Shown here in pieces: positions 1 through 64,000 of a DNA stretch of 64,000 nt. The notes under the pieces are model-generated. The model saw only the letters and a program-made list of their open reading frames with translations, searched no databases and had not been told where the DNA came from. Source of the stretch: Ensifer adhaerens (GTDB lineage: Bacteria; Pseudomonadota; Alphaproteobacteria; Rhizobiales; Rhizobiaceae); NCBI RefSeq assembly GCF_001270265.1, contig NZ_LGAP01000032.1, forward strand, positions 1 to 64,000. Reading direction: 5' to 3'. The translations under genes were made by a program, and so were the position numbers. The first letter of the stretch is position 1; every line of letters begins with the position of its first letter.

Positions 1-164
1 TCGTGTCTTCGATCATCGAGAGTGGATACGATCCGGCAAAGATGGATAGTGTGCGTGCCCGGCTGCGCGAATTGGGTCTGGAGCCCTATGACTGCCTCAA
101 TCCCGTTCTGATGGACGTTATCGCCACCTGGGCGGCCAAAAAGAGCGGAGCACTCGCAGCATGA
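1..164 (+). CDS. gfa: S-(hydroxymethyl)glutathione synthase-like protein (Gfa), 3' end only
   Basis: The reading frame is open from the window edge and ends at TGA 162-164; only about 54 C-terminal residues are present. The tail closely matches the C-terminus of the complete Gfa encoded at 13201-13776: both share FVSSIIE, then G-P, then LR/LN-LGL, YDCL, and LMD-IA-W-AK. Gfa proteins are small zinc proteins of the glutathione-dependent formaldehyde pathway. This is therefore a second, paralogous copy lying just upstream of (and convergent with) the Rieske oxygenase genes. N-terminal zinc cysteines are outside the window, so function rests on the similarity to the paralogue. Confidence 0.8.
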
Positions 165-213
165 GATGTCCCGGTCCAGCCAGTAGCTGGGCCGGGATCA
201 TTTGCCCGGTAAC

Positions 214-1299
214 CTAGCGATCGATGACCAGATCGCTCAGCGGCTTCGAACAGCAGGGCAGGAAGTGCCCGGCGTCGATCTCCCGCTGCCGGATGCCGCC
301 ATTGTGGTTCATATCGACCGAGCCGGATACGAGCTTGGACTTGCAAGTGCCGCAGACGCCGTTTGAGCAGGATGAGGGGAGCTTCACCCCGGCCTTCTTT
401 GCGCAGGAGAGCACAGTCTGCTCTCCTGCAACCTCGATCTTGCGGGCCTGTTTGGAGAACTCCACCTGGAACGTTCGGGTGGCCGGTTGTTCGACGACAG
501 GAACATCAACGTCGTCTGTCGCGGCCGCATCAAAGCTCTCCTCGATGTAGTTTGACGGGGGAACGCCCAGTTCGGCAGAGATCGCGCGTGCCGCCGCCAT
601 GAACGGCGCCGGGCCGCAACACAGGACGACGCGCTCGGCGAGATCGGGAACCGCAAGCTTCATGTACTCAGCCGATATGCGTCCGGTCAGTCCCGGCCAG
701 TTGGCCTCGCCGGAAACGACTTCCGGCAGAAGCTGAAGCCGGAGGCCCTTCAGCCGATTGGCGAGCGTGGCGAGTTCGTCGCGGAAGATGAGGTCCTTCG
801 GAGTCCGCGCTGCGTGCATGAAAACGACGTCGACAGGCTCGCATGTGTCGGCAAACTCGCGGATCATCGCCATGACCGGCGTAATCCCTGAACCTCCGGA
901 CAGAAACAGATATTTCCTGCCGTTCGGGCGAATGAAATGGCCGAGGGGACCGTTCGCCTTGACCTTGGCGCTGACCTCGAGATTGTTGTGAAGCCAGTTC
1001 GAGATCTTGCCGCCGGCAACGCGCTTGACCGTGACCGAAAACGCATTGCTGCGCTTCGGCGACGACGAGATGCTGTAGCAACGGCTCTCCGGCTCTCCGT
1101 CGATATCGAGGTCGAACAGGAAATATTGACCGGCCTCGAAGGCAAAGCGCTTACCCTCCGGAGAGGCAAAGGTGAAAGTCTTCACGTCATGCGTTTCCTG
1201 ATGGACATCAACGCAGATCAGATCTTCATCCACGTCGCGGTTCCACAAATCGGTAAGCTCAAGACGCTCGGCCGGAGAAAAGGTGCTCTTAGTATCCAT
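214..1299 (-). CDS. Rieske oxygenase reductase, FAD/NAD(P)H and 2Fe-2S (GbcB-like)
   Basis: A 361-residue flavin reductase with a C-terminal plant-type ferredoxin domain. Visible motifs are RCYSISS (73-79, FAD binding), GGSGITP (135-141, nucleotide binding), CGPAPFM (228-234), and the iron-sulphur cysteines C311, C316, C319 and C349/C350. Such proteins pass electrons from NAD(P)H to a partner Rieske oxygenase. I chose the ATG at 1299 because the protein aligns from there and it overlaps the oxygenase stop by 11 bases, implying translational coupling; longer upstream extensions lie inside the oxygenase gene. The architecture matches glycine betaine demethylase reductase GbcB; the actual substrate could be another methylated amine. 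Confidence 0.85.
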   Translation of the reverse strand: MDTKSTFSPAERLELTDLWNRDVDEDLICVDVHQETHDVKTFTFASPEGKRFAFEAGQYFLFDLDIDGEPESRCYSISSSPKRSNAFSVTVKRVAGGKISNWLHNNLEVSAKVKANGPLGHFIRPNGRKYLFLSGGSGITPVMAMIREFADTCEPVDVVFMHAARTPKDLIFRDELATLANRLKGLRLQLLPEVVSGEANWPGLTGRISAEYMKLAVPDLAERVVLCCGPAPFMAAARAISAELGVPPSNYIEESFDAAATDDVDVPVVEQPATRTFQVEFSKQARKIEVAGEQTVLSCAKKAGVKLPSSCSNGVCGTCKSKLVSGSVDMNHNGGIRQREIDAGHFLPCCSKPLSDLVIDR

Positions 1300-2542
1300 G
1301 TGCGCGCATCCGGTCGACGTACCACGAGGCGAACTTGTCCAGGTTCGTTTCGGAGAAAGGTGAATAGGGGCCGGGCACATAGGCGGGATCTTCGACGCCG
1401 GCATGCGAGCGGGCGACGAGCTCGGCGTCCTGATCGGTCGTGGCGATCCAGACGTTGGTCAGCTTTTCGAGGTCGTAATCGACGCCTTCAACAGCGTCCT
1501 TGTGCACGAGCCACTTCGTCCGCACGAGCGTTTTATCCGCGGAGAGCGGTATGACGATCGCAACGATGGCGTGGTCGCCCATGAAGTGGTTCCAGCTGTT
1601 GTGGCCCCAGAGATGCATGTCTCCAAGATCCTTGCGCGACATCGTGCCAAGCAGCTTTGCCGAGGCCGCGGTCGCATCGGGGGTCTGGGATTCGCCGGCG
1701 CCGGAAATGATCAGCCGCTGCGTGCGAAAATTCGTGGTGCAGTCCATCAGTTGCTCGACCGCTGCAGACGGATAGCCGTCGGCCTCCCACAGCTTGGTGC
1801 GTTCCTCATATAACGAAAAATGCTCTTCGGCCTGGGCTCGATCTTCCGGGCTCAATGCGTCCGGGTCGAAGCCGAAATCGAGGTCGACGAAGGAGACGCA
1901 GAGTTCGGGATGGTTGGCGGAGCAGTGGTAACATTCACGATTATTCTCGATTGTAAGTTTCCAGTTGCCCTGCTCGATTACATTGGATTCATACGCGACT
2001 TTGGCGTTGCGAACGTCGTAGGGGGCAAGGCGTTCCGCCATGACTTCGACGAGGCGGTCGATGTCTTCGGGCGGATTGTCTGACAGGCAGACATAAATGA
2101 GACCGCCGACCGACTTGAACGTCACCGGCTTGAGGCTACGGCATTCCTTGTCGAAGCCCTTGCCCATGTGGGGGGCGTAGCTCAGCTCGCCGGTCAGCTC
2201 ATAGGTCCAGGTGTGGTAGGGACAGACGAGCTTCGAAACGATTGTCTTTCCGGCATCCAGCAGGCGTGCGCCGCGGTGGCGGCAGACATTGTGGATGACG
2301 CGGATCTCGCCGTCGTCGTCGCGTAGGAGGATGAGGCTCGTCTTGCCGATATCGACAACGGTTGCATCGCCCGGCTCCGGCACATCGCATTCAAGGCCGA
2401 TGCAGATCCAGTGCCGGCGGAAGAAGACCTCGAGATCCGCCTCGAACACATCCTCGCGCGTATAAAGACCGGCCGGAAGTGAATGTCCCTCGGCTCTTGC
2501 ATCGAGGAGGGCCGATATGGGAGAAGCAAATGTCTGTAGCAT
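1289..2542 (-). CDS. Rieske non-haem iron oxygenase alpha subunit (GbcA-like N-demethylase)
   Basis: A 417-residue ring-hydroxylating-type oxygenase. The Rieske 2Fe-2S ligands are C87-x-H89 and C107-x2-H110; the mononuclear iron site is visible as the ENNRECYH segment with H206 and H211. Start ATG at 2540-2542 is preceded by AAGGTGG. Together with the downstream reductase it resembles GbcAB, which demethylates glycine betaine and releases formaldehyde; stachydrine and carnitine-type oxygenases are alternatives. A gfa-like gene downstream fits formaldehyde release. A LysR gene is divergent. The family call is firm, the substrate is inferred. Confidence 0.85.
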   Translation of the reverse strand: MLQTFASPISALLDARAEGHSLPAGLYTREDVFEADLEVFFRRHWICIGLECDVPEPGDATVVDIGKTSLILLRDDDGEIRVIHNVCRHRGARLLDAGKTIVSKLVCPYHTWTYELTGELSYAPHMGKGFDKECRSLKPVTFKSVGGLIYVCLSDNPPEDIDRLVEVMAERLAPYDVRNAKVAYESNVIEQGNWKLTIENNRECYHCSANHPELCVSFVDLDFGFDPDALSPEDRAQAEEHFSLYEERTKLWEADGYPSAAVEQLMDCTTNFRTQRLIISGAGESQTPDATAASAKLLGTMSRKDLGDMHLWGHNSWNHFMGDHAIVAIVIPLSADKTLVRTKWLVHKDAVEGVDYDLEKLTNVWIATTDQDAELVARSHAGVEDPAYVPGPYSPFSETNLDKFASWYVDRMRAHGY

Positions 2543-2663
2543 AATTCCACCTTATGTTCCGATCGAAAGGTCGACGGCTTCAAAGGCAGGATCGCTCAGG
2601 TGGTGCGGTCGCTCAACGGCACAAATGTGTGCGTGTGACATTACCAGATGTAATGGAAGAAAT

Positions 2664-3575
2664 ATGGCGAACCTGAGGAAGAAACTACCGCCACTGACCG
2701 CCTTGACGGCATTTGAAGCTGCAGCACGTTTGTCCAGCTTCACACGGGCAGCAATGGAGCTCGGTGTGACCCAGGCTGCCATAAGCCGGCAGATCCATTT
2801 GCTGGAAGAGGATTTCGGCTTCCCCTTGTTCCGGCGGCTCCATCGCAAGATCGAACTGACTGAAAAGGGCAGGCTGCTTTCTGCGGCGGCGGGCGACGCA
2901 TTCAACCTTATTGCCGACACCGTCGCCGATCTCCGGTCGGAAAGCCCGGATGACGAGCTGGCAATCTCGGCGACCATCTCATTCTCGCATTTCTGGCTGC
3001 TACCAAGGATCGCCGCATTTTCGCGCGCCTATCCCGAGATCAAACTTCGCATCATTACGCAGGATGCCCGAACGAGCATCGCGGCAAGCGATGTGGATTT
3101 AGCGATCCGCTATGGAACCGGCACTTGGTCGGACGGTCAGGCAGAGCTTTTGTTCGAGGATGAAGTTTTCCCGATCTGCAGCCCGGACTATCTGCTCACG
3201 GCCGGCCCGATCCGCACACTGGAAGATCTCGTCGGTCATCCGCTGATATCCAGCGATACTGACGACCCGATATGGACAGGCTGGGACGAGTGGCTTGCGG
3301 CTTTTTCCGTGAAGACACCGAAAAAGGCCCGCGGCCTGCGATGCAGCTTCTACACAGAGGCCATTTATGCCGCGATGAACGGGCAAGGCATTGCGCTCGG
3401 TTGGAATCGCCTGGTCGCCGACCTTATCCAGCAAACCCGCTTGGTCCGCCTTACTGAAGCATCCATCCGCACCAGGGCGGCCTACTTCGTCGTTGTGCCG
3501 ACGAGGAAGCCACGAAAGGAAAGTGGGCGGCTGTTCATTGAGTGGCTGCGCGAGGTTTCCGCTTTAGCGGATTGA
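2664..3575 (+). CDS. LysR-family transcriptional regulator (GcvA type)
   Basis: A 303-residue protein with an N-terminal winged helix-turn-helix (about residues 6-65: LTAFEAAARLSSFTRAAMEL, then TQAAISRQI) and a C-terminal periplasmic-binding-like effector domain. Start ATG 2664 follows GGAAG at optimal spacing; an upstream in-frame codon at 2517 would overlap the divergent oxygenase and lacks support. It is transcribed away from the Rieske gene across a 121-base intergenic space, the usual layout for a LysR protein controlling its divergent neighbour. The domain pattern is that of the GcvA-like subgroup. Confidence 0.85.
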   Translation: MANLRKKLPPLTALTAFEAAARLSSFTRAAMELGVTQAAISRQIHLLEEDFGFPLFRRLHRKIELTEKGRLLSAAAGDAFNLIADTVADLRSESPDDELAISATISFSHFWLLPRIAAFSRAYPEIKLRIITQDARTSIAASDVDLAIRYGTGTWSDGQAELLFEDEVFPICSPDYLLTAGPIRTLEDLVGHPLISSDTDDPIWTGWDEWLAAFSVKTPKKARGLRCSFYTEAIYAAMNGQGIALGWNRLVADLIQQTRLVRLTEASIRTRAAYFVVVPTRKPRKESGRLFIEWLREVSALAD

Positions 3576-3759
3576 CAATTCGGCGCCTCTCAAAACGTGT
3601 CAGTTAGCATACCGGTCTACCGTCGCCCTCCCAACCAGTGCGTTGTTGAGTAGGGCAGGTGAGCCGTGCTTGAACTGTACCCGGGGATCGATCACATCTC
3701 GATCCAATTGTTGTCGCCGAGTTGAGGTCAGCGGCTGGATGCCCTTGGCTCCCGTGGTT

Positions 3760-4380
3760 TTAGGTGGTGGCGCTGGCGCACCTGTCGCGCCGGCCGCGCA
3801 TGACGAGAGTGGCGATGAAAAATGCTTGGATTAACAGTAGCGCATAGGCCCCAAGTATGACCTCGCAAGGCATGACGAAATTCAGTTGTGGCGCGGCGCC
3901 GAGGATGACTGGCACGCTCCAGGAGACAATCGAAATCACGCCGCATCCTATCAGTGCGGTCTTCGTGACGGGTTTGATTTCCGAGAGGAGCGGGGAGCCA
4001 ATTTGGCGGCGGATGAACGGTATGACGAAGCGGTGGATGGCGAGGCCATTGACGGTGAGGATGCTGACGATCGTCACCTTGGCCCAGATCTTGGGATTCA
4101 GCAGCTTCTCGGCTTCGGTCATGTGATAGAGAAGGAGAAATCCCAAGCCGGAGGCCCATAGCAGCAGGAGCCCGGCTGCGATAAACCGACTGATCCATTC
4201 TACGTGTTCGACGAGTTCGGCGCTGACGATCATCCTACGGTAGCGCGACAGCATCAGATCGAGAAACAAGGCGCCGCCGAGCCCGAGGACCAAGCCGGAG
4301 AAATGGACTAGCCGTAGCGATGTGCGGATATATGAGACCAGCGTCGGTGCCGACGACAAAGAAAGATCCAGAGCACCCAT
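3760..4380 (-). CDS. integral membrane protein of unknown function
   Basis: A 206-residue hydrophobic protein with about five predicted membrane segments (for example HFSGLVLGLGGALFLDLML and FIAAGLLLLWASGLGFLLLY near the N-terminal half). I placed the start at ATG 4380, which follows a GGGGGAG ribosome site; a longer start at 4437 is possible but gives a non-hydrophobic, cysteine-bearing extension. The topology recalls CopD or DUF2214-type small membrane proteins but I cannot assign a family. It is transcribed alone, convergent with the LysR gene. Confidence 0.6.
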   Translation of the reverse strand: MGALDLSLSSAPTLVSYIRTSLRLVHFSGLVLGLGGALFLDLMLSRYRRMIVSAELVEHVEWISRFIAAGLLLLWASGLGFLLLYHMTEAEKLLNPKIWAKVTIVSILTVNGLAIHRFVIPFIRRQIGSPLLSEIKPVTKTALIGCGVISIVSWSVPVILGAAPQLNFVMPCEVILGAYALLLIQAFFIATLVMRGRRDRCASATT

Positions 4381-4735
4381 TCCCAACTCCCCCCAAGAAA
4401 ACGCGCGTATGCATTCGCACCCCGATACGGGGCACATCCGACGTCCGCGGATTGTCGCGATTTGTTGCTCCCGGCGCGATCGGGGATCGGTCTCGGGGCT
4501 CGCTCGTTCTATGAAATGGTGAGCTCCATTGTCAAGTATGATGCCATGCTAATTCAGGAATTTGTAGATTGACGATGCGGCTTTTGGAGTGATCCCTTAT
4601 GGGTCGTGAATGCAGGCCACGCGTGGTCGGTAGGTGCGGGAAGTTACACCGCAGTTTGCCGACCACGGTGTTGCGTTTCGCAGTCCGTCGGATAAGGGAC
4701 GGCTGCAGCGTGCCCGATCATGCACCGACCAAGAT

Positions 4736-4949
4736 ATGGCAAATACCGTGACCAGCGAACTGAATGTACAGCAGGCCCATGAAGCCGCGAAACTCTTGCA
4801 AGCAATCGCGCATCCAAAGCGGCTTTTGCTGCTGGCAGTTCTTTCCGATCGGGCAGTTGTCCGCCGGCAGGCTTGCAGCTGTGGCCGGACTGCCTCCAGG
4901 AATGGTCTACAAGCACCTCTATAAGCTCGTCGAAATCGGAATGCTGTGA
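4736..4949 (+). pseudogene. ArsR-family regulator remnant, frameshifted and truncated
   Basis: The frame from ATG 4736 encodes MANTVTSELNVQQAHEAAKL and LQAIAHPKRLLLLAVLSDR, a typical ArsR N-terminus. It then loses register around 4850-4860, where the recognition-helix part (LSAGRLAAVAGLPPGMVYKH, then LYKLVEIGML) continues in another frame and stops at 4947-4949, before the expected wing. The pieces are collinear and together form one winged-helix domain, so this is a dead regulator rather than two genes. No target operon remains next to it. Confidence 0.7.
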
Positions 4950-5134
4950 GCGCCAAGTCCGCAGGCATGCGCTTTTCCATTGCTTCTCCTGAGACCGCTT
5001 TCAAACTCATAGAGATCCAGGCCGAGCTGGCGGCACAGATATCTGGCAATGTCACCTGAAACGTCAGTGGGTGCGACGGTCGAGCTTTGATGTAGCCAAT
5101 CCAATGTGTCGGAAAGAAAAGGCCCCGCCGGTAG

Positions 5135-5250
5135 TGAACTGACCCCCGAAAGTTGGACCTCCAACTTCGGGGGTTTTTGCATGAGCAAACACAGCACGGC
5201 GTTCAAGCATTCTGTTGTGGCTTTTTATCTGGGCGCGGGGAAGGATTGCA
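5135..5250 (+). mobile_element. IS3-family insertion sequence end with 5' stub of transposase orfA
   Basis: TGAACTGACC at 5135 begins a left end of the form found in IS3-group elements, and ATG 5181 opens a short frame, MSKHSTAFKHSVVAFYLGA, like the N-terminus of an orfA helix-turn-helix transposase. Homology is lost after about 22 residues and no orfB or right end is seen nearby. This is a decayed fragment lying between the broken ArsR gene and an SDR fragment. Confidence 0.55.
5143..5178 (+). terminator. hairpin with T-run at the IS end
   Basis: CCCCCGAAAGTTGGA and TCCAACTTCGGGGG pair as a 14-bp stem with one bulged base, followed by TTTTT. It looks like a Rho-independent terminator and sits within the insertion-sequence end, where such structures block outside transcription from entering the transposase. 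Confidence 0.55.
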
Positions 5251-5325
5251 TCCAACAGAAACTGCTCATGTACGCTAACGGCCAAGATCAGCGGAAGGAA
5301 GGTCTGTTTTCCTGATTCCGGTACG

Positions 5326-5496
5326 CTGCGGCAAAGCGGCGTGACTGTCGACATCCGGCAGGCAGATCTCACCGAGCCTGGCGACCTGGCTGCCATAGAG
5401 ACTCGGCTCCGTGACGATCATCGTATCGGGGTTCTCGTCAACAATACCGGGGCGGGCCTGGCAGGCAGCTTCGAGAACCAGGCAATCAACGACATG
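5326..5496 (+). pseudogene. short-chain dehydrogenase/reductase fragment
   Basis: About 57 residues match an internal part of a short-chain dehydrogenase: a stretch with D at the end of a beta strand (VDIRQADLTEPGD), then IGVLVNNTGAGLAGSF, the conserved NNAG-type motif. The N-terminal glycine-rich nucleotide loop and the catalytic Y-x3-K are absent, so it is a non-functional fragment. It adjoins IS debris upstream and vapBC downstream. Confidence 0.6.
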
Positions 5497-5568
5497 GGCG
5501 GCGGTTCAAGTCCTTCAAGGCGAAGCGATTCGAAAGAGTCCGAAACCCTAGCATCATTATTTCAGCAT

Positions 5569-5952
5569 TTAGTTCCGCGCGTTGGCAGGAGTATGCAGTG
5601 AAGCCCCCGCCTTATCGGCCGCTGCCCGCAGACGCTTGTCCCTGGTCCATAAGGCCGCCCGCTGATCAAGGAGAACCGAGGCCAGCAAGTGGGCATCTGT
5701 GTAGCCAAGGCCCATACTGAAAATGCCGTGGCGATCAATCATCGTCATGACTTCGTCGTGCGTTGCGACGAACGCTTCGCGCTGAGCTGCCAGGAAAGCT
5801 ATCACGCTCCCGCGATCCCGAAGACTGCCAAGCGCCAGTTCGCCAATCACAGCCGGATGGCAGAGTAGGCGATCGTCCTCAATAATCTTACTCAGCTCTG
5901 CATCGACATGCCGGAAATGATCAATCCAAATAGAACTGTCTGCAAGTATCAC
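5569..5952 (-). CDS. vapC: PIN-domain ribonuclease toxin (VapC)
   Basis: A 127-residue PIN-domain protein. It opens with MILADSSIWIDHF, carrying the first conserved acidic residue D5, has the central E of VIGELALGS, and a C-terminal acidic cluster around YTDAHLLAS and WTRDKRL. VapC toxins cleave RNA, often initiator tRNA or rRNA, when released from their antitoxin. Its start overlaps the upstream antitoxin stop by four bases (ATGA), typical of a co-translated toxin-antitoxin pair. Confidence 0.85.
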   Translation of the reverse strand: MILADSSIWIDHFRHVDAELSKIIEDDRLLCHPAVIGELALGSLRDRGSVIAFLAAQREAFVATHDEVMTMIDRHGIFSMGLGYTDAHLLASVLLDQRAALWTRDKRLRAAADKAGASLHTPANARN

Positions 5953-6149
5953 TTGACAACTGCGCTCCGGCGGCGTGGGGCTGCCTCCGCATCGGGCATA
6001 GTTCCTCCAAGCGCGATGAGGCGTTTTCCTGACTCCACACGAACAAGCGTTTCCAACGCTTGGCGAACTAAAGCGGCGGTTTCTTTTGTGCCGGTTAGGG
6101 ACCTAGCCCTTTCCATGAGAGTGTCGTCGAGGTTGATAGTCGATCGCAT
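5949..6149 (-). CDS. vapB: antitoxin of a type II system (VapB)
   Basis: A 66-residue protein starting MRSTINLDDTLMERARSLTG, a ribbon-helix-helix DNA-binding segment, followed by KETAALVRQALETLV and a basic tail that would contact the toxin. ATG at 6147-6149 is preceded by AGGAAA on the minus strand; a longer frame to 6218 lacks this. It lies upstream of, and overlaps, vapC and would repress its own promoter as part of the VapBC complex. Confidence 0.85.
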   Translation of the reverse strand: MRSTINLDDTLMERARSLTGTKETAALVRQALETLVRVESGKRLIALGGTMPDAEAAPRRRSAVVK

Positions 6150-6544
6150 CGTCTGGTTTCCTGATTGTGGCATTATAAATAGCACCATTTGGTGATGAAA
6201 TCTACGCCTGGCTTCCACTCTGATGCGCTAAAGCCCATGTCGGCGGCAAGGTCCGCCGGGCCGATCCGTTGCAGCCAGGTCAGCATCCACTTCCTCGCGC
6301 CGGCGACGAAGCGCCGGGATGTCGAAGGTGGGGATGGTCGGTACTGCCACAGACCGGGCATGCCGTTTCAGGCATGCGGAGGCTACGCAGATGGATAGCC
6401 TCTGGCGTCACCGCTTCGTCATGATTTCAGCGAAGGGGGCGATTTCGCCACGTGCCTCAAGGTAACGTGTGCGTCCGCTTCGGCCTGGATAATCACGGCT
6501 GAACAAGCAGGAAGGTGGCGAGTGCCGTCGCCAGCAAGCTCACC
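6150..6544. other. gene-free stretch between vapB and fghA
   Basis: About 395 bases with no convincing gene. A minus-strand frame (6173-6361) ends in a segment reading LQRIGPADLAADMGFSASEW, faintly like the tail of DUF1127/DUF6455 small proteins, but start and ribosome site are poor. Probably decayed sequence. Confidence 0.4.
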
Positions 6545-7378
6545 TCAACCGAGCCTGTGAGCGTGCCAAATCAAATGATCGTCCATGAACGTCGAAGTGA
6601 AATAATAGGAATGGTCGTAGCGCTCGTGCATCCTGAGCGTAAGCTCGATCCCGGTGCCTTTTGCAGCTTCCTCGAAGAGCCACGGCCGGAGTCCGTTATC
6701 AAGGAAGGTATCGTCCTTGCCTTGGTCGATCAGGAATTCGGGGAAGCGTGCGCCGTCCTCGACGAGGGCGCAGGCATCGTATTTACGCCAGGCGGCCTTG
6801 TCCGGACCGAGGTATTTTTCGAAGGCGCCGGCGGACCAGTCGGCGCTCGATGGAGCGACGATTGGTGCGAAGGCAGAGCAGCTTCTAAATCGTTCAGGGT
6901 TCTTGAGCGCGATTGTTATCGCGCCATGTCCGCCCATCGAATGTCCAAAGATACCCTGGCGTCTCGTGTCGATGCGGAAATGCTGGCCTACAACGGCAGG
7001 CAGCTCCTCGGTGATATAGGTGTACATTCGGTATTGCTCGGCCCATGGCTCCTCCGTCGCATCGAGATAGAAGCCGGCGCCCTTGCCCATCTGCCAGTTC
7101 GTCGGCTCGTCCGGTACCTCTGGCCCGCGCGGGCTCGTGTCAGGGCACACGACGATAAGGCCGAGTTCCGATGCCAAGCGACGATACTCGCCTTTTTCCA
7201 TGACGTTGGCGTGGGTGCAGGTGAGGCCGGAGAGATACCATAAGACCGGGCGAGGCTCATGGGTTGCTTGCGGCGGCACATAGATCGCGAAAGTCATTTC
7301 GCCCTTGCAGGCAATGGACTCGTGCGCGAAGACGCCCTGCACACCGCCGAAGGCGGTATTCTGCGCGATCATTTTCAT
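6545..7378 (-). CDS. fghA: S-formylglutathione hydrolase
   Basis: A 277-residue alpha/beta hydrolase of the esterase D family. It hydrolyses S-formylglutathione to formate and glutathione, the last step of the GSH-dependent formaldehyde pathway. The oxyanion-hole segment LSGLTC (49-54), nucleophile in GHSMGGHGA (S147), an acid in QGKDDTFLD (about D222/D223) and H256 in RYDHSYYF form the catalytic set. Start ATG 7378 follows AAGGAGC; an upstream frame is untranslated leader. It is the last gene of the P450-ligJ-SBP-fghA transcription unit, so formaldehyde made by the P450 would be cleared by the same operon. Confidence 0.92.
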   Translation of the reverse strand: MKMIAQNTAFGGVQGVFAHESIACKGEMTFAIYVPPQATHEPRPVLWYLSGLTCTHANVMEKGEYRRLASELGLIVVCPDTSPRGPEVPDEPTNWQMGKGAGFYLDATEEPWAEQYRMYTYITEELPAVVGQHFRIDTRRQGIFGHSMGGHGAITIALKNPERFRSCSAFAPIVAPSSADWSAGAFEKYLGPDKAAWRKYDACALVEDGARFPEFLIDQGKDDTFLDNGLRPWLFEEAAKGTGIELTLRMHERYDHSYYFTSTFMDDHLIWHAHRLG

Positions 7379-7458
7379 CGAAAGCTCCTTGGAAACCATG
7401 GGGGCCGCGAGTCCGCACCGTCGGTCTGTTCCCGACGCATCGGACCAGGTAACCACCG

Positions 7459-8367
7459 TCACCCACGGGCCTTCTGGAGATAGGACTGGTCGAAGACGCC
7501 GGTGGCCGATGCCCGGTTGCCTTCATCGAGCAGACCCGCCCGGATCATCAGGTCGATGGTGGTCTCAAGCGCCTTGTCGGGAATGGCGAGGCCTTGGGGC
7601 CACATGCCCATGTCACGCATGTAACGCAGCCCGCGACGGGCAAGATCTGCATCGTCCGGCACGGTGATGCGCTGGAAGATTGGCAGCGTGATCTCCTCCA
7701 TCGATAGATCGTTGGTGATCACATAGGCGTCGGACAGCGCCTCCAACAGCTTGCCGACCGTCTCGCTATTCGCATCGAGCCAGCTCCTGTTGGCGATCAG
7801 CGCGGCAAACAGGATTTCCGGGATGACGTCATTGACCTCGCCGACCAGGTTATAGCCGGCCTGTTCAGCGACGAAGTTCCAGGGCGCCGGCTGCGGCGCG
7901 CAATCGATCTCGCCAGCCTGCAACGCTTCCCAGCGCTTTGTGTGGATGCCCGCGAGCACGAAGTCGTAGTCACCGGGATATTTGAGCCCTTCGCGGGAAA
8001 GTAGCAACTGGGTGTAGATCGCCGTGCCCTCTGTCAGCGACGAGGTGCCGATTTTCTTACCCTTCAGTTCGGCGATCGATTTGATCGAAGCGCTTGCCAC
8101 GATCGACATGGGAAGGCGGTTGGAGTTTGACGCCACCACACGGAGTTCGCCGCCCTTGACGTAATTCGAAACGGCGCCTTCAGGTGGCGTGATCGCGAGA
8201 TCTGCCTCGCCCTCCAGGACGGCGGTTGTCGCCTTGTCGACGTTGCCCATGCGCAGATACTCAATCTTAAGCCCGCGCTTCTCGAACAGCCCCTGCTCTT
8301 CAGCGACGAAGACAGGTAGCCAGTTGAAACCCTGTGCCCCGCCTGCCAATTTTACTGTGATCGTCAT
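7459..8367 (-). CDS. NMT1/THI5-like periplasmic-binding-fold protein without signal peptide
   Basis: A 302-residue protein of the SsuA/THI5-like (NMT1) family, with motifs GGAQGFNWLPVF, EGEADLAITPPEGA, NSNRLPMSI and GTSSLTEGTAIYT. Family members are usually secreted binding proteins of nitrate, sulfonate or pyrimidine importers, but this one begins directly at the first beta strand (MTITVKLAGGAQGFNW) and has no signal peptide or neighbouring permease. I prefer ATG 8367, eight bases after GGAGGA, over ATG 8373. A paralogue is encoded at 15417. A cytoplasmic role, as in the same-fold 4,5-dihydroxyphthalate decarboxylase, is possible but is inference. Confidence 0.75.
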   Translation of the reverse strand: MTITVKLAGGAQGFNWLPVFVAEEQGLFEKRGLKIEYLRMGNVDKATTAVLEGEADLAITPPEGAVSNYVKGGELRVVASNSNRLPMSIVASASIKSIAELKGKKIGTSSLTEGTAIYTQLLLSREGLKYPGDYDFVLAGIHTKRWEALQAGEIDCAPQPAPWNFVAEQAGYNLVGEVNDVIPEILFAALIANRSWLDANSETVGKLLEALSDAYVITNDLSMEEITLPIFQRITVPDDADLARRGLRYMRDMGMWPQGLAIPDKALETTIDLMIRAGLLDEGNRASATGVFDQSYLQKARG

Positions 8368-8396
8368 GAACATTCCTCCAATATATCGGCGGTGAA

Positions 8397-9422
8397 CTAG
8401 CGGTTCTGTGCCTTGAGCCGTTTGTCGAGCAGCGGATAAACGCGCCGCACATTGCCTTCAAAGATCGCGTGCCTGTCTTCGGCGCTCAGGTTCAGGGCGT
8501 CGATGTAGCGCTTGGTGTCGTCGAAGCTGTGTCCGGTTTCCGGATCCAAGGCCTTCACCGCGCCGAGCAGCTCGGAGCCGAACAGGATGTTCTTCTTGTC
8601 AACCACCCGGAACAGCGTATCGATACCGGCCTGGTGATAGACGCAGGTGTCAAAGAACAAGTTATTCATCAGATGCTCTGCAAGCGGAGGTTTCTCGAGC
8701 ATGATCGATAGACCCCGGTAGCGCCCCCAGTGATATGGCGCCGCGCCGCCGCCGTGCGGGATGATCAGCCGCAGCGTCGGATGACGTTCGAACAGGTCGC
8801 CCTGGATCAGCTGCATAAAGACAGCCGTATCGGCGTTGATGTAGTGGGCACCGGTCGTATGCAGGCAACGTTCGCAGGAGCCTGACACATGGATCATTGC
8901 CGGGACATCCAACGCAGCCATGGCCCCCCACATCGGGTCCCACCATTCATCATAGATTGGCGGCGCACTCCATCGCCCGCCTGAGGGGTCAGGATTGAGG
9001 TTGCAACCGACGAAGCCTTGATCGACGCGACGTTCCAGCTCCGCTATCACCGGTTTAAGGTCGCCGTCGACAGTTTGCGGCAGTTGGCACACGCCCGCGA
9101 AATTCTTCGGGAACATGTCAACGATGCGTTTGACGCAATCGTTGGATATTGTTGCCCATTCGGCGGCGATATCCAGGTTGCCAATATGATGCCCCATCCC
9201 GGAAGCGCGCGGACTAATGATTGTCAGGTCAGACCCGCGTTCCTTTTGGAGCCGCAGCTGATTGCCCTCGACAATCACTGACAATTCCTCGTCGGAGATG
9301 CCGGGGTAGACGGGTCTTTCGTGCACCTTTCCTTCCGCAAAGGCGACCTGTGCCTTGCGGAAGTCATGATGTTTCTGCGGCTCTGTCGTGAAATGGCCGT
9401 GACAGTCGATAATCAGAGTCAT
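8397..9422 (-). CDS. 4-oxalomesaconate hydratase-type amidohydrolase (LigJ-like)
   Basis: A 341-residue amidohydrolase-2 family protein. It opens with IIDCHGHFTT, giving metal ligands H8 and H10, and carries ERGSDLTIISPRASGMGHHI, NLNPDPSGG, HVSGSC, HTTGAHYINADT, IPHGGGAAPYHWGR and DPETGHSFDDTKRYI. As I remember Sphingobium LigJ, these segments are shared throughout, so this is closer to LigJ than to ACMSD-type decarboxylases. LigJ hydrates 4-oxalomesaconate to 4-carboxy-4-hydroxy-2-oxoadipate in the protocatechuate 4,5-cleavage and gallate pathways. The start overlaps the P450 stop (TGATG). A LigK-like aldolase for the next step is encoded at 24559. Confidence 0.82.
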   Translation of the reverse strand: MTLIIDCHGHFTTEPQKHHDFRKAQVAFAEGKVHERPVYPGISDEELSVIVEGNQLRLQKERGSDLTIISPRASGMGHHIGNLDIAAEWATISNDCVKRIVDMFPKNFAGVCQLPQTVDGDLKPVIAELERRVDQGFVGCNLNPDPSGGRWSAPPIYDEWWDPMWGAMAALDVPAMIHVSGSCERCLHTTGAHYINADTAVFMQLIQGDLFERHPTLRLIIPHGGGAAPYHWGRYRGLSIMLEKPPLAEHLMNNLFFDTCVYHQAGIDTLFRVVDKKNILFGSELLGAVKALDPETGHSFDDTKRYIDALNLSAEDRHAIFEGNVRRVYPLLDKRLKAQNR

Positions 9423-10612
9423 CACGCGTCCCATCTTGCTGGAAGAACGTTCACGCCGCGGAATCGCCAGCCTTTGGCCTTCAGCTCCTTGTCTGGATCG
9501 AGGCGCAGGTTCGGGAGCTGCCTGAAGGCCTCCTGAAGTGCGATCTCACCCATCGCCCGAGAGAGGAAATGCCCAGAGCAGAAATGCGGCCGGAAGCCGA
9601 AAGAGACGTGCTGTTTCTTCTTGCGGAACATGTCGAACTGATCCGCGTGTTCGAAACGTGCCTCGTCGCGGTTTGCCGAGCCCATGACGATAGCCACCGA
9701 GGACCCTGCGGGAATCGTTGTACCGGCAATCTCGAAATCGGTGGCGGCGACGCGCGGCGTCACCCCGATCGGGGCGATCCAGCGCAACCCCTCATCGAAA
9801 GCCCTGAGGGCATGTGCCGTCGGGTCCTCCGCCATCACCTTCGCCTGATCGGCGTTCGAAAGCAGGCCGGCGCAGGCATTTGCCGCCGCATGTCCGGGTT
9901 CTTGCAGCCCTCCCAGAATGATGACGCGCATCGTTGGCGAGATCTCTTGCAGGCTGCGAACCTTGCCTTCCGGCATGCCGCCATACATGACGTGGCTCAT
10001 CAGCGTGTGGTTGGGCTTCGACAACGCCGCGTCGTAGAGTGCGCCTAGCTGGTTGCTGATGTCCTGGAGCGCCGCATCGAGCCGATCCCAGACGGCCTGG
10101 TCGTTGGATACATTCTGCAGGCCGAGCGCCATGGCGTGGAACCACTCGACGAGATTGTCATTCGAGGTTTCCGTCAGCCCGATCACGTCGCCGATACAGC
10201 GCACGGAAATCGGTTCGAATAGCTCGGTCGTGAGGTTTGCCTCACCCTTGTCCCTGATCTGGTCGATGAAGCGCTGCACCACGGGCCGCGTCAGACGGTC
10301 GACGTAAGAACGAACGCGCTCCGCCGTCAGATCGATTTCAATGCCTTGACGCAGACACGCGTGCTCTTCGCCCGACATGGTCAAGACGTTCGGCATGCCC
10401 ATGACGCGCGCCTCGGGCCGGTCGGCGGCGCCGGACGGGCCGAAAATCTTGTCATTTGCACCGACCGTACGGCAATCGTCGTAGCGGGTGACGAAATATT
10501 CTTTGGTCCCCTCGAAAAAGGCGACCGGAGCTTCTTTGCGGAGCCGCGCATAGACGGGGTAGGGGTCTGTATACAGATTGCCGCTTGTCAGTGCTGACGC
10601 GTCGTTAGTCAT
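9422..10612 (-). CDS. cytochrome P450, CYP255/GcoA-like aromatic O-demethylase
   Basis: A 396-residue bacterial P450. The haem loop is FGFRPHFCSGHFL with axial thiolate C345; the K-helix motif is EGLR (274-277). The I helix reads GGLQEPGHAA (234-243), with E-P replacing the usual acid-threonine pair; this QEPGH signature, GSANRD, EPISVR-IGD-IGL and the terminal WRFRG are what I recall of GcoA, the guaiacol O-demethylase. O-demethylation yields formaldehyde, consistent with fghA in the same operon. ATG 10612 follows GGGAGGAAGAA. No reductase adjoins; candidate partners lie at 25854 and 27121. The P450 call is certain, the subfamily likely, the substrate unknown. Confidence 0.9.
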   Translation of the reverse strand: MTNDASALTSGNLYTDPYPVYARLRKEAPVAFFEGTKEYFVTRYDDCRTVGANDKIFGPSGAADRPEARVMGMPNVLTMSGEEHACLRQGIEIDLTAERVRSYVDRLTRPVVQRFIDQIRDKGEANLTTELFEPISVRCIGDVIGLTETSNDNLVEWFHAMALGLQNVSNDQAVWDRLDAALQDISNQLGALYDAALSKPNHTLMSHVMYGGMPEGKVRSLQEISPTMRVIILGGLQEPGHAAANACAGLLSNADQAKVMAEDPTAHALRAFDEGLRWIAPIGVTPRVAATDFEIAGTTIPAGSSVAIVMGSANRDEARFEHADQFDMFRKKKQHVSFGFRPHFCSGHFLSRAMGEIALQEAFRQLPNLRLDPDKELKAKGWRFRGVNVLPARWDA

Positions 10613-10747
10613 TTCTTCCTCCCATTGCTCATTCTGGCGGCAGTGCTGATTCAGCTCTGCTCCTCCCGCCTCGGTTGCTTCTCTGCTGGTGCCGAGCCGG
10701 AAGAGTCCGGGCCGACAAAACTGATTTCGCATACCATTGCGTTTTCA

Positions 10748-10783
10748 GATACCGTAAGTATCCTGAAATGAATCAGCTGTCAA
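10748..10783 (-). promoter_or_regulatory. promoter with GATAC-N5-GTATC operator before the P450 operon (site A)
   Basis: The palindrome GATACCGTAAGTATC spans 10748-10762, with outer TTTCAG/CTGAAA arms extending the symmetry. On the minus strand TTGACA (10783-10778) and TACTTA (10760-10755) are 17 bases apart, a good sigma-70 promoter pointing at the P450 gene. The operator therefore covers the -10 element. It is one of seven such sites in the window. Confidence 0.75.
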
Positions 10784-10894
10784 TGAGCGGCGGGATTTCC
10801 TGCGAGATTCAGGGCGGCCTTTCCACTCGGAGCGGCAAATCTTCGGTTCATTCGTGTGCCAGCCGGCCAAAGGCGAGATGGCCTTGCCTTTTCG

Positions 10895-10910
10895 GATACG
10901 CTTTGGTATT
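10895..10910 (+). promoter_or_regulatory. GATAC-N6-GTATT site before the zinc dehydrogenase gene (site G)
   Basis: GATACGCTTTGGTATT lies 39-54 bases upstream of the dehydrogenase ATG. It matches the operator half-sites seen elsewhere with one mismatch and a 6-base spacer. A clear -35 hexamer is not visible at the spacing found for the other sites, so this is the weakest member of the set. Confidence 0.5.
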
Positions 10911-10948
10911 GGAAAACTATTGGGATCTAATGTTAATGGGAGGAAAAC

Positions 10949-12058
10949 ATGACGCAGACGATGCGTGCCGCGCGCTTGCACGCGGTTGGCGAGCCGATGA
11001 AAATTGAACAAGTCGCAAGACCGCTGGTCTCCGGCAGCGATGTCGTGGTCCAAGTCAAAGCCTGCGGAATGGTGCCCAATCTCGGCAACGTGCTTGCGAA
11101 CTGGGAGACGTGGTATCCCCAGATGCCACTGCCGCCGCGGCCTGCGATCCACGGCCTCGACCCTTCAGGGATCGTTCACCAGGTCGGCGAACAGGTCGTG
11201 GGCCTCAAGCCTGGGGACCGGGTCTACGTCAATCCCGGCCGTTTCTGTGGAGCCTGCCACGCCTGCTCGTCGGGCCATCCTCAGGCCTGCCAGCATTGGA
11301 CGCTCGGCGGCTACTTCGGCTACAATCCGAAGAGCCTGGAGATGTTCAAACGTTATCCCTACGGCGGATTCTGCGAATACATGCTGGCGCCGCAAGCGCA
11401 GGTCGTCAAAATTCCCGACAACATGTCTTTTGTGCAGGGATCGCGCATGGGCTATCTCGGCACGTCTTACGCCGCCTTGAAGAAATGCGGCCCATTGATG
11501 GGACGCTCGCTGATCATCAATGGCGCGACCGGAACCCTCGGGGTCGGAGTTACGCTCTTTGCGCTCGCCATGGGAGTCGGCAAGGTTTACGCAGTTGCGC
11601 GGGGCGACGAGTTGCTCGCCCGCCTGAAGGCGCTTGCCCCAAACAGAATCGAAACCTTCTCGAACCGGACCGGCTCCACCGCTGAATTCGTTAAAACCAA
11701 AACCGGCGGTATCGGTGCGGATCTGATGCTCGACACGCTTGGCGCCAAGGCTCCCCTGGAGTCCATGATCGACGCGATGAAGGGCGTTCGGCGCGGTGGC
11801 CGCATCATCAATATCGGTGGCACGGCGGGCGATCTGCCTGTCGATGTCAAATGGTGGATGGACGAACAAATGGAACTGATCGGCTCGGTCTGGTTCACCG
11901 CGGCCGAAGGCATGGAAATCGCCGCCATGGTCGAAGGCAATGTCGTAGACCTCTCGATTATGGAGCCGATGGTCTGGCCGCTGGAAGACATCAATGAAGC
12001 GATTTCCGGCGTGACCAAGGGCGACGGCGGCTTCACCTACTACGCCGTTACGCTCTAG
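10949..12058 (+). CDS. zinc-type medium-chain alcohol dehydrogenase with altered catalytic zinc site
   Basis: A 369-residue MDR-family dehydrogenase. The structural zinc cysteines are intact (C100, C103, C106, C114). The catalytic region departs from the norm: C39 is present but the usual CxxHxD is CGMVPNLGN, and the second-shell GHE motif reads IHGLD (H68 kept, E lost). The nucleotide-binding loop is GATGTLGVGV. ATG 10949 follows GGGAGG. It is transcribed divergently from the P450 operon. It may oxidise an alcohol or reduce an enone in the aromatic route; the altered ligands could mean no catalytic zinc. Its N-terminus is echoed by a remnant at 15065-15223. Confidence 0.85.
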   Translation: MTQTMRAARLHAVGEPMKIEQVARPLVSGSDVVVQVKACGMVPNLGNVLANWETWYPQMPLPPRPAIHGLDPSGIVHQVGEQVVGLKPGDRVYVNPGRFCGACHACSSGHPQACQHWTLGGYFGYNPKSLEMFKRYPYGGFCEYMLAPQAQVVKIPDNMSFVQGSRMGYLGTSYAALKKCGPLMGRSLIINGATGTLGVGVTLFALAMGVGKVYAVARGDELLARLKALAPNRIETFSNRTGSTAEFVKTKTGGIGADLMLDTLGAKAPLESMIDAMKGVRRGGRIINIGGTAGDLPVDVKWWMDEQMELIGSVWFTAAEGMEIAAMVEGNVVDLSIMEPMVWPLEDINEAISGVTKGDGGFTYYAVTL

Positions 12059-12102
12059 CCGACAGGCGAAGCGGGCATCAGAACGACTGTGACTAAACGC
12101 GA

Positions 12103-12130
12103 GCCTGGCCCCCCATTCAGGGGGGCAGGC
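12103..12130 (+). terminator. GC-rich hairpin after the dehydrogenase gene
   Basis: GCCTGGCCCCCC and GGGGGGCAGGC pair with one bulge around an ATTCA loop, 45 bases after the stop. There is no strong T-run, so it may be a weak or bidirectional terminator between two convergent operons. Confidence 0.5.
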
Positions 12131-12222
12131 CCGTCCAGCTTTGCTCCTCAGCGAAGGACATTGCCCCGGTCGATGACTCGAGAGCCGACGCCCGCCAACA
12201 CGCGGCCGCATTACAGAATGTC

Positions 12223-12675
12223 TTAAAGGATGAAGCGGTCTCTTTCGTCCGGATTTGGAACGAAGCAGGTCGTCGTTCTCCCGGCGAACCTGTAGCGGTT
12301 GCGCGCTACGAATTCATAAATCCCGTCCGCCCACTTTCTCGGCATGAGACGAAGGACGTGGCACATCGTCCAGGGAAATCCGAGGCCGGCCACAAACCGA
12401 ATAGTGCCTTCCGCGCGATGGTAAGCCCGGCCGTCCTGAAGAAACAGGTTGGTTTTGAAGTCGCGATCGTCAAATCCATAGTGCCGATACAGCGCCGAAC
12501 CGACCTTTGATTGCGCAGTCATGAAACGATACTTGCCACTCTTATCGTGCTTCAGCGCAAACTTGACCCAGCCAGAACAAAAGACGCATTGGCCGTCGAA
12601 GACGAAGATGGGCCCTTCATCCGAAAAGGACGGTATCGCCTTCTCCCTCAAGCTGTATCGCTCCTTACCCAACAT
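12223..12675 (-). CDS. DCC-family thiol-disulfide oxidoreductase-like protein (DUF393)
   Basis: A roughly 150-residue protein whose N-terminal half has IFVFDGQCVFCSGWVKF, the D-x-x-C-x-x-C signature that names the DCC family (DUF393), followed by a downstream aromatic-rich tail. Members are predicted redox proteins with a thioredoxin-like fold; substrates are unknown. The start is uncertain: ATG 12675 or a GTG at 12690. It is the last gene of the leftward flhA-gfa-DUF3861 cluster and is convergent with the alcohol dehydrogenase gene. Confidence 0.75.
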   Translation of the reverse strand: MLGKERYSLREKAIPSFSDEGPIFVFDGQCVFCSGWVKFALKHDKSGKYRFMTAQSKVGSALYRHYGFDDRDFKTNLFLQDGRAYHRAEGTIRFVAGLGFPWTMCHVLRLMPRKWADGIYEFVARNRYRFAGRTTTCFVPNPDERDRFIL

Positions 12676-12757
12676 GGACTGATTTTCCACCGTGACCGCT
12701 CAGCCGGCCGTATCCGACGCACGCCATCGAAGCGCACTCGAGATCATTGATAGACGC

Positions 12758-13072
12758 CTAATCGGTCCGCTCGGTCGTTGGCGTGTTTTTCAGTGCAGCT
12801 ATGAAAGCATGCAGCCCAGCTCGGAGCGGATTAAACAGTGGATTGTGTTTTTCCTTTAGCAGGACCTCGCCGAGTAGCTTGGTGCCGACCGCCACGGCCG
12901 TCGCCGCCTCCGGCGCAAGGCCTGAATTGCCGCGCATGCGTTCCACTATGGCGATGATGTCATCATGATTGTTATGTTCGAAGGTGACAGAGGTGGGCTT
13001 GTCGGGAGCGTGACCATCGCGTCCACGAACCAGCCTGACTGATACTTCATAGGTGTAGCCCGAAGAAGCCAT
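12758..13072 (-). CDS. DUF3861-family protein
   Basis: A 104-residue protein with the pattern of DUF3861: YEVSVRLVRG at the start, a central IIAIVERMR helix and GEVLLKEKHNPLFNPLR near the C-terminus. There are no membrane segments or signal peptide. The family has no known function. It lies between gfa and the DCC protein in a leftward cluster, and may be part of that operon. Confidence 0.65.
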   Translation of the reverse strand: MASSGYTYEVSVRLVRGRDGHAPDKPTSVTFEHNNHDDIIAIVERMRGNSGLAPEAATAVAVGTKLLGEVLLKEKHNPLFNPLRAGLHAFIAALKNTPTTERTD

Positions 13073-13200
13073 TGATCTTACCCCATGGGTTGTTGCCGGT
13101 ACGAATGGAAAGGGTGCTTTTGGAGCATGTCATCGCCGATCGTGCTTACCGCAACCGGCCGGCGTGGCGCCGACCGGCCAGTGAGTTGATCCGGCCTTGC

Positions 13201-13776
13201 TCAGTTGTTTCGTGCGAGGTTTCTTTTGGCCGTCCAAGACGCGATATAGTCCATCAGGCCCGGTGACAGGCAGTCGTATGTGGGAAGTCCCAAATCATTG
13301 AGACGTTGACGGACCCCATCCATCATTTCCGGCCCGACGCCGGCTTCGATGATCGAGGAGACGAAGGCTGCAAAACCGGGCTCCTGCCATCCGCTCTCCT
13401 GGAAGCGTTCGGGGTGGATGAAATCAAGGCCCTGGAAGGGGTGATCCCGCTCCACTGGTCCGTACATGTGTACGCCACATTCCGTGCAGGCGTTCCGCTG
13501 GATCAGCGCCGACGGATCGACTACCGCCAGCTTGTCGCCGTTTTCGAGCACGCTGACCTTGTCGTGCGGTGCGACCGCGACCATGGAAAAGACCGCACCT
13601 TCCGGCTTCCAGCATTTGGTGCAGCCACAGGCGTGGTTATGGGCGATGGCGCCCTCGACCCTGATTTTGACGGGGCGTTCGGTGCAGGCGCAGATCAGTA
13701 CGCCGCCCGAAAACTCCCCGGTACTCCTGGATACGCCATTGTCGAGCAGGGGATGTATCGAGATCGAATTTGTCAT
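13201..13776 (-). CDS. gfa: S-(hydroxymethyl)glutathione synthase
   Basis: A 191-residue Gfa protein. It has the family's zinc-binding cysteines: C29-x-C31, C50-x-C52-x2-C55 (CGCTKCW) and C97-x2-C100. Gfa binds glutathione and is reported to promote condensation of formaldehyde and glutathione, the substrate of FlhA encoded immediately upstream. ATG 13776 is preceded by GAGGAA; a longer frame to 13827 is not needed. A second copy ends at 164, so the region carries two. Confidence 0.9.
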
Positions 13777-13854
13777 GGGTTCCTCACTATGCCGGCCTCT
13801 GAAACGGATCCGGGCGCCGGCTCGCACCGTGTCGCGTTTGCGGCTGTCTCTTTT

Positions 13855-14967
13855 TCAGTAGACGACGACCGAGCGGATCGACTTGCCCTCATGCATCAGA
13901 TCGAAGGCAGTATTGATCTCCTCCAGCGGCATGGTGTGGGTGATGAGATCGTCGATGTTGATCTTGCCTTCCATGTACCAATCGACGATTTTCGGAACGT
14001 CGGTCCGTCCACGCGCGCCTCCGAAGGCACTGCCTTTCCATACGCGGCCGGTCACCAGCTGGAATGGTCTTGTCGATATCTCCTTGCCGGCTTCCGCGAC
14101 ACCGATGACGATCGATTCACCCCAGCCGCGATGGCAGCATTCCAGCGCCTGGCGCATCACAGTCGTGTTGCCGGTGGCATCGAAGGAGAAATCGACGCCG
14201 CCGCCGGTCAGATCCTGGATCGCCTGCACAACCTTGTCGGAGCCGACATCCTGCGGATTGATAAAGTCGGTCATGCCGAATTTGCGGGCCATTTCGACCT
14301 TGGCCGGATTGAGGTCCACGCCGATGATCCGGTCGGCGCCGACCATGCGGGCGCCCTGGATGACATTGAGACCGATGCCGCCAAGGCCGAAGACGGCAAC
14401 AGTCGCGCCCGGCCAGACCTTTGCGGTGTAGATCACCGCGCCTATGCCCGTGGTTACCCCGCAGCCGATGTAGCAGATCTTGTCGAACGGCGCGTCTTCG
14501 CGGATCTTGGCGAGCGCGATCTCCGGTAGCACCGTGAAATTCGAGAAGGTCGAGCAGCCCATATAGTGGAAGATTTCTCCGGCATCGCAGGAGAAGCGGG
14601 TGCTCTTGTCCGGCATCAGCCCCAGCCCCTGCGTCCCTCGAATTGATGTGCAGAGGTTGGATCGCCGTGAAAGACAGGTTTTGCACTCCCGGCATTCCGG
14701 CGTGTAGAGCGGAATAACGTGGTCACCAACCCTGAGCGAGGTCACGCCCGGGCCGACCTCTCTCACAATGCCGGCGCCCTCATGGCCGAGGATTGCCGGG
14801 AACTTGCCTTCGGAATCGAGACCCGAAAGCGTGTAGGCATCGGTGTGGCAGACGCCCGTCGCCATGATCTCGATGAGGACCTCACCGGTCCTGGGGCCGC
14901 CGATGTCGATCGTTTCGATGGTCAGAGGTTTGTTGGCCGCCCAAGCGACCGCAGCGCGCGATTTCAT
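13855..14967 (-). CDS. flhA: S-(hydroxymethyl)glutathione dehydrogenase / class III alcohol dehydrogenase
   Basis: A 370-residue class III zinc alcohol dehydrogenase that oxidises S-hydroxymethylglutathione to S-formylglutathione with NAD+. Catalytic zinc ligands C40 (in TGVCHTDAY) and H62 (GHEGAG), structural cysteines C92, C95, C98 and C106, and a Rossmann motif GLGGIGLNV are all present, unlike the neighbouring dehydrogenase at 10949. ATG 14967 follows AAGGG; a longer frame upstream runs through a gene remnant. Together with gfa next door and fghA at 6545 it completes the GSH-dependent oxidation of formaldehyde to formate. Confidence 0.92.
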
Positions 14968-15064
14968 GTGGAATCCCTTGTCGCGACGCGGGCATGTCCC
15001 GCATTCGTTGCAGTTAAGAAAGACCGGCGGTGTCCAGCGGCCCGTACGCGTGTGTCGGAGATGA

Positions 15065-15223
15065 CTAGAGCGGTAGGTGCTGCCGCCCGATGATGCGCTT
15101 GGCTCCGGAAATTGCTGCCTGACGGCCAGGGTCCGGTTCGGATGCGCTGACGCCTTCGACCGTGTCGATTGCAAGCGGCTCTCCGCTGGCGATCAGTCGC
15201 GCCGCGCGCATCAATTCGGCCAT
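15065..15223 (-). pseudogene. N-terminal remnant of a zinc dehydrogenase paralogue (52 codons)
   Basis: A short frame with a strong ribosome site (GGGAGGAAAACC before ATG 15223) encodes [20 protein letters not shown], which aligns with MTQTMRAARLHAVGEPMKIE of the dehydrogenase encoded at 10949 (13 of the first 22 positions identical). The similarity then ends and the frame stops at 15065. It is the 5' stub of a duplicated dehydrogenase gene, now sitting before flhA. It may still be translated and could serve as a leader to flhA. Confidence 0.65.
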
Positions 15224-15269
15224 GGTTTTCCTCCCTTTCCTCTACCCGGCGAACGGGTTGGGTTTCCTA

Positions 15270-15307
15270 TTGACGTTCGTGCTGGTCTGTAGATACTATC
15301 AGGTATC
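15270..15307 (+). promoter_or_regulatory. promoter with GATAC-N6-GTATC operator before the second SBP gene (site B)
   Basis: GATACTATCAGGTATC spans 15292-15307. TTGACG (15270-15275) and TACTAT (15294-15299) are 18 bases apart and point towards the SBP-DoxX pair. On the other strand TTGCAA and TATCTA are 17 apart, so it may also serve the leftward flhA cluster. Confidence 0.72.
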
Positions 15308-15416
15308 TGAAATTGCAAGGCGCATCTTTGAATTGGCGAGATGCTGACTTGCGGAGGAAGAAATGCCGGCGCGACCCTGGGAGGACGCGTGCGCGTTTTG
15401 AAATTGGGAGGTGGGA

Positions 15417-16358
15417 ATGTTCAATGTAGCCGGCGGCCACCAGGCGCAAAAGCATGAGTTGAAGGATATCGTTCTGGCAGGCGGTGCGCTCGGCCTCAAT
15501 TGGCTACCGGTCCATCTTGCCCTTTGCGCAGGAATATTCGAGGCAAGCGGATTGCGCGTATCTCTCAAGAGGACAGGTAGCGCCGAGAAAGCGACAGCCG
15601 CAGTCAAAGCGGGGGAGGCCGATCTTGCGATCACGCCACCGGAGGGCGCCATTGCCGATAACGTTGCCGGGGGCGCGATGCGCATCCTGGCTGGAAACGT
15701 CAACCGCCTGCCGCTATCGCTGATTGCCAATCCCCGCTTTACTCGGATCGAGGAGTTGAAAGGGAAGGTGCTCGGCACATCCTCCATGACCGAGGGAACG
15801 GCGATCTACACGCGCGAAATGCTCTCGCGATGCGGCCTCGACTATCCAGTGGATTACCAACTCTGCGTGGTCGATACGCATCCGGCGCGGTGGAAAGCGC
15901 TCCAGGAAGGAAAGATTGACGCGGCAGTGCTGCCGCTCAACTTTGTCGGTGTGGATGCGGGATATATCAATCTCGGGGAGTTCAGCGATTATATTCCAGA
16001 CATTGTGTACACCGCGATTGTCGGCCATCGAAGATGGGCGACCACACACCGTGAGCAGATCACGACGCTGCTGGCCGGACTGCGCGAAGCGACGGAATTT
16101 CTCTACGATTCCTCAAGTAACGCGCTGGCGCGATCGATCGTGATGGAAGTCGCCCAGACCGACGAACACTGCGGCCAACGCGCGCTCGACTACATGCGAG
16201 AGAAGGGCGTCTTTGCCCGGTCCCTGGAAGTCCCACCGGCAGCGCGCGAGACGACGCTGGATCTGATGATCGAGGCGAGCCGTCTCGATCCCGGCAAACG
16301 CGGTCTAGCATCGACAACATTCGATGAGTGCTTCATCGAAACCAAGATCGCAGCATAG
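15417..16358 (+). CDS. NMT1/THI5-like periplasmic-binding-fold protein without signal peptide, second copy
   Basis: A 313-residue paralogue of the protein encoded at 7459-8367. Shared motifs include GGALGLNWLPV, GEADLAITPPEGA, NVNRLPLSL, GTSSMTEGTAIYT and ETTLDLMIE. It has a charged, not hydrophobic, N-terminus (MFNVAGGHQAQKHELKDIVL), so it should stay in the cytoplasm, and no permease or ATPase of the matching family is nearby. ATG 15417 follows GGGAGG. It heads a two-gene operon with a DoxX-like protein. Transport, sensing or decarboxylase-type catalysis are all conceivable. Confidence 0.75.
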   Translation: MFNVAGGHQAQKHELKDIVLAGGALGLNWLPVHLALCAGIFEASGLRVSLKRTGSAEKATAAVKAGEADLAITPPEGAIADNVAGGAMRILAGNVNRLPLSLIANPRFTRIEELKGKVLGTSSMTEGTAIYTREMLSRCGLDYPVDYQLCVVDTHPARWKALQEGKIDAAVLPLNFVGVDAGYINLGEFSDYIPDIVYTAIVGHRRWATTHREQITTLLAGLREATEFLYDSSSNALARSIVMEVAQTDEHCGQRALDYMREKGVFARSLEVPPAARETTLDLMIEASRLDPGKRGLASTTFDECFIETKIAA

Positions 16359-16371
16359 GCGGAGAAAAACT

Positions 16372-16728
16372 ATGGAATTCACACTCGAGCCTATGGCTAT
16401 CCTGCGGGTGCTGTGCGGCATCTGGTTTATCCCGCATTGCATCGGGAAAATCAGGCACGTCGGTCCGGCTTCCGCGACATTTGCCAAAGCCGGATTTCAT
16501 CCCGCTCGGCTGTTCGTCATCGCGACGATCGTCGTGGAACTGATTGCCGGAACGGGCATGGTATTCAATATCCTTCCCCGGCTTGCGGCCGGCATGGCGG
16601 TCGCAGTCCTGCTGGGAGCCAGCTACGCCGTGGTCAAAATCAACGGATTGAACTGGCGATGGCAGAAGCAGGGGCCGGAATTCATGGTGTTCTGGTCATT
16701 GGCCTGTATTCTCTCCGTGCTTGATTGA
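16372..16728 (+). CDS. DoxX-like membrane protein
   Basis: A 118-residue protein with four predicted membrane helices, starting MEFTLEPMAILRVLCGIWFI and including ARLFVIATIVVELIAGTGMV and MAVAVLLGASYAVVKI. The size and topology fit the DoxX/DoxD superfamily, whose members associate with quinone or thiol redox chemistry; the role here is unknown. ATG 16372 follows GGCGGAGA, 13 bases after the SBP-like gene. Its stop overlaps the -35 element of the tetR promoter. Confidence 0.7.
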   Translation: MEFTLEPMAILRVLCGIWFIPHCIGKIRHVGPASATFAKAGFHPARLFVIATIVVELIAGTGMVFNILPRLAAGMAVAVLLGASYAVVKINGLNWRWQKQGPEFMVFWSLACILSVLD

Positions 16729-16760
16729 CGCCATATCGTTTTCGGGATACGCGTGGTATC
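16725..16760 (+). promoter_or_regulatory. promoter with GATAC-N5-GTATC operator before tetR (site F)
   Basis: GATACGCGTGGTATC spans 16746-16760. TTGACG (16725-16730) and TACGCG (16748-16753) are 17 bases apart. The regulator gene begins 32 bases later, as expected of an autoregulated TetR gene. Confidence 0.7.
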
Positions 16761-16792
16761 TGAGTGCTGGAGCAATCAAGGAGTGTAAGTTG

Positions 16793-17395
16793 ATGCGACT
16801 GACACGCGAACAGAGCCAGGCGCGGACGAAAGCAAAGTTGCTGGCGTCCGCGCGCGAAGTTGTTGCGCGCGACGGATACGAAGGCGCGACCGTCGAACGC
16901 ATCGCCGAGGAGGCGGGCTTCAGCAAGGGTGCGTTCTATTCCAACTTCAACGGGAAGGAAGACATCTTCCTTTATCTGCTGGAAACGCATTCCGGCGAAG
17001 ACGTTGTCGAACTGCAACGCCTTCTCGGGGACATCGAGGACGGACAGCTCTTCATTGATACTCTCAGCAACTGGGCGCAAGAGCGTTCAGCGGACCCAAG
17101 CTGGGGCATGCTGGCGCTGGAACTGTTTCGCCGCGCAAGACGCGATGCGACGTTTGGTGAGCGACACTCAAATCTGTTTCGTGCTCAGTGGGAGGGACTT
17201 GGAAAGATCCTCTTGCGTCTATTTCCGGAAGGTAAGGCGCCTGCCGAACCGGCGACGCTTGGTGGCATCGTATTCGAATTAACCTATGGAGCGGCATCCA
17301 GCTTCACCAACGGCCCGACCGTCGGTGAGTTGGTCAAGGTCGCGTTGAGCTCGATGTATAAGGCATATGGCGTGGGGCGCGAAACAGCCGGCTGA
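16793..17395 (+). CDS. TetR/AcrR-family transcriptional regulator
   Basis: A 200-residue protein with an N-terminal TetR helix-turn-helix (about residues 10-60: LLASAREVVARDGYEGATVE, then AEEAGFSKGAFYSNFNGKE) and a helical ligand domain. ATG 16793 is preceded by AAGGAG; an upstream frame would cross the operator. It sits in the middle of the catabolic island and directly behind operator site F, so it is the best candidate for the protein binding the seven GATAC-N5/6-GTATC sites. TetR operators are commonly short palindromes of this kind. The ligand is presumably the aromatic substrate or an intermediate. Confidence 0.88.
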   Translation: MRLTREQSQARTKAKLLASAREVVARDGYEGATVERIAEEAGFSKGAFYSNFNGKEDIFLYLLETHSGEDVVELQRLLGDIEDGQLFIDTLSNWAQERSADPSWGMLALELFRRARRDATFGERHSNLFRAQWEGLGKILLRLFPEGKAPAEPATLGGIVFELTYGAASSFTNGPTVGELVKVALSSMYKAYGVGRETAG

Positions 17396-17742
17396 TGCAT
17401 GCCCGCCGTTGGGTGCCGACCTGCTCCAATATGGGCGCCCGCATTCGATTATTCCTCGGAACGGAGGTTGTGCATCGATAGGCGCAGCGACTTGCAAGAC
17501 CGCGTGCAATGACAGGCAGCACGCCACTGTCATACGGAACCATCAAAGCGCCATCACGAAAACACGGGAAAATTGCCCTACAAGATCTGAATTGAACGTA
17601 TGGGTCCGGTGAAGCAGTCATAGTTGGGTTGGGAAGCGTCCACTTCAGTGGCACTCTTCGCTTTGTCTTGGAGTAAGCGGAGCCACAATTTCCCGACTCG
17701 AATGAACCTGAATTGCGCGTGATGGTCTATTTCCCCGACGCA
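17396..17742. other. gene-free stretch after tetR
   Basis: About 350 bases between convergent genes. I see no gene, operator copy or clear terminator in it. Confidence 0.4.
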
Positions 17743-18666
17743 TCATGCGCCGGAGAGGTCCTGTTTCCAGAACTGAAGCTGCTCAGGGGTGGAGGTGATA
17801 CCTCCACAAACGATCACCATTATATTCACCCAACCATGGATTTGTTCGAGGTTTTCATAGATCGCAGCAAGGCTTGCTCCACATGCTGGTTCGACCATGA
17901 TGCGATGGTCGTCAAGGAAGCGCAGAGAAGCATCAACCGCCTGCAAATCAGAAACAACCGCACAATCGATGTGATACTGGCGCGTGAGCGCAAAGGCGTG
18001 CTCCGAGACTTGGCGAGCACCGAGCGACGTCGCCACACTCGCGATTGTTGGAAGAACGACGCGTTGTCCCGCGGCAACCGACTGTGCAAATGAAGACGCT
18101 CCAAGCGTTTCGACCGCAAGAACAGGAATGTCGAGGCGATGACGCTGTAATCCCTCTACCACACCGCTGAGCAGTCCACCTCCGCCGACAGAAAGAACGA
18201 TCGCGTCGGGACGCAATCCGTCCTCCACGATTTCATCGATGATTGTGGAATGCCCTTTCCAGAGCAGCGGGTCGTCAAACGGGTGGATAAAGGCGTCAGC
18301 GATATCCAGCATCGACATGGCCAAATCATTCGCCTCCTGCCAGGAGGCGCCGTGCACGACAACCTGGGCCTCCAGATTCGATATGGTTTGCTGTGCACGT
18401 TCGGACGTCGTCTCAGGAACGACGACGGTCACGGGGATGCCAAGCTGCCGTCCCGCGTAAGCAACAGCAACGCCGGCATTGCCGCCTGACGAACTGACGA
18501 AGCGTTTGACCCCTCGACGGGCATGTTCCTCGCAAGCCAAGCCTATGCCGCGTATCTTGAAGGACCCCGATGGTTGAAGCGAGTCCAGCTTGATCGAGAC
18601 ATTTCGGCCGCATGCCTTCGACAGCGAGGCTGATACATAGGTAGGGGTTTTGAAGTGAAGTGGCAT
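17743..18666 (-). CDS. PLP-dependent serine/threonine dehydratase-like enzyme
   Basis: A 307-residue fold-type II PLP enzyme. The Schiff-base lysine is in PSGSFKIRG, the substrate-phosphate loop is SSSGGNAG and the PLP-phosphate loop GGGGLLSG. This layout and length match catabolic L-serine/threonine dehydratases, which deaminate to pyruvate or 2-oxobutyrate. There is no regulatory ACT domain. ATG 18666 follows GAAGG. It is transcribed alone, leftward, inside the island; its relation to aromatic degradation is unclear. A diaminopropionate or hydroxy-amino acid substrate cannot be excluded. Confidence 0.82.
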   Translation of the reverse strand: MPLHFKTPTYVSASLSKACGRNVSIKLDSLQPSGSFKIRGIGLACEEHARRGVKRFVSSSGGNAGVAVAYAGRQLGIPVTVVVPETTSERAQQTISNLEAQVVVHGASWQEANDLAMSMLDIADAFIHPFDDPLLWKGHSTIIDEIVEDGLRPDAIVLSVGGGGLLSGVVEGLQRHRLDIPVLAVETLGASSFAQSVAAGQRVVLPTIASVATSLGARQVSEHAFALTRQYHIDCAVVSDLQAVDASLRFLDDHRIMVEPACGASLAAIYENLEQIHGWVNIMVIVCGGITSTPEQLQFWKQDLSGA

Positions 18667-18869
18667 GGCTGACCTTCAGGGAATTGGTGGGAGCGGAAGT
18701 CCTGATGAACGGTCCTACGCGAGATTGCTAGTCCCAATTGGTCTAGCCAAGCAAGTCAGCATTTTTTCCGATTGCTGGCGTGGTCGATGCGTACTTCGCG
18801 GATGGCGTGGGAGGTTCTGGCTCAGTCGCGTAGTCGTCATGACAATCGATGGTCATGTTTACCTGGGCG

Positions 18870-18883
18870 GGACAAATTTGTCC
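18870..18883. promoter_or_regulatory. perfect 14-bp palindrome GGACAAATTTGTCC
   Basis: This exact inverted repeat lies between the dehydratase gene and the DoxX gene, about 200 bases upstream of the dehydratase start. It differs from the GATAC sites and may be an operator for a different regulator. Confidence 0.35.
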
Positions 18884-18908
18884 GCACGCCGCCCCTGAAC
18901 AGAACTTC

Positions 18909-18943
18909 GACGGGCCCGCGCGCGCTAGTTAGCGCGCCGGCCC
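18909..18943 (-). terminator. GC-rich hairpin after the leftward DoxX gene
   Basis: Long self-complementary arms (CGGGCCCGCGCGCGCTA and TAGCGCGCCGGCCCG, with mismatches) lie just beyond the DoxX stop. No T-run follows, so intrinsic termination is uncertain. Confidence 0.4.
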
Positions 18944-18955
18944 GCGTGGCAGAGC

Positions 18956-19360
18956 CTAAGGCTTTAGGGTGGGGCGAAGCGCATGAGCTCCGTCGCCGGC
19001 CAGAGCGACGGCAACGAGGCCAACGATCCAGAATGCCGGAAATTCCCATCCGCCATTCGCGTTGGTGAAGAAAAAGCCAGCCGCAGCGTGCACAGTGAAT
19101 ATGGCTCCAAGCAGCACGGGAATGAGCGCTACGGCAGCGATGCGTGCGAAGAAGCCAGCGATCAGCGCAACGCCTCCCGCAAGTTCGACCGCTATTGTCA
19201 AATAGGCAAGCGCCGGGGGAAGCCCAAGGCTTCCAAAGAACTGTGCCGTACCGGCAGGCGTGAACACGAAGATCTTAAGACCCGCATGTGCGAGAAACAA
19301 AATACCGAGCGCGACGCGCAGGACGAGGATGGCATAGGGGGCAGTGCGCAGGTCAATCAA
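18956..19360 (-). CDS. DoxX-family membrane protein
   Basis: A 134-residue protein with four membrane helices: VLRVALGILFLAHAGLKI, LAYLTIAVELAGGVALIAGF, AAVALIPVLLGAIFTVHAAA and FWIVGLVAVALAG. The H-A-G-x-K at the end of the first helix and the overall pattern are typical of DoxX. The start appears to be TTG 19360, preceded by GGAG; no better ATG is in frame. It is divergent from the liv operon and could share the regulatory region containing operator site C. It is only distantly similar to the DoxX-like protein at 16372. Confidence 0.75.
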   Translation of the reverse strand: MIDLRTAPYAILVLRVALGILFLAHAGLKIFVFTPAGTAQFFGSLGLPPALAYLTIAVELAGGVALIAGFFARIAAVALIPVLLGAIFTVHAAAGFFFTNANGGWEFPAFWIVGLVAVALAGDGAHALRPTLKP

Positions 19361-19554
19361 CGTAATCTCCTATTGGCTTTGTGGCGAATACTTCGGCCTG
19401 TCGCCGAGGCATTCGATAACGCGGTGTCGTCCGTCCCAAGGGGCCGGAAACTCATCACGCCGAAGCGCCAGCCCAAGGTCGGGACTTTCCGCTCCGTGCG
19501 TCGAAGAAGCGTCTACGCCGACACCACAATTCTTTTGACTCTCTAAAGTAACCG

Positions 19555-19592
19555 TTGACATACCACTGAGACTTCAGATACTTTACGGTATC
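19555..19592 (+). promoter_or_regulatory. promoter with GATAC-N6-GTATC operator before the liv operon (site C)
   Basis: GATACTTTACGGTATC spans 19577-19592. TTGACA (19555-19560) and TACTTT (19579-19584) are 18 bases apart. Transcription would start close to 19592, about 100 bases before the first gene of the ABC importer. Confidence 0.78.
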
Positions 19593-19690
19593 TTGAGGAA
19601 TGAGAGCTGTCAATCGCGTTTTGAGGAGAGCGAAACGCGACGAGGAGAGATGGCTCGGACAAGCAGTTCCAACGCAAGGGAGGAGAGACT

Positions 19691-20488
19691 ATGGCTGTGG
19701 TTGCGCCGGCTGCCGAGGAGGGCAGCCCAGTGCTTTCGGTCGAAAATGTCGACGTCCGCTTCGGTGGCATTCAGGCGCTAAAAGGCGTCTCGCTCTATGT
19801 GCGTATGGGCGAGATTTGCGGCCTGATCGGCCCCAACGGCGCGGGTAAGACGACGCTGTTCAACTGCGTTACGCGGCTGAGCACCGTGACCGCCGGTACC
19901 ATCCGTCTTCATGGGCAAACGATCGAAACCCTGCCACCCCGCCAAATCATCCGCATGGGAATTGCCCGGACATTCCAGAACCTCGGCATCTATGCCGGCA
20001 TGACCGTGCTCGAGAATGTCATGCTTGGCGCCCATCACCTCAGTGGAGGACGCTTTGTCGACGCTTTGATGCGACCCAGGCGTTCGCGCCAACGGGAGCA
20101 GGAGATCGAGCATCGCTGCAGGGATATCCTTGCCGACCTCAGCCTGGAGGACGTTGCCGACGTAGCGGCCGGGTCACTGCCCTATGCCACGCAGAAACGC
20201 ATGGAGATCGCCCGGGCCCTGGCGTCCAGACCAACCCTCCTGCTCCTTGATGAACCCGCCGGTGGTCTCACCCATGGAGAGGTGACGGAGTTCGGCGCCT
20301 TGGTCTCACGGGTGCGGGAAGCCTATGGCGTGACGGTGGTCCTGATCGAACATCACATGGGTCTTGTCATGAGCCTTTGCGACCGAGTCGAGGTCTTTCA
20401 TCTCGGCCAGAACCTGGCAAGCGGCAGGCCCGAAGAGGTGAGAGCCAATCCGGCGGTCATCGACGCGTATCTCGGGAGGTCCAGATGA
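19691..20488 (+). CDS. livG: branched-chain amino acid-type ABC transporter ATPase (LivG-like)
   Basis: A 265-residue ABC ATPase of the HAAT (Liv) class. Walker A is GPNGAGKTT (47-55); Walker B is LLLLDEPAGG. The signature region reads SLPYATQKRMEIARAL, the degenerate LSGGQ typical of LivG. ATG 19691 follows GGGAGGAGA. It is the first of five genes (livG-F-H-M and a binding protein), overlapping livF by four bases. Because the operon shares the island operator, the substrate is probably an aromatic or organic acid rather than leucine. Confidence 0.88.
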   Translation: MAVVAPAAEEGSPVLSVENVDVRFGGIQALKGVSLYVRMGEICGLIGPNGAGKTTLFNCVTRLSTVTAGTIRLHGQTIETLPPRQIIRMGIARTFQNLGIYAGMTVLENVMLGAHHLSGGRFVDALMRPRRSRQREQEIEHRCRDILADLSLEDVADVAAGSLPYATQKRMEIARALASRPTLLLLDEPAGGLTHGEVTEFGALVSRVREAYGVTVVLIEHHMGLVMSLCDRVEVFHLGQNLASGRPEEVRANPAVIDAYLGRSR

Positions 20489-21195
20489 ACATTCTCACGG
20501 TCCGGGATTTGTCCGCCGGATATGGCGCCACCGATGTTCTTCACAAGGTGAATTTTACCGTCGAGCAAGGGACCATCGTCGCCCTGCTGGGCGCCAACGG
20601 AGCGGGCAAGACGACGATCCTTCGTGCTCTGTCGGGGCTTCTTCCGTCGCGAGGTGTTGTTGAATTCGGCGGGACGGATTTGCGCCAGTGCAGCCCGGCC
20701 CGACGGGTGGAATTGGGTTTGGCCCACATACCGCAGGGTCGTGGCACGTTCGGTGACTTTTCCGTCGAGGAAAATCTGGCCGCGGGTGCATTTACGATCC
20801 GCGACAAGAAGCAGATCGCCGAAGACATGGAACGTTGGTACTCGGTATTTCCGCGGCTCGCCGAACGGCGACGGCAACAGGCGGGAAGTCTCAGCGGTGG
20901 CGAACAGCAGATGTTGGCGCTCGCCCGGGCGCTGATGTCCCGACCTAAGCTCCTGATGTGCGACGAACCGTCCCTTGGACTGGCGCCGGCGATCACCGAG
21001 CAGATCTTCGAGATATTCAAGTCGCTCAACGACGAGCACGGCATGACGCTTCTTATTGTCGAGCAGAATGCGGACCTCACGCTTCAATTCGCGCACACCG
21101 CCTATGTCATGGAGGCTGGCGATATCACGGTCAGCGGACTGGCAAGCGAACTGTTGAGCAACGAGGCGGTCCAGCAATCTTACCTGGGGGTTTGA
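20485..21195 (+). CDS. livF: branched-chain amino acid-type ABC transporter ATPase (LivF-like)
   Basis: A 236-residue ABC ATPase with Walker A GANGAGKTT, signature LSGGEQQML and Walker B LLMCDEPSLG. The PSLGLAP segment after Walker B is characteristic of LivF. It begins with the ATG that overlaps the livG stop (ATGA) and pairs with LivG to energise the LivH/LivM permease. Next gene livH begins one base after its stop. Confidence 0.88.
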   Translation: MNILTVRDLSAGYGATDVLHKVNFTVEQGTIVALLGANGAGKTTILRALSGLLPSRGVVEFGGTDLRQCSPARRVELGLAHIPQGRGTFGDFSVEENLAAGAFTIRDKKQIAEDMERWYSVFPRLAERRRQQAGSLSGGEQQMLALARALMSRPKLLMCDEPSLGLAPAITEQIFEIFKSLNDEHGMTLLIVEQNADLTLQFAHTAYVMEAGDITVSGLASELLSNEAVQQSYLGV

Positions 21196-21196
21196 C

Positions 21197-22078
21197 ATGG
21201 TGCTCTTTTTCCAACTGCTCATCGACGGCCTTGCTTCCGGCGCCATCTATGCATCTCTCGCTCTTGCTCTGGTTCTGATCTTCCGGGCGACGCGCATCGT
21301 CAACTTTGGCCAGGGCGAGATGGCCACTCTCTCTGCTTATTGTGCCTGGCAACTCTGCGAATGGGGTGTGCCGATCGCGCTGTCGCTTCTTATTGTCGGG
21401 GCTGCGTCGTTCCTGCTAGGGGTTCTCGTTTTCCGTGCCGTCATCAAGCCGGTTTCGAAGGCGTCGACCGAAACCGTCGTTGTCGTCACGCTCGGATTGT
21501 TCGTGTTTTTTCAGGCGCTGTGTCTGTGGCTTTGGGGGGCCGACCAGCGGGCCTTCCCGGCAATGTTTCCCGGTGGCGGTTGGGACATCCTTGGCGTCCG
21601 CGTAACCGCAAGCACCCTTGGCATCCTGCTCGTACTGCTGTGCCTAGCCGCGACCATGGGTGCAATTTTCCGCTTTACCCGTCTCGGGCTTGCCATGCGG
21701 GCCTCTGCCTATAGCAGCGAGAAAAGCCTGCTGGTCGGCATCAGGGTCGAGCGAATGCTGATGCTCGGTTGGGGCTTTGCGGCCACCACCGGATTCATCG
21801 CAGCTGCCCTCGTCGGCCCGCGCCTTTTCCTGAGCCCGACGATGATGATGCCCATCCTGCTCTATGCGCTCGCCTCGGCAACGCTGGGCGGTTGGGATAG
21901 CCCGCTCGGAGCGCTGGTCGGCGGGCTGATCGTCGGGGTCGCCGAAAGCCTCGGTGCGACCTTCCTTCCCTTCATCGGCGCAGATCTGCGCGTGGTCATT
22001 CCGATCGCGGTGACGCTGGTAATTCTCCTCGTCCGGCCTGTTGGTCTCTTCGGCTCCAGCACAGTGGTGAAAGTATGA
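21197..22078 (+). CDS. livH: branched-chain amino acid-type ABC transporter permease (LivH-like)
   Basis: A 293-residue polytopic permease opening with LLIDGLASGAIYASLALALV, then RIVNFGQGEMATL, the characteristic LivH start, and ending with a LVRPVGLFG motif. It would form the transmembrane channel with LivM. The start codon lies one base after the livF stop and its stop overlaps livM by four bases, so translation is coupled. Confidence 0.88.
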   Translation: MVLFFQLLIDGLASGAIYASLALALVLIFRATRIVNFGQGEMATLSAYCAWQLCEWGVPIALSLLIVGAASFLLGVLVFRAVIKPVSKASTETVVVVTLGLFVFFQALCLWLWGADQRAFPAMFPGGGWDILGVRVTASTLGILLVLLCLAATMGAIFRFTRLGLAMRASAYSSEKSLLVGIRVERMLMLGWGFAATTGFIAAALVGPRLFLSPTMMMPILLYALASATLGGWDSPLGALVGGLIVGVAESLGATFLPFIGADLRVVIPIAVTLVILLVRPVGLFGSSTVVKV

Positions 22079-23088
22079 ACGGCACCCGAATGTTCCAATC
22101 CGCTCCCGCAGTGCTGGTCGCTAGCGTCGCCCTCTGCCTCCCGGTTCTGGCGCCGGACTTCATGCTGTTCGAGTTCAGCATCGCTGTTTCATATGGCATT
22201 GCGATCCTTGGCCTGAACCTGCTTCTGGGTTTCAGCGGCCAGATCTGTCTTGCTCAGGGTGCGCTCTTCGGGATCGGTGCCTATACGACGGCCATTTTCA
22301 ATGTGAACTTCGGCATGGATCCGATCGTGACTTTGCCGTTCGCGGCAATCGTCACCAGCCTCATCGGCGTTCTCATCGGTCTGCCGGCATTGCGCCTACA
22401 GGGGCTTCAGCTTGCGATCGTCACGTTCGGCGTAGCGAGCGCCTTTCCGCAACTGTTGCTGAAGATGGATTCGATCACCGGCGGCGTTACCGGGCTTGCC
22501 ATCGATCAGCCGATGGCTCCGCGCTGGTTTCCAGGCAGCCAGGAATTGTGGCTCTACGGTCTTTCGCTGATCTGCGCTGCTGCCTCGGTGTTCATGCTGA
22601 GCCGCTTGCTTCGCGGTGACACCGGCCGGCTCCTGCGCGCGTTGCGCGACAATCCGCTGGTCGCTGAATCACTAGGTGTCAATCTGACCAAGGGCAGGCT
22701 GGCGGCTTTCGCCGCAAGCTCCGCACTTGCCGGTCTCGGCGGCGGCCTCTTCTGCATCCTGAACGGCTTTATCAGTCCGCAGTCGTTCCTGCCGATGAAA
22801 TCGATCGACATCCTGATCGGCGGCATCGTCGGCGGCATCACCAGCATGGCTGGAGCGTTCATTGGCGCTGTTTTCATCGTCTTCGTGCCGGGTTGGACGA
22901 CAGCCATCAATCCTGCACTCGGGGGCCTGATCTATGGCCTCTGCCTGATCGCCATGATGATGGTCGCACGACAAGGCATCGCCGGGCTTCCGATTGGTCG
23001 CGGCCTGCAGGCTTTGAAGCACCTCTTCAACAAAAAGGGTTTGTCACGTGTTTCGGGCGCTGTGCCCGGGCAATTGGGAGGAGAATGA
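22075..23088 (+). CDS. livM: branched-chain amino acid-type ABC transporter permease (LivM-like)
   Basis: A 337-residue permease with the family motifs LGLNLLLGFSGQICLAQGA, GIGAYTTAI and RDNPLVAESLGVN, the last being the cytoplasmic coupling loop. About ten membrane helices are expected. It overlaps livH by ATGA. The C-terminus (beyond GLPIGRGLQALKH) is a charged tail. Confidence 0.88.
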   Translation: MNGTRMFQSAPAVLVASVALCLPVLAPDFMLFEFSIAVSYGIAILGLNLLLGFSGQICLAQGALFGIGAYTTAIFNVNFGMDPIVTLPFAAIVTSLIGVLIGLPALRLQGLQLAIVTFGVASAFPQLLLKMDSITGGVTGLAIDQPMAPRWFPGSQELWLYGLSLICAAASVFMLSRLLRGDTGRLLRALRDNPLVAESLGVNLTKGRLAAFAASSALAGLGGGLFCILNGFISPQSFLPMKSIDILIGGIVGGITSMAGAFIGAVFIVFVPGWTTAINPALGGLIYGLCLIAMMMVARQGIAGLPIGRGLQALKHLFNKKGLSRVSGAVPGQLGGE

Positions 23089-23089
23089 C

Positions 23090-24328
23090 ATGCAATTACT
23101 GACTTCATCGAGGACGTCGCTTGCACTGCGGGCGTTCGCGCTGGCGGTGTTTGTCGCCGGGCCCTTGCACGCACAAGAGCCTTCGCCGGGGATCACGGAT
23201 GACGCCGTGAAGATCGGCATATCAGGGCCGCTCACCGGTCCGGTGGCCGCACTCGGGGCCATTGCCGACGGCGTGAGGACACGGATTGATCCGATCAATG
23301 CCGCTGGCGGCATCAAAATGGCCGATGGCAAAACGCGCAAGATCGAACTTGTCGTGGAGGACGACGGGCTGGATCCGCAACGTACGCTGACCAATGTCCG
23401 CAAGCTCGCCGAGCGGGAAGAGGTATTTGCTGTCCTTGCGACTGCGGGCACACCCAACAATCAGGCCATCGGACGCTACATCACGCAGCGCAGCGTTCCC
23501 AACCTGTTCATGTATTCCGGCGTTCACGAACTCTCCGGCCCTGAATGGGAGATCGGCTTTGTGCCGTCCTTCACCACGGAGGCCGCGACCTTTGCGAAGT
23601 ATCTATTGGACAACAAGCCTCAGGCCAAGATCGCGCTTCTCTATCTGAACACCGAAACAGGACAGACATTTCAGGCAGCATTGGAAAGTGCAATCAGCGG
23701 GTCGGGCGCCTCGATCGTCGCGGCTCAGCCCGTAACCTCGGCCGATCCCACTGTAGAGACGCAGCTTTCGACGCTGAAGGCTTCCGGGGCGGATACGCTT
23801 GTCGTCATCACCGGTCCAAAACAGGGCGCGGAGGCCGTGCGCTTTGCGACCGAAAGCGGCTGGAAGCCGACGACGCTCGTCTCCAATATCGCCGCGTCCA
23901 TCGCCTCCCTGAAGCCGGCGGGCCTCGAAAATGCCAAAGGGGTCATCACGAGCCAATTTCTGAAGCAGGTCAACGCATCGGCGCCCGGAGACGATGCTGG
24001 TGTGAAACGCTACCTGGCCGATCACGCGGCCGCTCAGTCGAAATTCTCGACCGACGACGCACTTGGCCAATCCGGCTACGCGATCGGCGACGCGCTGGCA
24101 AAGGTGCTTGAATCGATGAAGGCGCCAAGCCGCGAGGCAATGATGGAGGCGGCCCGCAATCTCGATCACACACAATTGGATTTGCTGCTGCCGGGGATCA
24201 CCCTGACGACGAAAGCCGGCGAGGATGTCTATCCGATTGAATCGCTCCAGCTGTTCCAGTTCGACGGGGCGGCCTATCAGCCGCTCGGCGATGTCATTTC
24301 GTTTGAAGGCAAGACACCGAAGCACTGA
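23090..24328 (+). CDS. Liv-type ABC transporter substrate-binding protein
   Basis: A 412-residue type I periplasmic binding protein. A Sec signal peptide (hydrophobic stretch LRAFALAVFVAGPLHAQ, cleavage near HAQ) is followed by IGISGPLTGPVAALG, the conserved opening of LivK/HAAT binding proteins. Start ATG 23090 follows GGGAGGAG, one base after the livM stop. Binding proteins of this subgroup often bind aromatic acids in bacteria that degrade them; the ligand here is not deducible from sequence. A terminator follows. Confidence 0.85.
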   Translation: MQLLTSSRTSLALRAFALAVFVAGPLHAQEPSPGITDDAVKIGISGPLTGPVAALGAIADGVRTRIDPINAAGGIKMADGKTRKIELVVEDDGLDPQRTLTNVRKLAEREEVFAVLATAGTPNNQAIGRYITQRSVPNLFMYSGVHELSGPEWEIGFVPSFTTEAATFAKYLLDNKPQAKIALLYLNTETGQTFQAALESAISGSGASIVAAQPVTSADPTVETQLSTLKASGADTLVVITGPKQGAEAVRFATESGWKPTTLVSNIAASIASLKPAGLENAKGVITSQFLKQVNASAPGDDAGVKRYLADHAAAQSKFSTDDALGQSGYAIGDALAKVLESMKAPSREAMMEAARNLDHTQLDLLLPGITLTTKAGEDVYPIESLQLFQFDGAAYQPLGDVISFEGKTPKH

Positions 24329-24352
24329 TCGAAAGAGCATCTGTGGTTTTCG

Positions 24353-24377
24353 AAGGGGGCGGGCTGCCCCCTTTTTT
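24353..24377 (+). terminator. Rho-independent terminator of the liv operon
   Basis: GGGGGC and GCCCCC pair across a GGGCT loop, flanked by AA, and are followed by TTTTTT, 25 bases after the binding-protein stop. Confidence 0.88.
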
Positions 24378-24437
24378 CGTGTCGGCAGGTCGCGGTCGCT
24401 TCAGGCGCTGATTCAACACCCCAATGCGAATTCACTA

Positions 24438-24474
24438 TTGACATTCCAATGAGAATTCGGATACTAATGGTATC
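24438..24474 (+). promoter_or_regulatory. promoter with GATAC-N5-GTATC operator before the ligK operon (site D)
   Basis: GATACTAATGGTATC spans 24460-24474. TTGACA (24438-24443) and TACTAA (24462-24467) are 18 bases apart. It lies between the liv terminator and the aldolase gene. Confidence 0.78.
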
Positions 24475-24558
24475 CTGAATTGAAGCCGGAGGAAGCTTCC
24501 AGATCAGTTAGCGGCAGTTTTGACGGCCGCTCCGAGATGGAGGTTACGGGAGGAAAGT

Positions 24559-25233
24559 ATGGCGAAGGTAGTTAGAAACGTGATGCGAACAGACGACGCC
24601 ATTGTTCGTGGTCTTGGCGAGTTGGGTGTCGCGACGGTTCATGAGGCGCAGGGGAGAAAGGGGTTGCTTGCCTCCTCGCTGCGCCCGATCTACCGGCCGG
24701 TAAAAATCTCCGGCAATGCGCTGACCTGCGAAGTGGCGCCTGGTGACAATTGGATGATCCATGTGGCGCTCGAGCAAGCCCGCCCAGGGGACATTCTCGT
24801 CGTTTCGCCGACCTCGCCTTGCGAGGACGGCTATTTCGGCGATCTGCTTGCCACGTCGGCAATGGCTCGCGGTATTCGCGGGCTGGTTATCGACGCAGGC
24901 GTTCGCGATATAGCCACGCTGACCGACATGGGGTTTCCCGTTTGGTCGAAGGCGGTTTCCGCGCAAGGGACCGTCAAGGAGACCTTGGCAAACGTACAGG
25001 TTCCGATTGTTTGCGCCGGATGTCTCGTTCGGCCAGGCGATGTGATCATCGCGGACGATGACGGCGTCTGCGTGGTGCCGGCGGAGAACGCTGCAGCCGT
25101 TCTGGAAAAGGGCCGAAGCAGGGAGCGGATGGAGGAGGAGAAGCGCCAGCGTTACGCGGCCGGAGAACTCAGCCTCGACGTCAACGACATGCGACCCAAA
25201 CTCTTGCAGGAGGGGCTTGTCTATGTCGACTGA
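24559..25233 (+). CDS. 4-carboxy-4-hydroxy-2-oxoadipate aldolase / oxaloacetate decarboxylase (LigK-like, RraA fold)
   Basis: A 224-residue RraA-like protein with the features of class II pyruvate aldolases: [10 protein letters not shown], the magnesium/pyruvate loop [20 protein letters not shown] and GVRDIATL with the conserved R and D. LigK (also ProA, GalC) cleaves 4-carboxy-4-hydroxy-2-oxoadipate to pyruvate and oxaloacetate, the step after LigJ. RraA-like RNase E inhibitors are shorter and lack its catabolic context. ATG 24559 follows GGGAGGAAAGT. It heads an operon with cupin, ferredoxin reductase, ferredoxin and transhydrogenase genes. Confidence 0.87.
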
Positions 25234-25780
25234 AATCAGTGCCAGAGTGCCGCGCCGCGTGGTGACCGGTATCCGTGACGGCAAGTCCGTTTTCGTCAGC
25301 GACGGCGCGGTTCCGAACGCCCATCTGCATCAATCCATCCCCGGCTTCATGACGTCTGTCTGCTGGGCGACGCCCTCACAATTAAGTCTTCCGCTCGATC
25401 GCGGCGACCCATCTCTTCGGGGAATCAGCATACCACCTGCTCCGGGCGAGACGCGTTTGATGATCGTGCAATTTCCACCAGATTCCGTCATGGCTGATCC
25501 GTCCTTCGACCCGGTCGCCGCCGACGCGGAGCAACACCAATATCTGCCCGGCCTTGCTGAGCTCTTCGAGCGCGAGGCACCCGGCATGCACACGACGGAC
25601 ACGGTCGACTACGACGTCGTACTCGAAGGTGACATCTGGCTGGAGCTCGACGATGGCGCGGAGGTTCATCTTCGCCAGGGTGATGTCGCCATCCAGTGCG
25701 GCACTCGTCATGCCTGGCGCAACAAGGGCACGTCGCCGGCAACCATGGCTTTTATCCTGATTGGCGCGACGCGGCCCTGA
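25223..25780 (+). CDS. single-domain cupin protein
   Basis: A 185-residue protein with a C-terminal cupin barrel. Motif 1 is partial ([20 protein letters not shown]), with H and a downstream E; motif 2 ([17 protein letters not shown]) has the expected H. The start ATG lies inside the end of ligK (11-base overlap) behind GCAGGAGG. Cupins of this size in aromatic operons are often annotated without function; a metal-dependent isomerase, hydrolase or dioxygenase role is conceivable. It is worth testing as the missing ring-cleavage or tautomerase activity. Confidence 0.75.
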
Positions 25781-25853
25781 GGCAAGCGTCGGCGATCAAG
25801 CCCGGATCAAACCTGACCAATACGAGATTGCGCCAACTGGGAGGAGCGCGACG

Positions 25854-27068
25854 ATGGATTACGATTGTCTTATCGTGGGCAGCGGGCATGGCGGCGTTCA
25901 GGCGGCTGTCTCGCTTCGCCAGCATGGTTTTGCCGGGTCGATCGGCCTTGTCAGCGATGACCGCGATCTGCCCTATGAGCGCCCGCCGCTGTCCAAGGAT
26001 TATCTGGCTGGCGCCAAGCCATTCGAGCGTATTCTCATTCGCCCACCCGAATTCTGGGCCACACGGAACATCGATCTTCTGCTCGGCAACGAGGTCACGA
26101 GATTGGACGCGACAGAAAAGCGCGTTTCTTGTGCGAATGGTGCAGCCTTCGGCTATGGGCAGCTGATCTGGGCGGCCGGAGGTCGGCCGCGCAAAATGAC
26201 CTGTGCCGGTCACGAGCTTCGCGGCATCCATTCCGTGCGCAATCGGGCCGATGTCGACGGGATCATGAATGAACTTGCCAGCGTCCAGCGCGTGGTCGTC
26301 ATCGGAGGCGGCTATATCGGGCTTGAGGCGGCGGCCGTTCTGACCAAGCTCGGCAAGGCAGTTGTCGTCGTGGAGGCGATGGACCGCGTTCTTGCCCGCG
26401 TAGCGGCCGAGCCCCTCTCTCGTTTCTACGAGAAGGAGCATCGCGATCATGGCGTCGATATCAGATTGGCAACCGGTATCGAGAGCTTCGTTGGGAACGA
26501 TGGGCGCCTGAGCGGCGTACGGCTGACGGATGGCGAAATGCTGGCTGCCGACATGGCGATCGTCGGGATCGGCATTCTGCCCTGTGTCGAACCGCTTGTT
26601 GTTGCAGGTGCTGCTGGACGCAACGGCGTCGATATCGACGACCATTGCCGAACCAGCCTGGCCGACGTGTTCGCCATCGGTGATTGCGCGCGCATGGTCT
26701 CCGGCCATGGCCTGCGGATCGAGTCCGTCCAGAATGCGAGCGACCAGGCCACCGCTGTGGCGAAGACATTGTGTGGAGGGCCGGCGCCCTACAGCGCCGT
26801 TCCCTGGTTCTGGTCCAATCAATACGATCTGCGTCTGCAGACTGTCGGACTTTCGAGTGGATACGATCAGACTGTCGTCCGGGGTGATCCGAACGAGCGA
26901 AAGTTCAGCGTCGTCTATCTCCGGGACGGCGTTGTCGTCGCGCTCGACTGCGTCAACGCAGTCAAGGATTACGTCGAGGGCCGCGCACTTGTTGAGGGCC
27001 GAGCGCGCATCGCTGCCGATATTTTGGCCGACAACGGCATCGCTTTGAAATCGTTGGTGAACAGGTGA
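25854..27068 (+). CDS. FAD-dependent ferredoxin reductase (putidaredoxin/rhodocoxin reductase type)
   Basis: A 404-residue flavoprotein. The N-terminal FAD loop is GSGHGGVQAA, followed by ERPPLSKDYL, an NAD(P)-binding GGGYIGLEAA and the second FAD motif FAIGDCA. This is the usual architecture of the NADH-dependent reductase of class I P450 systems. ATG 25854 follows GGGAGGAG; the longer frame is untranslated. With the 2Fe-2S ferredoxin encoded next it should transfer electrons to the P450 at 9422, to which it is linked by the shared operator. Confidence 0.9.
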   Translation: MDYDCLIVGSGHGGVQAAVSLRQHGFAGSIGLVSDDRDLPYERPPLSKDYLAGAKPFERILIRPPEFWATRNIDLLLGNEVTRLDATEKRVSCANGAAFGYGQLIWAAGGRPRKMTCAGHELRGIHSVRNRADVDGIMNELASVQRVVVIGGGYIGLEAAAVLTKLGKAVVVVEAMDRVLARVAAEPLSRFYEKEHRDHGVDIRLATGIESFVGNDGRLSGVRLTDGEMLAADMAIVGIGILPCVEPLVVAGAAGRNGVDIDDHCRTSLADVFAIGDCARMVSGHGLRIESVQNASDQATAVAKTLCGGPAPYSAVPWFWSNQYDLRLQTVGLSSGYDQTVVRGDPNERKFSVVYLRDGVVVALDCVNAVKDYVEGRALVEGRARIAADILADNGIALKSLVNR

Positions 27069-27120
27069 ATTGACGTCACCGCCGCGCGGTGTGCGTCGCA
27101 GACTATATGGGAGGATCGAG

Positions 27121-27438
27121 ATGTCTACATTTACAGTAATCACGCGCACCGGCCAGGTCGTCCCGGTTGAGGGACGGAATGGCGTGTCGGTCATGGAGCA
27201 TATCCGCGACGCAGGCCTGGACGAACTCCTTGCGCTCTGCGGCGGCTGCTGTTCCTGCGCAACCTGCCATGTCTATGTTGATGACGACATAAAGGTTCGT
27301 CTGCCGGCGCTTTCGATCGATGAGGACGAACTGCTCGACAGTTCGGACTATCGGAAGGCGCAGTCGCGCCTTTCTTGCCAGCTTCCGTTCACACCGGAGC
27401 TCGAAGGCATGATCGTCGTCCTGGCGCCGGAAGATTGA
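27121..27438 (+). CDS. 2Fe-2S ferredoxin, putidaredoxin type
   Basis: A 105-residue adrenodoxin/putidaredoxin-type ferredoxin. Cluster cysteines are arranged C-x5-C-x2-C in LCGGCCSCATCHV plus a distal C in RLSCQLPF, as in P450 redox partners. Two extra cysteines lie inside the cluster loop (CGGCC). ATG 27121 is preceded by GGGAGG. It is the immediate neighbour of the reductase gene and would shuttle one electron at a time to the P450. Confidence 0.9.
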   Translation: MSTFTVITRTGQVVPVEGRNGVSVMEHIRDAGLDELLALCGGCCSCATCHVYVDDDIKVRLPALSIDEDELLDSSDYRKAQSRLSCQLPFTPELEGMIVVLAPED

Positions 27439-27494
27439 TCACGCCGACGCAATCTACGGCATCGGAAATCGCAGTCTCTCGGAAGGAACCACGG

Positions 27495-28634
27495 GTGCAG
27501 CACAAAATATTCATACCAAAAGAAACCAGTGAATCTGAAGGCCGTGTTGGCGGCTCTCCCGAGAGCGTCAAGAAGCTGAAGTCGCTCGGTTTTGATGTCG
27601 TCGTTCAGGCGGAGGCCGGCACGTTGTCGCGCATTCCGGACAGCGAGTTCGAAAATGCGGGTGCGCGGATAGGCTCTGCCGCAGACGCGGCGAATGCCGA
27701 TGTGGTTTTGAAGGTGCGCCGCCCAACGTCCCCTGAGGTTGCAACCTATAAGTCCGGCGCCATCGTGCTGGCGATCATGGACCCCTATGGCAACGAACAA
27801 GCGCTCGATGATATGGCGAAGGCCGGTGTTTCCGCCTTTGCGATGGAACTGATGCCGCGCATCACGCGGGCCCAATCGATGGATGTGCTGTCGAGCCAGG
27901 CCAACCTTGCCGGCTACCAGGCCGTGATGGATGCTGCCACTGAATTCGATCGCGCCATGCCGATGATGATGACAGCGGCGGGCACTGTTCCAGCCGCGAA
28001 AGTCTTCGTTATGGGCGCCGGCGTTGCCGGTCTGCAGGCGATCGCCACGGCACGGCGTCTCGGCGCGGTTGTCTCGGCGACAGACGTGCGTCCAGCCTCG
28101 AAGGAACAGGTCGCCTCGCTCGGCGCCAAGTTCATCGCCGTCGAGGACGAGGAGTTCAAGGCGGCCGAAACATCGGGTGGTTATGCCAAGGAAATGTCGG
28201 CGGAATACAAGGCCAAGCAGGCGGCGCTGACCGCCGAGCATCTGGCCAAGCAGGATATCGTCATTACCACGGCTCTCATTCCGGGTAGGCCGGCGCCGCG
28301 GCTCATCACCCGCGAGATGCTGAAGGCGATGAAGCCCGGCTCGGTCGTCGTCGATCTTGCCGTCGAACGTGGCGGCAATGTCGAGGGTGCTATTGCTGAT
28401 CAAGTGGTCGAGGTCGAGGGCGTCAAGGTCGTCGGTTATTTGAACATGCCCGGCCGCATCGCCGCATCCGCCTCGGCGCTCTACGCCAAGAACCTTTTCA
28501 CCTTCCTGGAGACGATGGTGTCGAAGGAGTCAAAGGCGCTGGCGCTCGACATGGAAGATGAGTTGATCAAGGCGACGGCGCTCACTCATGGCGGCGTAAT
28601 CGTTCATCCGAATTTTGGGGGAGGGCAGAGCTGA
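27495..28634 (+). CDS. pntAA: proton-translocating NAD(P) transhydrogenase subunit alpha part 1 (domain I)
   Basis: A 379-residue NAD(H)-binding subunit. It starts [16 protein letters not shown] and carries the nucleotide loop [18 protein letters not shown], the alanine dehydrogenase/PNT fold. The start is GTG 27495 behind GGAAGG; there is no better ATG. It forms, with PntAB and PntB, the membrane enzyme that uses proton motive force to reduce NADP+ with NADH. Being in the same operon as the P450 redox partners is unusual and implies an NADPH demand. Confidence 0.9.
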
Positions 28635-29053
28635 TGGCCAATGACGCTTTGAACAAAGCATTGGAAGGTCTTGACCACGCACTCATAGCTGTACGGCAAG
28701 CGGCAGACAGCGTGCCGGATGTCGCGGCCGTTGCCGGCGCTTTGGCACATGGAGCCACCGGCGGCGCAATCGATCCGTTTATCTTCCAGCTGGCGATCTT
28801 CGCGCTGGCGATTTTCGTCGGCTACTACGTCGTCTGGTCGGTGACGCCGGCGCTGCACACGCCATTGATGGCTGTGACCAACGCGATCTCCTCGGTGATC
28901 GTCGTCGGCGCGCTGCTCGCGGTCGGGATCTCGGCCTCGGGGCTTGCCGCCGGCTTCGGCTTCGTCGCTTTGCTGCTGGCCTCGGTCAACATCTTCGGCG
29001 GCTTCCTGGTCACCCAGCGGATGCTCGCCATGTACAAGAAAAAAGAAAAGTGA
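28634..29053 (+). CDS. pntAB: proton-translocating NAD(P) transhydrogenase subunit alpha part 2
   Basis: A 139-residue membrane subunit with three to four helices: [39 protein letters not shown] and [20 protein letters not shown]. This split form, with pntA in two genes, is typical of alphaproteobacteria. The start overlaps the pntAA stop by one base, and pntB follows after 9 bases. Confidence 0.9.
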
Positions 29054-29062
29054 GACCGGTTG

Positions 29063-30463
29063 ATGAACGCTAACTTTTCAGCCTTCCTCTATCTCGTTTC
29101 CGGTGTGCTGTTTATCACGGCACTGCGCGGCCTGTCGCATCCGACCACCAGCCGCAAGGGCAATATCTATGGCATGATCGGAATGGGTATTGCCATCGTC
29201 ACGACGCTGCTCCTGGCAAAGCCCACCTTCGGCGGTTTCCTGCTGATCGTGCTCGGCCTTGCCATCGGCGGCGGTGCCGGCGCGGTGATTGCCCGGCGTA
29301 TCGCCATGACCTCGATGCCGCAGCTGGTTGCCGCCTTTCACTCGCTCGTTGGTTTGGCGGCAGTCATGGTTGCCGCGGCGGCGATGCATGCGCCCGAGAG
29401 CTTCGGCATCGGCGCCATCGGTGATATCCACCCGCAGGCGCTGGTCGAAATGTCGCTCGGCGTGGCCATCGGCGCCATCACCTTCACCGGCTCGATCATC
29501 GCCTTCCTGAAGCTGGACGGGCGTATGTCCGGCAAGCCGATCCTTCTGGCCGGCCGTCATGTATGCAACGCAGTGTTCGCCATCGCGCTTGTAGTCCTGG
29601 TGATCATGCTCGTTGGAACTCAGAGCACCACGGTCTTCTGGCTCATCGTTGCGCTGTCGTTGGCACTCGGCGTTCTCTTGATCATCCCGATCGGTGGCGC
29701 CGACATGCCCGTCGTCGTCTCGATGCTCAATTCCTATTCGGGCTGGGCCGCGGCCGGTATTGGCTTTACGCTCGGCAACCTCGCGCTGATCGTTACCGGT
29801 GCGCTGGTCGGCTCGTCCGGCGCGATCCTCTCCTACATCATGTGCAAGGGCATGAATCGTTCCTTCATCTCGGTCATTCTCGGTGGCTTTGGTGGCGGGG
29901 CGGCGGCAGCCGCTGCCGATGACGGCGTCAGCCGCACGGTCAAGCAAGGTTCGGCAGACGACGCCGCCTTCCTGATGTCGAATGCCTCCAAGGTGATCAT
30001 CGTTCCGGGTTACGGCATGGCCGTAGCCCAGGCACAGCATTCACTGCGCGAAATCGGCGATCAGTTGAGGGCCGCCGGCGTCGATGTGAAATATGCGATC
30101 CATCCCGTGGCCGGACGCATGCCGGGTCATATGAACGTGCTGCTCGCCGAAGCAAACGTCCCGTATGACGACGTCTTTGAACTCGAAGACATCAATTCCG
30201 AATTCGCCCAGGCCGACATTGCCTATGTCATTGGCGCCAACGACGTCACCAATCCGGCGGCCCGCGACGACAAGACCTCGCCGATCTACGGCATGCCAAT
30301 CCTTGACGTCGACAAGGCCAAGACCTGCCTCTTCGTCAAGCGCTCACTCGGCTCCGGTTATGCCGGTATCGACAACACGCTGTTCTACAAGGACGGCACC
30401 ATGATGCTGCTCGGCGACGCCAAGAAGGTCACCGAAGACATCGTCAAGGCCATGGCGCACTAA
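29063..30463 (+). CDS. pntB: proton-translocating NAD(P) transhydrogenase subunit beta
   Basis: A 466-residue subunit: an N-terminal membrane part of about eight or nine helices (to about residue 260), then the NADP(H)-binding domain III with VPGYGMAVAQAQHSLREI and RMPGHMNVLLAEANVPYD. It completes the transhydrogenase complex. I chose ATG 29063. It is the last gene of the site D operon; a decayed chemoreceptor fragment follows. Confidence 0.9.
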   Translation: MNANFSAFLYLVSGVLFITALRGLSHPTTSRKGNIYGMIGMGIAIVTTLLLAKPTFGGFLLIVLGLAIGGGAGAVIARRIAMTSMPQLVAAFHSLVGLAAVMVAAAAMHAPESFGIGAIGDIHPQALVEMSLGVAIGAITFTGSIIAFLKLDGRMSGKPILLAGRHVCNAVFAIALVVLVIMLVGTQSTTVFWLIVALSLALGVLLIIPIGGADMPVVVSMLNSYSGWAAAGIGFTLGNLALIVTGALVGSSGAILSYIMCKGMNRSFISVILGGFGGGAAAAAADDGVSRTVKQGSADDAAFLMSNASKVIIVPGYGMAVAQAQHSLREIGDQLRAAGVDVKYAIHPVAGRMPGHMNVLLAEANVPYDDVFELEDINSEFAQADIAYVIGANDVTNPAARDDKTSPIYGMPILDVDKAKTCLFVKRSLGSGYAGIDNTLFYKDGTMMLLGDAKKVTEDIVKAMAH

Positions 30464-30553
30464 CGTCTGAGCCGTGGTCCGTAACGTTGACCCCGGATGC
30501 AATTTCATTGGCGCCAACTCTTTGAGATCAATTCTTCTGAATCGGGTTCAGGC

Positions 30554-30799
30554 ATGGGCATATTTTCGCGTCGTCGCGGCAAGAATTCTGGTGGAGCCAT
30601 TCCAGTACAAGGCGCAGCGAGCGCCGAGAAGGGTTATAGCTTTTTGCAGAGCAAATGCGGCGTCGGTCTCTGGGGCGTGCTTATCCACGAAAAAGCGCTC
30701 GTGCATCCCGCCAATCGCTGAAATTGGTCTCCGGAATTTTATCGTCTACTCGGCCTCCAGGCCGAACCTTCTCCGGAACTAACGGCAGCAGATAGATGA
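30554..30799 (+). pseudogene. 5' fragment of a methyl-accepting/PAS-domain protein with internal stop
   Basis: ATG 30554 opens MGIFSRRRGKNSGGAIPVQG, then EKGYSFLQSKCGVGLWGVLI and HEKALVHPANR. An in-frame TGA at 30719-30721 stands where tryptophan is expected, and the frame resumes as NWSPEFYRLLGL before stopping at 30799. This resembles the first PAS domain of rhizobial chemoreceptors or signalling proteins. The rest of the protein is absent, so it is a dead fragment. Confidence 0.65.
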
Positions 30800-31003
30800 C
30801 TCAGTGCCGGTGGCGACGACAAGCCGGATTCGGGCCTTTTGCGGTCTCAAACAGTTAGTGGGCACAATCGCGTGCCCGTAGAGAAGCAGCGTTCGCGTAT
30901 TGGCCACGCCACCGCGCTTGATGGAATTTCACAATATTTCACCTCTCGTTTGTTCACTCCATGAATAGCCCAGCCTTGAGGAAGGGATCCTGCAGCTCGA
31001 CAC

Positions 31004-31039
31004 TTGACAGACCTTAAGTATTAAAATACCGTAAGTATT
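31004..31039 (+). promoter_or_regulatory. promoter with AATAC-N5-GTATT operator (site E)
   Basis: AATACCGTAAGTATT (31025-31039) is a fully symmetric half-site pair sharing its core with site A. TTGACA (31004-31009) and TACCGT (31027-31032) are 17 bases apart. It precedes the membrane protein-yceI pair. Confidence 0.72.
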
Positions 31040-31082
31040 GGGAGTCTAACTGGTATGTAATGCCTTGGAGTGGGAGGAGCAG

Positions 31083-31196
31083 ATGAAATTGCGTCGCGCG
31101 ATGAAGACCTCAGCTTTGTGTGGACGCGGTCTCGAGATCACGTCGAGATCTCTGGCTTCAAAGGCGCGCCCTCTGACCACCACCCAGCCGGGTTAG
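31083..31196 (+). CDS. possible 37-codon leader peptide
   Basis: ATG 31083 has the best ribosome site in this stretch (GGGAGGAGC) and opens a 37-residue frame beginning MKLRRAMKTSALCGRG. It stops five bases before the ATG of the downstream membrane protein, in a different frame. It is either a translated leader or the displaced start of a frameshifted gene. No similarity recognised. Confidence 0.35.
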   Translation: MKLRRAMKTSALCGRGLEITSRSLASKARPLTTTQPG

Positions 31197-31201
31197 CTTC
31201 G

Positions 31202-32056
31202 ATGGGACAGTCACCCCAAGAGGCACTTGTCATCGGCATCGGGGCGGTCAGTCTCGCAGCGTTTCTCCTGGCTGGACTTTGCCAACTCCTGCGCATCGGG
31301 AGAGTCTGGCGCGCACTTCTTGTTCCGGGGGTCTTTCTTGCCGCTTACTTCATGGCCTACGGCAAGGTTCCGTCCTTTCCGCCTGTGGGCGCGGTCAACA
31401 AGATTTTCTATATCGCCCTCCTCGGCACCGTCCTTGGTCTCATGGTTGACCTCGCAGGCAAGCCCCGCTTGGCGTCGTTGTTGATGGCGCTTCAGCCGGT
31501 GGCGGCCGCATTGTACATCGGAGAGGCGCGTTTGCGGGCTGCGCCGATCGAGGTGCTGGGCGCAGCCGCCGCCGGCTTTGCCGCGATGTGGCTCATGCGA
31601 CGGCATAGGGAGGTTTCCACGGGAGAGGAGGGTATGAGGCGTGCCCTGGTGCTGGCGATCGCTGCGCTCGGTTTTGCCCCCATCGCCCTGCTTGGAGCCT
31701 CATCCGCCAGCCTGCAGCTTTGCCTGATCTTCGCCTTTGCGGTTCTTGCGACACTGGTATGGAACCTGCGAAACGACGACTACGCTTTTGGCACTTCCTC
31801 CCTTTTGGGGGGTGCGGGCGGCATGATCGCAGTCGTCTACGCGGTCACACTGATAACCCGGAAGACGGACCTCCTCGCTCTCGCAGTATGGAGTCTCATC
31901 TTCCTGGTTCCCTCTCTGAGCGACCGCCTGCCGTGGGTGGCGACCCGGAAGGGTAAGGTCGTGCGCCTCGTTGCCTTTGCGCTCTTCTGTGCTGTTCCGG
32001 CGGTATGCGCCACGGCCATCGCCGTTCTTTCATACGGTTCAAGCTTTCCAATTTGA
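31202..32056 (+). CDS. polytopic membrane protein of unknown function
   Basis: A 284-residue protein with eight to nine predicted membrane helices, for example ALVIGIGAVSLAAFLLAGLC, VGAVNKIFYIALLGTVLGLM and ALFCAVPAVCATAIAVLSYG. I start it at ATG 31202 because hydrophobicity begins there; a GTG at 31070 lies inside a ribosome site and gives a polar extension. No family recognised. Operator site E upstream places it in the island regulon, and yceI follows after 12 bases. A transporter or quinone-related role is possible. Confidence 0.6.
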   Translation: MGQSPQEALVIGIGAVSLAAFLLAGLCQLLRIGRVWRALLVPGVFLAAYFMAYGKVPSFPPVGAVNKIFYIALLGTVLGLMVDLAGKPRLASLLMALQPVAAALYIGEARLRAAPIEVLGAAAAGFAAMWLMRRHREVSTGEEGMRRALVLAIAALGFAPIALLGASSASLQLCLIFAFAVLATLVWNLRNDDYAFGTSSLLGGAGGMIAVVYAVTLITRKTDLLALAVWSLIFLVPSLSDRLPWVATRKGKVVRLVAFALFCAVPAVCATAIAVLSYGSSFPI

Positions 32057-32068
32057 CAAGGGAGGAAA

Positions 32069-32656
32069 ATGTCAATGTTGAAACTCACGCGTGCATATCT
32101 CGTATCTACTGTTCTCTCCACCTTGCTGCTGGCCGGTCAAGTCGAAGCGAAGACCTTCGATATCGACATCGTGCATTCCAGCATGGCCTTTTTTATCGAC
32201 CACCTCGGCTTTTCCCGCGTCATCGGCGTGGCAAAGGAGTTCGGGGGAACCTTCGAATTCGACGCAGCTAAGCCGGAAGCCAGTTCCCTTGACGTGAATG
32301 TAAAAGTTGCAAGCATTTCAACAAACAACACTCAGCGAGATAGCGATATTCAAGGCGCCGACTGGTTTAACGCCACCGAGTTTCCGGACATCACTTTCGT
32401 CGGCAAGGAATTCAAACAGGCCAACGAAAACACCGGCAGCATCGTTGGCGACCTAACCATCGCAGGTGTGACCCAGCCGGCCACGCTCGACGTCGTTTTC
32501 AACAAGGAAGGCGAAAATCCTTGGGACAAGAGCCATGTCGTCGGTTTCAGCGCGCAGACAACCGTCAAAAGAAGCGACTTCGGAATGAAATCAGCGCTTG
32601 GCATGATCGGCGATGAGGTTCGACTTTACATCGAGATCGAGGGCCGAGGACGATGA
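32069..32656 (+). CDS. YceI-family periplasmic lipid-binding protein
   Basis: A 195-residue YceI-like lipocalin. A signal peptide (LVSTVLSTLLLAGQVEA) is followed by TFDIDIVHSSMAFFIDHLGF, the conserved strand containing HS-x-F-H/D, and ends with a EVRLYIEIEG strand. YceI proteins bind polyprenoid or quinone-like ligands in the periplasm and are often encoded beside cytochrome b561-type membrane proteins; here the partner is an uncharacterised membrane protein. ATG 32069 follows GGGAGGAAA. Confidence 0.85.
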   Translation: MSMLKLTRAYLVSTVLSTLLLAGQVEAKTFDIDIVHSSMAFFIDHLGFSRVIGVAKEFGGTFEFDAAKPEASSLDVNVKVASISTNNTQRDSDIQGADWFNATEFPDITFVGKEFKQANENTGSIVGDLTIAGVTQPATLDVVFNKEGENPWDKSHVVGFSAQTTVKRSDFGMKSALGMIGDEVRLYIEIEGRGR

Positions 32657-32941
32657 GTTCGGACGGGGAACTGTTGAGTTGCGATCAGTTGTCACAAAAA
32701 AAGAGCGCCCGCCGACGCGATCAGCAAGCCGCAGCGCTTGCCTAAATTGCGGGCGTCGCTTTTGCGGCACCCGCCACACCAATTCTCGGCAATGCCGGAG
32801 GCCGAAAATCAACCTTTGCAAGGAAATTGGCGAGTTGTCTAGTTACCGGTCGTGCATCTCAACAGGGCGCGTCCGCTAATGAGGCTATCGCCCCACGGCG
32901 GCTCGGGATCCACAAACCACGAGCAAACTGGAGTACATCCT

Positions 32942-33511
32942 ATGTCATTTTCGCGCGATGTCGCTGTTCTGGTTGGAAGCCTTCGCAAGGAATCGATTAA
33001 CCGAAAGCTGGCCCTGGCGCTGGAAAAACTCGCGCCAGCATCACTCCGGCTCGAGATCGTGCAGATCGGCGACCTGCCCCTCTACAACCAGGACCTCGAG
33101 GATCAGGGCGCCCCGCCTTCCTGGGTCACGTTTCGAGATCGCATCAGAGCGGCCGACGCCGTGCTATTCATCACCCCAGAATACAACCGATCGGTGCCCG
33201 GTGTTCTGAAAAATGCGCTCGACGTCGGTTCACGGCCCTATGGCATAAGCGCGTGGAATGGAAAGCCCGGCGCGGTAGCCGGCGCTTCACCAGGGGTACT
33301 CGGTGGTTTTGGCGCGGTTCACCATCTGCGCCAATCACTAGTATCTCTCAACATTCCGGTGTTGCAGCAGCCCGAAGTTTACATCGGTGGTGCTGAGACG
33401 ATGTTTGACGCCGACGGCAACATCGGCAACGAAAGTGCGCGCACGTTCCTACACGGGTTTATGCACGCCTTTGGCATTTGGATCGAGAGACACTGTGTTC
33501 GATCCGTTTGA
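32942..33511 (+). CDS. NADPH-dependent FMN reductase (quinone/chromate reductase type)
   Basis: A 189-residue flavodoxin-fold reductase. GSLRKESINRKLA (phosphate loop) and TPEYNRSVPGVLKNALD (flavin ring contact) are the diagnostic motifs. Family members reduce FMN, quinones, chromate or azo dyes with NAD(P)H. ATG 32942 follows a weak AGTACATC leader. It stands alone after the yceI gene with a 285-base gap in which I see no gene, and no GATAC operator precedes it. Confidence 0.85.
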   Translation: MSFSRDVAVLVGSLRKESINRKLALALEKLAPASLRLEIVQIGDLPLYNQDLEDQGAPPSWVTFRDRIRAADAVLFITPEYNRSVPGVLKNALDVGSRPYGISAWNGKPGAVAGASPGVLGGFGAVHHLRQSLVSLNIPVLQQPEVYIGGAETMFDADGNIGNESARTFLHGFMHAFGIWIERHCVRSV

Positions 33512-34087
33512 GTTTCGCAAAGAACTAGCCCGTTTTTCCATTTGATTTGACCCAACTAGGCGGAGACAGCCCAGCGTAAAACATCATTATTCATGATGCT
33601 CGGGTGGGCCCGACAAAGCGGTAAAATGGCGTGAACCCTTCCGACTGGACCACGGGGACCGGATAAACGCATACAATCCTCCGGGCTTTGAAAGGATAAA
33701 CTAATGAAACCGCGAGATCCAAACCGACGTCTGTCAACTAAACGTCCGCCGTAAAAGGGACTGGTCGGCAGAACACACGGACGTTGTGCTGCCTTAATTG
33801 AAGCCGTGCCTAGCTCCGCTATCGGCCCGAAGGAGACACTCGCTGTGCCAGGGGATTCCCCTGCTAAACGGTCCAAGGCCTTAGCGTGCAACCCCCTCGG
33901 ATGCGACGGCGGGTGGTGCCGTCATTTCACGGCCCGCCGCGGTGGCGATCATGCTCACTGTGCGTCGCCGAGTTGTGCGCGACTAATCTAGCGCTCCGCA
34001 GCCCAACGCTCGTCTAACGCCAAGTTTTTTGAGATATTGAGTATGGCAGATCACCCGATCTGCCCAGCTATTGATGGAGGATGTCCT
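33512..34087. other. gene-free stretch
   Basis: About 575 bases without a convincing gene. A CAGGGG-ATT-CCCCTG inverted repeat lies near 33850. I see no promoter or RNA gene I can support. Confidence 0.35.
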
Positions 34088-34420
34088 ATGCCACTGTTCA
34101 TAACCACAGGGTGCTATACGACCACGTCAGCGAAGGGAATGATTGACAGTCCATCGAACCGAGAAAAGGCGGCCCGTGGCATCATGGAAGCAGCGGGCGG
34201 GAAACTGCATTCTTTCTACGTTACGACGGGCGAAACCGACTGGATGGCAATCACGGAATTCGACGATGGCGCTGACTTGGTCCCCGCACTTCTCGTCGTC
34301 AGCGCATCGGGAGCTGTATCGAATGTAAAAACCGTGCGAGCCTACACGGGCGCGGAATTCAAGGCTGCCCAAGAGAAGGCGGGCAAAATCGCATCTTCCT
34401 ACAGGCCCCCGGCAAAATAA
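34088..34420 (+). CDS. GYD-domain protein
   Basis: A 110-residue protein with the pattern of GYD proteins: MPLFITTGCYTTTSAKGMID, a central HSFYVTTGETDWMAITEF and KTVRAYTGAEF near the end. The fold is a small ferredoxin-like dimer of unknown role. ATG 34088 follows GGAGG. It is isolated between two gene-poor stretches. Confidence 0.75.
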   Translation: MPLFITTGCYTTTSAKGMIDSPSNREKAARGIMEAAGGKLHSFYVTTGETDWMAITEFDDGADLVPALLVVSASGAVSNVKTVRAYTGAEFKAAQEKAGKIASSYRPPAK

Positions 34421-35004
34421 GCAGGCCGCTGGTTGAAGCATCTCTGGCAGCGGATCGAACCTCCGCTGCCAGAAACGATGTGTTGGCGCATTTTCCCCAA
34501 TGTAGACGCACGTTCCTCCTCGCCACAGTACCTTGCCGCGCTTTGGTGTTTTGTACTTGGCGACAACGTTCACGTGCTCGCTCGCGATGGTAACCGGCAC
34601 GCCCTAGCCATAGTCGCATGTTCCGCCCGGACGGTGAGCGGATAATCGACGCAATGCACCCTTATTGCCATCAGTCGCCCCCTGGATGTCATCTTCGGAT
34701 GCGGAGAGCTGACACGCGCGATCCTTCTGAGCTGCGCGTTAGCGACCGCCCACTGACCAGCAGTGAGATAGCGCAGGGCGGCGATGAGAGGCGACGACGC
34801 GCGGGACAGGAAGTATGTTTCCGAGCTCGTGAAACGTGTGTCCAATGCCCCCGACAGTAACGCGACGAGAGCAACGATCGATCGCTCAAGGACCACCATG
34901 GGAACCAGGCATGGGCGAGAAAAGGGTCTAACTAAGATCGCATGATCCCTAGACCGCCGGGAATGGGGCTGGATGATGGTTTTCGGCCCGAAGCGGACTT
35001 CGCG
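34421..35004. other. gene-free stretch
   Basis: About 580 bases; the frames here lack ribosome sites and recognisable similarity. No regulatory element supported. Confidence 0.35.
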
Positions 35005-35634
35005 TCACACGGTCGTTGTAAGAATGAGGGCCTGATCCAGAATAAGCAGGAGAGCGATGGTGATCATCGCGGCCCCGGATGCCTGGCTTACAAGACGAGC
35101 AACTCTTGGCCGGGTGCGCAGGACAAAACGGGAGCCGAGGCCAACAATGGAGTAGATCACCCCGCAGTTGACGATATGAACCAAGCCCAATGCGGTGATC
35201 TGGCCGGATATCGGCCATGTAGTCGTCTGACTTGTGAATTGAGGTAGCAGGGCAAGGAATAGCAGAAGCGCCTTTGGGTTCACGCCGCTGATCCCGAAAC
35301 CCCGAAATAGCCACCCGGACCATGTACTTTCTTGGCCGTGGCCAACCTTTGGAACAGGCGGGTTCAGTAAAACTCTAAGGCCGAGGTAGAATAGGTAGCC
35401 AGCACCGATCAAGGTTAAACCTGTCAAAATGAGGGGAACGCTTGCTACAATCGCACCGACGCCGGCCGCGACCACGAGCGTAATCACAAGGTAGCCCAAC
35501 AGCATCCCGCCGACTGCGGGCACGACTGTGCGATCCCGCATGCCTGCCGAAATCGCGTAGGCCCAATCAGCCCCCGGCGTCAGGACCAACGATATCGACA
35601 ATGCCCAGAAGGCCCCCAGCAACCCCATTTCCAT
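35005..35634 (-). CDS. LysE/RhtB-family amino acid exporter
   Basis: A 209-residue protein with about six membrane helices. The N-terminal MGLLGAFWALSISLVLTPGA is the characteristic LysE start, with TPGADWAY in place of the usual TPGPD; GVNPKALLLFLALLP is the conserved central loop. The start ATG 35634 follows AAGGTGG. It is divergent from an AsnC-type regulator, which probably controls it in response to an amino acid. Confidence 0.85.
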   Translation of the reverse strand: MEMGLLGAFWALSISLVLTPGADWAYAISAGMRDRTVVPAVGGMLLGYLVITLVVAAGVGAIVASVPLILTGLTLIGAGYLFYLGLRVLLNPPVPKVGHGQESTWSGWLFRGFGISGVNPKALLLFLALLPQFTSQTTTWPISGQITALGLVHIVNCGVIYSIVGLGSRFVLRTRPRVARLVSQASGAAMITIALLLILDQALILTTTV

Positions 35635-35739
35635 GCGTGAACCACCTTCGTTGAATGGTCCGGGAATATACTTTGAAATCAGAAGGAGATGTTCCTTAAG
35701 TATTGCCAACGGACGGCGATTTGAGGCAATATCTCCCTC

Positions 35740-36192
35740 ATGGACGCGATTGATCGCAAGATACTTGCCACGCTTCAGAGCGAAGGTCGACTTTCTGCCA
35801 CGGACTTAGCTGCTCGCGTAGGCCTTAGTCTGTCGCCTTGCCACCGACGCCTGCGAGCGCTTGAGCAAGCTGGCGTGATTACAGACTACCGTGCAACGAT
35901 TGATCCTGCGAAATTGGGGCTGGGCTTCTCTGCTATCGTGTTCGCGACATTGGGGGAGGGCAGCCGGGATAACGTCCTCTCGTTCGAGACGGCCTTGTTT
36001 AAGGTGCCCGAAATCATTCAGGCACAGCGCCTATTTGGCGATCCCGACTACATGCTTCATGTTATTACCGAGGACTTGGCTACCTTCCAACGGCTCTATG
36101 ACGATAGCCTTTTGGCTTTGCCGCATGTCTCGCGCCTAAGCTCGACGCTAGTGATGAAAAACGTCATTCAGAGCCGCCCGTTTCCGATCTAA
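35740..36192 (+). CDS. Lrp/AsnC-family transcriptional regulator
   Basis: A 150-residue protein: MDAIDRKILATLQSEGRLSA opens the winged helix (1-60), with LSLSPCHRRLRALEQAGVI as the recognition part, then a RAM ligand domain. Lrp-type proteins bind amino acids. The divergent exporter gene, whose start is 105 bases away, is its likely target. Confidence 0.88.
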   Translation: MDAIDRKILATLQSEGRLSATDLAARVGLSLSPCHRRLRALEQAGVITDYRATIDPAKLGLGFSAIVFATLGEGSRDNVLSFETALFKVPEIIQAQRLFGDPDYMLHVITEDLATFQRLYDDSLLALPHVSRLSSTLVMKNVIQSRPFPI

Positions 36193-36390
36193 TCGGCAAC
36201 CCCGGTGTCGAGCGCCTGCAAAAAAAGGATGCTAGTGCTCCGATACGACCTGGTAGCAGGTCTCCCTGCAGCACGCCAAACGATTGAACCATGGCTGCGT
36301 GAGAGGCGTCGAGCAGCAGGCTGACGTCATTGGCCGAGCGTCCCTTGTCGAGATAAGGTTTCAGCGGCGGCATTGCGGTCTTCGTGAATG

Positions 36391-37224
36391 TCACCGATAG
36401 GCCCGGTCAGTTCGAAGCTGGGCCAACGATGCCTCGATGAATTCGAAGGATCGGCGAATGTCATCTTCGATCGCGCCACTGGTTTGGACGAGGGGACACG
36501 TACATTCGAACGAAAAGGGTCCGTCATAGCCCGCATTTGACAAGGCGGCGATCTGAGCAAGGGTGCCGCAGCGGTCATCGCCGTCTACCAGGACGCGGTG
36601 CGCATCGAGGGTTTCGTCAAGCGCCGGTAGCGGATCGGATATCCCCGATATATGCACCATTGCGGTATATGCAGGATACAGCGTTCCCCCGCCGGCGATC
36701 GCGTGCTGGAACGTGTCGTGCACCAGCCTGAACTTCGCTTTCCCGCCCTCCGCCTCGATGGCATCGACAAGCTCCGCCTTGTGTTTCAACGATGAGGACG
36801 CAAAGCCAATCGGTTCGATAAGCCCGAACAGATTGATGCCTGCCAGCATGGGGAGGATTTCGCGGATGGCCTGGCGCAGCGCCGTTTGCCGAACACCATC
36901 CTCTGTCGCCTTTCCGTCGACGCGCGGAATCAGGCTGAAGGTCTCGGCGCCGCTTTCAACTGCGGCATCAATGAGTGCCTGCACGGCAGAGCCCGTCTTG
37001 GCGGACCAGTCGTTGAAGGGATAGACTTCGCTAAGCCCCAATAGCCTGAGGTCTTTCTCGCGCGCCATCGCTCCCGCTTCGCGAGGAGAAATCCCATCGA
37101 ACAGCCCTCTGCCAAGATCGTTGCGCGGCTCCACGCCCACACAGCCGAGCGCTTTTGCCAAGTCGAGGAATGCTTCATAAGACAGGTGCGGGGCGGTTTT
37201 CTGGTTGAGCGCTCTTTGTATCAT
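36391..37224 (-). CDS. sugar phosphate isomerase/epimerase-like TIM barrel (IolI-like)
   Basis: A 277-residue AP-endonuclease-2-type TIM barrel. Metal-ligand candidates include E in LIEPIGFASSS, H in RLVHDTFQHA and E in FSFECTCPL. The start overlaps the iolB stop by four bases (ATGA), placing it last in the iol operon. Its size and fold match IolI, which interconverts inosose isomers, but other members of the family (hydroxypyruvate isomerase, inosose dehydratase) cannot be ruled out. The longer upstream frame overlaps iolB and is not used. Confidence 0.72.
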   Translation of the reverse strand: MIQRALNQKTAPHLSYEAFLDLAKALGCVGVEPRNDLGRGLFDGISPREAGAMAREKDLRLLGLSEVYPFNDWSAKTGSAVQALIDAAVESGAETFSLIPRVDGKATEDGVRQTALRQAIREILPMLAGINLFGLIEPIGFASSSLKHKAELVDAIEAEGGKAKFRLVHDTFQHAIAGGGTLYPAYTAMVHISGISDPLPALDETLDAHRVLVDGDDRCGTLAQIAALSNAGYDGPFSFECTCPLVQTSGAIEDDIRRSFEFIEASLAQLRTDRAYR

Positions 37225-38030
37225 TTTGCATCGCTCTCCATGATCCACTCGACTTCTGGTGCGGGAATGAAGCGCCACTTGCGTAACGGCCCGGCCATGA
37301 CGTTGAGGTAGTACATTTCGAAACCATAGGGCGCGCCGCAAGGATGGTGGCCGCGCGGAACAAGGACGACGTCGCCGTCTTTGACCGCCATCGTTTCATC
37401 GAGCCGTCCGTCATCAGTGTATACCCGCTGAACACCGAACCCGGAGGCGGGGTTGAGGCGATGATAGTAGGTTTCTTCGAGATAGGTGATACGAGGAAAG
37501 TCGTCCTCATCGTGGCGATGGCTTGGATAGGACGACCAATGCCCAGCAGGCGTGAAGACTTCCGTCACAAGCAAGCTATCGCAATAGTCCTCGTTTTCCA
37601 TGGCAATGTTGTTGATGTATCGGGTATTTGTCCCCTTACCGCGTGCGGTCAGCGAAATTCCGCCAGGACCGATCCGGCGTGCAGCGTGGCCGCCCTTTCC
37701 CGGTGCTGAACAGACTGCAATGACGCAATCCGTTTCAGCGACCGCGTTCCAGTTACTGTCATTCGGTACATAGAGGCAATGGGGTGGTGTCTTCTCGAAG
37801 ACGTTCATGCGATCACCAAGCACGCCCCAGTCTTGCTCCGCCGCACGAAGCTTGGCCTTGCCCTCGACTATCACGAGTATGACCTCGCGATCTCCGGTCG
37901 TCTCCGCGGCCTCCTCGCCCGCCCGCAAACGGTAGACTGAGAAGCCAACGAAACGCCAACCTGCGGCGTGCGGCGTGATCTCATGGACCTTGCCATGGCT
38001 GCCGAATGGTTTGCGCAGAAGATCAACCAT
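37221..38030 (-). CDS. iolB: 5-deoxy-glucuronate isomerase
   Basis: A 269-residue bicupin of the IolB family. Diagnostic stretches are SYPSHRHDEDDFPRITYLEE and GDVVLVPRGHHPC, which hold the metal-binding histidines. IolB converts 5-deoxy-D-glucuronate to 2-deoxy-5-keto-D-gluconate. ATG 38030 follows GAGGAGC, ten bases after the iolD stop. It is positioned between iolD and the TIM-barrel gene. Confidence 0.95.
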   Translation of the reverse strand: MVDLLRKPFGSHGKVHEITPHAAGWRFVGFSVYRLRAGEEAAETTGDREVILVIVEGKAKLRAAEQDWGVLGDRMNVFEKTPPHCLYVPNDSNWNAVAETDCVIAVCSAPGKGGHAARRIGPGGISLTARGKGTNTRYINNIAMENEDYCDSLLVTEVFTPAGHWSSYPSHRHDEDDFPRITYLEETYYHRLNPASGFGVQRVYTDDGRLDETMAVKDGDVVLVPRGHHPCGAPYGFEMYYLNVMAGPLRKWRFIPAPEVEWIMESDAK

Positions 38031-38040
38031 ATCGAGCTCC

Positions 38041-39879
38041 TCAGTTGAAGGTCCGCTGATCGCGCGCATTCCGATTGTAATGATCACGCGCGCGCTCTAG
38101 CCGTTCCGGGCCGCCGACCTGTGGCACCGCGACGTCCCACCAGCCACCGCCCGCTCCTGTGCCTGGAACGGCATCGGTCTCGATCACGATGACCGTCGGT
38201 TTGGTGCGAGAACGCGCTTCGACGATCTTTCTCTCGAGGTCGGCGATGTCGGCTGCCTTCTCCGCATGGGCACCCATCGATCGGGCATGTCCCACGAAGT
38301 CCAGTTCCGGCATCTCCTCGATATTGCTGTCCTTGTACATGTTGTTGAATTCGGCTCCGCCACACTCGATCTGCAGGCGATTGATGCAGCCATAGCCACG
38401 GTTGTCAGTCAGAACCACCGTAAACGGGACCCGGCGCATGACCGCCGTGGCCAACTCCGAATTCGCCATCATATACGAACCGTCACCGACGAAGCAGACG
38501 ACCTCCTTATCAGGAGACGCCAGCTTGATACCCATGGCGCCGGCCACTTCGTAGCCCATGCAGGAATAGCCATACTCCATATGGTAGCCGCCCTTGGCGG
38601 ACTGCCAAAGGACCTGCAACGCTCCGGGCATGGTGCCGGCGGCACACATGACCACGGTGTCGTCGGTGGAGACCCTTTGCACGGCACCGATGACCTGCGC
38701 ATCGGTCGGGAGATGGTTCGTTACACCGGCTTCGGGCGCCGCGGTAGCGGATTTCACTGCCTCATGCCAGCGGCTCCGGGAGCCGGCATCGAAATCTGCG
38801 GCTTTGTGATCGTGAAGAAGTGCAGATAGTTTCTCCAGCGTCACGCGCGCGTCCCCGACGACAGGAACTGCACCGTGCTTCGTCGCGTCGTAACCATGAA
38901 GGTTGATTGAGATGAGTTTGCGTCCGTCGTTCTTGAAGAGCGCCCAGGATCCCGTCGTGAAATCCTGAAACCGCGTTCCCACACCAATCACCAGGTCTGC
39001 ATTTTCGCATAGACGGTTGGCGCATTCCGAGCCGGTAACCCCTGGAGATCCGAAGTTGAACTCAACGGTCCAGGCATTGCCACCCTTCCCCGCTTGAGTT
39101 TCAACGAAAGGAATATTGTGCTCTCTCGAGAAGGCGGCCAGCGTATCTTCTGCATCGGAATAGAGAACGCCGCCACCGGAGATGATCACCGGGTTTTTGG
39201 CGGCACGTACCAAAGTGGCGACCTCTTCCAGTTCGCGCGGATCGGGCTCCGGCCGGCGGATCCGCCAGACCTTCGGTTCGAAGAAGCTTTCCGGGTAGTC
39301 GAAAGCATCCGCCTGCACGTCCTGGCAGAAGGCGAGGCATACCGGACCGCAGTTTGCTGGGTCGGTCATTACCGAGAGCGCCCGCGGAAGCGCGGTCAGC
39401 AGATGTTCCGGTCGTGCGATCCGATCGAAATATCTGACTACGGGCTTGAAAGCATCGTTGGCACTGATCGTACCGTCATCGAAATCCTCGATCTGCTGAA
39501 GGACGGGATCCGGCCGGCGATTGGCAAAGACATCACCGGGGATGAATAGCACCGGCAGCCGATTGACATGTGCGAGCGCGGCTGCCGTCACCAAGTTGGT
39601 GGCCCCCGGTCCGATGGACGAAGTCACAGCATGGGCGCGCTTTCGCCGCTTGGTCTTGGCATAAGCGATGGCAGCATGCGCCATCGTCTGCTCGTTCTGG
39701 CCACGCCATGTCGGTAGGGCATCCCCAATGCCATGCAAAGCTTCGCCGAGACCTGCCACGTTTCCGTGGCCGAAGATTGCCCAAACGCCTTCAATGAAGC
39801 GATCGCCGTCGTCTGTCATCTGCACGGAAAGCCATTTGACCAGCGCCTGGGCTGCCGTGAGCTTGATTGTCTTTGTCAT
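38041..39879 (-). CDS. iolD: 3D-(3,5/4)-trihydroxycyclohexane-1,2-dione hydrolase
   Basis: A 612-residue thiamine diphosphate enzyme. The N-terminal pyrimidine domain holds FGHGNVAGLGEAL and RGQNEQTMAHAA; the C-terminal cofactor domain has the GDGSYMM motif. IolD opens the ring of trihydroxycyclohexane-dione to give 5-deoxy-glucuronate. The start overlaps the iolC stop by four bases. Length matches IolD proteins. Confidence 0.95.
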   Translation of the reverse strand: MTKTIKLTAAQALVKWLSVQMTDDGDRFIEGVWAIFGHGNVAGLGEALHGIGDALPTWRGQNEQTMAHAAIAYAKTKRRKRAHAVTSSIGPGATNLVTAAALAHVNRLPVLFIPGDVFANRRPDPVLQQIEDFDDGTISANDAFKPVVRYFDRIARPEHLLTALPRALSVMTDPANCGPVCLAFCQDVQADAFDYPESFFEPKVWRIRRPEPDPRELEEVATLVRAAKNPVIISGGGVLYSDAEDTLAAFSREHNIPFVETQAGKGGNAWTVEFNFGSPGVTGSECANRLCENADLVIGVGTRFQDFTTGSWALFKNDGRKLISINLHGYDATKHGAVPVVGDARVTLEKLSALLHDHKAADFDAGSRSRWHEAVKSATAAPEAGVTNHLPTDAQVIGAVQRVSTDDTVVMCAAGTMPGALQVLWQSAKGGYHMEYGYSCMGYEVAGAMGIKLASPDKEVVCFVGDGSYMMANSELATAVMRRVPFTVVLTDNRGYGCINRLQIECGGAEFNNMYKDSNIEEMPELDFVGHARSMGAHAEKAADIADLERKIVEARSRTKPTVIVIETDAVPGTGAGGGWWDVAVPQVGGPERLERARDHYNRNARDQRTFN

Positions 39880-41798
39880 GCTGCCTTCTCCCGCGCGACT
39901 GCCCGCGCCTTGTCCCAGATCGACGCCAGGCGCCCATAACGCTTCGCCATCTCCTCGACGGCGACCGCGTCTTCGATTTCGTCCTTCATCCAGGCGCGCG
40001 CGACATCGCCGAAGATGGTTCGCCCAACCGCGAATCCGCGGACCAGGTCGAAACTCGCCGCTACCTCAAAGCTGGCGGCGAGTTCCGCCTCCGGCGCATC
40101 GAGACCGAGCACGACGATGCCGCGCGTGTACCGGTCGTTCTTTTCAATTGCTGCTATCGTGTTCGACCACGCCGCGGGCGTCGTCATCGGTTCCAGTTTC
40201 CACCAGTCGGGGGAAACGCCGATATCGTAGAACTGCTGTATGAGCACAGCGGTGGTCTCGTCGTTAACCGGGCCGACCTTCGACGGAATGATTTCCAGCA
40301 GGAACTCCAAATTGTTGCGCCGAGACGCTTCGAACAGTCGTTTGACGGTCGCCTCCTGGTCGGCACGTGTCTGGGCATCATCGCCTGGGTGGCAGAAGCA
40401 CAGGACCTTTACGACATTGTCGCGCGTCCATTCGCTCAAGCCCCCATAGTCGCTCCCAAGTTCGGGCTCCAGCGTCAGTGGGCGTGACCCTGGCCACTCG
40501 CAAGGCCGCCCAATCCACAAGCCACTCCCCGAGGCTGCATGCAGCGCCTTTCTGCCGATGCGATTGTCGCAGAGAATGCCGTAGCCCGGTCGTCCAGCCT
40601 GAACTTGGACTGCAGCCTGGAGGCAGAGTTCCTTGAATGCGCCACCGCGTTCCAAGGTGTAGCCCGGCATTTGCTCGAGCTGGAATCGATGGTCGAAGGC
40701 GAATATCCGATAGTCCCGCCAGTCTTCGCCATGATTGCGATGGCGATTGGTCGACCAATGGACCTGTTCGACCGCTCCATCATTGCGCAGGTCTGGCCGC
40801 TGAATACCTCGTTGCAGGAAAAAATCCAGCTCCCTCAATGAGGGATAAGCGGGCGTGCAGCCGTGGCGGGAGACCGCAAACGCGCCGCAGGCGTTTGCGT
40901 ATCTGAGAGAGGTCGACCAATCCTCACCGTCGAGCCAGCCTTTGAGGAGACCGGAGAAAAAGCCATCGCCGGCGCCGAGGACATTGAAGACTTCGATCGG
41001 GAAACCTTCGCCCGAGATTCCATCGTCCGGACTGTTAGGGATGCTGCCCTCAAACGCTACCGCCCCCTTGGCGCCTCGCTTCAAGACTAGCGTAGCAGAC
41101 GATACCGCACGGACTGCTCTCAAGGCTGCGGCAGTATCGGTCGTCCCGCCGGCGATGTGAAATTCCTCTTCAGTGCCGACAATCAGGTCGAAGAAATGCA
41201 ATGTCGACTGAAGTTTTTCGGTAACCTCACGGCTGGCAACAAAACGGCTTTCACCGTCATCATGACCGGCGACTCCCCAGAGATTAGGCCGGTAGTCGAT
41301 ATCGAGCGCGGTCTTGGCACCGCTATCTCGCGCGAAGCCGAGCGCCTTGAGAACAGCAGCCTCGGTGCGAGCATTCGACAAATGCGTGCCTGTTACGACA
41401 ACGGCGCGCGCCGAGGCGATATAGGCCTGCTGGATATCGGTCTCGCAGAGTGCCATGTCTGCACAATTTTCGCGGTAGAAGATCAAGGGGAATGTATCCT
41501 CGTCACGAATGCCGAGGAGCACAAGGGCCGTCAGACGTTCCGGATCGGTAACGACACCACCAACATCCACACCCTCCCGCAGAAGATGTTCGCGGATGAA
41601 GCGGCCCATGTGCTCGTCGCCGACCCGCGTGATCAGGCCGGATTTCAGTCCGAGCCGTGCTGCCCCGCAGGCAATGTTCGTCGGGGAACCACCAATGTAC
41701 TTGCTGAACGAGCCCATATCCTCCAATCGGCCGCCCACCTGTAGGCCGTAGAGATCGACTGATGATCGGCCGATGGTAATGACGTCGAGTGGTTTCAT
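39876..41798 (-). CDS. iolC: 5-dehydro-2-deoxygluconokinase fused to a DUF2090 domain
   Basis: A 640-residue protein. Residues 1-330 form a PfkB-family kinase (IGRSSVDLYGLQ at the start and the GAGDGFFSG anion-hole motif), which phosphorylates 2-deoxy-5-keto-gluconate. Residues from about 340 form a DUF2090 domain of aldolase-like fold (for example KVLCFCHPGDDAQTRADQE and GIVVLGLDAPEAE). In rhizobia this fused form is common and might supply the IolJ-like aldolase step, which is otherwise missing here. ATG 41798 follows AGGAGAG. Confidence 0.93.
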   Translation of the reverse strand: MKPLDVITIGRSSVDLYGLQVGGRLEDMGSFSKYIGGSPTNIACGAARLGLKSGLITRVGDEHMGRFIREHLLREGVDVGGVVTDPERLTALVLLGIRDEDTFPLIFYRENCADMALCETDIQQAYIASARAVVVTGTHLSNARTEAAVLKALGFARDSGAKTALDIDYRPNLWGVAGHDDGESRFVASREVTEKLQSTLHFFDLIVGTEEEFHIAGGTTDTAAALRAVRAVSSATLVLKRGAKGAVAFEGSIPNSPDDGISGEGFPIEVFNVLGAGDGFFSGLLKGWLDGEDWSTSLRYANACGAFAVSRHGCTPAYPSLRELDFFLQRGIQRPDLRNDGAVEQVHWSTNRHRNHGEDWRDYRIFAFDHRFQLEQMPGYTLERGGAFKELCLQAAVQVQAGRPGYGILCDNRIGRKALHAASGSGLWIGRPCEWPGSRPLTLEPELGSDYGGLSEWTRDNVVKVLCFCHPGDDAQTRADQEATVKRLFEASRRNNLEFLLEIIPSKVGPVNDETTAVLIQQFYDIGVSPDWWKLEPMTTPAAWSNTIAAIEKNDRYTRGIVVLGLDAPEAELAASFEVAASFDLVRGFAVGRTIFGDVARAWMKDEIEDAVAVEEMAKRYGRLASIWDKARAVAREKAA

Positions 41799-41814
41799 TT
41801 CGAGTCTCTCCTAC

Positions 41815-42744
41815 TCAGAAAGCGGCACGCGCAAGGAAAGCCCGGCTGGCTGCCAGATCATCCAGAACGCTGCCCGTGTTGCGCGGATCCCGCTCTTGTT
41901 CGATGGTGATGTAGCCGCCGTAGCCAAGTTCGGTCAGAAGCGCTCGGACGGAATGGTAGTCGATCGATCCGCGACCGATCGGGCACATGACACCCTTGGC
42001 GCAGGCGTCGAAGAAACGGATGCGCTCTTCCATGACCTCGGCGTAGACCTTGGCGTCGATGTCCTTGAAATGGATGTAGTCGACGCGATCCCAGTATTGC
42101 CGAAGCGTGGCAACAGGATTCATGCCGGAATAGGCCATATGGCCGGTATCCAGGCAGAGCCCTGCAAGATCGGCCGGGATGTCGTCGACGACTCGCTGCA
42201 GCTCGTCGGCGAACTCGATATATCCGCCTGCGTGAGGATGGATCGTCGAGCGCACGCCCCATTTGCCGCGCGCAAGCGCCGCGATGGCACAGATGTTGTC
42301 GATCATGCCCTGCCACGCGCTTTCATCGAGGCGGGGTGCGCGATCAGAATGGCCCGCCGCATAGTCGCGCTCGTCGTGACCCCAATCCATCACTGTGAGA
42401 TAGGGCGCCGCATAGTATTGGCCCGGGTGCGTTTCAGGTTTCGGTAACCGGGTGATGAGCGCGCAGATTTCGTCGGTCTGGCGCAAAAGATTTTCGCGAT
42501 TGGACGGGGAAACGAGATCTGCAAAGATTGTACCGGCGACGACCTTTAGGCCGCGTTGGTCGAGCGCTTTTGATACCTGCCCCAGATCCAATGGCAGATA
42601 GCCATAGGGTCCGAGTTCCAATCCGCCAAAGCCGGCTGCCTGCGCTTCATCGAGCACCTTTTCCCAGGCTGGTAGGTGCGGATTGTTGACGTCATCGACA
42701 CCCCAACAGCAGGGCGCAGTTGTTATAGTGATTGGATTGCGCAT
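41815..42744 (-). CDS. iolE: myo-inosose-2 dehydratase
   Basis: A 309-residue TIM barrel with the IolE opening TTAPCCWGVDD, and later STIHPHAGGYIEF, LCLDTGHMAYSGM and YIHFKDID, which supply metal ligands E, D, H and E. IolE dehydrates 2-keto-myo-inositol to the trihydroxycyclohexane-dione used by IolD. It follows the next upstream gene with a 22-base overlap and precedes iolC. Confidence 0.85.
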   Translation of the reverse strand: MRNPITITTAPCCWGVDDVNNPHLPAWEKVLDEAQAAGFGGLELGPYGYLPLDLGQVSKALDQRGLKVVAGTIFADLVSPSNRENLLRQTDEICALITRLPKPETHPGQYYAAPYLTVMDWGHDERDYAAGHSDRAPRLDESAWQGMIDNICAIAALARGKWGVRSTIHPHAGGYIEFADELQRVVDDIPADLAGLCLDTGHMAYSGMNPVATLRQYWDRVDYIHFKDIDAKVYAEVMEERIRFFDACAKGVMCPIGRGSIDYHSVRALLTELGYGGYITIEQERDPRNTGSVLDDLAASRAFLARAAF

Positions 42745-43037
42745 GAGGTTTCGGCCGTGATTGTCTCGAAAGTAAACGACCGGTGGAACGGTTCGTAAAA
42801 CTCGAGGAAGCGTTGCGTATGGTCTCTTAGTAGGTGTTCCGCATAGGCATGCTCATCTTGCCACGACTCGATAAAAGCCAGCCGGTTCGGATCGTCCGTG
42901 CAGGTAAAGCAGTCAAAGGAAAGACAGCCGTTTTCGGCCCTCGTCGCTGACTGCAACTCCGGAGCGCGGGCGAGAACCTCGTCCCGCGTCCCCGGAACAA
43001 GCTCAACCGTGACGATGAACTTGTACGGCTGAGTCAT
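42723..43037 (-). CDS. antibiotic biosynthesis monooxygenase-domain (ABM) protein
   Basis: A 104-residue dimeric alpha-beta barrel protein: FIVTVELVPGTRDEVLAR, RAENGCLSFDCF and FIESWQDEHAYAEHL are typical of the ABM/LsrG superfamily. Members can be cofactor-free monooxygenases or small isomerases. It overlaps the TIM-barrel gene upstream by four bases and iolE by 22, so it belongs to the inositol operon, where its role is unknown. Confidence 0.8.
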   Translation of the reverse strand: MTQPYKFIVTVELVPGTRDEVLARAPELQSATRAENGCLSFDCFTCTDDPNRLAFIESWQDEHAYAEHLLRDHTQRFLEFYEPFHRSFTFETITAETSCAIQSL

Positions 43038-43975
43038 CGGCTGATCGTGGCCTGAAGCGCGTCGATGGACGACTGGATGCCGGCGTCAGTCGACATGGTA
43101 AAGTCTTCCATTTCGAGGCTGACCCAGCCGTTATAGCCCACCATGCGAACAACAGAGAAAAACTCCTTCCACCACTGCAGATCGTGGCCGGCGCCGACTG
43201 CGACGTAGTTCCAAGTGCGGTTGGCCACGTCTGTGACATCCTTGAGCTCCAGGAGGCCGTTGACGTCGGCAAGTCCGCGCTCGATACGCGTGTCTTTGCC
43301 GTGGCAATGATGAATTGCGCTTCCGAGCGCGCGAGCCGAGGCAATCGGATCGGCGCCCTTCCAGAACAGATGGCTGGGATCGAGATTCATACCCACGGTC
43401 GGGCCGACCTCGTTGCGCAGACGAAACAGAGTTTCGGGATTCCATACGAGCATCGCCGAGAAGTTCTCAAGCGCATATTTCTCAACGCCGACCTCCTTGG
43501 CGAGTTTCACGAGGTCGTGCCACAGTGGGAAAGCGCGGTCTTCCCATTGGTAGCGGTCACGCTCGGGCATCTCATCCGGCCAGCTCTTGGTATAGACGAG
43601 CCAGTTCGGCACCATATCGCCCGGAGCGGCTTCCGGCAGCCCGGACATCGTGACGATCGTCTTAACGCCGATTTCGCCGGCAAGACGGATTGTCTGCTCC
43701 ATCTCCTTGCGATGCCGCTTGCCCATGTTACCCGGATCGAGCGGATTTGCCGAGCAATTGAGGGCGGCGATCTCCAGGCCCCGCGCCTCGATCTCCTTCA
43801 GCTTGGACTTGAGCAGCCCCTTGTCGGCAAGGAGCTCGTCGGCGCGGAAATGCGGCGCGCGGGACCAACCGCCCCCGGTCATTTCGACACCTTCGACGCC
43901 GAGTTTGACGCATTTGTCGAGCATATCCGTGAAGGACAAATCGCCCATTACGTCAGTGCAAATCGAGAGTTTCAT
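43034..43975 (-). CDS. sugar phosphate isomerase/epimerase TIM barrel
   Basis: A 313-residue AP-endonuclease-2 barrel. It opens MKLSICTDVMGDLSF and has the metal-binding stretches ALENFSAMLVWN, MNLDPSHLFWKG, IHHCHGKDT and WVSLEMEDFT. The residue pattern (E, D/H, H, E) is that of xylose isomerase-like inositol and ketose epimerases. It is co-transcribed with iolE and an ABM gene. It could isomerise scyllo- or chiro-inosose; the precise reaction is not visible. Confidence 0.8.
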   Translation of the reverse strand: MKLSICTDVMGDLSFTDMLDKCVKLGVEGVEMTGGGWSRAPHFRADELLADKGLLKSKLKEIEARGLEIAALNCSANPLDPGNMGKRHRKEMEQTIRLAGEIGVKTIVTMSGLPEAAPGDMVPNWLVYTKSWPDEMPERDRYQWEDRAFPLWHDLVKLAKEVGVEKYALENFSAMLVWNPETLFRLRNEVGPTVGMNLDPSHLFWKGADPIASARALGSAIHHCHGKDTRIERGLADVNGLLELKDVTDVANRTWNYVAVGAGHDLQWWKEFFSVVRMVGYNGWVSLEMEDFTMSTDAGIQSSIDALQATISR

Positions 43976-44055
43976 AAGGTTGTCTTTCCAGTGTTCGAAA
44001 AATTGGGGACCCGTGCTTGGGAGGAGTGGAGGGTGACGCGCCCCCTAGGCTGCAA

Positions 44056-45228
44056 CTATTTGAAATCGACCCAGGCGGAGCCCGCATCTGCCGAGCGGAC
44101 GCAGTTCTCCAGCCAGCGCACGCCTTCCGTGCCGGCTTTTATTCCCGGGTAATGATGCGTTTTCAGGAAGGCCTCGTCACCGTGGCTCTTCGCGTCGATT
44201 GCTTGGGCGATCCAGAGATAGATGTTGGCCCAGCTATCGCCCAGACCTTCGGTGTGAAGCGCGCCCATGCGATCGACCGCAAGGCTTTCTTCTTCCAAAT
44301 AAGGCATGCCGTGATGGAGCGTGCGATTGGGTTCGCCCTGGACTTCATAGATCAATTGGTCGGGATGGGCATCCGACCATTCGATCGATGCCTTGGAACC
44401 AGTGAAACGATAGCGCTGCGAGCCCATATTGCCGGCATTGACGGACGATACCCAAAGACGACCGCGCGCGCCGTTGTCATAGTGCATCAAAACGGTGGCG
44501 TGGTCTTCCAGCGGTGCGCGGCTCGGAATGAATGCCTTGCGGTCGCAAAGAAGTTTCTCAATTTTCAGATCCGGCAGGACGATCTCTGACAGGTAATAGA
44601 GATGCGTTCCGATGTCACCGAGAACGAAGGTCGGGCCGGCCGTCTTTGGGTTCGTGCGCCACTTCACTGCTTCCGGTGCGCCGACGTCGTCACCCGAATT
44701 GAAGCCGTGCGTGTATTGAAGGTCGACGATGCGGATCTCACCCAGTATTCCCTTGGCGACCATCGCAGCCATCTGGTGCACCAGCGGATGGCCAGTGAAA
44801 CCGTAGGTCACGCCAACGATCAATCCCTTCTCGTTGGCCAGCTTCTCGATCTCCTCGCATTCGACGACGGTGAAGAAGAGAGGCTTTTCGCAGATCACAT
44901 GGATGCCGGCTTCCAGGCAGGCCTTCGTGATCTCGTAGTGAGTGAAGTTCGGAGTCGCGATCGAGACAACCTCGACGCCGTCCTCGCGCGCCGACTCGTT
45001 CGCGATCAGCTCCTTGTAGTCGGCGTAGCAACGGTCCGCCTCGATGCCGAGCTTTACGCCGAAGTCACGTCCGCGTTCGGCGTCCAAGTCAAAGGCGCCA
45101 CATATCAGTTTGTATGTTCCGTCACGTTGCGCACCTGTACGATGTTTGTAGCCGACCTGGCCAGTTCGGCCGCCTCCCACCATCCCCCAGCGGAGCGGGC
45201 GCGATATCTGTCTTTCACCATTGATCAT
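44056..45228 (-). CDS. Gfo/Idh/MocA-family NAD(P)-dependent oxidoreductase
   Basis: A 390-residue protein. The Rossmann motif is GMVGGGRTGQVG; the EKP motif is present as CEKPLFF, with the substrate-binding D-x3-H seen as DIGTHLYYL. In the iol operon it most likely oxidises an inositol or inosose (IolG, IolW or IolX-like). ATG 45228 follows GGGGGAG; a longer frame to 45312 has no ribosome site. It is separated from iolH by a gap of about 140 bases containing two stem-loops. Confidence 0.85.
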   Translation of the reverse strand: MINGERQISRPLRWGMVGGGRTGQVGYKHRTGAQRDGTYKLICGAFDLDAERGRDFGVKLGIEADRCYADYKELIANESAREDGVEVVSIATPNFTHYEITKACLEAGIHVICEKPLFFTVVECEEIEKLANEKGLIVGVTYGFTGHPLVHQMAAMVAKGILGEIRIVDLQYTHGFNSGDDVGAPEAVKWRTNPKTAGPTFVLGDIGTHLYYLSEIVLPDLKIEKLLCDRKAFIPSRAPLEDHATVLMHYDNGARGRLWVSSVNAGNMGSQRYRFTGSKASIEWSDAHPDQLIYEVQGEPNRTLHHGMPYLEEESLAVDRMGALHTEGLGDSWANIYLWIAQAIDAKSHGDEAFLKTHHYPGIKAGTEGVRWLENCVRSADAGSAWVDFK

Positions 45229-45349
45229 TTCAGTTACTCCCCCGGCACTGCGCCGGCTCTTGTGTTTGGCAAAGCTCCGCCATTCGGCGGACAAAGCCCG
45301 CCGGTTGCGCAAACCGTCATTTCGAATGGGCCCGCCCCGTGGCGGACTA

Positions 45350-45371
45350 TTGAGACCGTATCAGCGGTCTC
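45350..45371 (-). other. stem-loop at the end of iolH
   Basis: GAGACCG and CGGTCTC pair across a six-base loop, overlapping the iolH stop. No T-run follows; it may stabilise or process the mRNA rather than end it. Confidence 0.4.
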
Positions 45372-46269
45372 ACTTCTTGTGCTTGTCGATGTACCTGTTG
45401 ATCTCGGAGCACATAAAGCGTCCGGACTCGTCTGCTTTGTCCTCCCAGGCGAAGACGCAGGAAGTCATGATTCCGTCGAAGCCGATATCGGCCAGCGTTC
45501 CGAAGAAGTCCTCCCACGGAACCTCACCTTGGCCGATATTAAGGTGCTGGTGCACCCGTGCCTGGGTACCGGGCGGGTTGAGGATGTAACGCAGGCCCGA
45601 GCTTGCCTTGTGATTGAACGTGTCGCCAACATGGACGTGGGCAAGGACGTCCTTCGCCTCGCGCAGCATCGCCTTGGTATCGTCGCCGAAATAGAAGGTA
45701 TGCGGGGCACAGTAGAGGAACTTGACGTTCCTCGAGTTGACCGTGCGGATGATGTCGAGTGCCGGCTGGAGCGTCTCGCACCAGTCTTCCGGGTGAGGCT
45801 CGACATTGAGCTGGATGCCTTCACGCTCGAAGATCGGCACCAGTTCCTCCATCGAGCGCCACCATGCATCCTCGCAGGCCTCGATCATCGAGCCAGTGTG
45901 GCAGCAGTAGCAGGAACCCTTGTCGGGATGCGGACCGCGGCCGAATTCCGAGTTCATCGTATCGACTTCCAGCTCGACGGCGATTTCGATGGCACGCTTC
46001 CAGTGTTTCACCGCTGCCTGGCGCTCGGTCTCGTCGTTGGAAGCCCAGCGATACATCGGCAGAAGGGAGGCAATCCCGACATCGGCTTCCTTCAGCGCCT
46101 TCTTGAGGGTCTTGATGCGTTCCGGAAACACGCGCGGCGCCTTGAACCATTCCAGGAAGTCGGCGCGCGGGCTAAGCTCGATCCAGTCGAAGCCGAGCTC
46201 CTTCACCTTGCCTGGAAGCTCTTCCAGGCTGAGATGTCGATGCATGAACGGGTCAATGGCGATCTTCAT
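45370..46269 (-). CDS. iolH: IolH-like TIM-barrel protein of inositol catabolism
   Basis: A 299-residue xylose isomerase-like barrel. MKIAIDPFMHRHLSLEELPG, WIELSPR, VDTMNSEFGRGP, LRYILNPPGTQARVHQHLNI and VCV/SCVFAWED-type segments follow what I recall of Bacillus IolH. IolH is found in many iol operons, but its reaction is not well established. A metal site is suggested by E, D and H in these motifs. It lies between the sugar ABC transporter ATPase and the Gfo/Idh/MocA gene. Confidence 0.82.
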   Translation of the reverse strand: MKIAIDPFMHRHLSLEELPGKVKELGFDWIELSPRADFLEWFKAPRVFPERIKTLKKALKEADVGIASLLPMYRWASNDETERQAAVKHWKRAIEIAVELEVDTMNSEFGRGPHPDKGSCYCCHTGSMIEACEDAWWRSMEELVPIFEREGIQLNVEPHPEDWCETLQPALDIIRTVNSRNVKFLYCAPHTFYFGDDTKAMLREAKDVLAHVHVGDTFNHKASSGLRYILNPPGTQARVHQHLNIGQGEVPWEDFFGTLADIGFDGIMTSCVFAWEDKADESGRFMCSEINRYIDKHKK

Positions 46270-46295
46270 GAGGGTTTCTTTCTATCCATATCAAA

Positions 46296-47117
46296 TCAGT
46301 TTGGCGTAACCGGGGGAGGATGGCCCTCATGGGCAGCCATGTAGCTCTCCACCTCGGCGCCAAGGTTCGCCAGGGCCTCACCACCCGCCATGAGATCGGT
46401 GATTTCCTCGCGGGTCTTTTCACCCTTTCGGAAGTTGGCGGCGACCGCCCCACGGATGAGGACAGCGAAGTGGTCGCCGACGGCCATCGCATGTGTCACC
46501 TGGTGCGTTATGAAGATAACGGCTATGCCACGCTTCTTCGCTTCAAGGACGATGCGCAGAACGTGTGATGCCTGTTTGACACCCAATGCTGCGGTCGGCT
46601 CGTCGAGGATCAGAACGCGTGCGCCGAAATGGACTGCACGCGCGATCGCAAGAGATTGACGCTCGCCCCCTGACAGGCCGCCGATCAACCGGTCACCGTC
46701 ATCGATCCGGGTGATTCCGAATTCCTGCACAGCTTTTACAGCGATTTCGTTGGCCTTCCTTCGATCATAGATCTTGAACGGCCAGAATCCCTTTGTCGGT
46801 TCTGCTCCGATGAAGAACGAGCGGCCGATGCTCATCAGAGGAAACGTTCCGCCGAACTGGTGGACGGTGGAAATACCCATTTGTTGGGCGTCGCGTGGCC
46901 CGTGAAAGTCCACAGGCTTTCCATCCATCAGCACCTCGCCGGTAGTCGGCTTGTAAACGCCCGCCAGCGTCTTGATGAGGGTAGATTTACCGGCGCCGTT
47001 GTCGCCAAGAAGGCACAGAACCTCACCTGCATCCACCTTGAGCGAGATGTCATTAAGGACGTCGATTGGGCCAAAGGATTTATTGACGTTCCTGAGTTCG
47101 AGAATTGGAGTGCTCAT
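46296..47117 (-). CDS. sugar ABC transporter ATPase, single-domain (FrcA type)
   Basis: A 273-residue ABC ATPase with Walker A GDNGAGKSTLI, a Q-loop carrying VHQFGG, signature LSGGERQ and Walker B VLILDEPTAALG. Carbohydrate ABC importers usually have a duplicated ATPase, but the FrcA-like type has one domain, as here. It works with the permease and binding protein encoded upstream. Context suggests an inositol importer. Confidence 0.9.
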   Translation of the reverse strand: MSTPILELRNVNKSFGPIDVLNDISLKVDAGEVLCLLGDNGAGKSTLIKTLAGVYKPTTGEVLMDGKPVDFHGPRDAQQMGISTVHQFGGTFPLMSIGRSFFIGAEPTKGFWPFKIYDRRKANEIAVKAVQEFGITRIDDGDRLIGGLSGGERQSLAIARAVHFGARVLILDEPTAALGVKQASHVLRIVLEAKKRGIAVIFITHQVTHAMAVGDHFAVLIRGAVAANFRKGEKTREEITDLMAGGEALANLGAEVESYMAAHEGHPPPVTPN

Positions 47118-47126
47118 AGCTGCCCC

Positions 47127-48131
47127 TCACTTCTTCTTCGGCGAATAGGTCAGGGCCATGATGCGGAACGTGTTATTCATCAACACGGCCAGCAGCAGCA
47201 TGACGCCGATGATCAGGCTCGACCAGTTGCGGTCAAAAGTCGTGAAGTAGATGCCCTGGTTGACAATCGCGAAGGTAATCGTGCCGAGGAAAATTCCGAC
47301 GATGGAACCAAAACCACCCGTCAGCAGAACACCGCCGACCACAACTGCGATGATCGAATTGAAGATGAATGTCATGCCGGCAGAGACCTGCGCGACGTTG
47401 AACAAGATCGCCTGACACATCCCGACAAAGGCTGCGCTAACGGACGACAGCACAAAGAGTGTCACAGTAAGCTTGTCGGTTGGAATACCTGCATTTCGCG
47501 CGCTCACGCGGTCGCCGCCCATGGCGAAGATCCAGTTCCCGAACGGCGAAAAATGGACATAGAATATGTAGAGAGCCGTAAGGGCGATCCACCAGAAAAT
47601 TGTTACCTGGAAGCTTCCACCGACGAAAGATCCGAAGATCGACTTGGCTATCACGCCGGATTCGGCTGGACTGAGCGCCACGCTCGTTGTCCCTGTCCAA
47701 AGCACGGAAAAGCCCAGTATCAAGCCCTGCACCGCGAACAGAGTGCCAAGTGTCACAATGAGCGATGGTACTGCAGTCCGAATGACCAGGAAGCCGTTGA
47801 TCAAGCCGACCACCAGCCCCAAGCTCAAAGCGCCCAGAATGCCCACCCAGATCGGCATGTCGTAGGTGCCGGTGATGATCGCGACCGTGAGCGCGCCCGC
47901 TGGGATCATGGCGCCGATGGAAATATCGAGCTCACCAGATATCATCAACAACCCCACAGGGAATGCTATGATACCAAGGTTCGCCGCAACGTTAAGCCAG
48001 CTGGCGGCACCGGCTGGCTTCAGGAATTCAACGCTCCCGAAGACAACGAAGAAAATGAGCACGAAAGCGAGGCCGAGGAAGGCACCGGATTCGGGACGTC
48101 GAATAAGATCACCCAAGGACAGGTTTTTCAC
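47127..48131 (-). CDS. sugar ABC transporter permease (RbsC/FrcC type)
   Basis: A 334-residue permease of the RbsC superfamily with 8-10 helices. LLMISGELDISIGAMIPAGA is the conserved family motif and GGVLLTGGFGSIVGIFLGT the coupling region. It begins with GTG 48131, nine bases after GGGAG; the earlier frame upstream is not supported. It lies between ATPase and binding-protein genes of one operon. Confidence 0.9.
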   Translation of the reverse strand: MKNLSLGDLIRRPESGAFLGLAFVLIFFVVFGSVEFLKPAGAASWLNVAANLGIIAFPVGLLMISGELDISIGAMIPAGALTVAIITGTYDMPIWVGILGALSLGLVVGLINGFLVIRTAVPSLIVTLGTLFAVQGLILGFSVLWTGTTSVALSPAESGVIAKSIFGSFVGGSFQVTIFWWIALTALYIFYVHFSPFGNWIFAMGGDRVSARNAGIPTDKLTVTLFVLSSVSAAFVGMCQAILFNVAQVSAGMTFIFNSIIAVVVGGVLLTGGFGSIVGIFLGTITFAIVNQGIYFTTFDRNWSSLIIGVMLLLAVLMNNTFRIMALTYSPKKK

Positions 48132-48225
48132 GCAATTCACTCCCAGTGTTGGCTGCTTCGAAGTGCGGATGCATCCGCCGATCCGCAGCGTTTGTGGCGG
48201 CTCGGCGCGAAACATCGACTTGCGA

Positions 48226-49200
48226 TCAGCGCGCGCCCTTCGAGACGCCCGCCAGGGTTGCCTCAATGTTGGACTTGTCAACGATACTCGGACCGGTGAG
48301 AACTGGTGACGTCGGAAGTTCCGTCCCAAAGTCGATCGCAGAGGCCAGAAGTGTTACAGCCAGGAGCGACTGGAGGTAGGGCTGCTGGTCGATCGCGAAG
48401 CTCTGAGTTCCGCTCTTGATACGGTCAAGGCCGGATTGGTTGAGGTCGAAGGTGCCCAGCAGAACGCCCTCGGTCTTCCCAGCCTGCTGGATACCAATGG
48501 CAGCTGAGTCCGCGTCGCCAGCTGAGATCGTGATCACGCCGTCGATCTTGGAGTCTTGAAGTAGTGTTGCCTTGATGGCCTCGGCAACGGCGGTGGCATC
48601 GCCAAAGCTAGTTGCGGGTAAGGGCAGCTGGTTGCCAGCACCGCCACTCTTGGTGATGCCCTCGATGACACCCTTGCAACGCGCTTCCAAGTTGGCGGCG
48701 CCCGGAACGGTGTTCACGCAGAGGACGTTTTTCTTGCCATTCTTGAAGAAATATTCGCCGCCGGCGACGCCCGCAAGATATTCGTCCGAGCCGACATAGT
48801 TGATTGCGCCGAGTTCCTTGGCTTTATCGATCCCGCCAGCATTCATCAGAATGACTTTAATGCCAGCTGCGACGGCTTCCTTGATAGCCGGATCCTCGCC
48901 TTCAGGGACCCAGTTCGGGATAACCAGACCATCAACCTTCTGGCTAATTGCCGTCTGAATGAGCTGGACAACATCGGGGGCGAAGTTGTCATAGGTCTGA
49001 AGGCGCAGGTAATTTACCTTGCCGCCGTTCGCTTCGACGACCAAACGAGCATCATCAACACCTTTCTTAATCAGGTTCCAGAAAGCGTCGTCGTTCTTGC
49101 CGCCTACGACGGCGATGTTAGCGGCCATGGCCGCAGGCACAGCGAAAGTAACGGCAGTGGCTGCAAGCAACGCGACGCTAAAGCGCTTAATACTCTTCAT
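48226..49200 (-). CDS. sugar ABC transporter substrate-binding protein
   Basis: A 324-residue periplasmic binding protein. A Sec signal peptide (FSVALLAATAVTFAVPAAMA) is followed by NIAVVGGKNDDAFWNLIKKG, the RbsB/FrcB-type fold. ATG 49200 follows GGGAGGAG. It is the first gene of the leftward transporter operon and divergent from lacI, so inositol or a related polyol is the likely ligand. Confidence 0.9.
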   Translation of the reverse strand: MKSIKRFSVALLAATAVTFAVPAAMAANIAVVGGKNDDAFWNLIKKGVDDARLVVEANGGKVNYLRLQTYDNFAPDVVQLIQTAISQKVDGLVIPNWVPEGEDPAIKEAVAAGIKVILMNAGGIDKAKELGAINYVGSDEYLAGVAGGEYFFKNGKKNVLCVNTVPGAANLEARCKGVIEGITKSGGAGNQLPLPATSFGDATAVAEAIKATLLQDSKIDGVITISAGDADSAAIGIQQAGKTEGVLLGTFDLNQSGLDRIKSGTQSFAIDQQPYLQSLLAVTLLASAIDFGTELPTSPVLTGPSIVDKSNIEATLAGVSKGAR

Positions 49201-49292
49201 AATTTCTCCTCCCGTTTCACGTCATCTCAAGGACGTGAATGCATGTTGAACTGTAGCGCGCGGAATGCCAAAATGAAATCGAGTTGGCGTGC

Positions 49293-49311
49293 TGGAACAT
49301 ATTTCGTTCCA
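49293..49311. promoter_or_regulatory. LacI-type operator candidate TGGAAC-N7-GTTCCA
   Basis: TGGAACATATTTCGTTCCA is a perfect inverted repeat with a central 7-base spacer, lying in the space between the binding-protein and lacI genes, 38 bases before the lacI start. LacI-family operators are palindromes of this size. It probably controls both genes. Confidence 0.55.
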
Positions 49312-49348
49312 AAACGTATCATTCACGGATGGCATGGTGGAGAGCGCG

Positions 49349-50389
49349 ATGAACAGACCGACAATATCTGACCTGGCGAATACTGCTGGCGTAAGCCTGT
49401 CCACGGTCAACAGGCTCCTGCACGGTACGGGAGCCGTTCGGGCCGACACAGTTGACCGGATCCTCGATGCCGCGGACAAGATTGGCTTTTATGGGTTGGG
49501 GGCATTGCGCCAACGCAAACATGACAATCTTCCTCGCCGCCGGTTCGCTTTTCTCCTGCAGCAGTCTCATCGGCCCCTTTACCAATTGTGGGCAGAAGCA
49601 CTGACGGCGGCGGCCTGCAGAAGGAACGATGCCGTGATCGAACCGAATGTCATATTTGAGGACGATTTGTCTCCGGAGGCAGTCTCCGCCAACCTGCTGA
49701 GGATTGGCGAGACGGCAGATGCTGTGGCAGTCATCACTGCCGATCACCCCTTGGTAAGCCAGGCGATCGACGATTTGCGCGGTAGAGGAGTTCCTGTCGT
49801 CGCATATGTCACCGATCTGTCTGCCGCCAGCCGCGCCGGGTTTGTGGGTACCGACAACTGGAAGAGGGGAAGAACTGCCGCGTGGTTTATCAGCCAAACC
49901 GCCGACGGGGCCGGGAAGGTGTTTCCTCTCGTCGGCAGCAATCGATATCAGTGCCAGGATATAGCTGATGCCAGCTTCCGTTCATACATGCGAGAAAACG
50001 CCCCTTCTTTTCAGATCAGCGATACGCTCCTCACGCATGAGGAGCCGGAAAACGCCTACGAGATCGTACGCAGCCTGATTTTGCAGGAACCGGAGATCAA
50101 GGGCATTTTCGTCAACGGCGGCGGTATATCGGGCGTGTTGCGCGCTATGCGCGAGCTCCCGGCTGAGCGACAGAATAAGATCCGCATCGTCTGCAGCGAC
50201 GTGGGGCCAGAAACACGCAAAGGGTTGAGCGAGGGGCTGATCACAGCATCATTGTCCCATCCACTAGACAAAATGCCTGCGGAGCTCATCGATGTCATGC
50301 TGCGACTGATCGATCGCCGTGATACATCCTCGATAGAACAGCGCATTGTCCCGTTTGATATCCTTACACCCGAGAGTATATGGACATAA
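49349..50389 (+). CDS. LacI-family transcriptional regulator
   Basis: A 346-residue protein. The N-terminus [20 protein letters not shown] is a LacI helix-turn-helix, with a hinge [12 protein letters not shown], followed by a periplasmic-binding-like ligand domain. ATG 49349 follows GGAGAG; two upstream starts (49289, 49334) lack such sites. It probably represses the divergent sugar importer and the inositol genes, released by inositol or an intermediate. Confidence 0.88.
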
Positions 50390-50399
50390 GCAATGAGGG

Positions 50400-50788
50400 T
50401 CTGCGGGGATTTGCCGGAACAGAGATTCGGCCACAGCCTCCTGCCGCGGCAGAATATCCTCTACCGACAGGCCGGTGAGCATCGTTCGCACGCCGCAGGA
50501 AATGTCGAAGCCGACGCCGCCGGCAGAGACCACGCCTCCCTCCGCCGGATCGAAGGCGGCCACGCCGCCGATCGGAAACCCATAACCCCAATGGGCATCG
50601 GGCATCGCGATAGAGGCAGACACGATCCCCGGCAGGGTGGCGACGTTGCAGGCCTGCTGACCAACCTTATCGTCCATCTCGGTGATAAGTTGCTCACCCG
50701 CGAAAATGATCGCCGGCACGCGCATCGCTCCGGTCGGTTCGATGCGCCACGTAACCGGATTGAGCTCAGGGAAACTTGCCGGGTTCAT
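50400..50788 (-). pseudogene. rtcB: RtcB RNA ligase gene, 3'-truncated
   Basis: About 129 N-terminal residues of Rtc[21 protein letters not shown] and [16 protein letters not shown], with metal ligands D95 and C98. Similarity ends abruptly at about 50400, ten bases past the divergent-end lacI stop, and the remaining two-thirds of the enzyme (with the GMP-accepting histidine) is gone. The sequence beyond is shadow of lacI. The gene is therefore inactive. ATG 50788 follows GAGGTG, nine bases after archease. Confidence 0.85.
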
Positions 50789-50797
50789 CGAAGCACC

Positions 50798-51235
50798 TCA
50801 CACATCGATGACGCATTGTGCAGACCAGAGGCCATTGTCGTCTCGCGCCACCTTCAATGCCGTGAGCGTGGCTCCCTTCGGTTCGCAAGCCGGTGCATGT
50901 CGCACCACGTCAACGAACTCACCCCAGAGCGAGCCCCGTAAAGCAAGTCCTTCTATGCGGATCGCGAAGCACCCGAAAAGCATCTTGCGGGTCGCCATCT
51001 CGTAGATTATGGCGTCGAGCCAGTCCACGAAGAGCAATTCCAGGTCGTTTTGACGGCATTCTACATCAACCCGGCTATCCGCGGCGATCGGACTGTAGGT
51101 GACAATCCGGGTTAGGCCCAAGGCGGCGTGCTCGAAGGCCTCCACAACAGACCGACCTCTTCCGCACACCCCGATGTCGGCGTCATGATGGAAATGCTCC
51201 CAGCCAAATCCGGATATCTGGCCGGTGGCGTTCAT
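50798..51235 (-). CDS. archease
   Basis: A 145-residue archease: WEHFHHDADIGVCGRG near the N-terminus, ELLFVDWLDAIIYEMATRKM in the centre and a DNGLWSAQCVIDV C-terminus carrying acidic metal ligands. Archease activates RtcB-type RNA ligases by promoting guanylylation. It appears complete, but its partner rtcB, immediately downstream in the same operon, is truncated. I start it at ATG 51235 since earlier frames lack similarity. Confidence 0.82.
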   Translation of the reverse strand: MNATGQISGFGWEHFHHDADIGVCGRGRSVVEAFEHAALGLTRIVTYSPIAADSRVDVECRQNDLELLFVDWLDAIIYEMATRKMLFGCFAIRIEGLALRGSLWGEFVDVVRHAPACEPKGATLTALKVARDDNGLWSAQCVIDV

Positions 51236-51440
51236 TGCAGGCCATCCCTTCCACCGACCTGCCGAACACTCCGGAGTGAAAGGTCGGTGCGCGGCGAAAC
51301 CATACCATGCTGCCCCCTCGCCGTCGAGAAAACGGGCCGTGCCAGCCATGGGACTTGGCCTGCGGCAAGAGTTCGTCGGGCGTGCGCGACCTACCCCCTT
51401 CGCTTGTCATCGGCGGTTGACTGCAGGAGGGACCGTGCCG

Positions 51441-54302
51441 CTACGCCACGACTTGTGGCGGTTCCGGCTTTGCCAGCCCGCCGAGATCGGGTTCGCCGCA
51501 GCGGGCGAGGATTGCGCTGCGTACCGCGTCGCGCAGCCGCAGAACGGATCCGAAGTCCGTGCCCGACGGCGCAATCGGCTCGCCGATCTCGACGCTGAGC
51601 GGCACATGTCTCGGAAACCATTGATTGCTTCGGAGCATTGATCTCGTTCCACGAATGACCCCCGGCAGGATCGCAAGGCCGGCTTCCGCCGCTACCTTGA
51701 ACGCACCGAGATAGAAGCCTGAAAGACCGGCTCTGCGCGTGAGGGTACCCTCCGGAAAGAAGACCAGCACACGGCCCGCGCGGGCAAGACCTGTCAACGC
51801 CTCGGCATCCTGGAGGCTCGCGGAAACGTCGTAGCGTTCGACGAAGGGAATACCGAGGCGCCGCAGCAGCGGGCCCGCGACGACGTGCTCGGCCAGTTCC
51901 CTCTTGGCGACGATCGCCGGTTCGCCCGGAAGGCCGGCGACCAGAACGAGCGCATCTGCATAACTCGAATGATTGAAGACCAGCATCGCGCCGCTCTTCG
52001 GGATGCGCTCCGTTCCCCCGGTAGAGACGGACACGCCCATGACTGCTAACGCAGTGCGCGCAGTCCACCGAACGGCACGCCAGCGCCAGGGGAGACGCGG
52101 GATAACGAGCACGGCGAGGGATCCGAGCAGCAGTGCAACGCCAAGAACCGTCCACCACCAGGCTGCATACAGCGCCTCCCGAAAGAGCCGCGCAGAGCGC
52201 CACATCTGAGGGACGGCACTCAGCAGTATCAAGCGTGTGAATTGCAGCGCGACGCTGTGTGGGGCGGATCCCATACGGCCCGCCTCGTAGAGCGCTTTCG
52301 CGGCGCTCCTGCGGATCTTGCCGCTCGATGTCTTGGGCACCGACCGCGGTGGGACCAGGACAACCTCGTCGGCCGGCGTGCCGGCGATGTCGGTCGTGAC
52401 GTCGATCACGCGCGCCTGCAGGGATGCTCGTGAAGCCGGATCGGTCTGGGCCGTCTCGGCGACGACCACCACTCGCTCGGTGCCGGAGTCCGGATCGGAT
52501 GTGCCGAAGACCACGACCCCTCCCTTGCGTATTCCCGGCAAGGCCCCCGCCGCCTCTTCGATTTCTTGCGGATAGAGATGGCGACCGGCACGAATGATGA
52601 TGTCCTTGACGCGGCCCGTGACGAAGACGTCGCCCCCGGCCATATAGGCGCGATCGCCGCTGTCGAGCCAGTCGTCATGGAAGAGCGCGCGGGTCTTTTC
52701 GTCGTTTCGGAAATAGCCGGCCGTCGCCGAGGGACCACGGAACTCGAGCCTTCCTTCCCGTCGTTCGCCGAGTTCATGGCCCGCTTCGTCGACAATCCGA
52801 ATCTCATGACCGGGCAATGGCTGGCCACAGGCGACGATTTCAAGGGCCGTATGGTCTTCCGGGCTGGCAGCTTCTGCCACGCCGCTTGTGGCCAAGCGAT
52901 CGCGATCGACGCGATCGACAACAGGCGGGCGTTCCAGCGGCGGAAAGGCGAGACCCACCGAATTCTCAGCAAGCCCATAGACCGGGGCCACCGCCTCAGC
53001 GGAAACGCCGTAACGGCCGAACCGCTCGATGAACCTGCGAAGCGTGCACGCGCTCACCGGCTCCGCGCCATTAGCGACCATACGCAGCGAAGAGAGATCA
53101 AGGCCCTCCAGGTCGGCGTCGGCAACCTTATTGAGGCAAATTTCGAAGCCGAAATTCGGCGAAGCGGAGAAGGTCGCCCGAAAGTTGTGCATCGCCCACA
53201 GCCAGGTTGCCGGCCTTCCAAGGAAGCTCAGAGGCGACATCGCGTAAAGCGGCGCGGCGTAGTAGAGGCATCCCAGCCACGCACCGATGAGACCCATGTC
53301 GTGGTAAAGCGGCAGCCAGCTCACAAAGGTGTCGGCGGAGCTTGCCTGCATGGCGCTGCCCATCGCGCGAATATTGGCAAGAAGATTGGCGTGGCTCAGC
53401 ACGACGCCCTTGGGATCGCCTGTACTGCCGGAGGTATATTGGATGAGCGCGACGGCATTCGGGTCGCAAGATCGGGGAAGGTCCACCGCTGCTGCCGCGC
53501 TCTCTATATCGGCGACGCAATCGACCGCGTTCAACGTGTCCACAAGCGCTCTGAGTAGTCCGGCAAGCCGTCGTGCCTCCGGCATCGTGATAAGCAGGCG
53601 GGCGCCCGCATTGCCGAGAATGCCGGTCTGGCGGCGGACATGCTCCTCAAGCTGTGCAAGCCGTGTCGGGGGGTATATCGGAACCGGAATGGCGCCGGCG
53701 TAAAGGATCCCGAAGAACGCGACGAAGAAATCGATGCCGGTTGGCAGCATCAGTGCCACCCGGTCACCCGGAACGACGCCGCGGACGATGAGACCCCCGG
53801 CAATCCGGCGCGCTCTCGTCGCAAGTTCTCCATAGGTCAGGGCTCCGATACTGGTCACCTCATCCTGCAACACGGTCAGATGAAGTCGGTCCGAATGCTG
53901 CGTCGCATGCCACTCCAGCGTTTCGACCACCGTGCGTGCCTCCGTCGCAGCCGGAACGGAGGACAGAACGGCGGCCGGCCGTGTACTCGGCGCGATCCGC
54001 TCCGACGCGGGTTGCGCCCGCTCCAAGGCTTGCACAAGGTCAAGGACCGTCTCCGCCCCGGCGACGATTTCGGCGGGCAATTGCACGCGAAATGCGCGCT
54101 CGATCCGCAAGGCCAGTTCAGTCCGGCCGAGGCTGTCGATGCCGAGATCGCGTTCGATGCGGCTCGACGGGACGACGTCCATGGCTCGATCGTGCCGAAG
54201 ATGCACTTCGCGCACAAATTCCTTAACGATCGCAATCATCTCGCGACCGCGCAAATCCTGCTCTTGAACAGGTGAAATCGGCTGCCCAGCTTCCGTCGCC
54301 AT
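51441..54302 (-). CDS. ACP - fatty acyl-AMP ligase - acyltransferase fusion protein
   Basis: A 953-residue trifunctional protein. Residues 15-95 form an acyl carrier domain with attachment S57 (GIDSLGRTEL). Residues about 130-690 form an adenylating ligase of the FAAL type (YTSGSTGDPKG near 297; SGDRAYMAGGD; a KTSSGKIRR C-terminal loop). After a membrane region (about 700-740) comes a PlsC acyltransferase with NHSSYAD (777) and FPEGT (849-853). It could activate a fatty acid, load it on its own carrier domain and transfer it to a lysolipid. ATG 54302 lies close to a TATAAT box, so the mRNA may be leaderless. Target lipid unknown. Confidence 0.85.
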   Translation of the reverse strand: MATEAGQPISPVQEQDLRGREMIAIVKEFVREVHLRHDRAMDVVPSSRIERDLGIDSLGRTELALRIERAFRVQLPAEIVAGAETVLDLVQALERAQPASERIAPSTRPAAVLSSVPAATEARTVVETLEWHATQHSDRLHLTVLQDEVTSIGALTYGELATRARRIAGGLIVRGVVPGDRVALMLPTGIDFFVAFFGILYAGAIPVPIYPPTRLAQLEEHVRRQTGILGNAGARLLITMPEARRLAGLLRALVDTLNAVDCVADIESAAAAVDLPRSCDPNAVALIQYTSGSTGDPKGVVLSHANLLANIRAMGSAMQASSADTFVSWLPLYHDMGLIGAWLGCLYYAAPLYAMSPLSFLGRPATWLWAMHNFRATFSASPNFGFEICLNKVADADLEGLDLSSLRMVANGAEPVSACTLRRFIERFGRYGVSAEAVAPVYGLAENSVGLAFPPLERPPVVDRVDRDRLATSGVAEAASPEDHTALEIVACGQPLPGHEIRIVDEAGHELGERREGRLEFRGPSATAGYFRNDEKTRALFHDDWLDSGDRAYMAGGDVFVTGRVKDIIIRAGRHLYPQEIEEAAGALPGIRKGGVVVFGTSDPDSGTERVVVVAETAQTDPASRASLQARVIDVTTDIAGTPADEVVLVPPRSVPKTSSGKIRRSAAKALYEAGRMGSAPHSVALQFTRLILLSAVPQMWRSARLFREALYAAWWWTVLGVALLLGSLAVLVIPRLPWRWRAVRWTARTALAVMGVSVSTGGTERIPKSGAMLVFNHSSYADALVLVAGLPGEPAIVAKRELAEHVVAGPLLRRLGIPFVERYDVSASLQDAEALTGLARAGRVLVFFPEGTLTRRAGLSGFYLGAFKVAAEAGLAILPGVIRGTRSMLRSNQWFPRHVPLSVEIGEPIAPSGTDFGSVLRLRDAVRSAILARCGEPDLGGLAKPEPPQVVA

Positions 54303-54850
54303 AAGCAATTATTATAGCGCAACGCGTCGCGTTCGTCTTGGTGCGTATCAGTAACGGAATTGCCGGCCACGGTTCTTTTGCGTGGAAGCTATTGGAGGCA
54401 CTGCAAGCCCGCTTACCTAATCCATCGCATATAGAGCACGGCCACGTCAGTATCAGACGTCCGTTCGGCCGTTGCTCCACACCGGCGTCCACTTTCGCGG
54501 TCCCGCGTCCATGGACATTTGTTCTTTTCCTTCTCCCTCCGCGATCGCTTAGGGACTATACTTGTTTGTAGCGTCTGTTGCAGTGAGGATCGTTGTTGCT
54601 CGCTGCCGTTGGCCTGGACGGCTTGATGTAGCACACCGCCGCTGAAGACACTGCCGACTGACAGTCGCCATGGAATCGAAGCGTCACGCCTCCGTCATGA
54701 CATCTGGTCAGGAACGTTTCAGGAGCCTTGGGCGTAGCGAGCTGCGCATCGAACCGGGGAGGACTCAACCGGCACTCCGCTCTTCGGAGGGTTGAGCGGC
54801 GAATGCAACAGTGAGGGATGTACTGATCACGGCAGGGAGGCGTTGCACTG
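54303..54850. other. gene-free divergent intergenic region with a TATAAT box
   Basis: About 550 bases separate two divergent genes. On the minus strand TATAAT (54316-54311) lies eight bases before the acyltransferase fusion's ATG; the -35 match (AAGACG) is weak. On the plus strand GGGAGG precedes the GTG at 54851. Nothing else supported. Confidence 0.4.
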
Positions 54851-56770
54851 GTGGAGCCGCAACTGGGAAAGCAGCCGCAGCCGACCCCCGTCTCCTCGAT
54901 GCGCAGCTTCTGGGGGCTGATGTGGGCCTATTGGTTCTCCGACAGTTGGCAGGAGGCTTGGGGACTGGCGGCGATCATCGTCGTGCTTACGGCCCTGTCG
55001 GCAATGGCCAGCGTCTGGTTCGCCGAGGCGTCGGGCGAACTTGTCAGCGCAATCGCCTTCCTCCACCATCCGGAAAACCCGACAACGCTCAAGTCGCTTC
55101 TGGCAAGCGCCGTGACCTTGGCCGCGATCGTCGTACTCAAGGAAGTCGGTTTCACCGCAGTCCGCCACTTCTTCTCGACGAGCCTGCATCGCAAGTGGCG
55201 CGCCTGGCTTGACCGGCGTTTCAACGACGCACTGCTCGACCGCAACCATACGCATTTTCACCTGCAGCACGGCGCGGTGGACGCCATTCCGTCCGACGCC
55301 GCAGTGCCGGACAATATCGACCAGCGCATCCAGGAATCGATCAAGGGCATGACCGGCGGCGCCATCGGGCTTGCCATGGGCATCGCCGGCGTGGTCCTGT
55401 CGCTCCTCTTTGTCGGGGGCAAAATCATTGAAACGTCCACCAAGGTCAGCGGACTGGAGTTCCTTGGCAGTTACGCCAGCGCCTGCCTGACGCTTGTGGC
55501 CGTCGTCGTCTATGTCCCCGCCAACACGCTTTTGGCTGTGAAGATCGGAGCGATCCAGCAAAGGCTGGATGTCAGGATGCAATGGGCCGAGGGCAGCTAC
55601 CGCCGCGAACTGACTACGCTTCTCCACCGCAGTTTCCACGTCGCGGCCGCCGGCGGCGAGGAAGCACAGAACGGTGTTCACAGGCGGCGCTATCTCGACA
55701 TTGACCGCACCTGGGCAAGGCTCAACATTCTGACCGCGAGCTATATGGGTTTCGAACTCGTCTACAACTTTTTCAGCTCGCGCATCGTCGCCTACGCGCC
55801 CGGGCTGCTCCCCTATGTGGAGGCCAGGCTCAGCTTGCAAGCATACGTAACCGGCGCGGAGCTCGCCAATGCGATCATCAACGATTGTTCGTGGTTCATC
55901 CACGTCATGCCCGACATAGCGAGGCTCAGGGCGAACGCGGACCGCATTACCGACCTTGCAAGGGCCATCGAAGACGTGCAGCGGCCGCGCGATTTCTATG
56001 CCCACACCGGTCACGCCGAACTGCACTATACCCGGCAGGATCCTGAGTTCGGCTTGACGATCCGGCATCTTGAACTGATGCACCCGGGCGATGATCAACC
56101 CTTCGTCACCACCGGGCTCCTCCACTTCGACCATGGCGAATGGACGCTTCTCGTCGGCGAATCGGGCAGCGGCAAGTCGTCGTTGCTCAAAGCGTTCAAC
56201 GGACTCTGGCCGCATGGCCGTGGCACCATTGCCTTGCCCAGGAGGGTGCGGACCCTCTATGCCGCGCAGGACATAAAGCTGCCGACAATATCGCTGAAGG
56301 AACTGATTTGCCTCCCCGATCCCGTCGAGGCGCACTCAGATACTGAGGCCGCCGCAGCGTTGACAAAAGCCGGCCTTGCCGATTTCATCGGCGACCTTGC
56401 CGAGGAGGGGCGCGACAACCAAAGCTGGGACCAGCTTCTTTCCGGCGGTCAGAAGCAAAAGCTCGTTCTGGCGCGGATCCTGTTACTGCGCCCGGGGCTC
56501 CTGTTTCTCGACGAACCGACCAGCGCTCTCGACCGCGAGGCGACGGTCGCCTTTCACCAGGCCCTCAAGGACGATTGCCCTGGCGCGACAGTGATCAGCG
56601 TCATGCACGACGCCACGCCTCCGAAATCTGCAAGCGGCGAGGAGTTCTTTGACAACGTGCTCGTCATCGCCGGTGGCTCTTTGACCAAGACGCGGCTGTC
56701 GAGACCGACAGGCGGTCCCGTCGGCCCCGCGCGCGTGAGGCGGCGTGGGGAAAAATGGCCCGTAGACTGA
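54851..56770 (+). CDS. ABC transporter, fused permease-ATPase of the YddA/SbmA-BacA type
   Basis: A 639-residue half-transporter. The N-terminal membrane domain (about 1-370) has SbmA/BacA-like segments such as WFSDSWQEAWGL and ALSAMASVWFAE, and NWRxWLT-type RKWRAWLDRRFND; the C-terminal ATPase has Walker A GESGSGKSS (about 434), LSGGQKQ (about 529) and LLFLDEPTSALD. Members of this class move peptides, bleomycin-like antibiotics or vitamin B12 and very long fatty acids. The start is GTG 54851 after GGGAGG. The C-terminal 25 residues are arginine-rich and unlike the family. The ligand is unknown. Confidence 0.82.
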   Translation: MEPQLGKQPQPTPVSSMRSFWGLMWAYWFSDSWQEAWGLAAIIVVLTALSAMASVWFAEASGELVSAIAFLHHPENPTTLKSLLASAVTLAAIVVLKEVGFTAVRHFFSTSLHRKWRAWLDRRFNDALLDRNHTHFHLQHGAVDAIPSDAAVPDNIDQRIQESIKGMTGGAIGLAMGIAGVVLSLLFVGGKIIETSTKVSGLEFLGSYASACLTLVAVVVYVPANTLLAVKIGAIQQRLDVRMQWAEGSYRRELTTLLHRSFHVAAAGGEEAQNGVHRRRYLDIDRTWARLNILTASYMGFELVYNFFSSRIVAYAPGLLPYVEARLSLQAYVTGAELANAIINDCSWFIHVMPDIARLRANADRITDLARAIEDVQRPRDFYAHTGHAELHYTRQDPEFGLTIRHLELMHPGDDQPFVTTGLLHFDHGEWTLLVGESGSGKSSLLKAFNGLWPHGRGTIALPRRVRTLYAAQDIKLPTISLKELICLPDPVEAHSDTEAAAALTKAGLADFIGDLAEEGRDNQSWDQLLSGGQKQKLVLARILLLRPGLLFLDEPTSALDREATVAFHQALKDDCPGATVISVMHDATPPKSASGEEFFDNVLVIAGGSLTKTRLSRPTGGPVGPARVRRRGEKWPVD

Positions 56771-57090
56771 CGTGAGGAGCACGTCAGGTCGTTACCCGGT
56801 TCGACGCCTTCTTCGCTGGCCGATGGCGCGATTACGCGCGGCGCTGTAGGGAACGGCCGCCATCCCAAAGGGTCTGGATGGGGCCTGCGGCGCGGGCGCG
56901 GCTTGGCGGTCTGCGGTATTGCCTTCGCGATCCCAAGGTGCGAGCCTTCACAGGGCGCTTTTGGCGCCCGGCGAAATAGCAAAAAAATGCCCGGCACAAA
57001 GTGGCCGGGCAAGCAGCAGGGCCTTGGCTCGTCCCTGCGGGGAAGCTCTTCCTCCCGAAGCTTTGGATATTTCAGGTCGCTGCGGACCAC
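56771..57090. other. intergenic stretch between convergent genes
   Basis: About 320 bases with no gene. It contains the terminator of the NarK-like gene at 56981-57011. Confidence 0.5.
56981..57011 (-). terminator. Rho-independent terminator of the NarK-like gene
   Basis: On the minus strand TGCCCGGCCAC and GTGCCGGGCA pair with one bulge around a short loop, followed by a run of seven T (AAAAAAA at 56981-56987 on the plus strand), about 80 bases beyond the gene's stop. Confidence 0.85.
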
Positions 57091-58365
57091 CTATTGAGCA
57101 AAGGCGCCGGCTGGCATGTCTTCTTCGGCGCGGCGCTTGAACTGCCGTATCGAGGCGGTCATCCAGACGAGGGAAACCGCAACGATCGCGAAGAGCAGCA
57201 TGAAACAGCTCGACCAGAGGCCGGTCGCATCCTTGAGAAAGCCGAAAGCGATCGGCAGGACGAAGCCGCCAAGACCGCCCATCATACCAACGATGCCGCC
57301 GACGGCGCCGACACTGGCGGGGTAATAGGCGGGAATATGCTTGTAGACCGCCGCCTTGCCAAGGCTCATGAAAAAGCCGAGCACAAAGATCACGCAGACA
57401 AAGACGGCCGGGGTGACAGCAATCGGCATTACTCCGCCCGCCCCACCTGCAGGTACGGATAGAATGAGCGTCGCCACGGCCGCGACCGTAAACATCGCGT
57501 ACATGATCTTGCGTGCACCGATCTTATCGGAAAGCATGCCGCCATAGGCGCGGAAGATGCTGCCGGGGATCGAATAGGCTGCTGCGATCATGCCGGCGGT
57601 CTCGATGCGAAAGCCGTAGACGCCGACCAGGTAGCGCGGCAGCCAAAGCGACAGGGCAACGAAGCCGCCAAAGGCGAAGAAGTAGTAGAGAGCGAAGCGC
57701 CAGACTTGAATGTTCCTGAGCGGCTCGAACTCTTGCAGGAAGCTCTTGCGCGGAGCTTGGTGATTGTGGCGCGCGCGAAATTGCGGATCGTCGTTCGTGG
57801 AAAACCAGAAGACGGCGGCAGTGACGAGCAGCACTGCGGCCCAGATTTGTGCGACGACCTGCCAGCCGAAGGCAACGAGAACAAGTGGTGCCGCAAACTT
57901 GGTCACAGCTGCACCGACATTGCCGGCGCCGAAAATACCAAGCGCCGTTCCCTGTTTTTCCGGCGGAAAGAAGGGCGAGACGTAGGCGACACCGACGGCG
58001 AAGGAACCGCCCGCCAGGCCGACGCCGAGGCCGGCGAGCAGCATTTCGGGATAGGTCGTCGCATGGGCGAGGAGGAACGTGGCAAGGGCCGCAGCCACCA
58101 TGGTGACGGTGTAGACGAGCCGACCGCCATAGCGACCGGTCCATATTCCCAGCACAATGCGGATCAGCGAGCCGGTGAGGATCGGCATCCCAATCAGCAG
58201 ACCGAATTGCGCTTCGGTGAGGCCGAGTTCGTCCTTAATGCGCACGCCGATGATGGAAAAGATCGTCCATACGGCAAAACAGATGGTGAAGGCAGTTGTG
58301 GAGACCCACAGCGCGCGGGCCTGTTCGCTTGCGGAGATCTTTTGTGTCTGGTGAAGAGCGGGCAT
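57091..58365 (-). CDS. MFS nitrate/nitrite transporter (NarK family)
   Basis: A 424-residue major facilitator with 12 helices. GLLIGMPILTGSLIRIVLGI contains the conserved R used for anion binding, FPPEKQGTALGIFGAGNVGA is the nitrate-signature-like loop, and VGGIVGMMGGLGGFVLPI is the second signature. ATG 58365 follows GGGAGAAG. No nitrate or nitrite reductase gene is nearby. An IS21 remnant lies upstream. Confidence 0.87.
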   Translation of the reverse strand: MPALHQTQKISASEQARALWVSTTAFTICFAVWTIFSIIGVRIKDELGLTEAQFGLLIGMPILTGSLIRIVLGIWTGRYGGRLVYTVTMVAAALATFLLAHATTYPEMLLAGLGVGLAGGSFAVGVAYVSPFFPPEKQGTALGIFGAGNVGAAVTKFAAPLVLVAFGWQVVAQIWAAVLLVTAAVFWFSTNDDPQFRARHNHQAPRKSFLQEFEPLRNIQVWRFALYYFFAFGGFVALSLWLPRYLVGVYGFRIETAGMIAAAYSIPGSIFRAYGGMLSDKIGARKIMYAMFTVAAVATLILSVPAGGAGGVMPIAVTPAVFVCVIFVLGFFMSLGKAAVYKHIPAYYPASVGAVGGIVGMMGGLGGFVLPIAFGFLKDATGLWSSCFMLLFAIVAVSLVWMTASIRQFKRRAEEDMPAGAFAQ

Positions 58366-58650
58366 AGCTTCTCCCGGCGCGTCGCGCGGCGCCATTCTCT
58401 CGTTGATCCTGGGAACGCCACGAGCGAAGACAGCGTCCATCGGAATGGGCGCGTCGACCCTGCTCGGCAACTTTGCAATAGGCGCGCGACATTGGGCGCC
58501 GACGGCGGTGTCTGCTCGGGCTCAAGATCAAGGAAGCAAATGGTGTGCCAATTGGAGAAGAATTGAACGCTTATTGATTTCAATAGTTTAGCCAACGAGC
58601 CGTCGGCGGGACTTTCTGCGATGATCAAATAGTAGCCCATCGGGAGGGTA

Positions 58651-58833
58651 TTGCTCAATTATCGTGCAGTCCTTGTCGGTGGCACGGGAACCGGAAAGGG
58701 CCATCTGGCCATCGCGATTGCCCGTGCGCTGATCCGCAACGGAACACGTGGGCGTTTCTTCAACGTCGTCGATCTGGTCAATCAGTTGGAAACGGAAACG
58801 CGCAGCGGCATGCAAGGGCGGACGGCTGACTAA
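58651..58833 (+). mobile_element. IS21-family IstB ATPase fragment
   Basis: Sixty codons match the Walker A part of the IS21 helper ATPase: VGGTGTGKGHLAIAIARALI (usual T after GK is G), then RGRFFNVVDLVNQLETE and a truncated QGRTAD. There is no IstA, no full IstB and no inverted repeat, so it is a dead insertion-sequence remnant. Confidence 0.75.
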
Positions 58834-59216
58834 ACGCGACCGCCTTGCTGTGGCGGTTTGCATTTATTGTCTGACAAGCAGGCGCCGGGATGAGCTCTGA
58901 CAATGTAGATCAAAGGTTTCCAGGAAAGGGGTTTGGTCGGCCCCCCAGGAAAGTGGAGGGCCGACCGCTCCCGGTACAGTGATGCACCTTGCGTCCAGAC
59001 AAAGTGCGCCACCAGGGTCGGTACAACCTAACCCACAGCCGTCGCCGCCGCTATCGGACCACAGTCCCGAAGCCTGTACGCAATGGTCCGATGAAGCTCA
59101 GGCACATGCCCGTTTCTTTGTATATCTTACACTTCTGAGTGTTTGATTTCCTGAGCCAATCGAAACGATGCGCAACAGAGACTGCTCTTTCGTAAGGTGC
59201 CGCGGGGAGACAAGCC
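58834..59216. other. gene-free stretch with one stem-loop
   Basis: About 380 bases. A strong stem-loop at 58935-58966 (GGTCGGCCC and GGGCCGACC) is not followed by T residues. No gene seen. Confidence 0.4.
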
Positions 59217-59573
59217 CTAACCACGGATAACCCAAGCCCCTAGCACAAGCAGGACAAGGGGTGGGCCTAGCAGCATGCCGCCGAAAAGCAAAGCCGCTTT
59301 CTGTACCTCCCTGCCGGCTTGAAGTCGGCTCCCAATCTCGTCCGGCACGACAATGCTCGGGCTTCCAGATGTACCGGCCCTCTCCCTCATGGCGGCTACC
59401 GCTTTCTCGGCTTTCCAGCCGTCGGTGATCACTACCCAGCCCCTGACGAAGATGGAGCCTCCATCTGTCACGTCTCGCCGCCGTCCTTCAATTTCTACGT
59501 AGACGACCAGCGTCAGCACCCAAAGTGCAGAGACGATCAGCCACAATCGAAAGAAACCGCGTCGGAAATTCAT
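59217..59573 (-). CDS. small membrane protein of unknown function
   Basis: A 118-residue protein with an N-terminal helix (FRLWLIVSALWVLTLVVYVE) and a C-terminal helix (ALLFGGMLLGPPLVLLVLGA), enclosing a polar domain. ATG 59573 is used. It is unrecognised. A possible upstream partner of 50 residues (59622-59774) lies 48 bases away on the same strand. Confidence 0.55.
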   Translation of the reverse strand: MNFRRGFFRLWLIVSALWVLTLVVYVEIEGRRRDVTDGGSIFVRGWVVITDGWKAEKAVAAMRERAGTSGSPSIVVPDEIGSRLQAGREVQKAALLFGGMLLGPPLVLLVLGAWVIRG

Positions 59574-59621
59574 CTTGCGCCCCGTCCAATGACGCGAGGA
59601 TAGCACAGCGGCGTTTAGCGA

Positions 59622-59774
59622 CTAGTTGAGTATTTGGAGCGTGTCGTCCGCTAACTCAGCAGGCAGTCCTACGGCAAGCTGGTGGTCGACCACCGCTGGC
59701 CTCCCGGTGAACACGTCGAACACCGTTGAAGTCCCGTCCAGTTCAAGCCTTAGGTCATATCGCTTGGTGACCAA
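59622..59774 (-). CDS. possible small protein, 50 codons, TTG start
   Basis: Behind GGGAGG, a TTG at 59774 opens LVTKRYDLRLELDGTSTVFD, continuing to VFTGRPAVVDHQLAVGL and LQILN. The composition is protein-like (alternating strands), but no family is recognised and the rare start lowers confidence. It would lie upstream of the 59217-59573 gene. Confidence 0.35.
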   Translation of the reverse strand: MVTKRYDLRLELDGTSTVFDVFTGRPAVVDHQLAVGLPAELADDTLQILN

Positions 59775-59797
59775 GGCCCTGCCTCCCTGAAAGCGGC

Positions 59798-59925
59798 ATG
59801 GTCTCCGTTGGCCAACAAGCCTACGTCGGCCTCGGGGGTTACGCGTTGATGGTGTGTCTCGCCTTTTTCGGCCTTCCGCCTTCGGTCTCGATTCTCGGAG
59901 CCATGGTCGTGCCCGCGGCGGCCAA
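59798..59925 (+). pseudogene. fragment of a LivM-type ABC permease
   Basis: About 42 codons read VSVGQQAYVGLGGYALMVCL, then AFFGLPPSVSILGAMVVPA, matching the N-terminal region of branched-chain amino acid permeases. The frame then continues into unrelated sequence with KPYDRKMFSFCASNDVI. The Liv-like similarity is not from the operon at 19.7 kb, so it is a stray fragment. Confidence 0.55.
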
Positions 59926-60188
59926 GCCCTATGATCGAAAGATGTTCTCATTCTGTGCTTCGAATGACGTGATTGTTCTCACGCAGCGCATTTGCGAGGC
60001 AGCGCCGTCGTGGACCCACCGGGAAGGCGGAAATTTAATTTTGTACACGCGTACATTTTGTCATTCACCTGTTATCGGGCCTGTCTAAACCGACCCGCGT
60101 TGATGACCTGCTCAACGCTTCCGCGGCCGCGCACGGCGGTGTGTCGCACAGGCGGGGAAAGCCAGTTCCAATCTTCGGGGGTTAGCCA

Positions 60189-61535
60189 ATGACTATTGTT
60201 TCGATATTGAGATCCGCGACGCTCGCAGCCGCCCTGCTCGCCTCGACGGCAGTTATCGCATCCGCAAAGGACGTCACCATTTCGGTTTGGTCCGGCGGTT
60301 CCGGTCCGAACGACAACTACCGCGTCGACGCGATCGAGATCGCCGCCGACCTGCTCGAGCGCGAAGCCGCCATCCGGGGCGAGGAGCTCAACATCACCGT
60401 CCAGAAGACACCCTATTCGGGATGGGAAGAGTTCAAGCAGGCGCTGACCCTTGCCGCCGAAGCGAAGAAGGCGCCGAACATCGTCGCCACCGGCCATGAG
60501 GACATTGGCCCCTGGGCCCAGGCCGGCCTCATCGTTCCGGTCGAGGATTATATCGACCTCGACAGCTGGCCGATCAACGACATCTACCCGAATCTGATGG
60601 AGATCGCCTCCTTCAATGGCACGGTCTACGGCATCCCGCAGGACGCTGAATCTCGCCCCTTCTTCTTCTGGAAGCCGCATATGAAGGCGATCGGCTATAG
60701 CGACGCCGAAATCGATACGCTGCCAGCCAAGGTCGAAAACGGCGAATACACGCTGAAGAACGTGCTCGAAGACGCCAAGAAGATGCAGGACAAGGGCCTC
60801 GTCCAGCCCGGCTACGGCTTCTATCCTCGCACCAGCAACGGCCCGGATTACTGGCAGTTCTACACCAGCTTCGGTGGCCTCATGGAGGAAGATGGCAAGC
60901 TCGTCTTCGACAAGGCGGCGATGCAGCGGGCCTACCAGTATTTTGCCGATCTCGTTGCAGCCGGCGTCACCAAGAAGAACCACATCGGCATGCCGGGCGA
61001 CCAGTGGTGGAAGGAAGTCGCCACCGGCAAGGCCGGCATCTGGCACGGCGGCACCTGGCACTATGCGCGCCTCGTGAACCAGGAAGGCCTGAAAGATTTC
61101 TTCGACAATGTCCAGTTCACACTGATCCCTGCCGGCGAGGGCGGCAAGGCCAACACGCTCACCCATCCGCTGACCTATCTGCTGATGGCAGGCCACGACC
61201 AGGAGACGACACAGATCGCCGCCGATCTCGTCAAGCTCGCCTCCGAGCCGCGCATCAACGCGCTGCACGCCATCAAGTCCGCGCATCTCGGCATCTCGGA
61301 AACCGAGACCAAGGTCGACCTCTACTCCGCCGACCGGTGGGCGAGCGAAGCGACGGAGCGGCTTCTGCCGCATGCGAACGCCATGCCCAACAATGCCGAG
61401 TTCGGCAAGTACTGGACGATCATGTGGAAGAACCTCGAAGCGTCCTGGACGGGCGCAAAGACGGTCGAAGCAGCGGTCAACGACACCGAGACCGAGCTGA
61501 AGGCCACTCTCGGCAACTCCATCGTGATCCGCTGA
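60189..61535 (+). CDS. ABC transporter substrate-binding protein, extracellular family 1 (sugar)
   Basis: A 448-residue binding protein. A Sec signal peptide (ATLAAALLASTAVIASA) is followed by DVTISVWSGGSGPNDNYRVD and internal motifs such as NIVATGHEDIGPWAQAGLIV and FNGTVYGIPQDAES. These match family-1 (MalE-like) solute-binding proteins, which take oligosaccharides or polyols. Start ATG 60189. It heads a four-gene importer operon with two permeases and an ATPase. Confidence 0.87.
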   Translation: MTIVSILRSATLAAALLASTAVIASAKDVTISVWSGGSGPNDNYRVDAIEIAADLLEREAAIRGEELNITVQKTPYSGWEEFKQALTLAAEAKKAPNIVATGHEDIGPWAQAGLIVPVEDYIDLDSWPINDIYPNLMEIASFNGTVYGIPQDAESRPFFFWKPHMKAIGYSDAEIDTLPAKVENGEYTLKNVLEDAKKMQDKGLVQPGYGFYPRTSNGPDYWQFYTSFGGLMEEDGKLVFDKAAMQRAYQYFADLVAAGVTKKNHIGMPGDQWWKEVATGKAGIWHGGTWHYARLVNQEGLKDFFDNVQFTLIPAGEGGKANTLTHPLTYLLMAGHDQETTQIAADLVKLASEPRINALHAIKSAHLGISETETKVDLYSADRWASEATERLLPHANAMPNNAEFGKYWTIMWKNLEASWTGAKTVEAAVNDTETELKATLGNSIVIR

Positions 61536-61605
61536 TCCCAGACGAGTGTCGCTCTCCCGCAAGCGGCGTTTGCTCCGCCGCTTGCCTTGTTTTCGAGGCC
61601 CTACG

Positions 61606-62907
61606 ATGAGAACGTCGCGAACGCTCGGACTGATCATGATCGCGCCCGCGGCGATCATGATCCTTCTGTTCTTCCTGATGCCGGTCGTCCTGACCGCGGT
61701 CTTCTCGCTGACCAATATGAGCACCGCGACCGGCATTTCCGGCGGCGCCTACCAAGTCACGCAGGCTGCCGTAAACCGGCTGACGACCGATATGCCCGAG
61801 CTTGCCGCGGCGATCGCCGGACCGCGCTTCGTGATCGACGAGGAGGGCGTGGCGGCGCTTGAGGCACTCAAGCTGAAGCCCGGCTTGGCCGCCGAATTGC
61901 GCGCGGAGCATCTGGGCGAGGTCTTTGCCTCGCGGCGCGAGGCGGAGCGGGTTATCAAGGCGCTCAAGGACCGCCCCTCAACCCGCGAAGTCAAGCGGAT
62001 CTCCGACCTCTTCAACCGCTCGGTTCTGAACACCCGCTTCGAGACGCGCCAAGCGCTGCTGGAAAGTCTCCGCAAGCTCGGCTTCAACCTGGGGCCCGAG
62101 GAGCAGGAGGCGGTCGCCAAGGCGACCTATACCGGCTGGGTCTGGACTGCGGATAATTTCCGGACCATCGGCAATTCGCCGGACATGGCGCAAATCTTCC
62201 TCAATACCGCCTTCTATGTTGCGGTGACGCTGCTTTTCTTCAACGTTGGCTACGCGCTTTTCCTAGCCCTCACCACCCACTATATGGCGGCCGCGACCGC
62301 TTCGATCTTCCGCGCCGTCTGGCTGCTGCCGCGCATCACGCCAGTCGTCATCTATGTCTTGATGTGGAAATGGCTGACCTGGGACAACGGCTTCCTTTCC
62401 CTGTTCATGGGCCAGTTCGGTTATCCGCCGAGGAACTATCTCCTGGACAACGCCCAAGGCGCCTGGTTCTTCGTGATCCTCATCAACGGCTTCATCGGCG
62501 CTTCCATGGGCATGCTGGTCTTTTCCTCGGCGATCAAGGCGATCCCGGAAACGCAGTTCCATGCAAGCGAAGTGGATGGCGCCAGCCGCTGGCAGCAGAT
62601 CCGCTACATCATCCTGCCGCAGCTTAGATGGCCGATCCTGTTCGTCACCTGCTATCAGACGCTCTCGCTGCTCGCCTCTTTCAACGAGATCCTCCTTTCG
62701 ACCCGCGGCGGGCCGGGGCGGGCGACCGAAGTGTGGTCGCTCGCCGCCTATCACACCGCGTTGCAGAACTATACCGGCAATCTCGAATACGGGCTCGGTG
62801 CGGCCATGGCCCTGGTGCTGGTGGTGATCGGGGTGATCCTGTCGCTGATCTATCTGCGCGTCTTCCGCTACGACACGCTGATCTCCAAGCCGCTGATCGA
62901 GGACTGA
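61606..62907 (+). CDS. ABC transporter permease with a large periplasmic insertion
   Basis: A 433-residue permease of the MalF/UgpA type. The first helix (LIMIAPAAIMILLFFLMPVV) is followed by a predicted periplasmic insert of about 135 residues (to about residue 185), rich in alanine, glutamate and arginine, before helix 2 begins near FLNTAFYVAVTLLFFNVG. The coupling loop is EASEVDGASRWQQ-like. MalF has a comparable P2 loop, but most sugar permeases of this class do not. ATG 61606 is used. Confidence 0.85.
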   Translation: MRTSRTLGLIMIAPAAIMILLFFLMPVVLTAVFSLTNMSTATGISGGAYQVTQAAVNRLTTDMPELAAAIAGPRFVIDEEGVAALEALKLKPGLAAELRAEHLGEVFASRREAERVIKALKDRPSTREVKRISDLFNRSVLNTRFETRQALLESLRKLGFNLGPEEQEAVAKATYTGWVWTADNFRTIGNSPDMAQIFLNTAFYVAVTLLFFNVGYALFLALTTHYMAAATASIFRAVWLLPRITPVVIYVLMWKWLTWDNGFLSLFMGQFGYPPRNYLLDNAQGAWFFVILINGFIGASMGMLVFSSAIKAIPETQFHASEVDGASRWQQIRYIILPQLRWPILFVTCYQTLSLLASFNEILLSTRGGPGRATEVWSLAAYHTALQNYTGNLEYGLGAAMALVLVVIGVILSLIYLRVFRYDTLISKPLIED

Positions 62908-62908
62908 C

Positions 62909-63751
62909 ATGGTCGAAAAGACGAGAGTCTCTGCGAACTTCTCCAGCGTCCCCGTCATCCTGGCGCTCGGGCTTCTGAGCCTGCCGCTGGTGCTGATGTA
63001 TGTCTATCTCTTCATCGACACGGTCAGCAATTCTGAGACCGGCTCGCTGATCCCGAACGAGTTCACGCTCGAGCATTGGAGCTTCCTTTGGGAGACGAAA
63101 CCCGGCAAGCCGAACATCTGGCTGGTAACGCTCAACACCTTCGTCTTCACCTCAGTCATCACCACGGTAATCCTTCTTGTCTCCTCGATGGCCGGCTATG
63201 TGCTCTCGCGCCTTAACGTCCCGGCGCGCGGCTTCTTCCTCGCCGGCGTCATGGTGCTGCACGCCTTTCCGTCGGTGACGCTGATCATCGCGATCTTCAT
63301 CGTGCTCCAGTATATCGGCCTCTATAACTCGCTGCTCGGCGTCATCCTGGTGAAGGCGGCGATCGACCTGCCGCTCGGCATTTGGCTGATGAAAGGCTTC
63401 TACGACACCGTGCCCTGGGAGATCGAAATGGCCGGCGTCGTCGACGGCGCTTCGCGCTTCACGGTCTGGCGCCGGCTCGTCCTGCCGCAGATCAGGCCGG
63501 CCGTCATGGCGCTCGGCCTCTTCTCCTTCCTCTCCGGTTGGAGCGAATTCATCCTGCCGCAAGTGCTGGCGCCCGGCGCTCAGGTCCAGGTGCTCTCTGT
63601 CTATCTGGCGAGCCTGATCGCCGACGACAACAATTTCGATTTTGCCACCTTCAAGGCCGTCGGCGTCTTCTACGTCATCCCGGTCCTGATCCTTTACGTC
63701 TTCTTCCAGAAGCATCTCATGAACATCTACGGCGGAGGCACGAAGGGCTGA
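62909..63751 (+). CDS. ABC transporter permease (MalG type)
   Basis: A 280-residue permease with six helices. EMAGVVDGASRFTVWRRLVL is the conserved cytoplasmic EAA loop. The N-terminal LLSLPLVLMYVYLFIDTVSN and PQVLAPGAQVQVLSVYLASL segments are typical of MalG-like subunits. It starts one base after the stop of the first permease, and its stop overlaps the ATPase ATG. Confidence 0.88.
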   Translation: MVEKTRVSANFSSVPVILALGLLSLPLVLMYVYLFIDTVSNSETGSLIPNEFTLEHWSFLWETKPGKPNIWLVTLNTFVFTSVITTVILLVSSMAGYVLSRLNVPARGFFLAGVMVLHAFPSVTLIIAIFIVLQYIGLYNSLLGVILVKAAIDLPLGIWLMKGFYDTVPWEIEMAGVVDGASRFTVWRRLVLPQIRPAVMALGLFSFLSGWSEFILPQVLAPGAQVQVLSVYLASLIADDNNFDFATFKAVGVFYVIPVLILYVFFQKHLMNIYGGGTKG

Positions 63752-64000
63752 TGCGTATCCTGCTCGACAAGTTTTCAAAGAGTTTCGGCAGCACCAAGGT
63801 CATCGAGGAGATGGACCTCGAAGTGGGCTCCGGCGAGATGCTGGCGCTGCTCGGCCCCTCCGGCTGCGGCAAGTCCACGACACTGTTTGCCATCTGCGGC
63901 ATCCACCGGCCGACATCGGGCCGCATCCTGTTCGGCGACAGGGACGTCACCGGCCTGCCGAGCCAGGAGCGCAATGTCGGCGTCGTCTTTCAATCCTATG
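63751..64000 (+). CDS. ABC transporter ATPase, 5' end only
   Basis: Open at the window edge; 83 codons seen. MRILLDKFSKSFGSTKVIEE opens a MalK/UgpC-type ATPase, with Walker A GPSGCGKST and a Q-loop reaching FQSY at the edge. It overlaps the permease stop by one base (TGATG) and completes the importer of the 60.2-64 kb operon. Confidence 0.9.
   Translation, partial: MRILLDKFSKSFGSTKVIEEMDLEVGSGEMLALLGPSGCGKSTTLFAICGIHRPTSGRILFGDRDVTGLPSQERNVGVVFQSY

Follow-up and report, generated by a model that had tools for sequence, protein, structure and literature searches.

A composite, 18-bp-phased operator in a putative TetR regulon for methoxylated aromatic catabolism in Ensifer adhaerens

A palindromic operator recurs before the transcription units of a catabolic island in E. 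adhaerens, and sequence comparison indicates that it is composite, with a second, weaker palindrome exactly 18 bp along from the first. This composite 18-bp-phased operator, the second palindrome of which an earlier note on this DNA had missed, is the new element of our analysis. Through the repeated switch, one repressor very probably controls the whole gene set for the breakdown of methoxylated plant aromatics. Coordinates refer to the window, the 64,000-nt stretch that was analysed (contig NZ_LGAP01000032.1, positions 1 to 64,000), in which the island comprises:

6545..7462, minus strand: esterase-family protein, probable S-formylglutathione hydrolase (PF00756; counterpart in L088 annotated fghA)
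7459..8373, minus strand: SBP1, NMT1-like binding protein
8397..9434, minus strand: ligJ, 4-oxalomesaconate hydratase (PDB 6dwv, E 1e-141)
9422..10612, minus strand: cytochrome P450, GcoA-like (PDB 8u09, E 6e-83; GcoA 5ncb, E 1e-71)
10949..12058, plus strand: Zn-dependent dehydrogenase
13201..13827, minus strand: S-(hydroxymethyl)glutathione synthase (GFA; TIGR02820, over cut-off)
13855..14964, minus strand: S-(hydroxymethyl)glutathione dehydrogenase (TIGR02818, over cut-off)
15411..16358, plus strand: SBP2, NMT1-like binding protein
16324..16728, plus strand: DoxX-like protein 1 (ORF; L088 counterpart annotated DoxX)
16793..17395, plus strand: predicted TetR repressor gene (TetR_N helix-turn-helix domain, PF00440, 53 bits against a cut-off of 24)
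18956..19360, minus strand: DoxX-like protein 2, divergent from liv (ORF; L088 counterpart annotated DoxX)
19691..24328, plus strand: livGFHM and binding protein, branched-chain-type ABC transporter (permeases and binding protein by Pfam, ATPases by L088 annotation)
24520..25233, plus strand: ligK, 4-carboxy-4-hydroxy-2-oxoadipate aldolase (TIGR02798, over cut-off)
25223..25780, plus strand: cupin protein with no assigned function (Cupin_2 just under cut-off; PDB 3es1, E 3e-18; both for a longer frame from 25058)
25761..27068, plus strand: FAD-dependent ferredoxin reductase, then a 2Fe-2S ferredoxin-like frame
27375..30463, plus strand: pntA-pntB, NAD(P) transhydrogenase
31070..32656, plus strand: membrane protein (by eye, no family match) and YceI-like protein (below NCBIfam cut-off)

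Based on sequence similarity the P450 would be a GcoA-type aromatic O-demethylase, with a putative role in methoxyaromatic demethylation; structure 8u09 is the syringol demethylase SyoA. A whole-genome search for a LigB-type ring-cleavage dioxygenase found none. The GcoA-like P450, LigJ, LigK and the glutathione-dependent oxidation of formaldehyde point to methoxylated hydroxybenzoates as the likely substrates.

The earlier note had described seven inverted repeats across the island, and all seven are located where it placed them, five exact and two with mismatches:

10748..10762, minus strand: main operator, P450 promoter, GATAC-N5-GTATC; -35 TTGACA at 10778-10783 (minus strand)
10895..10910, plus strand: main operator, Zn-dehydrogenase promoter, GATAC-N6-GTATT; without TTGAC
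15292..15307, plus strand: main operator, SBP2-DoxX1 promoter, N6; -35 TTGACG at 15270-15275; formaldehyde dehydrogenase-GFA divergent
16746..16760, plus strand: main operator, tetR promoter, N5; -35 TTGACG at 16725-16730
19577..19592, plus strand: main operator, livGFHM-SBP promoter, N6; -35 TTGACA at 19555-19560
24460..24474, plus strand: main operator, ligK promoter, N5; -35 TTGACA at 24438-24443
31025..31039, plus strand: main operator, membrane protein-yceI promoter, AATAC-N5-GTATT; -35 TTGACA at 31004-31009

The five exact GATAC-N5/6-GTATC sites (10748, 15292, 16746, 19577 and 24460) compare with 0.02 expected from shuffles of the window, while the site at 10895 has one mismatch and that at 31025 has two, placed symmetrically (AATAC/GTATT). 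A scan of the whole 7.46 Mb genome found exact sites concentrated in the window: five of seven fall within these 64 kb (probability of at least 5 of 7 in one such stretch, 1e-9), and the remaining two lie inside long open frames, one resembling rpoB by eye. The exact core alone was rejected as a genomic marker, as each of 10 TetR-lacking genomes tested also gives 1-15 exact matches; the case for a regulon is therefore built on how the sites cluster, on their promoter context, and on the profile and the composite.

The promoter context agrees with what had been reported. A TTGACA or TTGACG lies 17-18 nt ahead of the operator's TAC (15-16 nt before the operator) at six of the seven sites, 10895 being the exception. 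Of 73 sites compared, 56 have TTGAC at this distance of 15-16 nt. The operator at 19577 has TTGAC on both flanks, the second facing DoxX2. A consensus promoter scan of 15000-25000 gave four promoter-like pairs versus 3.1 expected, so their count is no evidence; all four fall at three operators (15270 with two spacings, 19555 and 24438), and the tetR promoter was not recovered. Among the downstream units, the note had left out the Zn-dehydrogenase (10949, directly after 10895), the formaldehyde dehydrogenase with GFA (divergent at 15292) and the second DoxX (divergent at 19577).

With a match to 6 or more of the 8 core bases as threshold, 73 of 104 exact sites have a second palindrome at 18 bp, versus a mean of 0.68 and a maximum of 4 with shuffled flanks; other offsets among the 104 are 12 bp in eight, 16 bp in one and 17 bp in one. 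Within the window, five of the seven operators have a second palindrome with at most 2/8 core mismatches, and those at 15292 and 16746 are weak (3/8):

10730..10745: second palindrome, 18 bp from 10748, CATAC-N6-GTTTT, 1/8 core bases off
10913..10927: second, weaker palindrome by 10895, AAAAC-N5-GGATC, 2/8 core bases off
19559..19574: second palindrome by 19577, CATAC-N6-GACTT, 2/8 off; outer half overlaps the -35
24442..24457: second palindrome by 24460, CATTC-N6-GAATT, 2/8 off
31008..31022: neighbouring palindrome by 31025, CAGAC-N5-GTATT, 1/8 off
31042..31057: neighbouring palindrome by 31025, GAGTC-N6-GTATG, 2/8 off

The outer palindrome often overlaps the -35, and perfect double palindromes occur twice in Paraburkholderia L082 and once in Agrobacterium L086. 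A single TetR dimer might occupy each operator, in which case the 18-bp-phased sequence would merely reflect the -35 box together with ancestral duplication; about half of the outer half-sites do overlap a -35-like TTGA (TCAA follows the half-site in 17 of 32 rows compared), and several operators have weak second palindromes. However, the other 15 rows, without TCAA, keep the same offset of 13, all 32 rows have an A at +3 and a C at +6 between the palindromes, and the two Paraburkholderia operators are perfect doubles, leaving the single dimer unlikely. It is plausible, if still tentative, that this TetR subfamily uses phased arrays, in which adjacent dimers would follow one another in steps of 18 bp, two to an operator or, at some promoters, three. 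The outer half-site would often serve as the -35 too, and the dimers would tolerate both 10- and 11-bp half-site phasing. If this is true, the length of the array and that of the spacer would determine how strongly, and in what order, the units are induced. To our knowledge, no TetR operator of phased 18-bp array form has been described so far, and among the papers listed by literature searches none shows one in its title or abstract.

The note described a spacer that alternates between 5 and 6 bp, a remark that needs refining. Near island genes, 66 of the 72 sites with at most one mismatch have 6 bp, which is the rule, and the 5-bp spacer (6 of 72) is, from the comparison of promoters, a derived variant that is commonest in the E. 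adhaerens genome. No other spacer with exact half-sites was seen near island genes. The 6-bp spacer looks ancestral as relatives have it at the P450, tetR and ligK promoters: the P450 operator (N5 at 10748) has 6 bp in Phyllobacterium L008, the tetR operator (N5 at 16746) has N6 in L008, L009 and L010, and the ligK operator (N5 at 24460) has N6 in L009 and L010. L008 shares N5 with E. adhaerens at ligK and at the 31025 operator. The half-site centres would lie 10 bp apart with a 5-bp spacer and 11 bp apart with a 6-bp spacer, flanking one helical turn (10.5 bp); this could explain the retention of both spacers and the lack of any other length.

Since a one-base change in half-site spacing decides binding in AmtR (PMC2723105), the 5-bp sites of this island might bind weakly or be non-functional, and the regulon may be shrinking in this lineage to its three 6-bp sites. 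The apparently ancestral 6 bp of relatives at the P450, tetR and ligK promoters would fit such a loss. Against it, half-sites are perfect in 6 of 6 distinct 5-bp sites versus 36 of 66 6-bp sites, a count over non-independent sites with at most one mismatch (31025, with two, is outside), and we regard the loss as improbable. A suggestion made by eye, that outer TTCA/TGAA arms offset the 5-bp spacer, was dropped because in the L008 tetR operator these same arms accompany a 6-bp spacer.

The note had taken TetR for the natural repressor, and comparison across genomes supports that view: the operator is conserved before unit heads, follows three of four distant TetR homologues, and in its composite form is absent from the 375 family genomes without TetR. 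That the island forms one regulon under its local TetR is accordingly a strong inference. TetR homologues about 56-93% identical co-occur with the same genes, the promoters of which carry the operator. It is conserved upstream of the P450 (12/12), the dehydrogenase (22/22), formaldehyde dehydrogenase (20/21), DoxX1 (23/24) and livG (13/15); the figures are 9/18 for ligK, 11/29 for tetR and 0/13 for the membrane protein. In the 18 of 29 regions with no operator directly before tetR, the gene is in many cases second in a DoxX-tetR pair with the operator before DoxX. For seven genes with internal positions in this window, the operator is found in none of 86 upstream regions in relatives; two further internal genes gave 2/13 (SBP1) and 5/17 (yceI), the yceI matches (one mismatch, 5-bp spacer) lying inside the coding region of the mapped membrane-protein gene in the Rhizobium loci inspected and disappearing once mapped genes were excluded.

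Among TetRs at 41-48% identity, three of four keep the operator, adjacent to tetR or within the tetR operon, although the surrounding genes differ, L083 doing so weakly (one mismatch, scoring no better than another spot on its plasmid). No profile match was found on the plasmid of L085 (44% identical TetR) or on the 654 kb plasmid of L091 (54%). Profile R1 has its best match at E <= 0.0146 in 7/7 TetR-bearing genomes tested, of which G138, G194 and G029 supplied no training site, while of 10 TetR-lacking genomes tested six have no match at E <= 5 and four have one at E 0.31-2.2. Of 394 family genomes, eight contain the exact composite pattern, each of them TetR-bearing (8 of 9 such genomes), and none of the 375 that lack TetR has it; the pattern was not found in G064, which has two TetR copies.

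Regulators from other families often control aromatic gene sets, as GntR-type VanR2 and LysR-type GalR do for syringate (PMC12314914), and a LysR-type gene, recognized by eye from its translation, lies at 2517. It is nevertheless very improbable that a GntR, IclR, LysR or global factor binds the palindromes with TetR as a mere neighbour, given that TetR is the sole regulator among window proteins mapped onto 14 relatives (themselves found through TetR), that the operator accompanies three TetR homologues (41-48% identity) into unrelated contexts, and that the composite is absent from the 375 family genomes without TetR.

The TetR recognition helix is conserved, with Lys-Gly invariant in 19 of 19 homologues; comparison with relatives suggests that the gene may start at TTG 16790. 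The structure model is all-helical and matches TetR structures (pLDDT 81.5 for the best of five, 47-51 for the other four), and model and fold search added only that the fold is TetR-like.

From the sites, their conservation and phasing, promoter overlap and TetR linkage, all read from the sequence, we infer binding, two-dimer occupancy, repression, inducer and substrate. Taken jointly, TetR (16793) is highly likely to be the autoregulated repressor of the whole island, usually with two dimers per operator, released by a pathway compound. TetR would bind GATAC-N6(5)-GTATC palindromes set against the -10 side of sigma-70-type promoters, and a second dimer would usually occupy the weaker palindrome centred 18 bp further along, so that the two would cover the -35 to -10 region and exclude RNA polymerase. 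A pathway product or substrate, probably a methoxylated hydroxybenzoate or derivative, would release them. Induction would jointly switch on uptake (liv), P450 O-demethylation, the ligJ and ligK steps and disposal of the released formaldehyde.

Compared with known systems, the regulator is probably another TetR repressor of catabolism on the pattern of MbdR, its half-site resembling that of DarR. In Azoarcus sp. CIB, MbdR represses 3-methylbenzoate catabolism and likewise has repeated ATAC/GTAT palindromes at several catabolic promoters and its own (PMC4424350); it is also the best of 182 solved-structure matches to the TetR profile (4uds, E 8.5e-15). However, its operator is ATAC-N10-GTAT (PMC4424350), whereas here the spacer is N6, in some sites N5, and a second palindrome is phased at 18 bp. 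Spacers of 10 bp are absent near island genes, where 66 sites have 6 bp and 6 have 5 bp. GATAC-N6-GTATC is contained in the operator TAGATACTCCGGAGTATCTA of DarR, a cyclic nucleotide-binding regulator of mycobacteria and Rhodococcus whose recognition-helix Lys-Gly, also present here, reads TXC of GATAC (PMC10636190). Two DarR dimers share an operator and the second has a poor half-site to bind, as may be the case here, but the DarR palindromes overlap within 20 bp (PMC10636190), those scored here with 6 or more of 8 core bases lying mostly side by side 18 bp apart, and profile similarity is confined to the DNA-binding part (E 3e-9). The TetR-family repressor AmtR of Corynebacterium glutamicum also has six bases between half-sites but requires that spacing (PMC2723105), whereas 5 and 6 coexist here. 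Pairs of TetR-family dimers, which the tandem palindromes suggest here, are found for QacR and CprB on opposite sides of one short operator (PMC4150764, PMC6018408), unlike the adjacent palindromes of this island. Syringate catabolism in Pseudomonas sp. NGC7 similarly combines O-demethylation, gallate-type lower steps, formaldehyde dehydrogenase and specific control, but with a VanAB demethylase and GntR/LysR regulators (PMC12314914) rather than a P450 and TetR. Among the papers listed by literature searches, none deals with this regulon according to title and abstract.

The putative regulon places methoxylated aromatic (lignin-type) catabolism on rhizobial replicons, among them pNGR234b of Sinorhizobium fredii NGR234, and its regulator, its operators and its promoters are each specified. 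Orthologous promoters that differ naturally in spacer, 5 or 6 bp, allow a direct test of the spacing tolerance of a TetR dimer, and the geometry of 18-bp arrays, unusual as it is, could serve cooperative binding and a methoxyaromatic biosensor.

All seven inverted repeats that the earlier note had placed in the window, with the form GATAC-N5/6-GTATC, were found where it had put them (10748, 10895, 15292, 16746, 19577, 24460 and 31025), and the TTGACA or TTGACG hexamer it described lies 15-16 nt ahead of the half-site at six of the seven. The window holds five exact sites against 0.02 predicted from shuffling it, and the whole 7.46 Mb genome holds seven; the two outside the window each lie within a long open frame, with no TTGAC in the flanks displayed. 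In a motif scan of the genome, a sequence-only profile of 33 sites ranked first the island of catabolic genes around the predicted repressor gene tetR (16793..17395, forward strand). Judged by comparison across genomes, the proposal that these operators define one regulon under this TetR is well supported at the level of sequence.

Upstream regions were counted at 31 loci, some from near-duplicate strains, accepting sites with at most one mismatch; as divergent genes have sites in common, the per-gene counts overlap.

Regions with an operator upstream, by gene
P450: 12 of 12
Zn-dehydrogenase: 22 of 22
Formaldehyde dehydrogenase: 20 of 21
DoxX1, first DoxX-like gene: 23 of 24
DoxX2, second DoxX-like gene: 8 of 8
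livG: 13 of 15
SBP2, NMT1-like binding protein (15411-16358): 1 of 1
ligK: 9 of 18
tetR: 11 of 29
SBP1, NMT1-like binding protein (7459-8373): 2 of 13
yceI: 5 of 17, all one-mismatch matches with a 5-bp spacer, in coding sequence at the places inspected

At the same limit the membrane protein gene had an operator in none of 13 regions, the window's own site having two mismatches. The seven genes classed as internal by their position in the window had none in 86 regions pooled: pntA (0/8), S-(hydroxymethyl)glutathione synthase (0/14), fghA (0/5), ligJ (0/13), the cupin (0/17), ferredoxin reductase (0/17) and livH (0/12). A signal peptide is not obvious by eye in either NMT1-like protein; instead of serving a transporter, the two may be enzymes of the cytoplasm. 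Left of the island lie a Rieske oxygenase and reductase (214-2542) and a LysR-type gene (2517-3575), which by eye resemble betaine demethylation genes.

With TetR as query against genome_contigs, 14 relatives were found. The three closest, with 88-93% identity over the best segment, are Phyllobacterium brassicacearum, Sinorhizobium shofinae and Ensifer BR816; the other 11 are rhizobia with 59-60% identity. In these relatives, island genes surround TetR in varying orders, complete or partial (some loci end early), and the same operators are present, most of them with the -35 hexamer at a fixed distance. Between tetR and DoxX2 the island also contains a gene for a PLP-dependent enzyme (PF00291; 17743-18666), outside the set of window proteins mapped onto these relatives.

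Thirteen of 297 sampled family genomes had a TetR match at E <= 1e-15, seven of them, our own included, at E <= 1e-35; the six weaker (31-37% identity) were classed as lacking TetR. The operator profile matched at E <= 0.0146 in seven of seven TetR-bearing genomes tested, four of which had supplied its training sites (G138, G194 and G029 contributed none), and gave nothing below E 0.31 in ten of ten TetR-lacking genomes. TetR homologues occur in 20 plasmid records; the operator search took in 11, and nine had profile matches, one (L083) only at E 0.1, while L085 and L091 had none at the locus or on the remainder of their plasmids. L091, from Rhizobium sp. BT03, carries a 54% identical TetR behind pntAB. 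Four homologues with 41-48% identity adjoin quite different genes, and three keep the operator, which adjoins tetR in L083 and L084 and lies inside tetR's efflux operon in L082; L085 is the fourth. When 19 homologues were aligned, the predicted DNA-reading helix proved near-identical throughout, and Lys45 and Gly46 did not vary.

The operator extends beyond the single palindrome. In a set of 73 distinct sites, with 146 flanks and 41 similarity clusters, 32 flanks from 19 clusters carry GTAT at an outward offset of exactly 13 bases from the palindrome; no more than three flanks carry it at any other offset from 0 to 44. Every one of these 32 rows has an A at +3 and a C at +6, which together outline a degenerate left half-site. 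The composite consensus is GATAC-N6-GTATS-N3-ANNC-N6-GTATG-NNAA, that is, tandem palindromes with a period of 18 bp. The 31 loci contain 104 exact ATAC-N6-GTAT sites, which comprise 65 distinct sequences and are not independent, as orthologous sites and near-duplicate strains are included. With up to two of eight mismatches allowed in the second palindrome, 73 of them have one at period 18, the next commonest periods being 36, twice 18 (n=14), and 12 (n=8); over 200 trials with shuffled flanks the count averaged 0.68 and never exceeded 4, against 74 observed pairs. Perfect double palindromes occur once in Agrobacterium (L086) and twice in Paraburkholderia L082, at 8982-9015 and 11298-11331, ahead of genes in an efflux cluster with a related TetR; L082 was outside the site set that revealed the 13-base offset. 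In the window, five of the seven sites have a second palindrome within two of eight mismatches, and 31025 is flanked on both sides. The exact composite pattern occurs in eight of 394 family genomes. TetR was checked at E <= 1e-35 in 384 of these, and the pattern is present in eight of nine TetR-bearing genomes versus 0 of 375 others (Fisher 8e-16); since it was derived from TetR-linked sites, the weight rests on its absence from the other genomes.

Near island genes, the distinct sites whose half-sites are exact have a spacer of 6 bp (n=36) or 5 bp (n=6), never one of 2-4 or 7-12 bp; one-mismatch sites number 30 at 6 bp, none at 5 bp and four in total at other lengths. The 5-bp sites precede P450, tetR and ligK in our genome, besides 31025 (two mismatches); ligK and, with two mismatches, the membrane gene in Phyllobacterium; and both tetR promoters in family genome G064. 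As the Phyllobacterium P450 and tetR orthologues have 6 bp, the 5-bp spacer looks derived. The half-site centres are 10 or 11 bp apart, on either side of a single B-DNA turn, and this would account for both spacers being tolerated. AmtR, by contrast, does not show such tolerance of half-site spacing (PMC2723105).

By sequence similarity the P450 groups with GcoA (5ncb) and 8u09, the LigJ assignment is clear, and LigK and the two glutathione-linked formaldehyde enzymes are over their cut-offs. On the Agrobacterium plasmid, where DesA/LigM-like demethylase genes adjoin the island (L086:5342-10696), a profile match (L086:9104, E 0.012) stands ahead of a relative of LigM, the vanillate/3-O-methylgallate demethylase (5tl4, E 6e-55), near a DesA-like protein whose match is below cut-off. 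Together these enzymes suggest that the substrates are probably methoxylated hydroxybenzoates. No LigB-family (PF02900) ring-cleavage dioxygenase was found in the whole genome, though ligJ and ligK are present, and a small cupin (25223-25780) lies between ligK and ferredoxin reductase in the window, L086, L088 and L092; this cupin is therefore a candidate for the ring-cleavage enzyme. An autoregulated TetR catabolic repressor is a kind of system already known; the novel element is the tandem 18-bp architecture, together with the evolutionary picture of the spacer.
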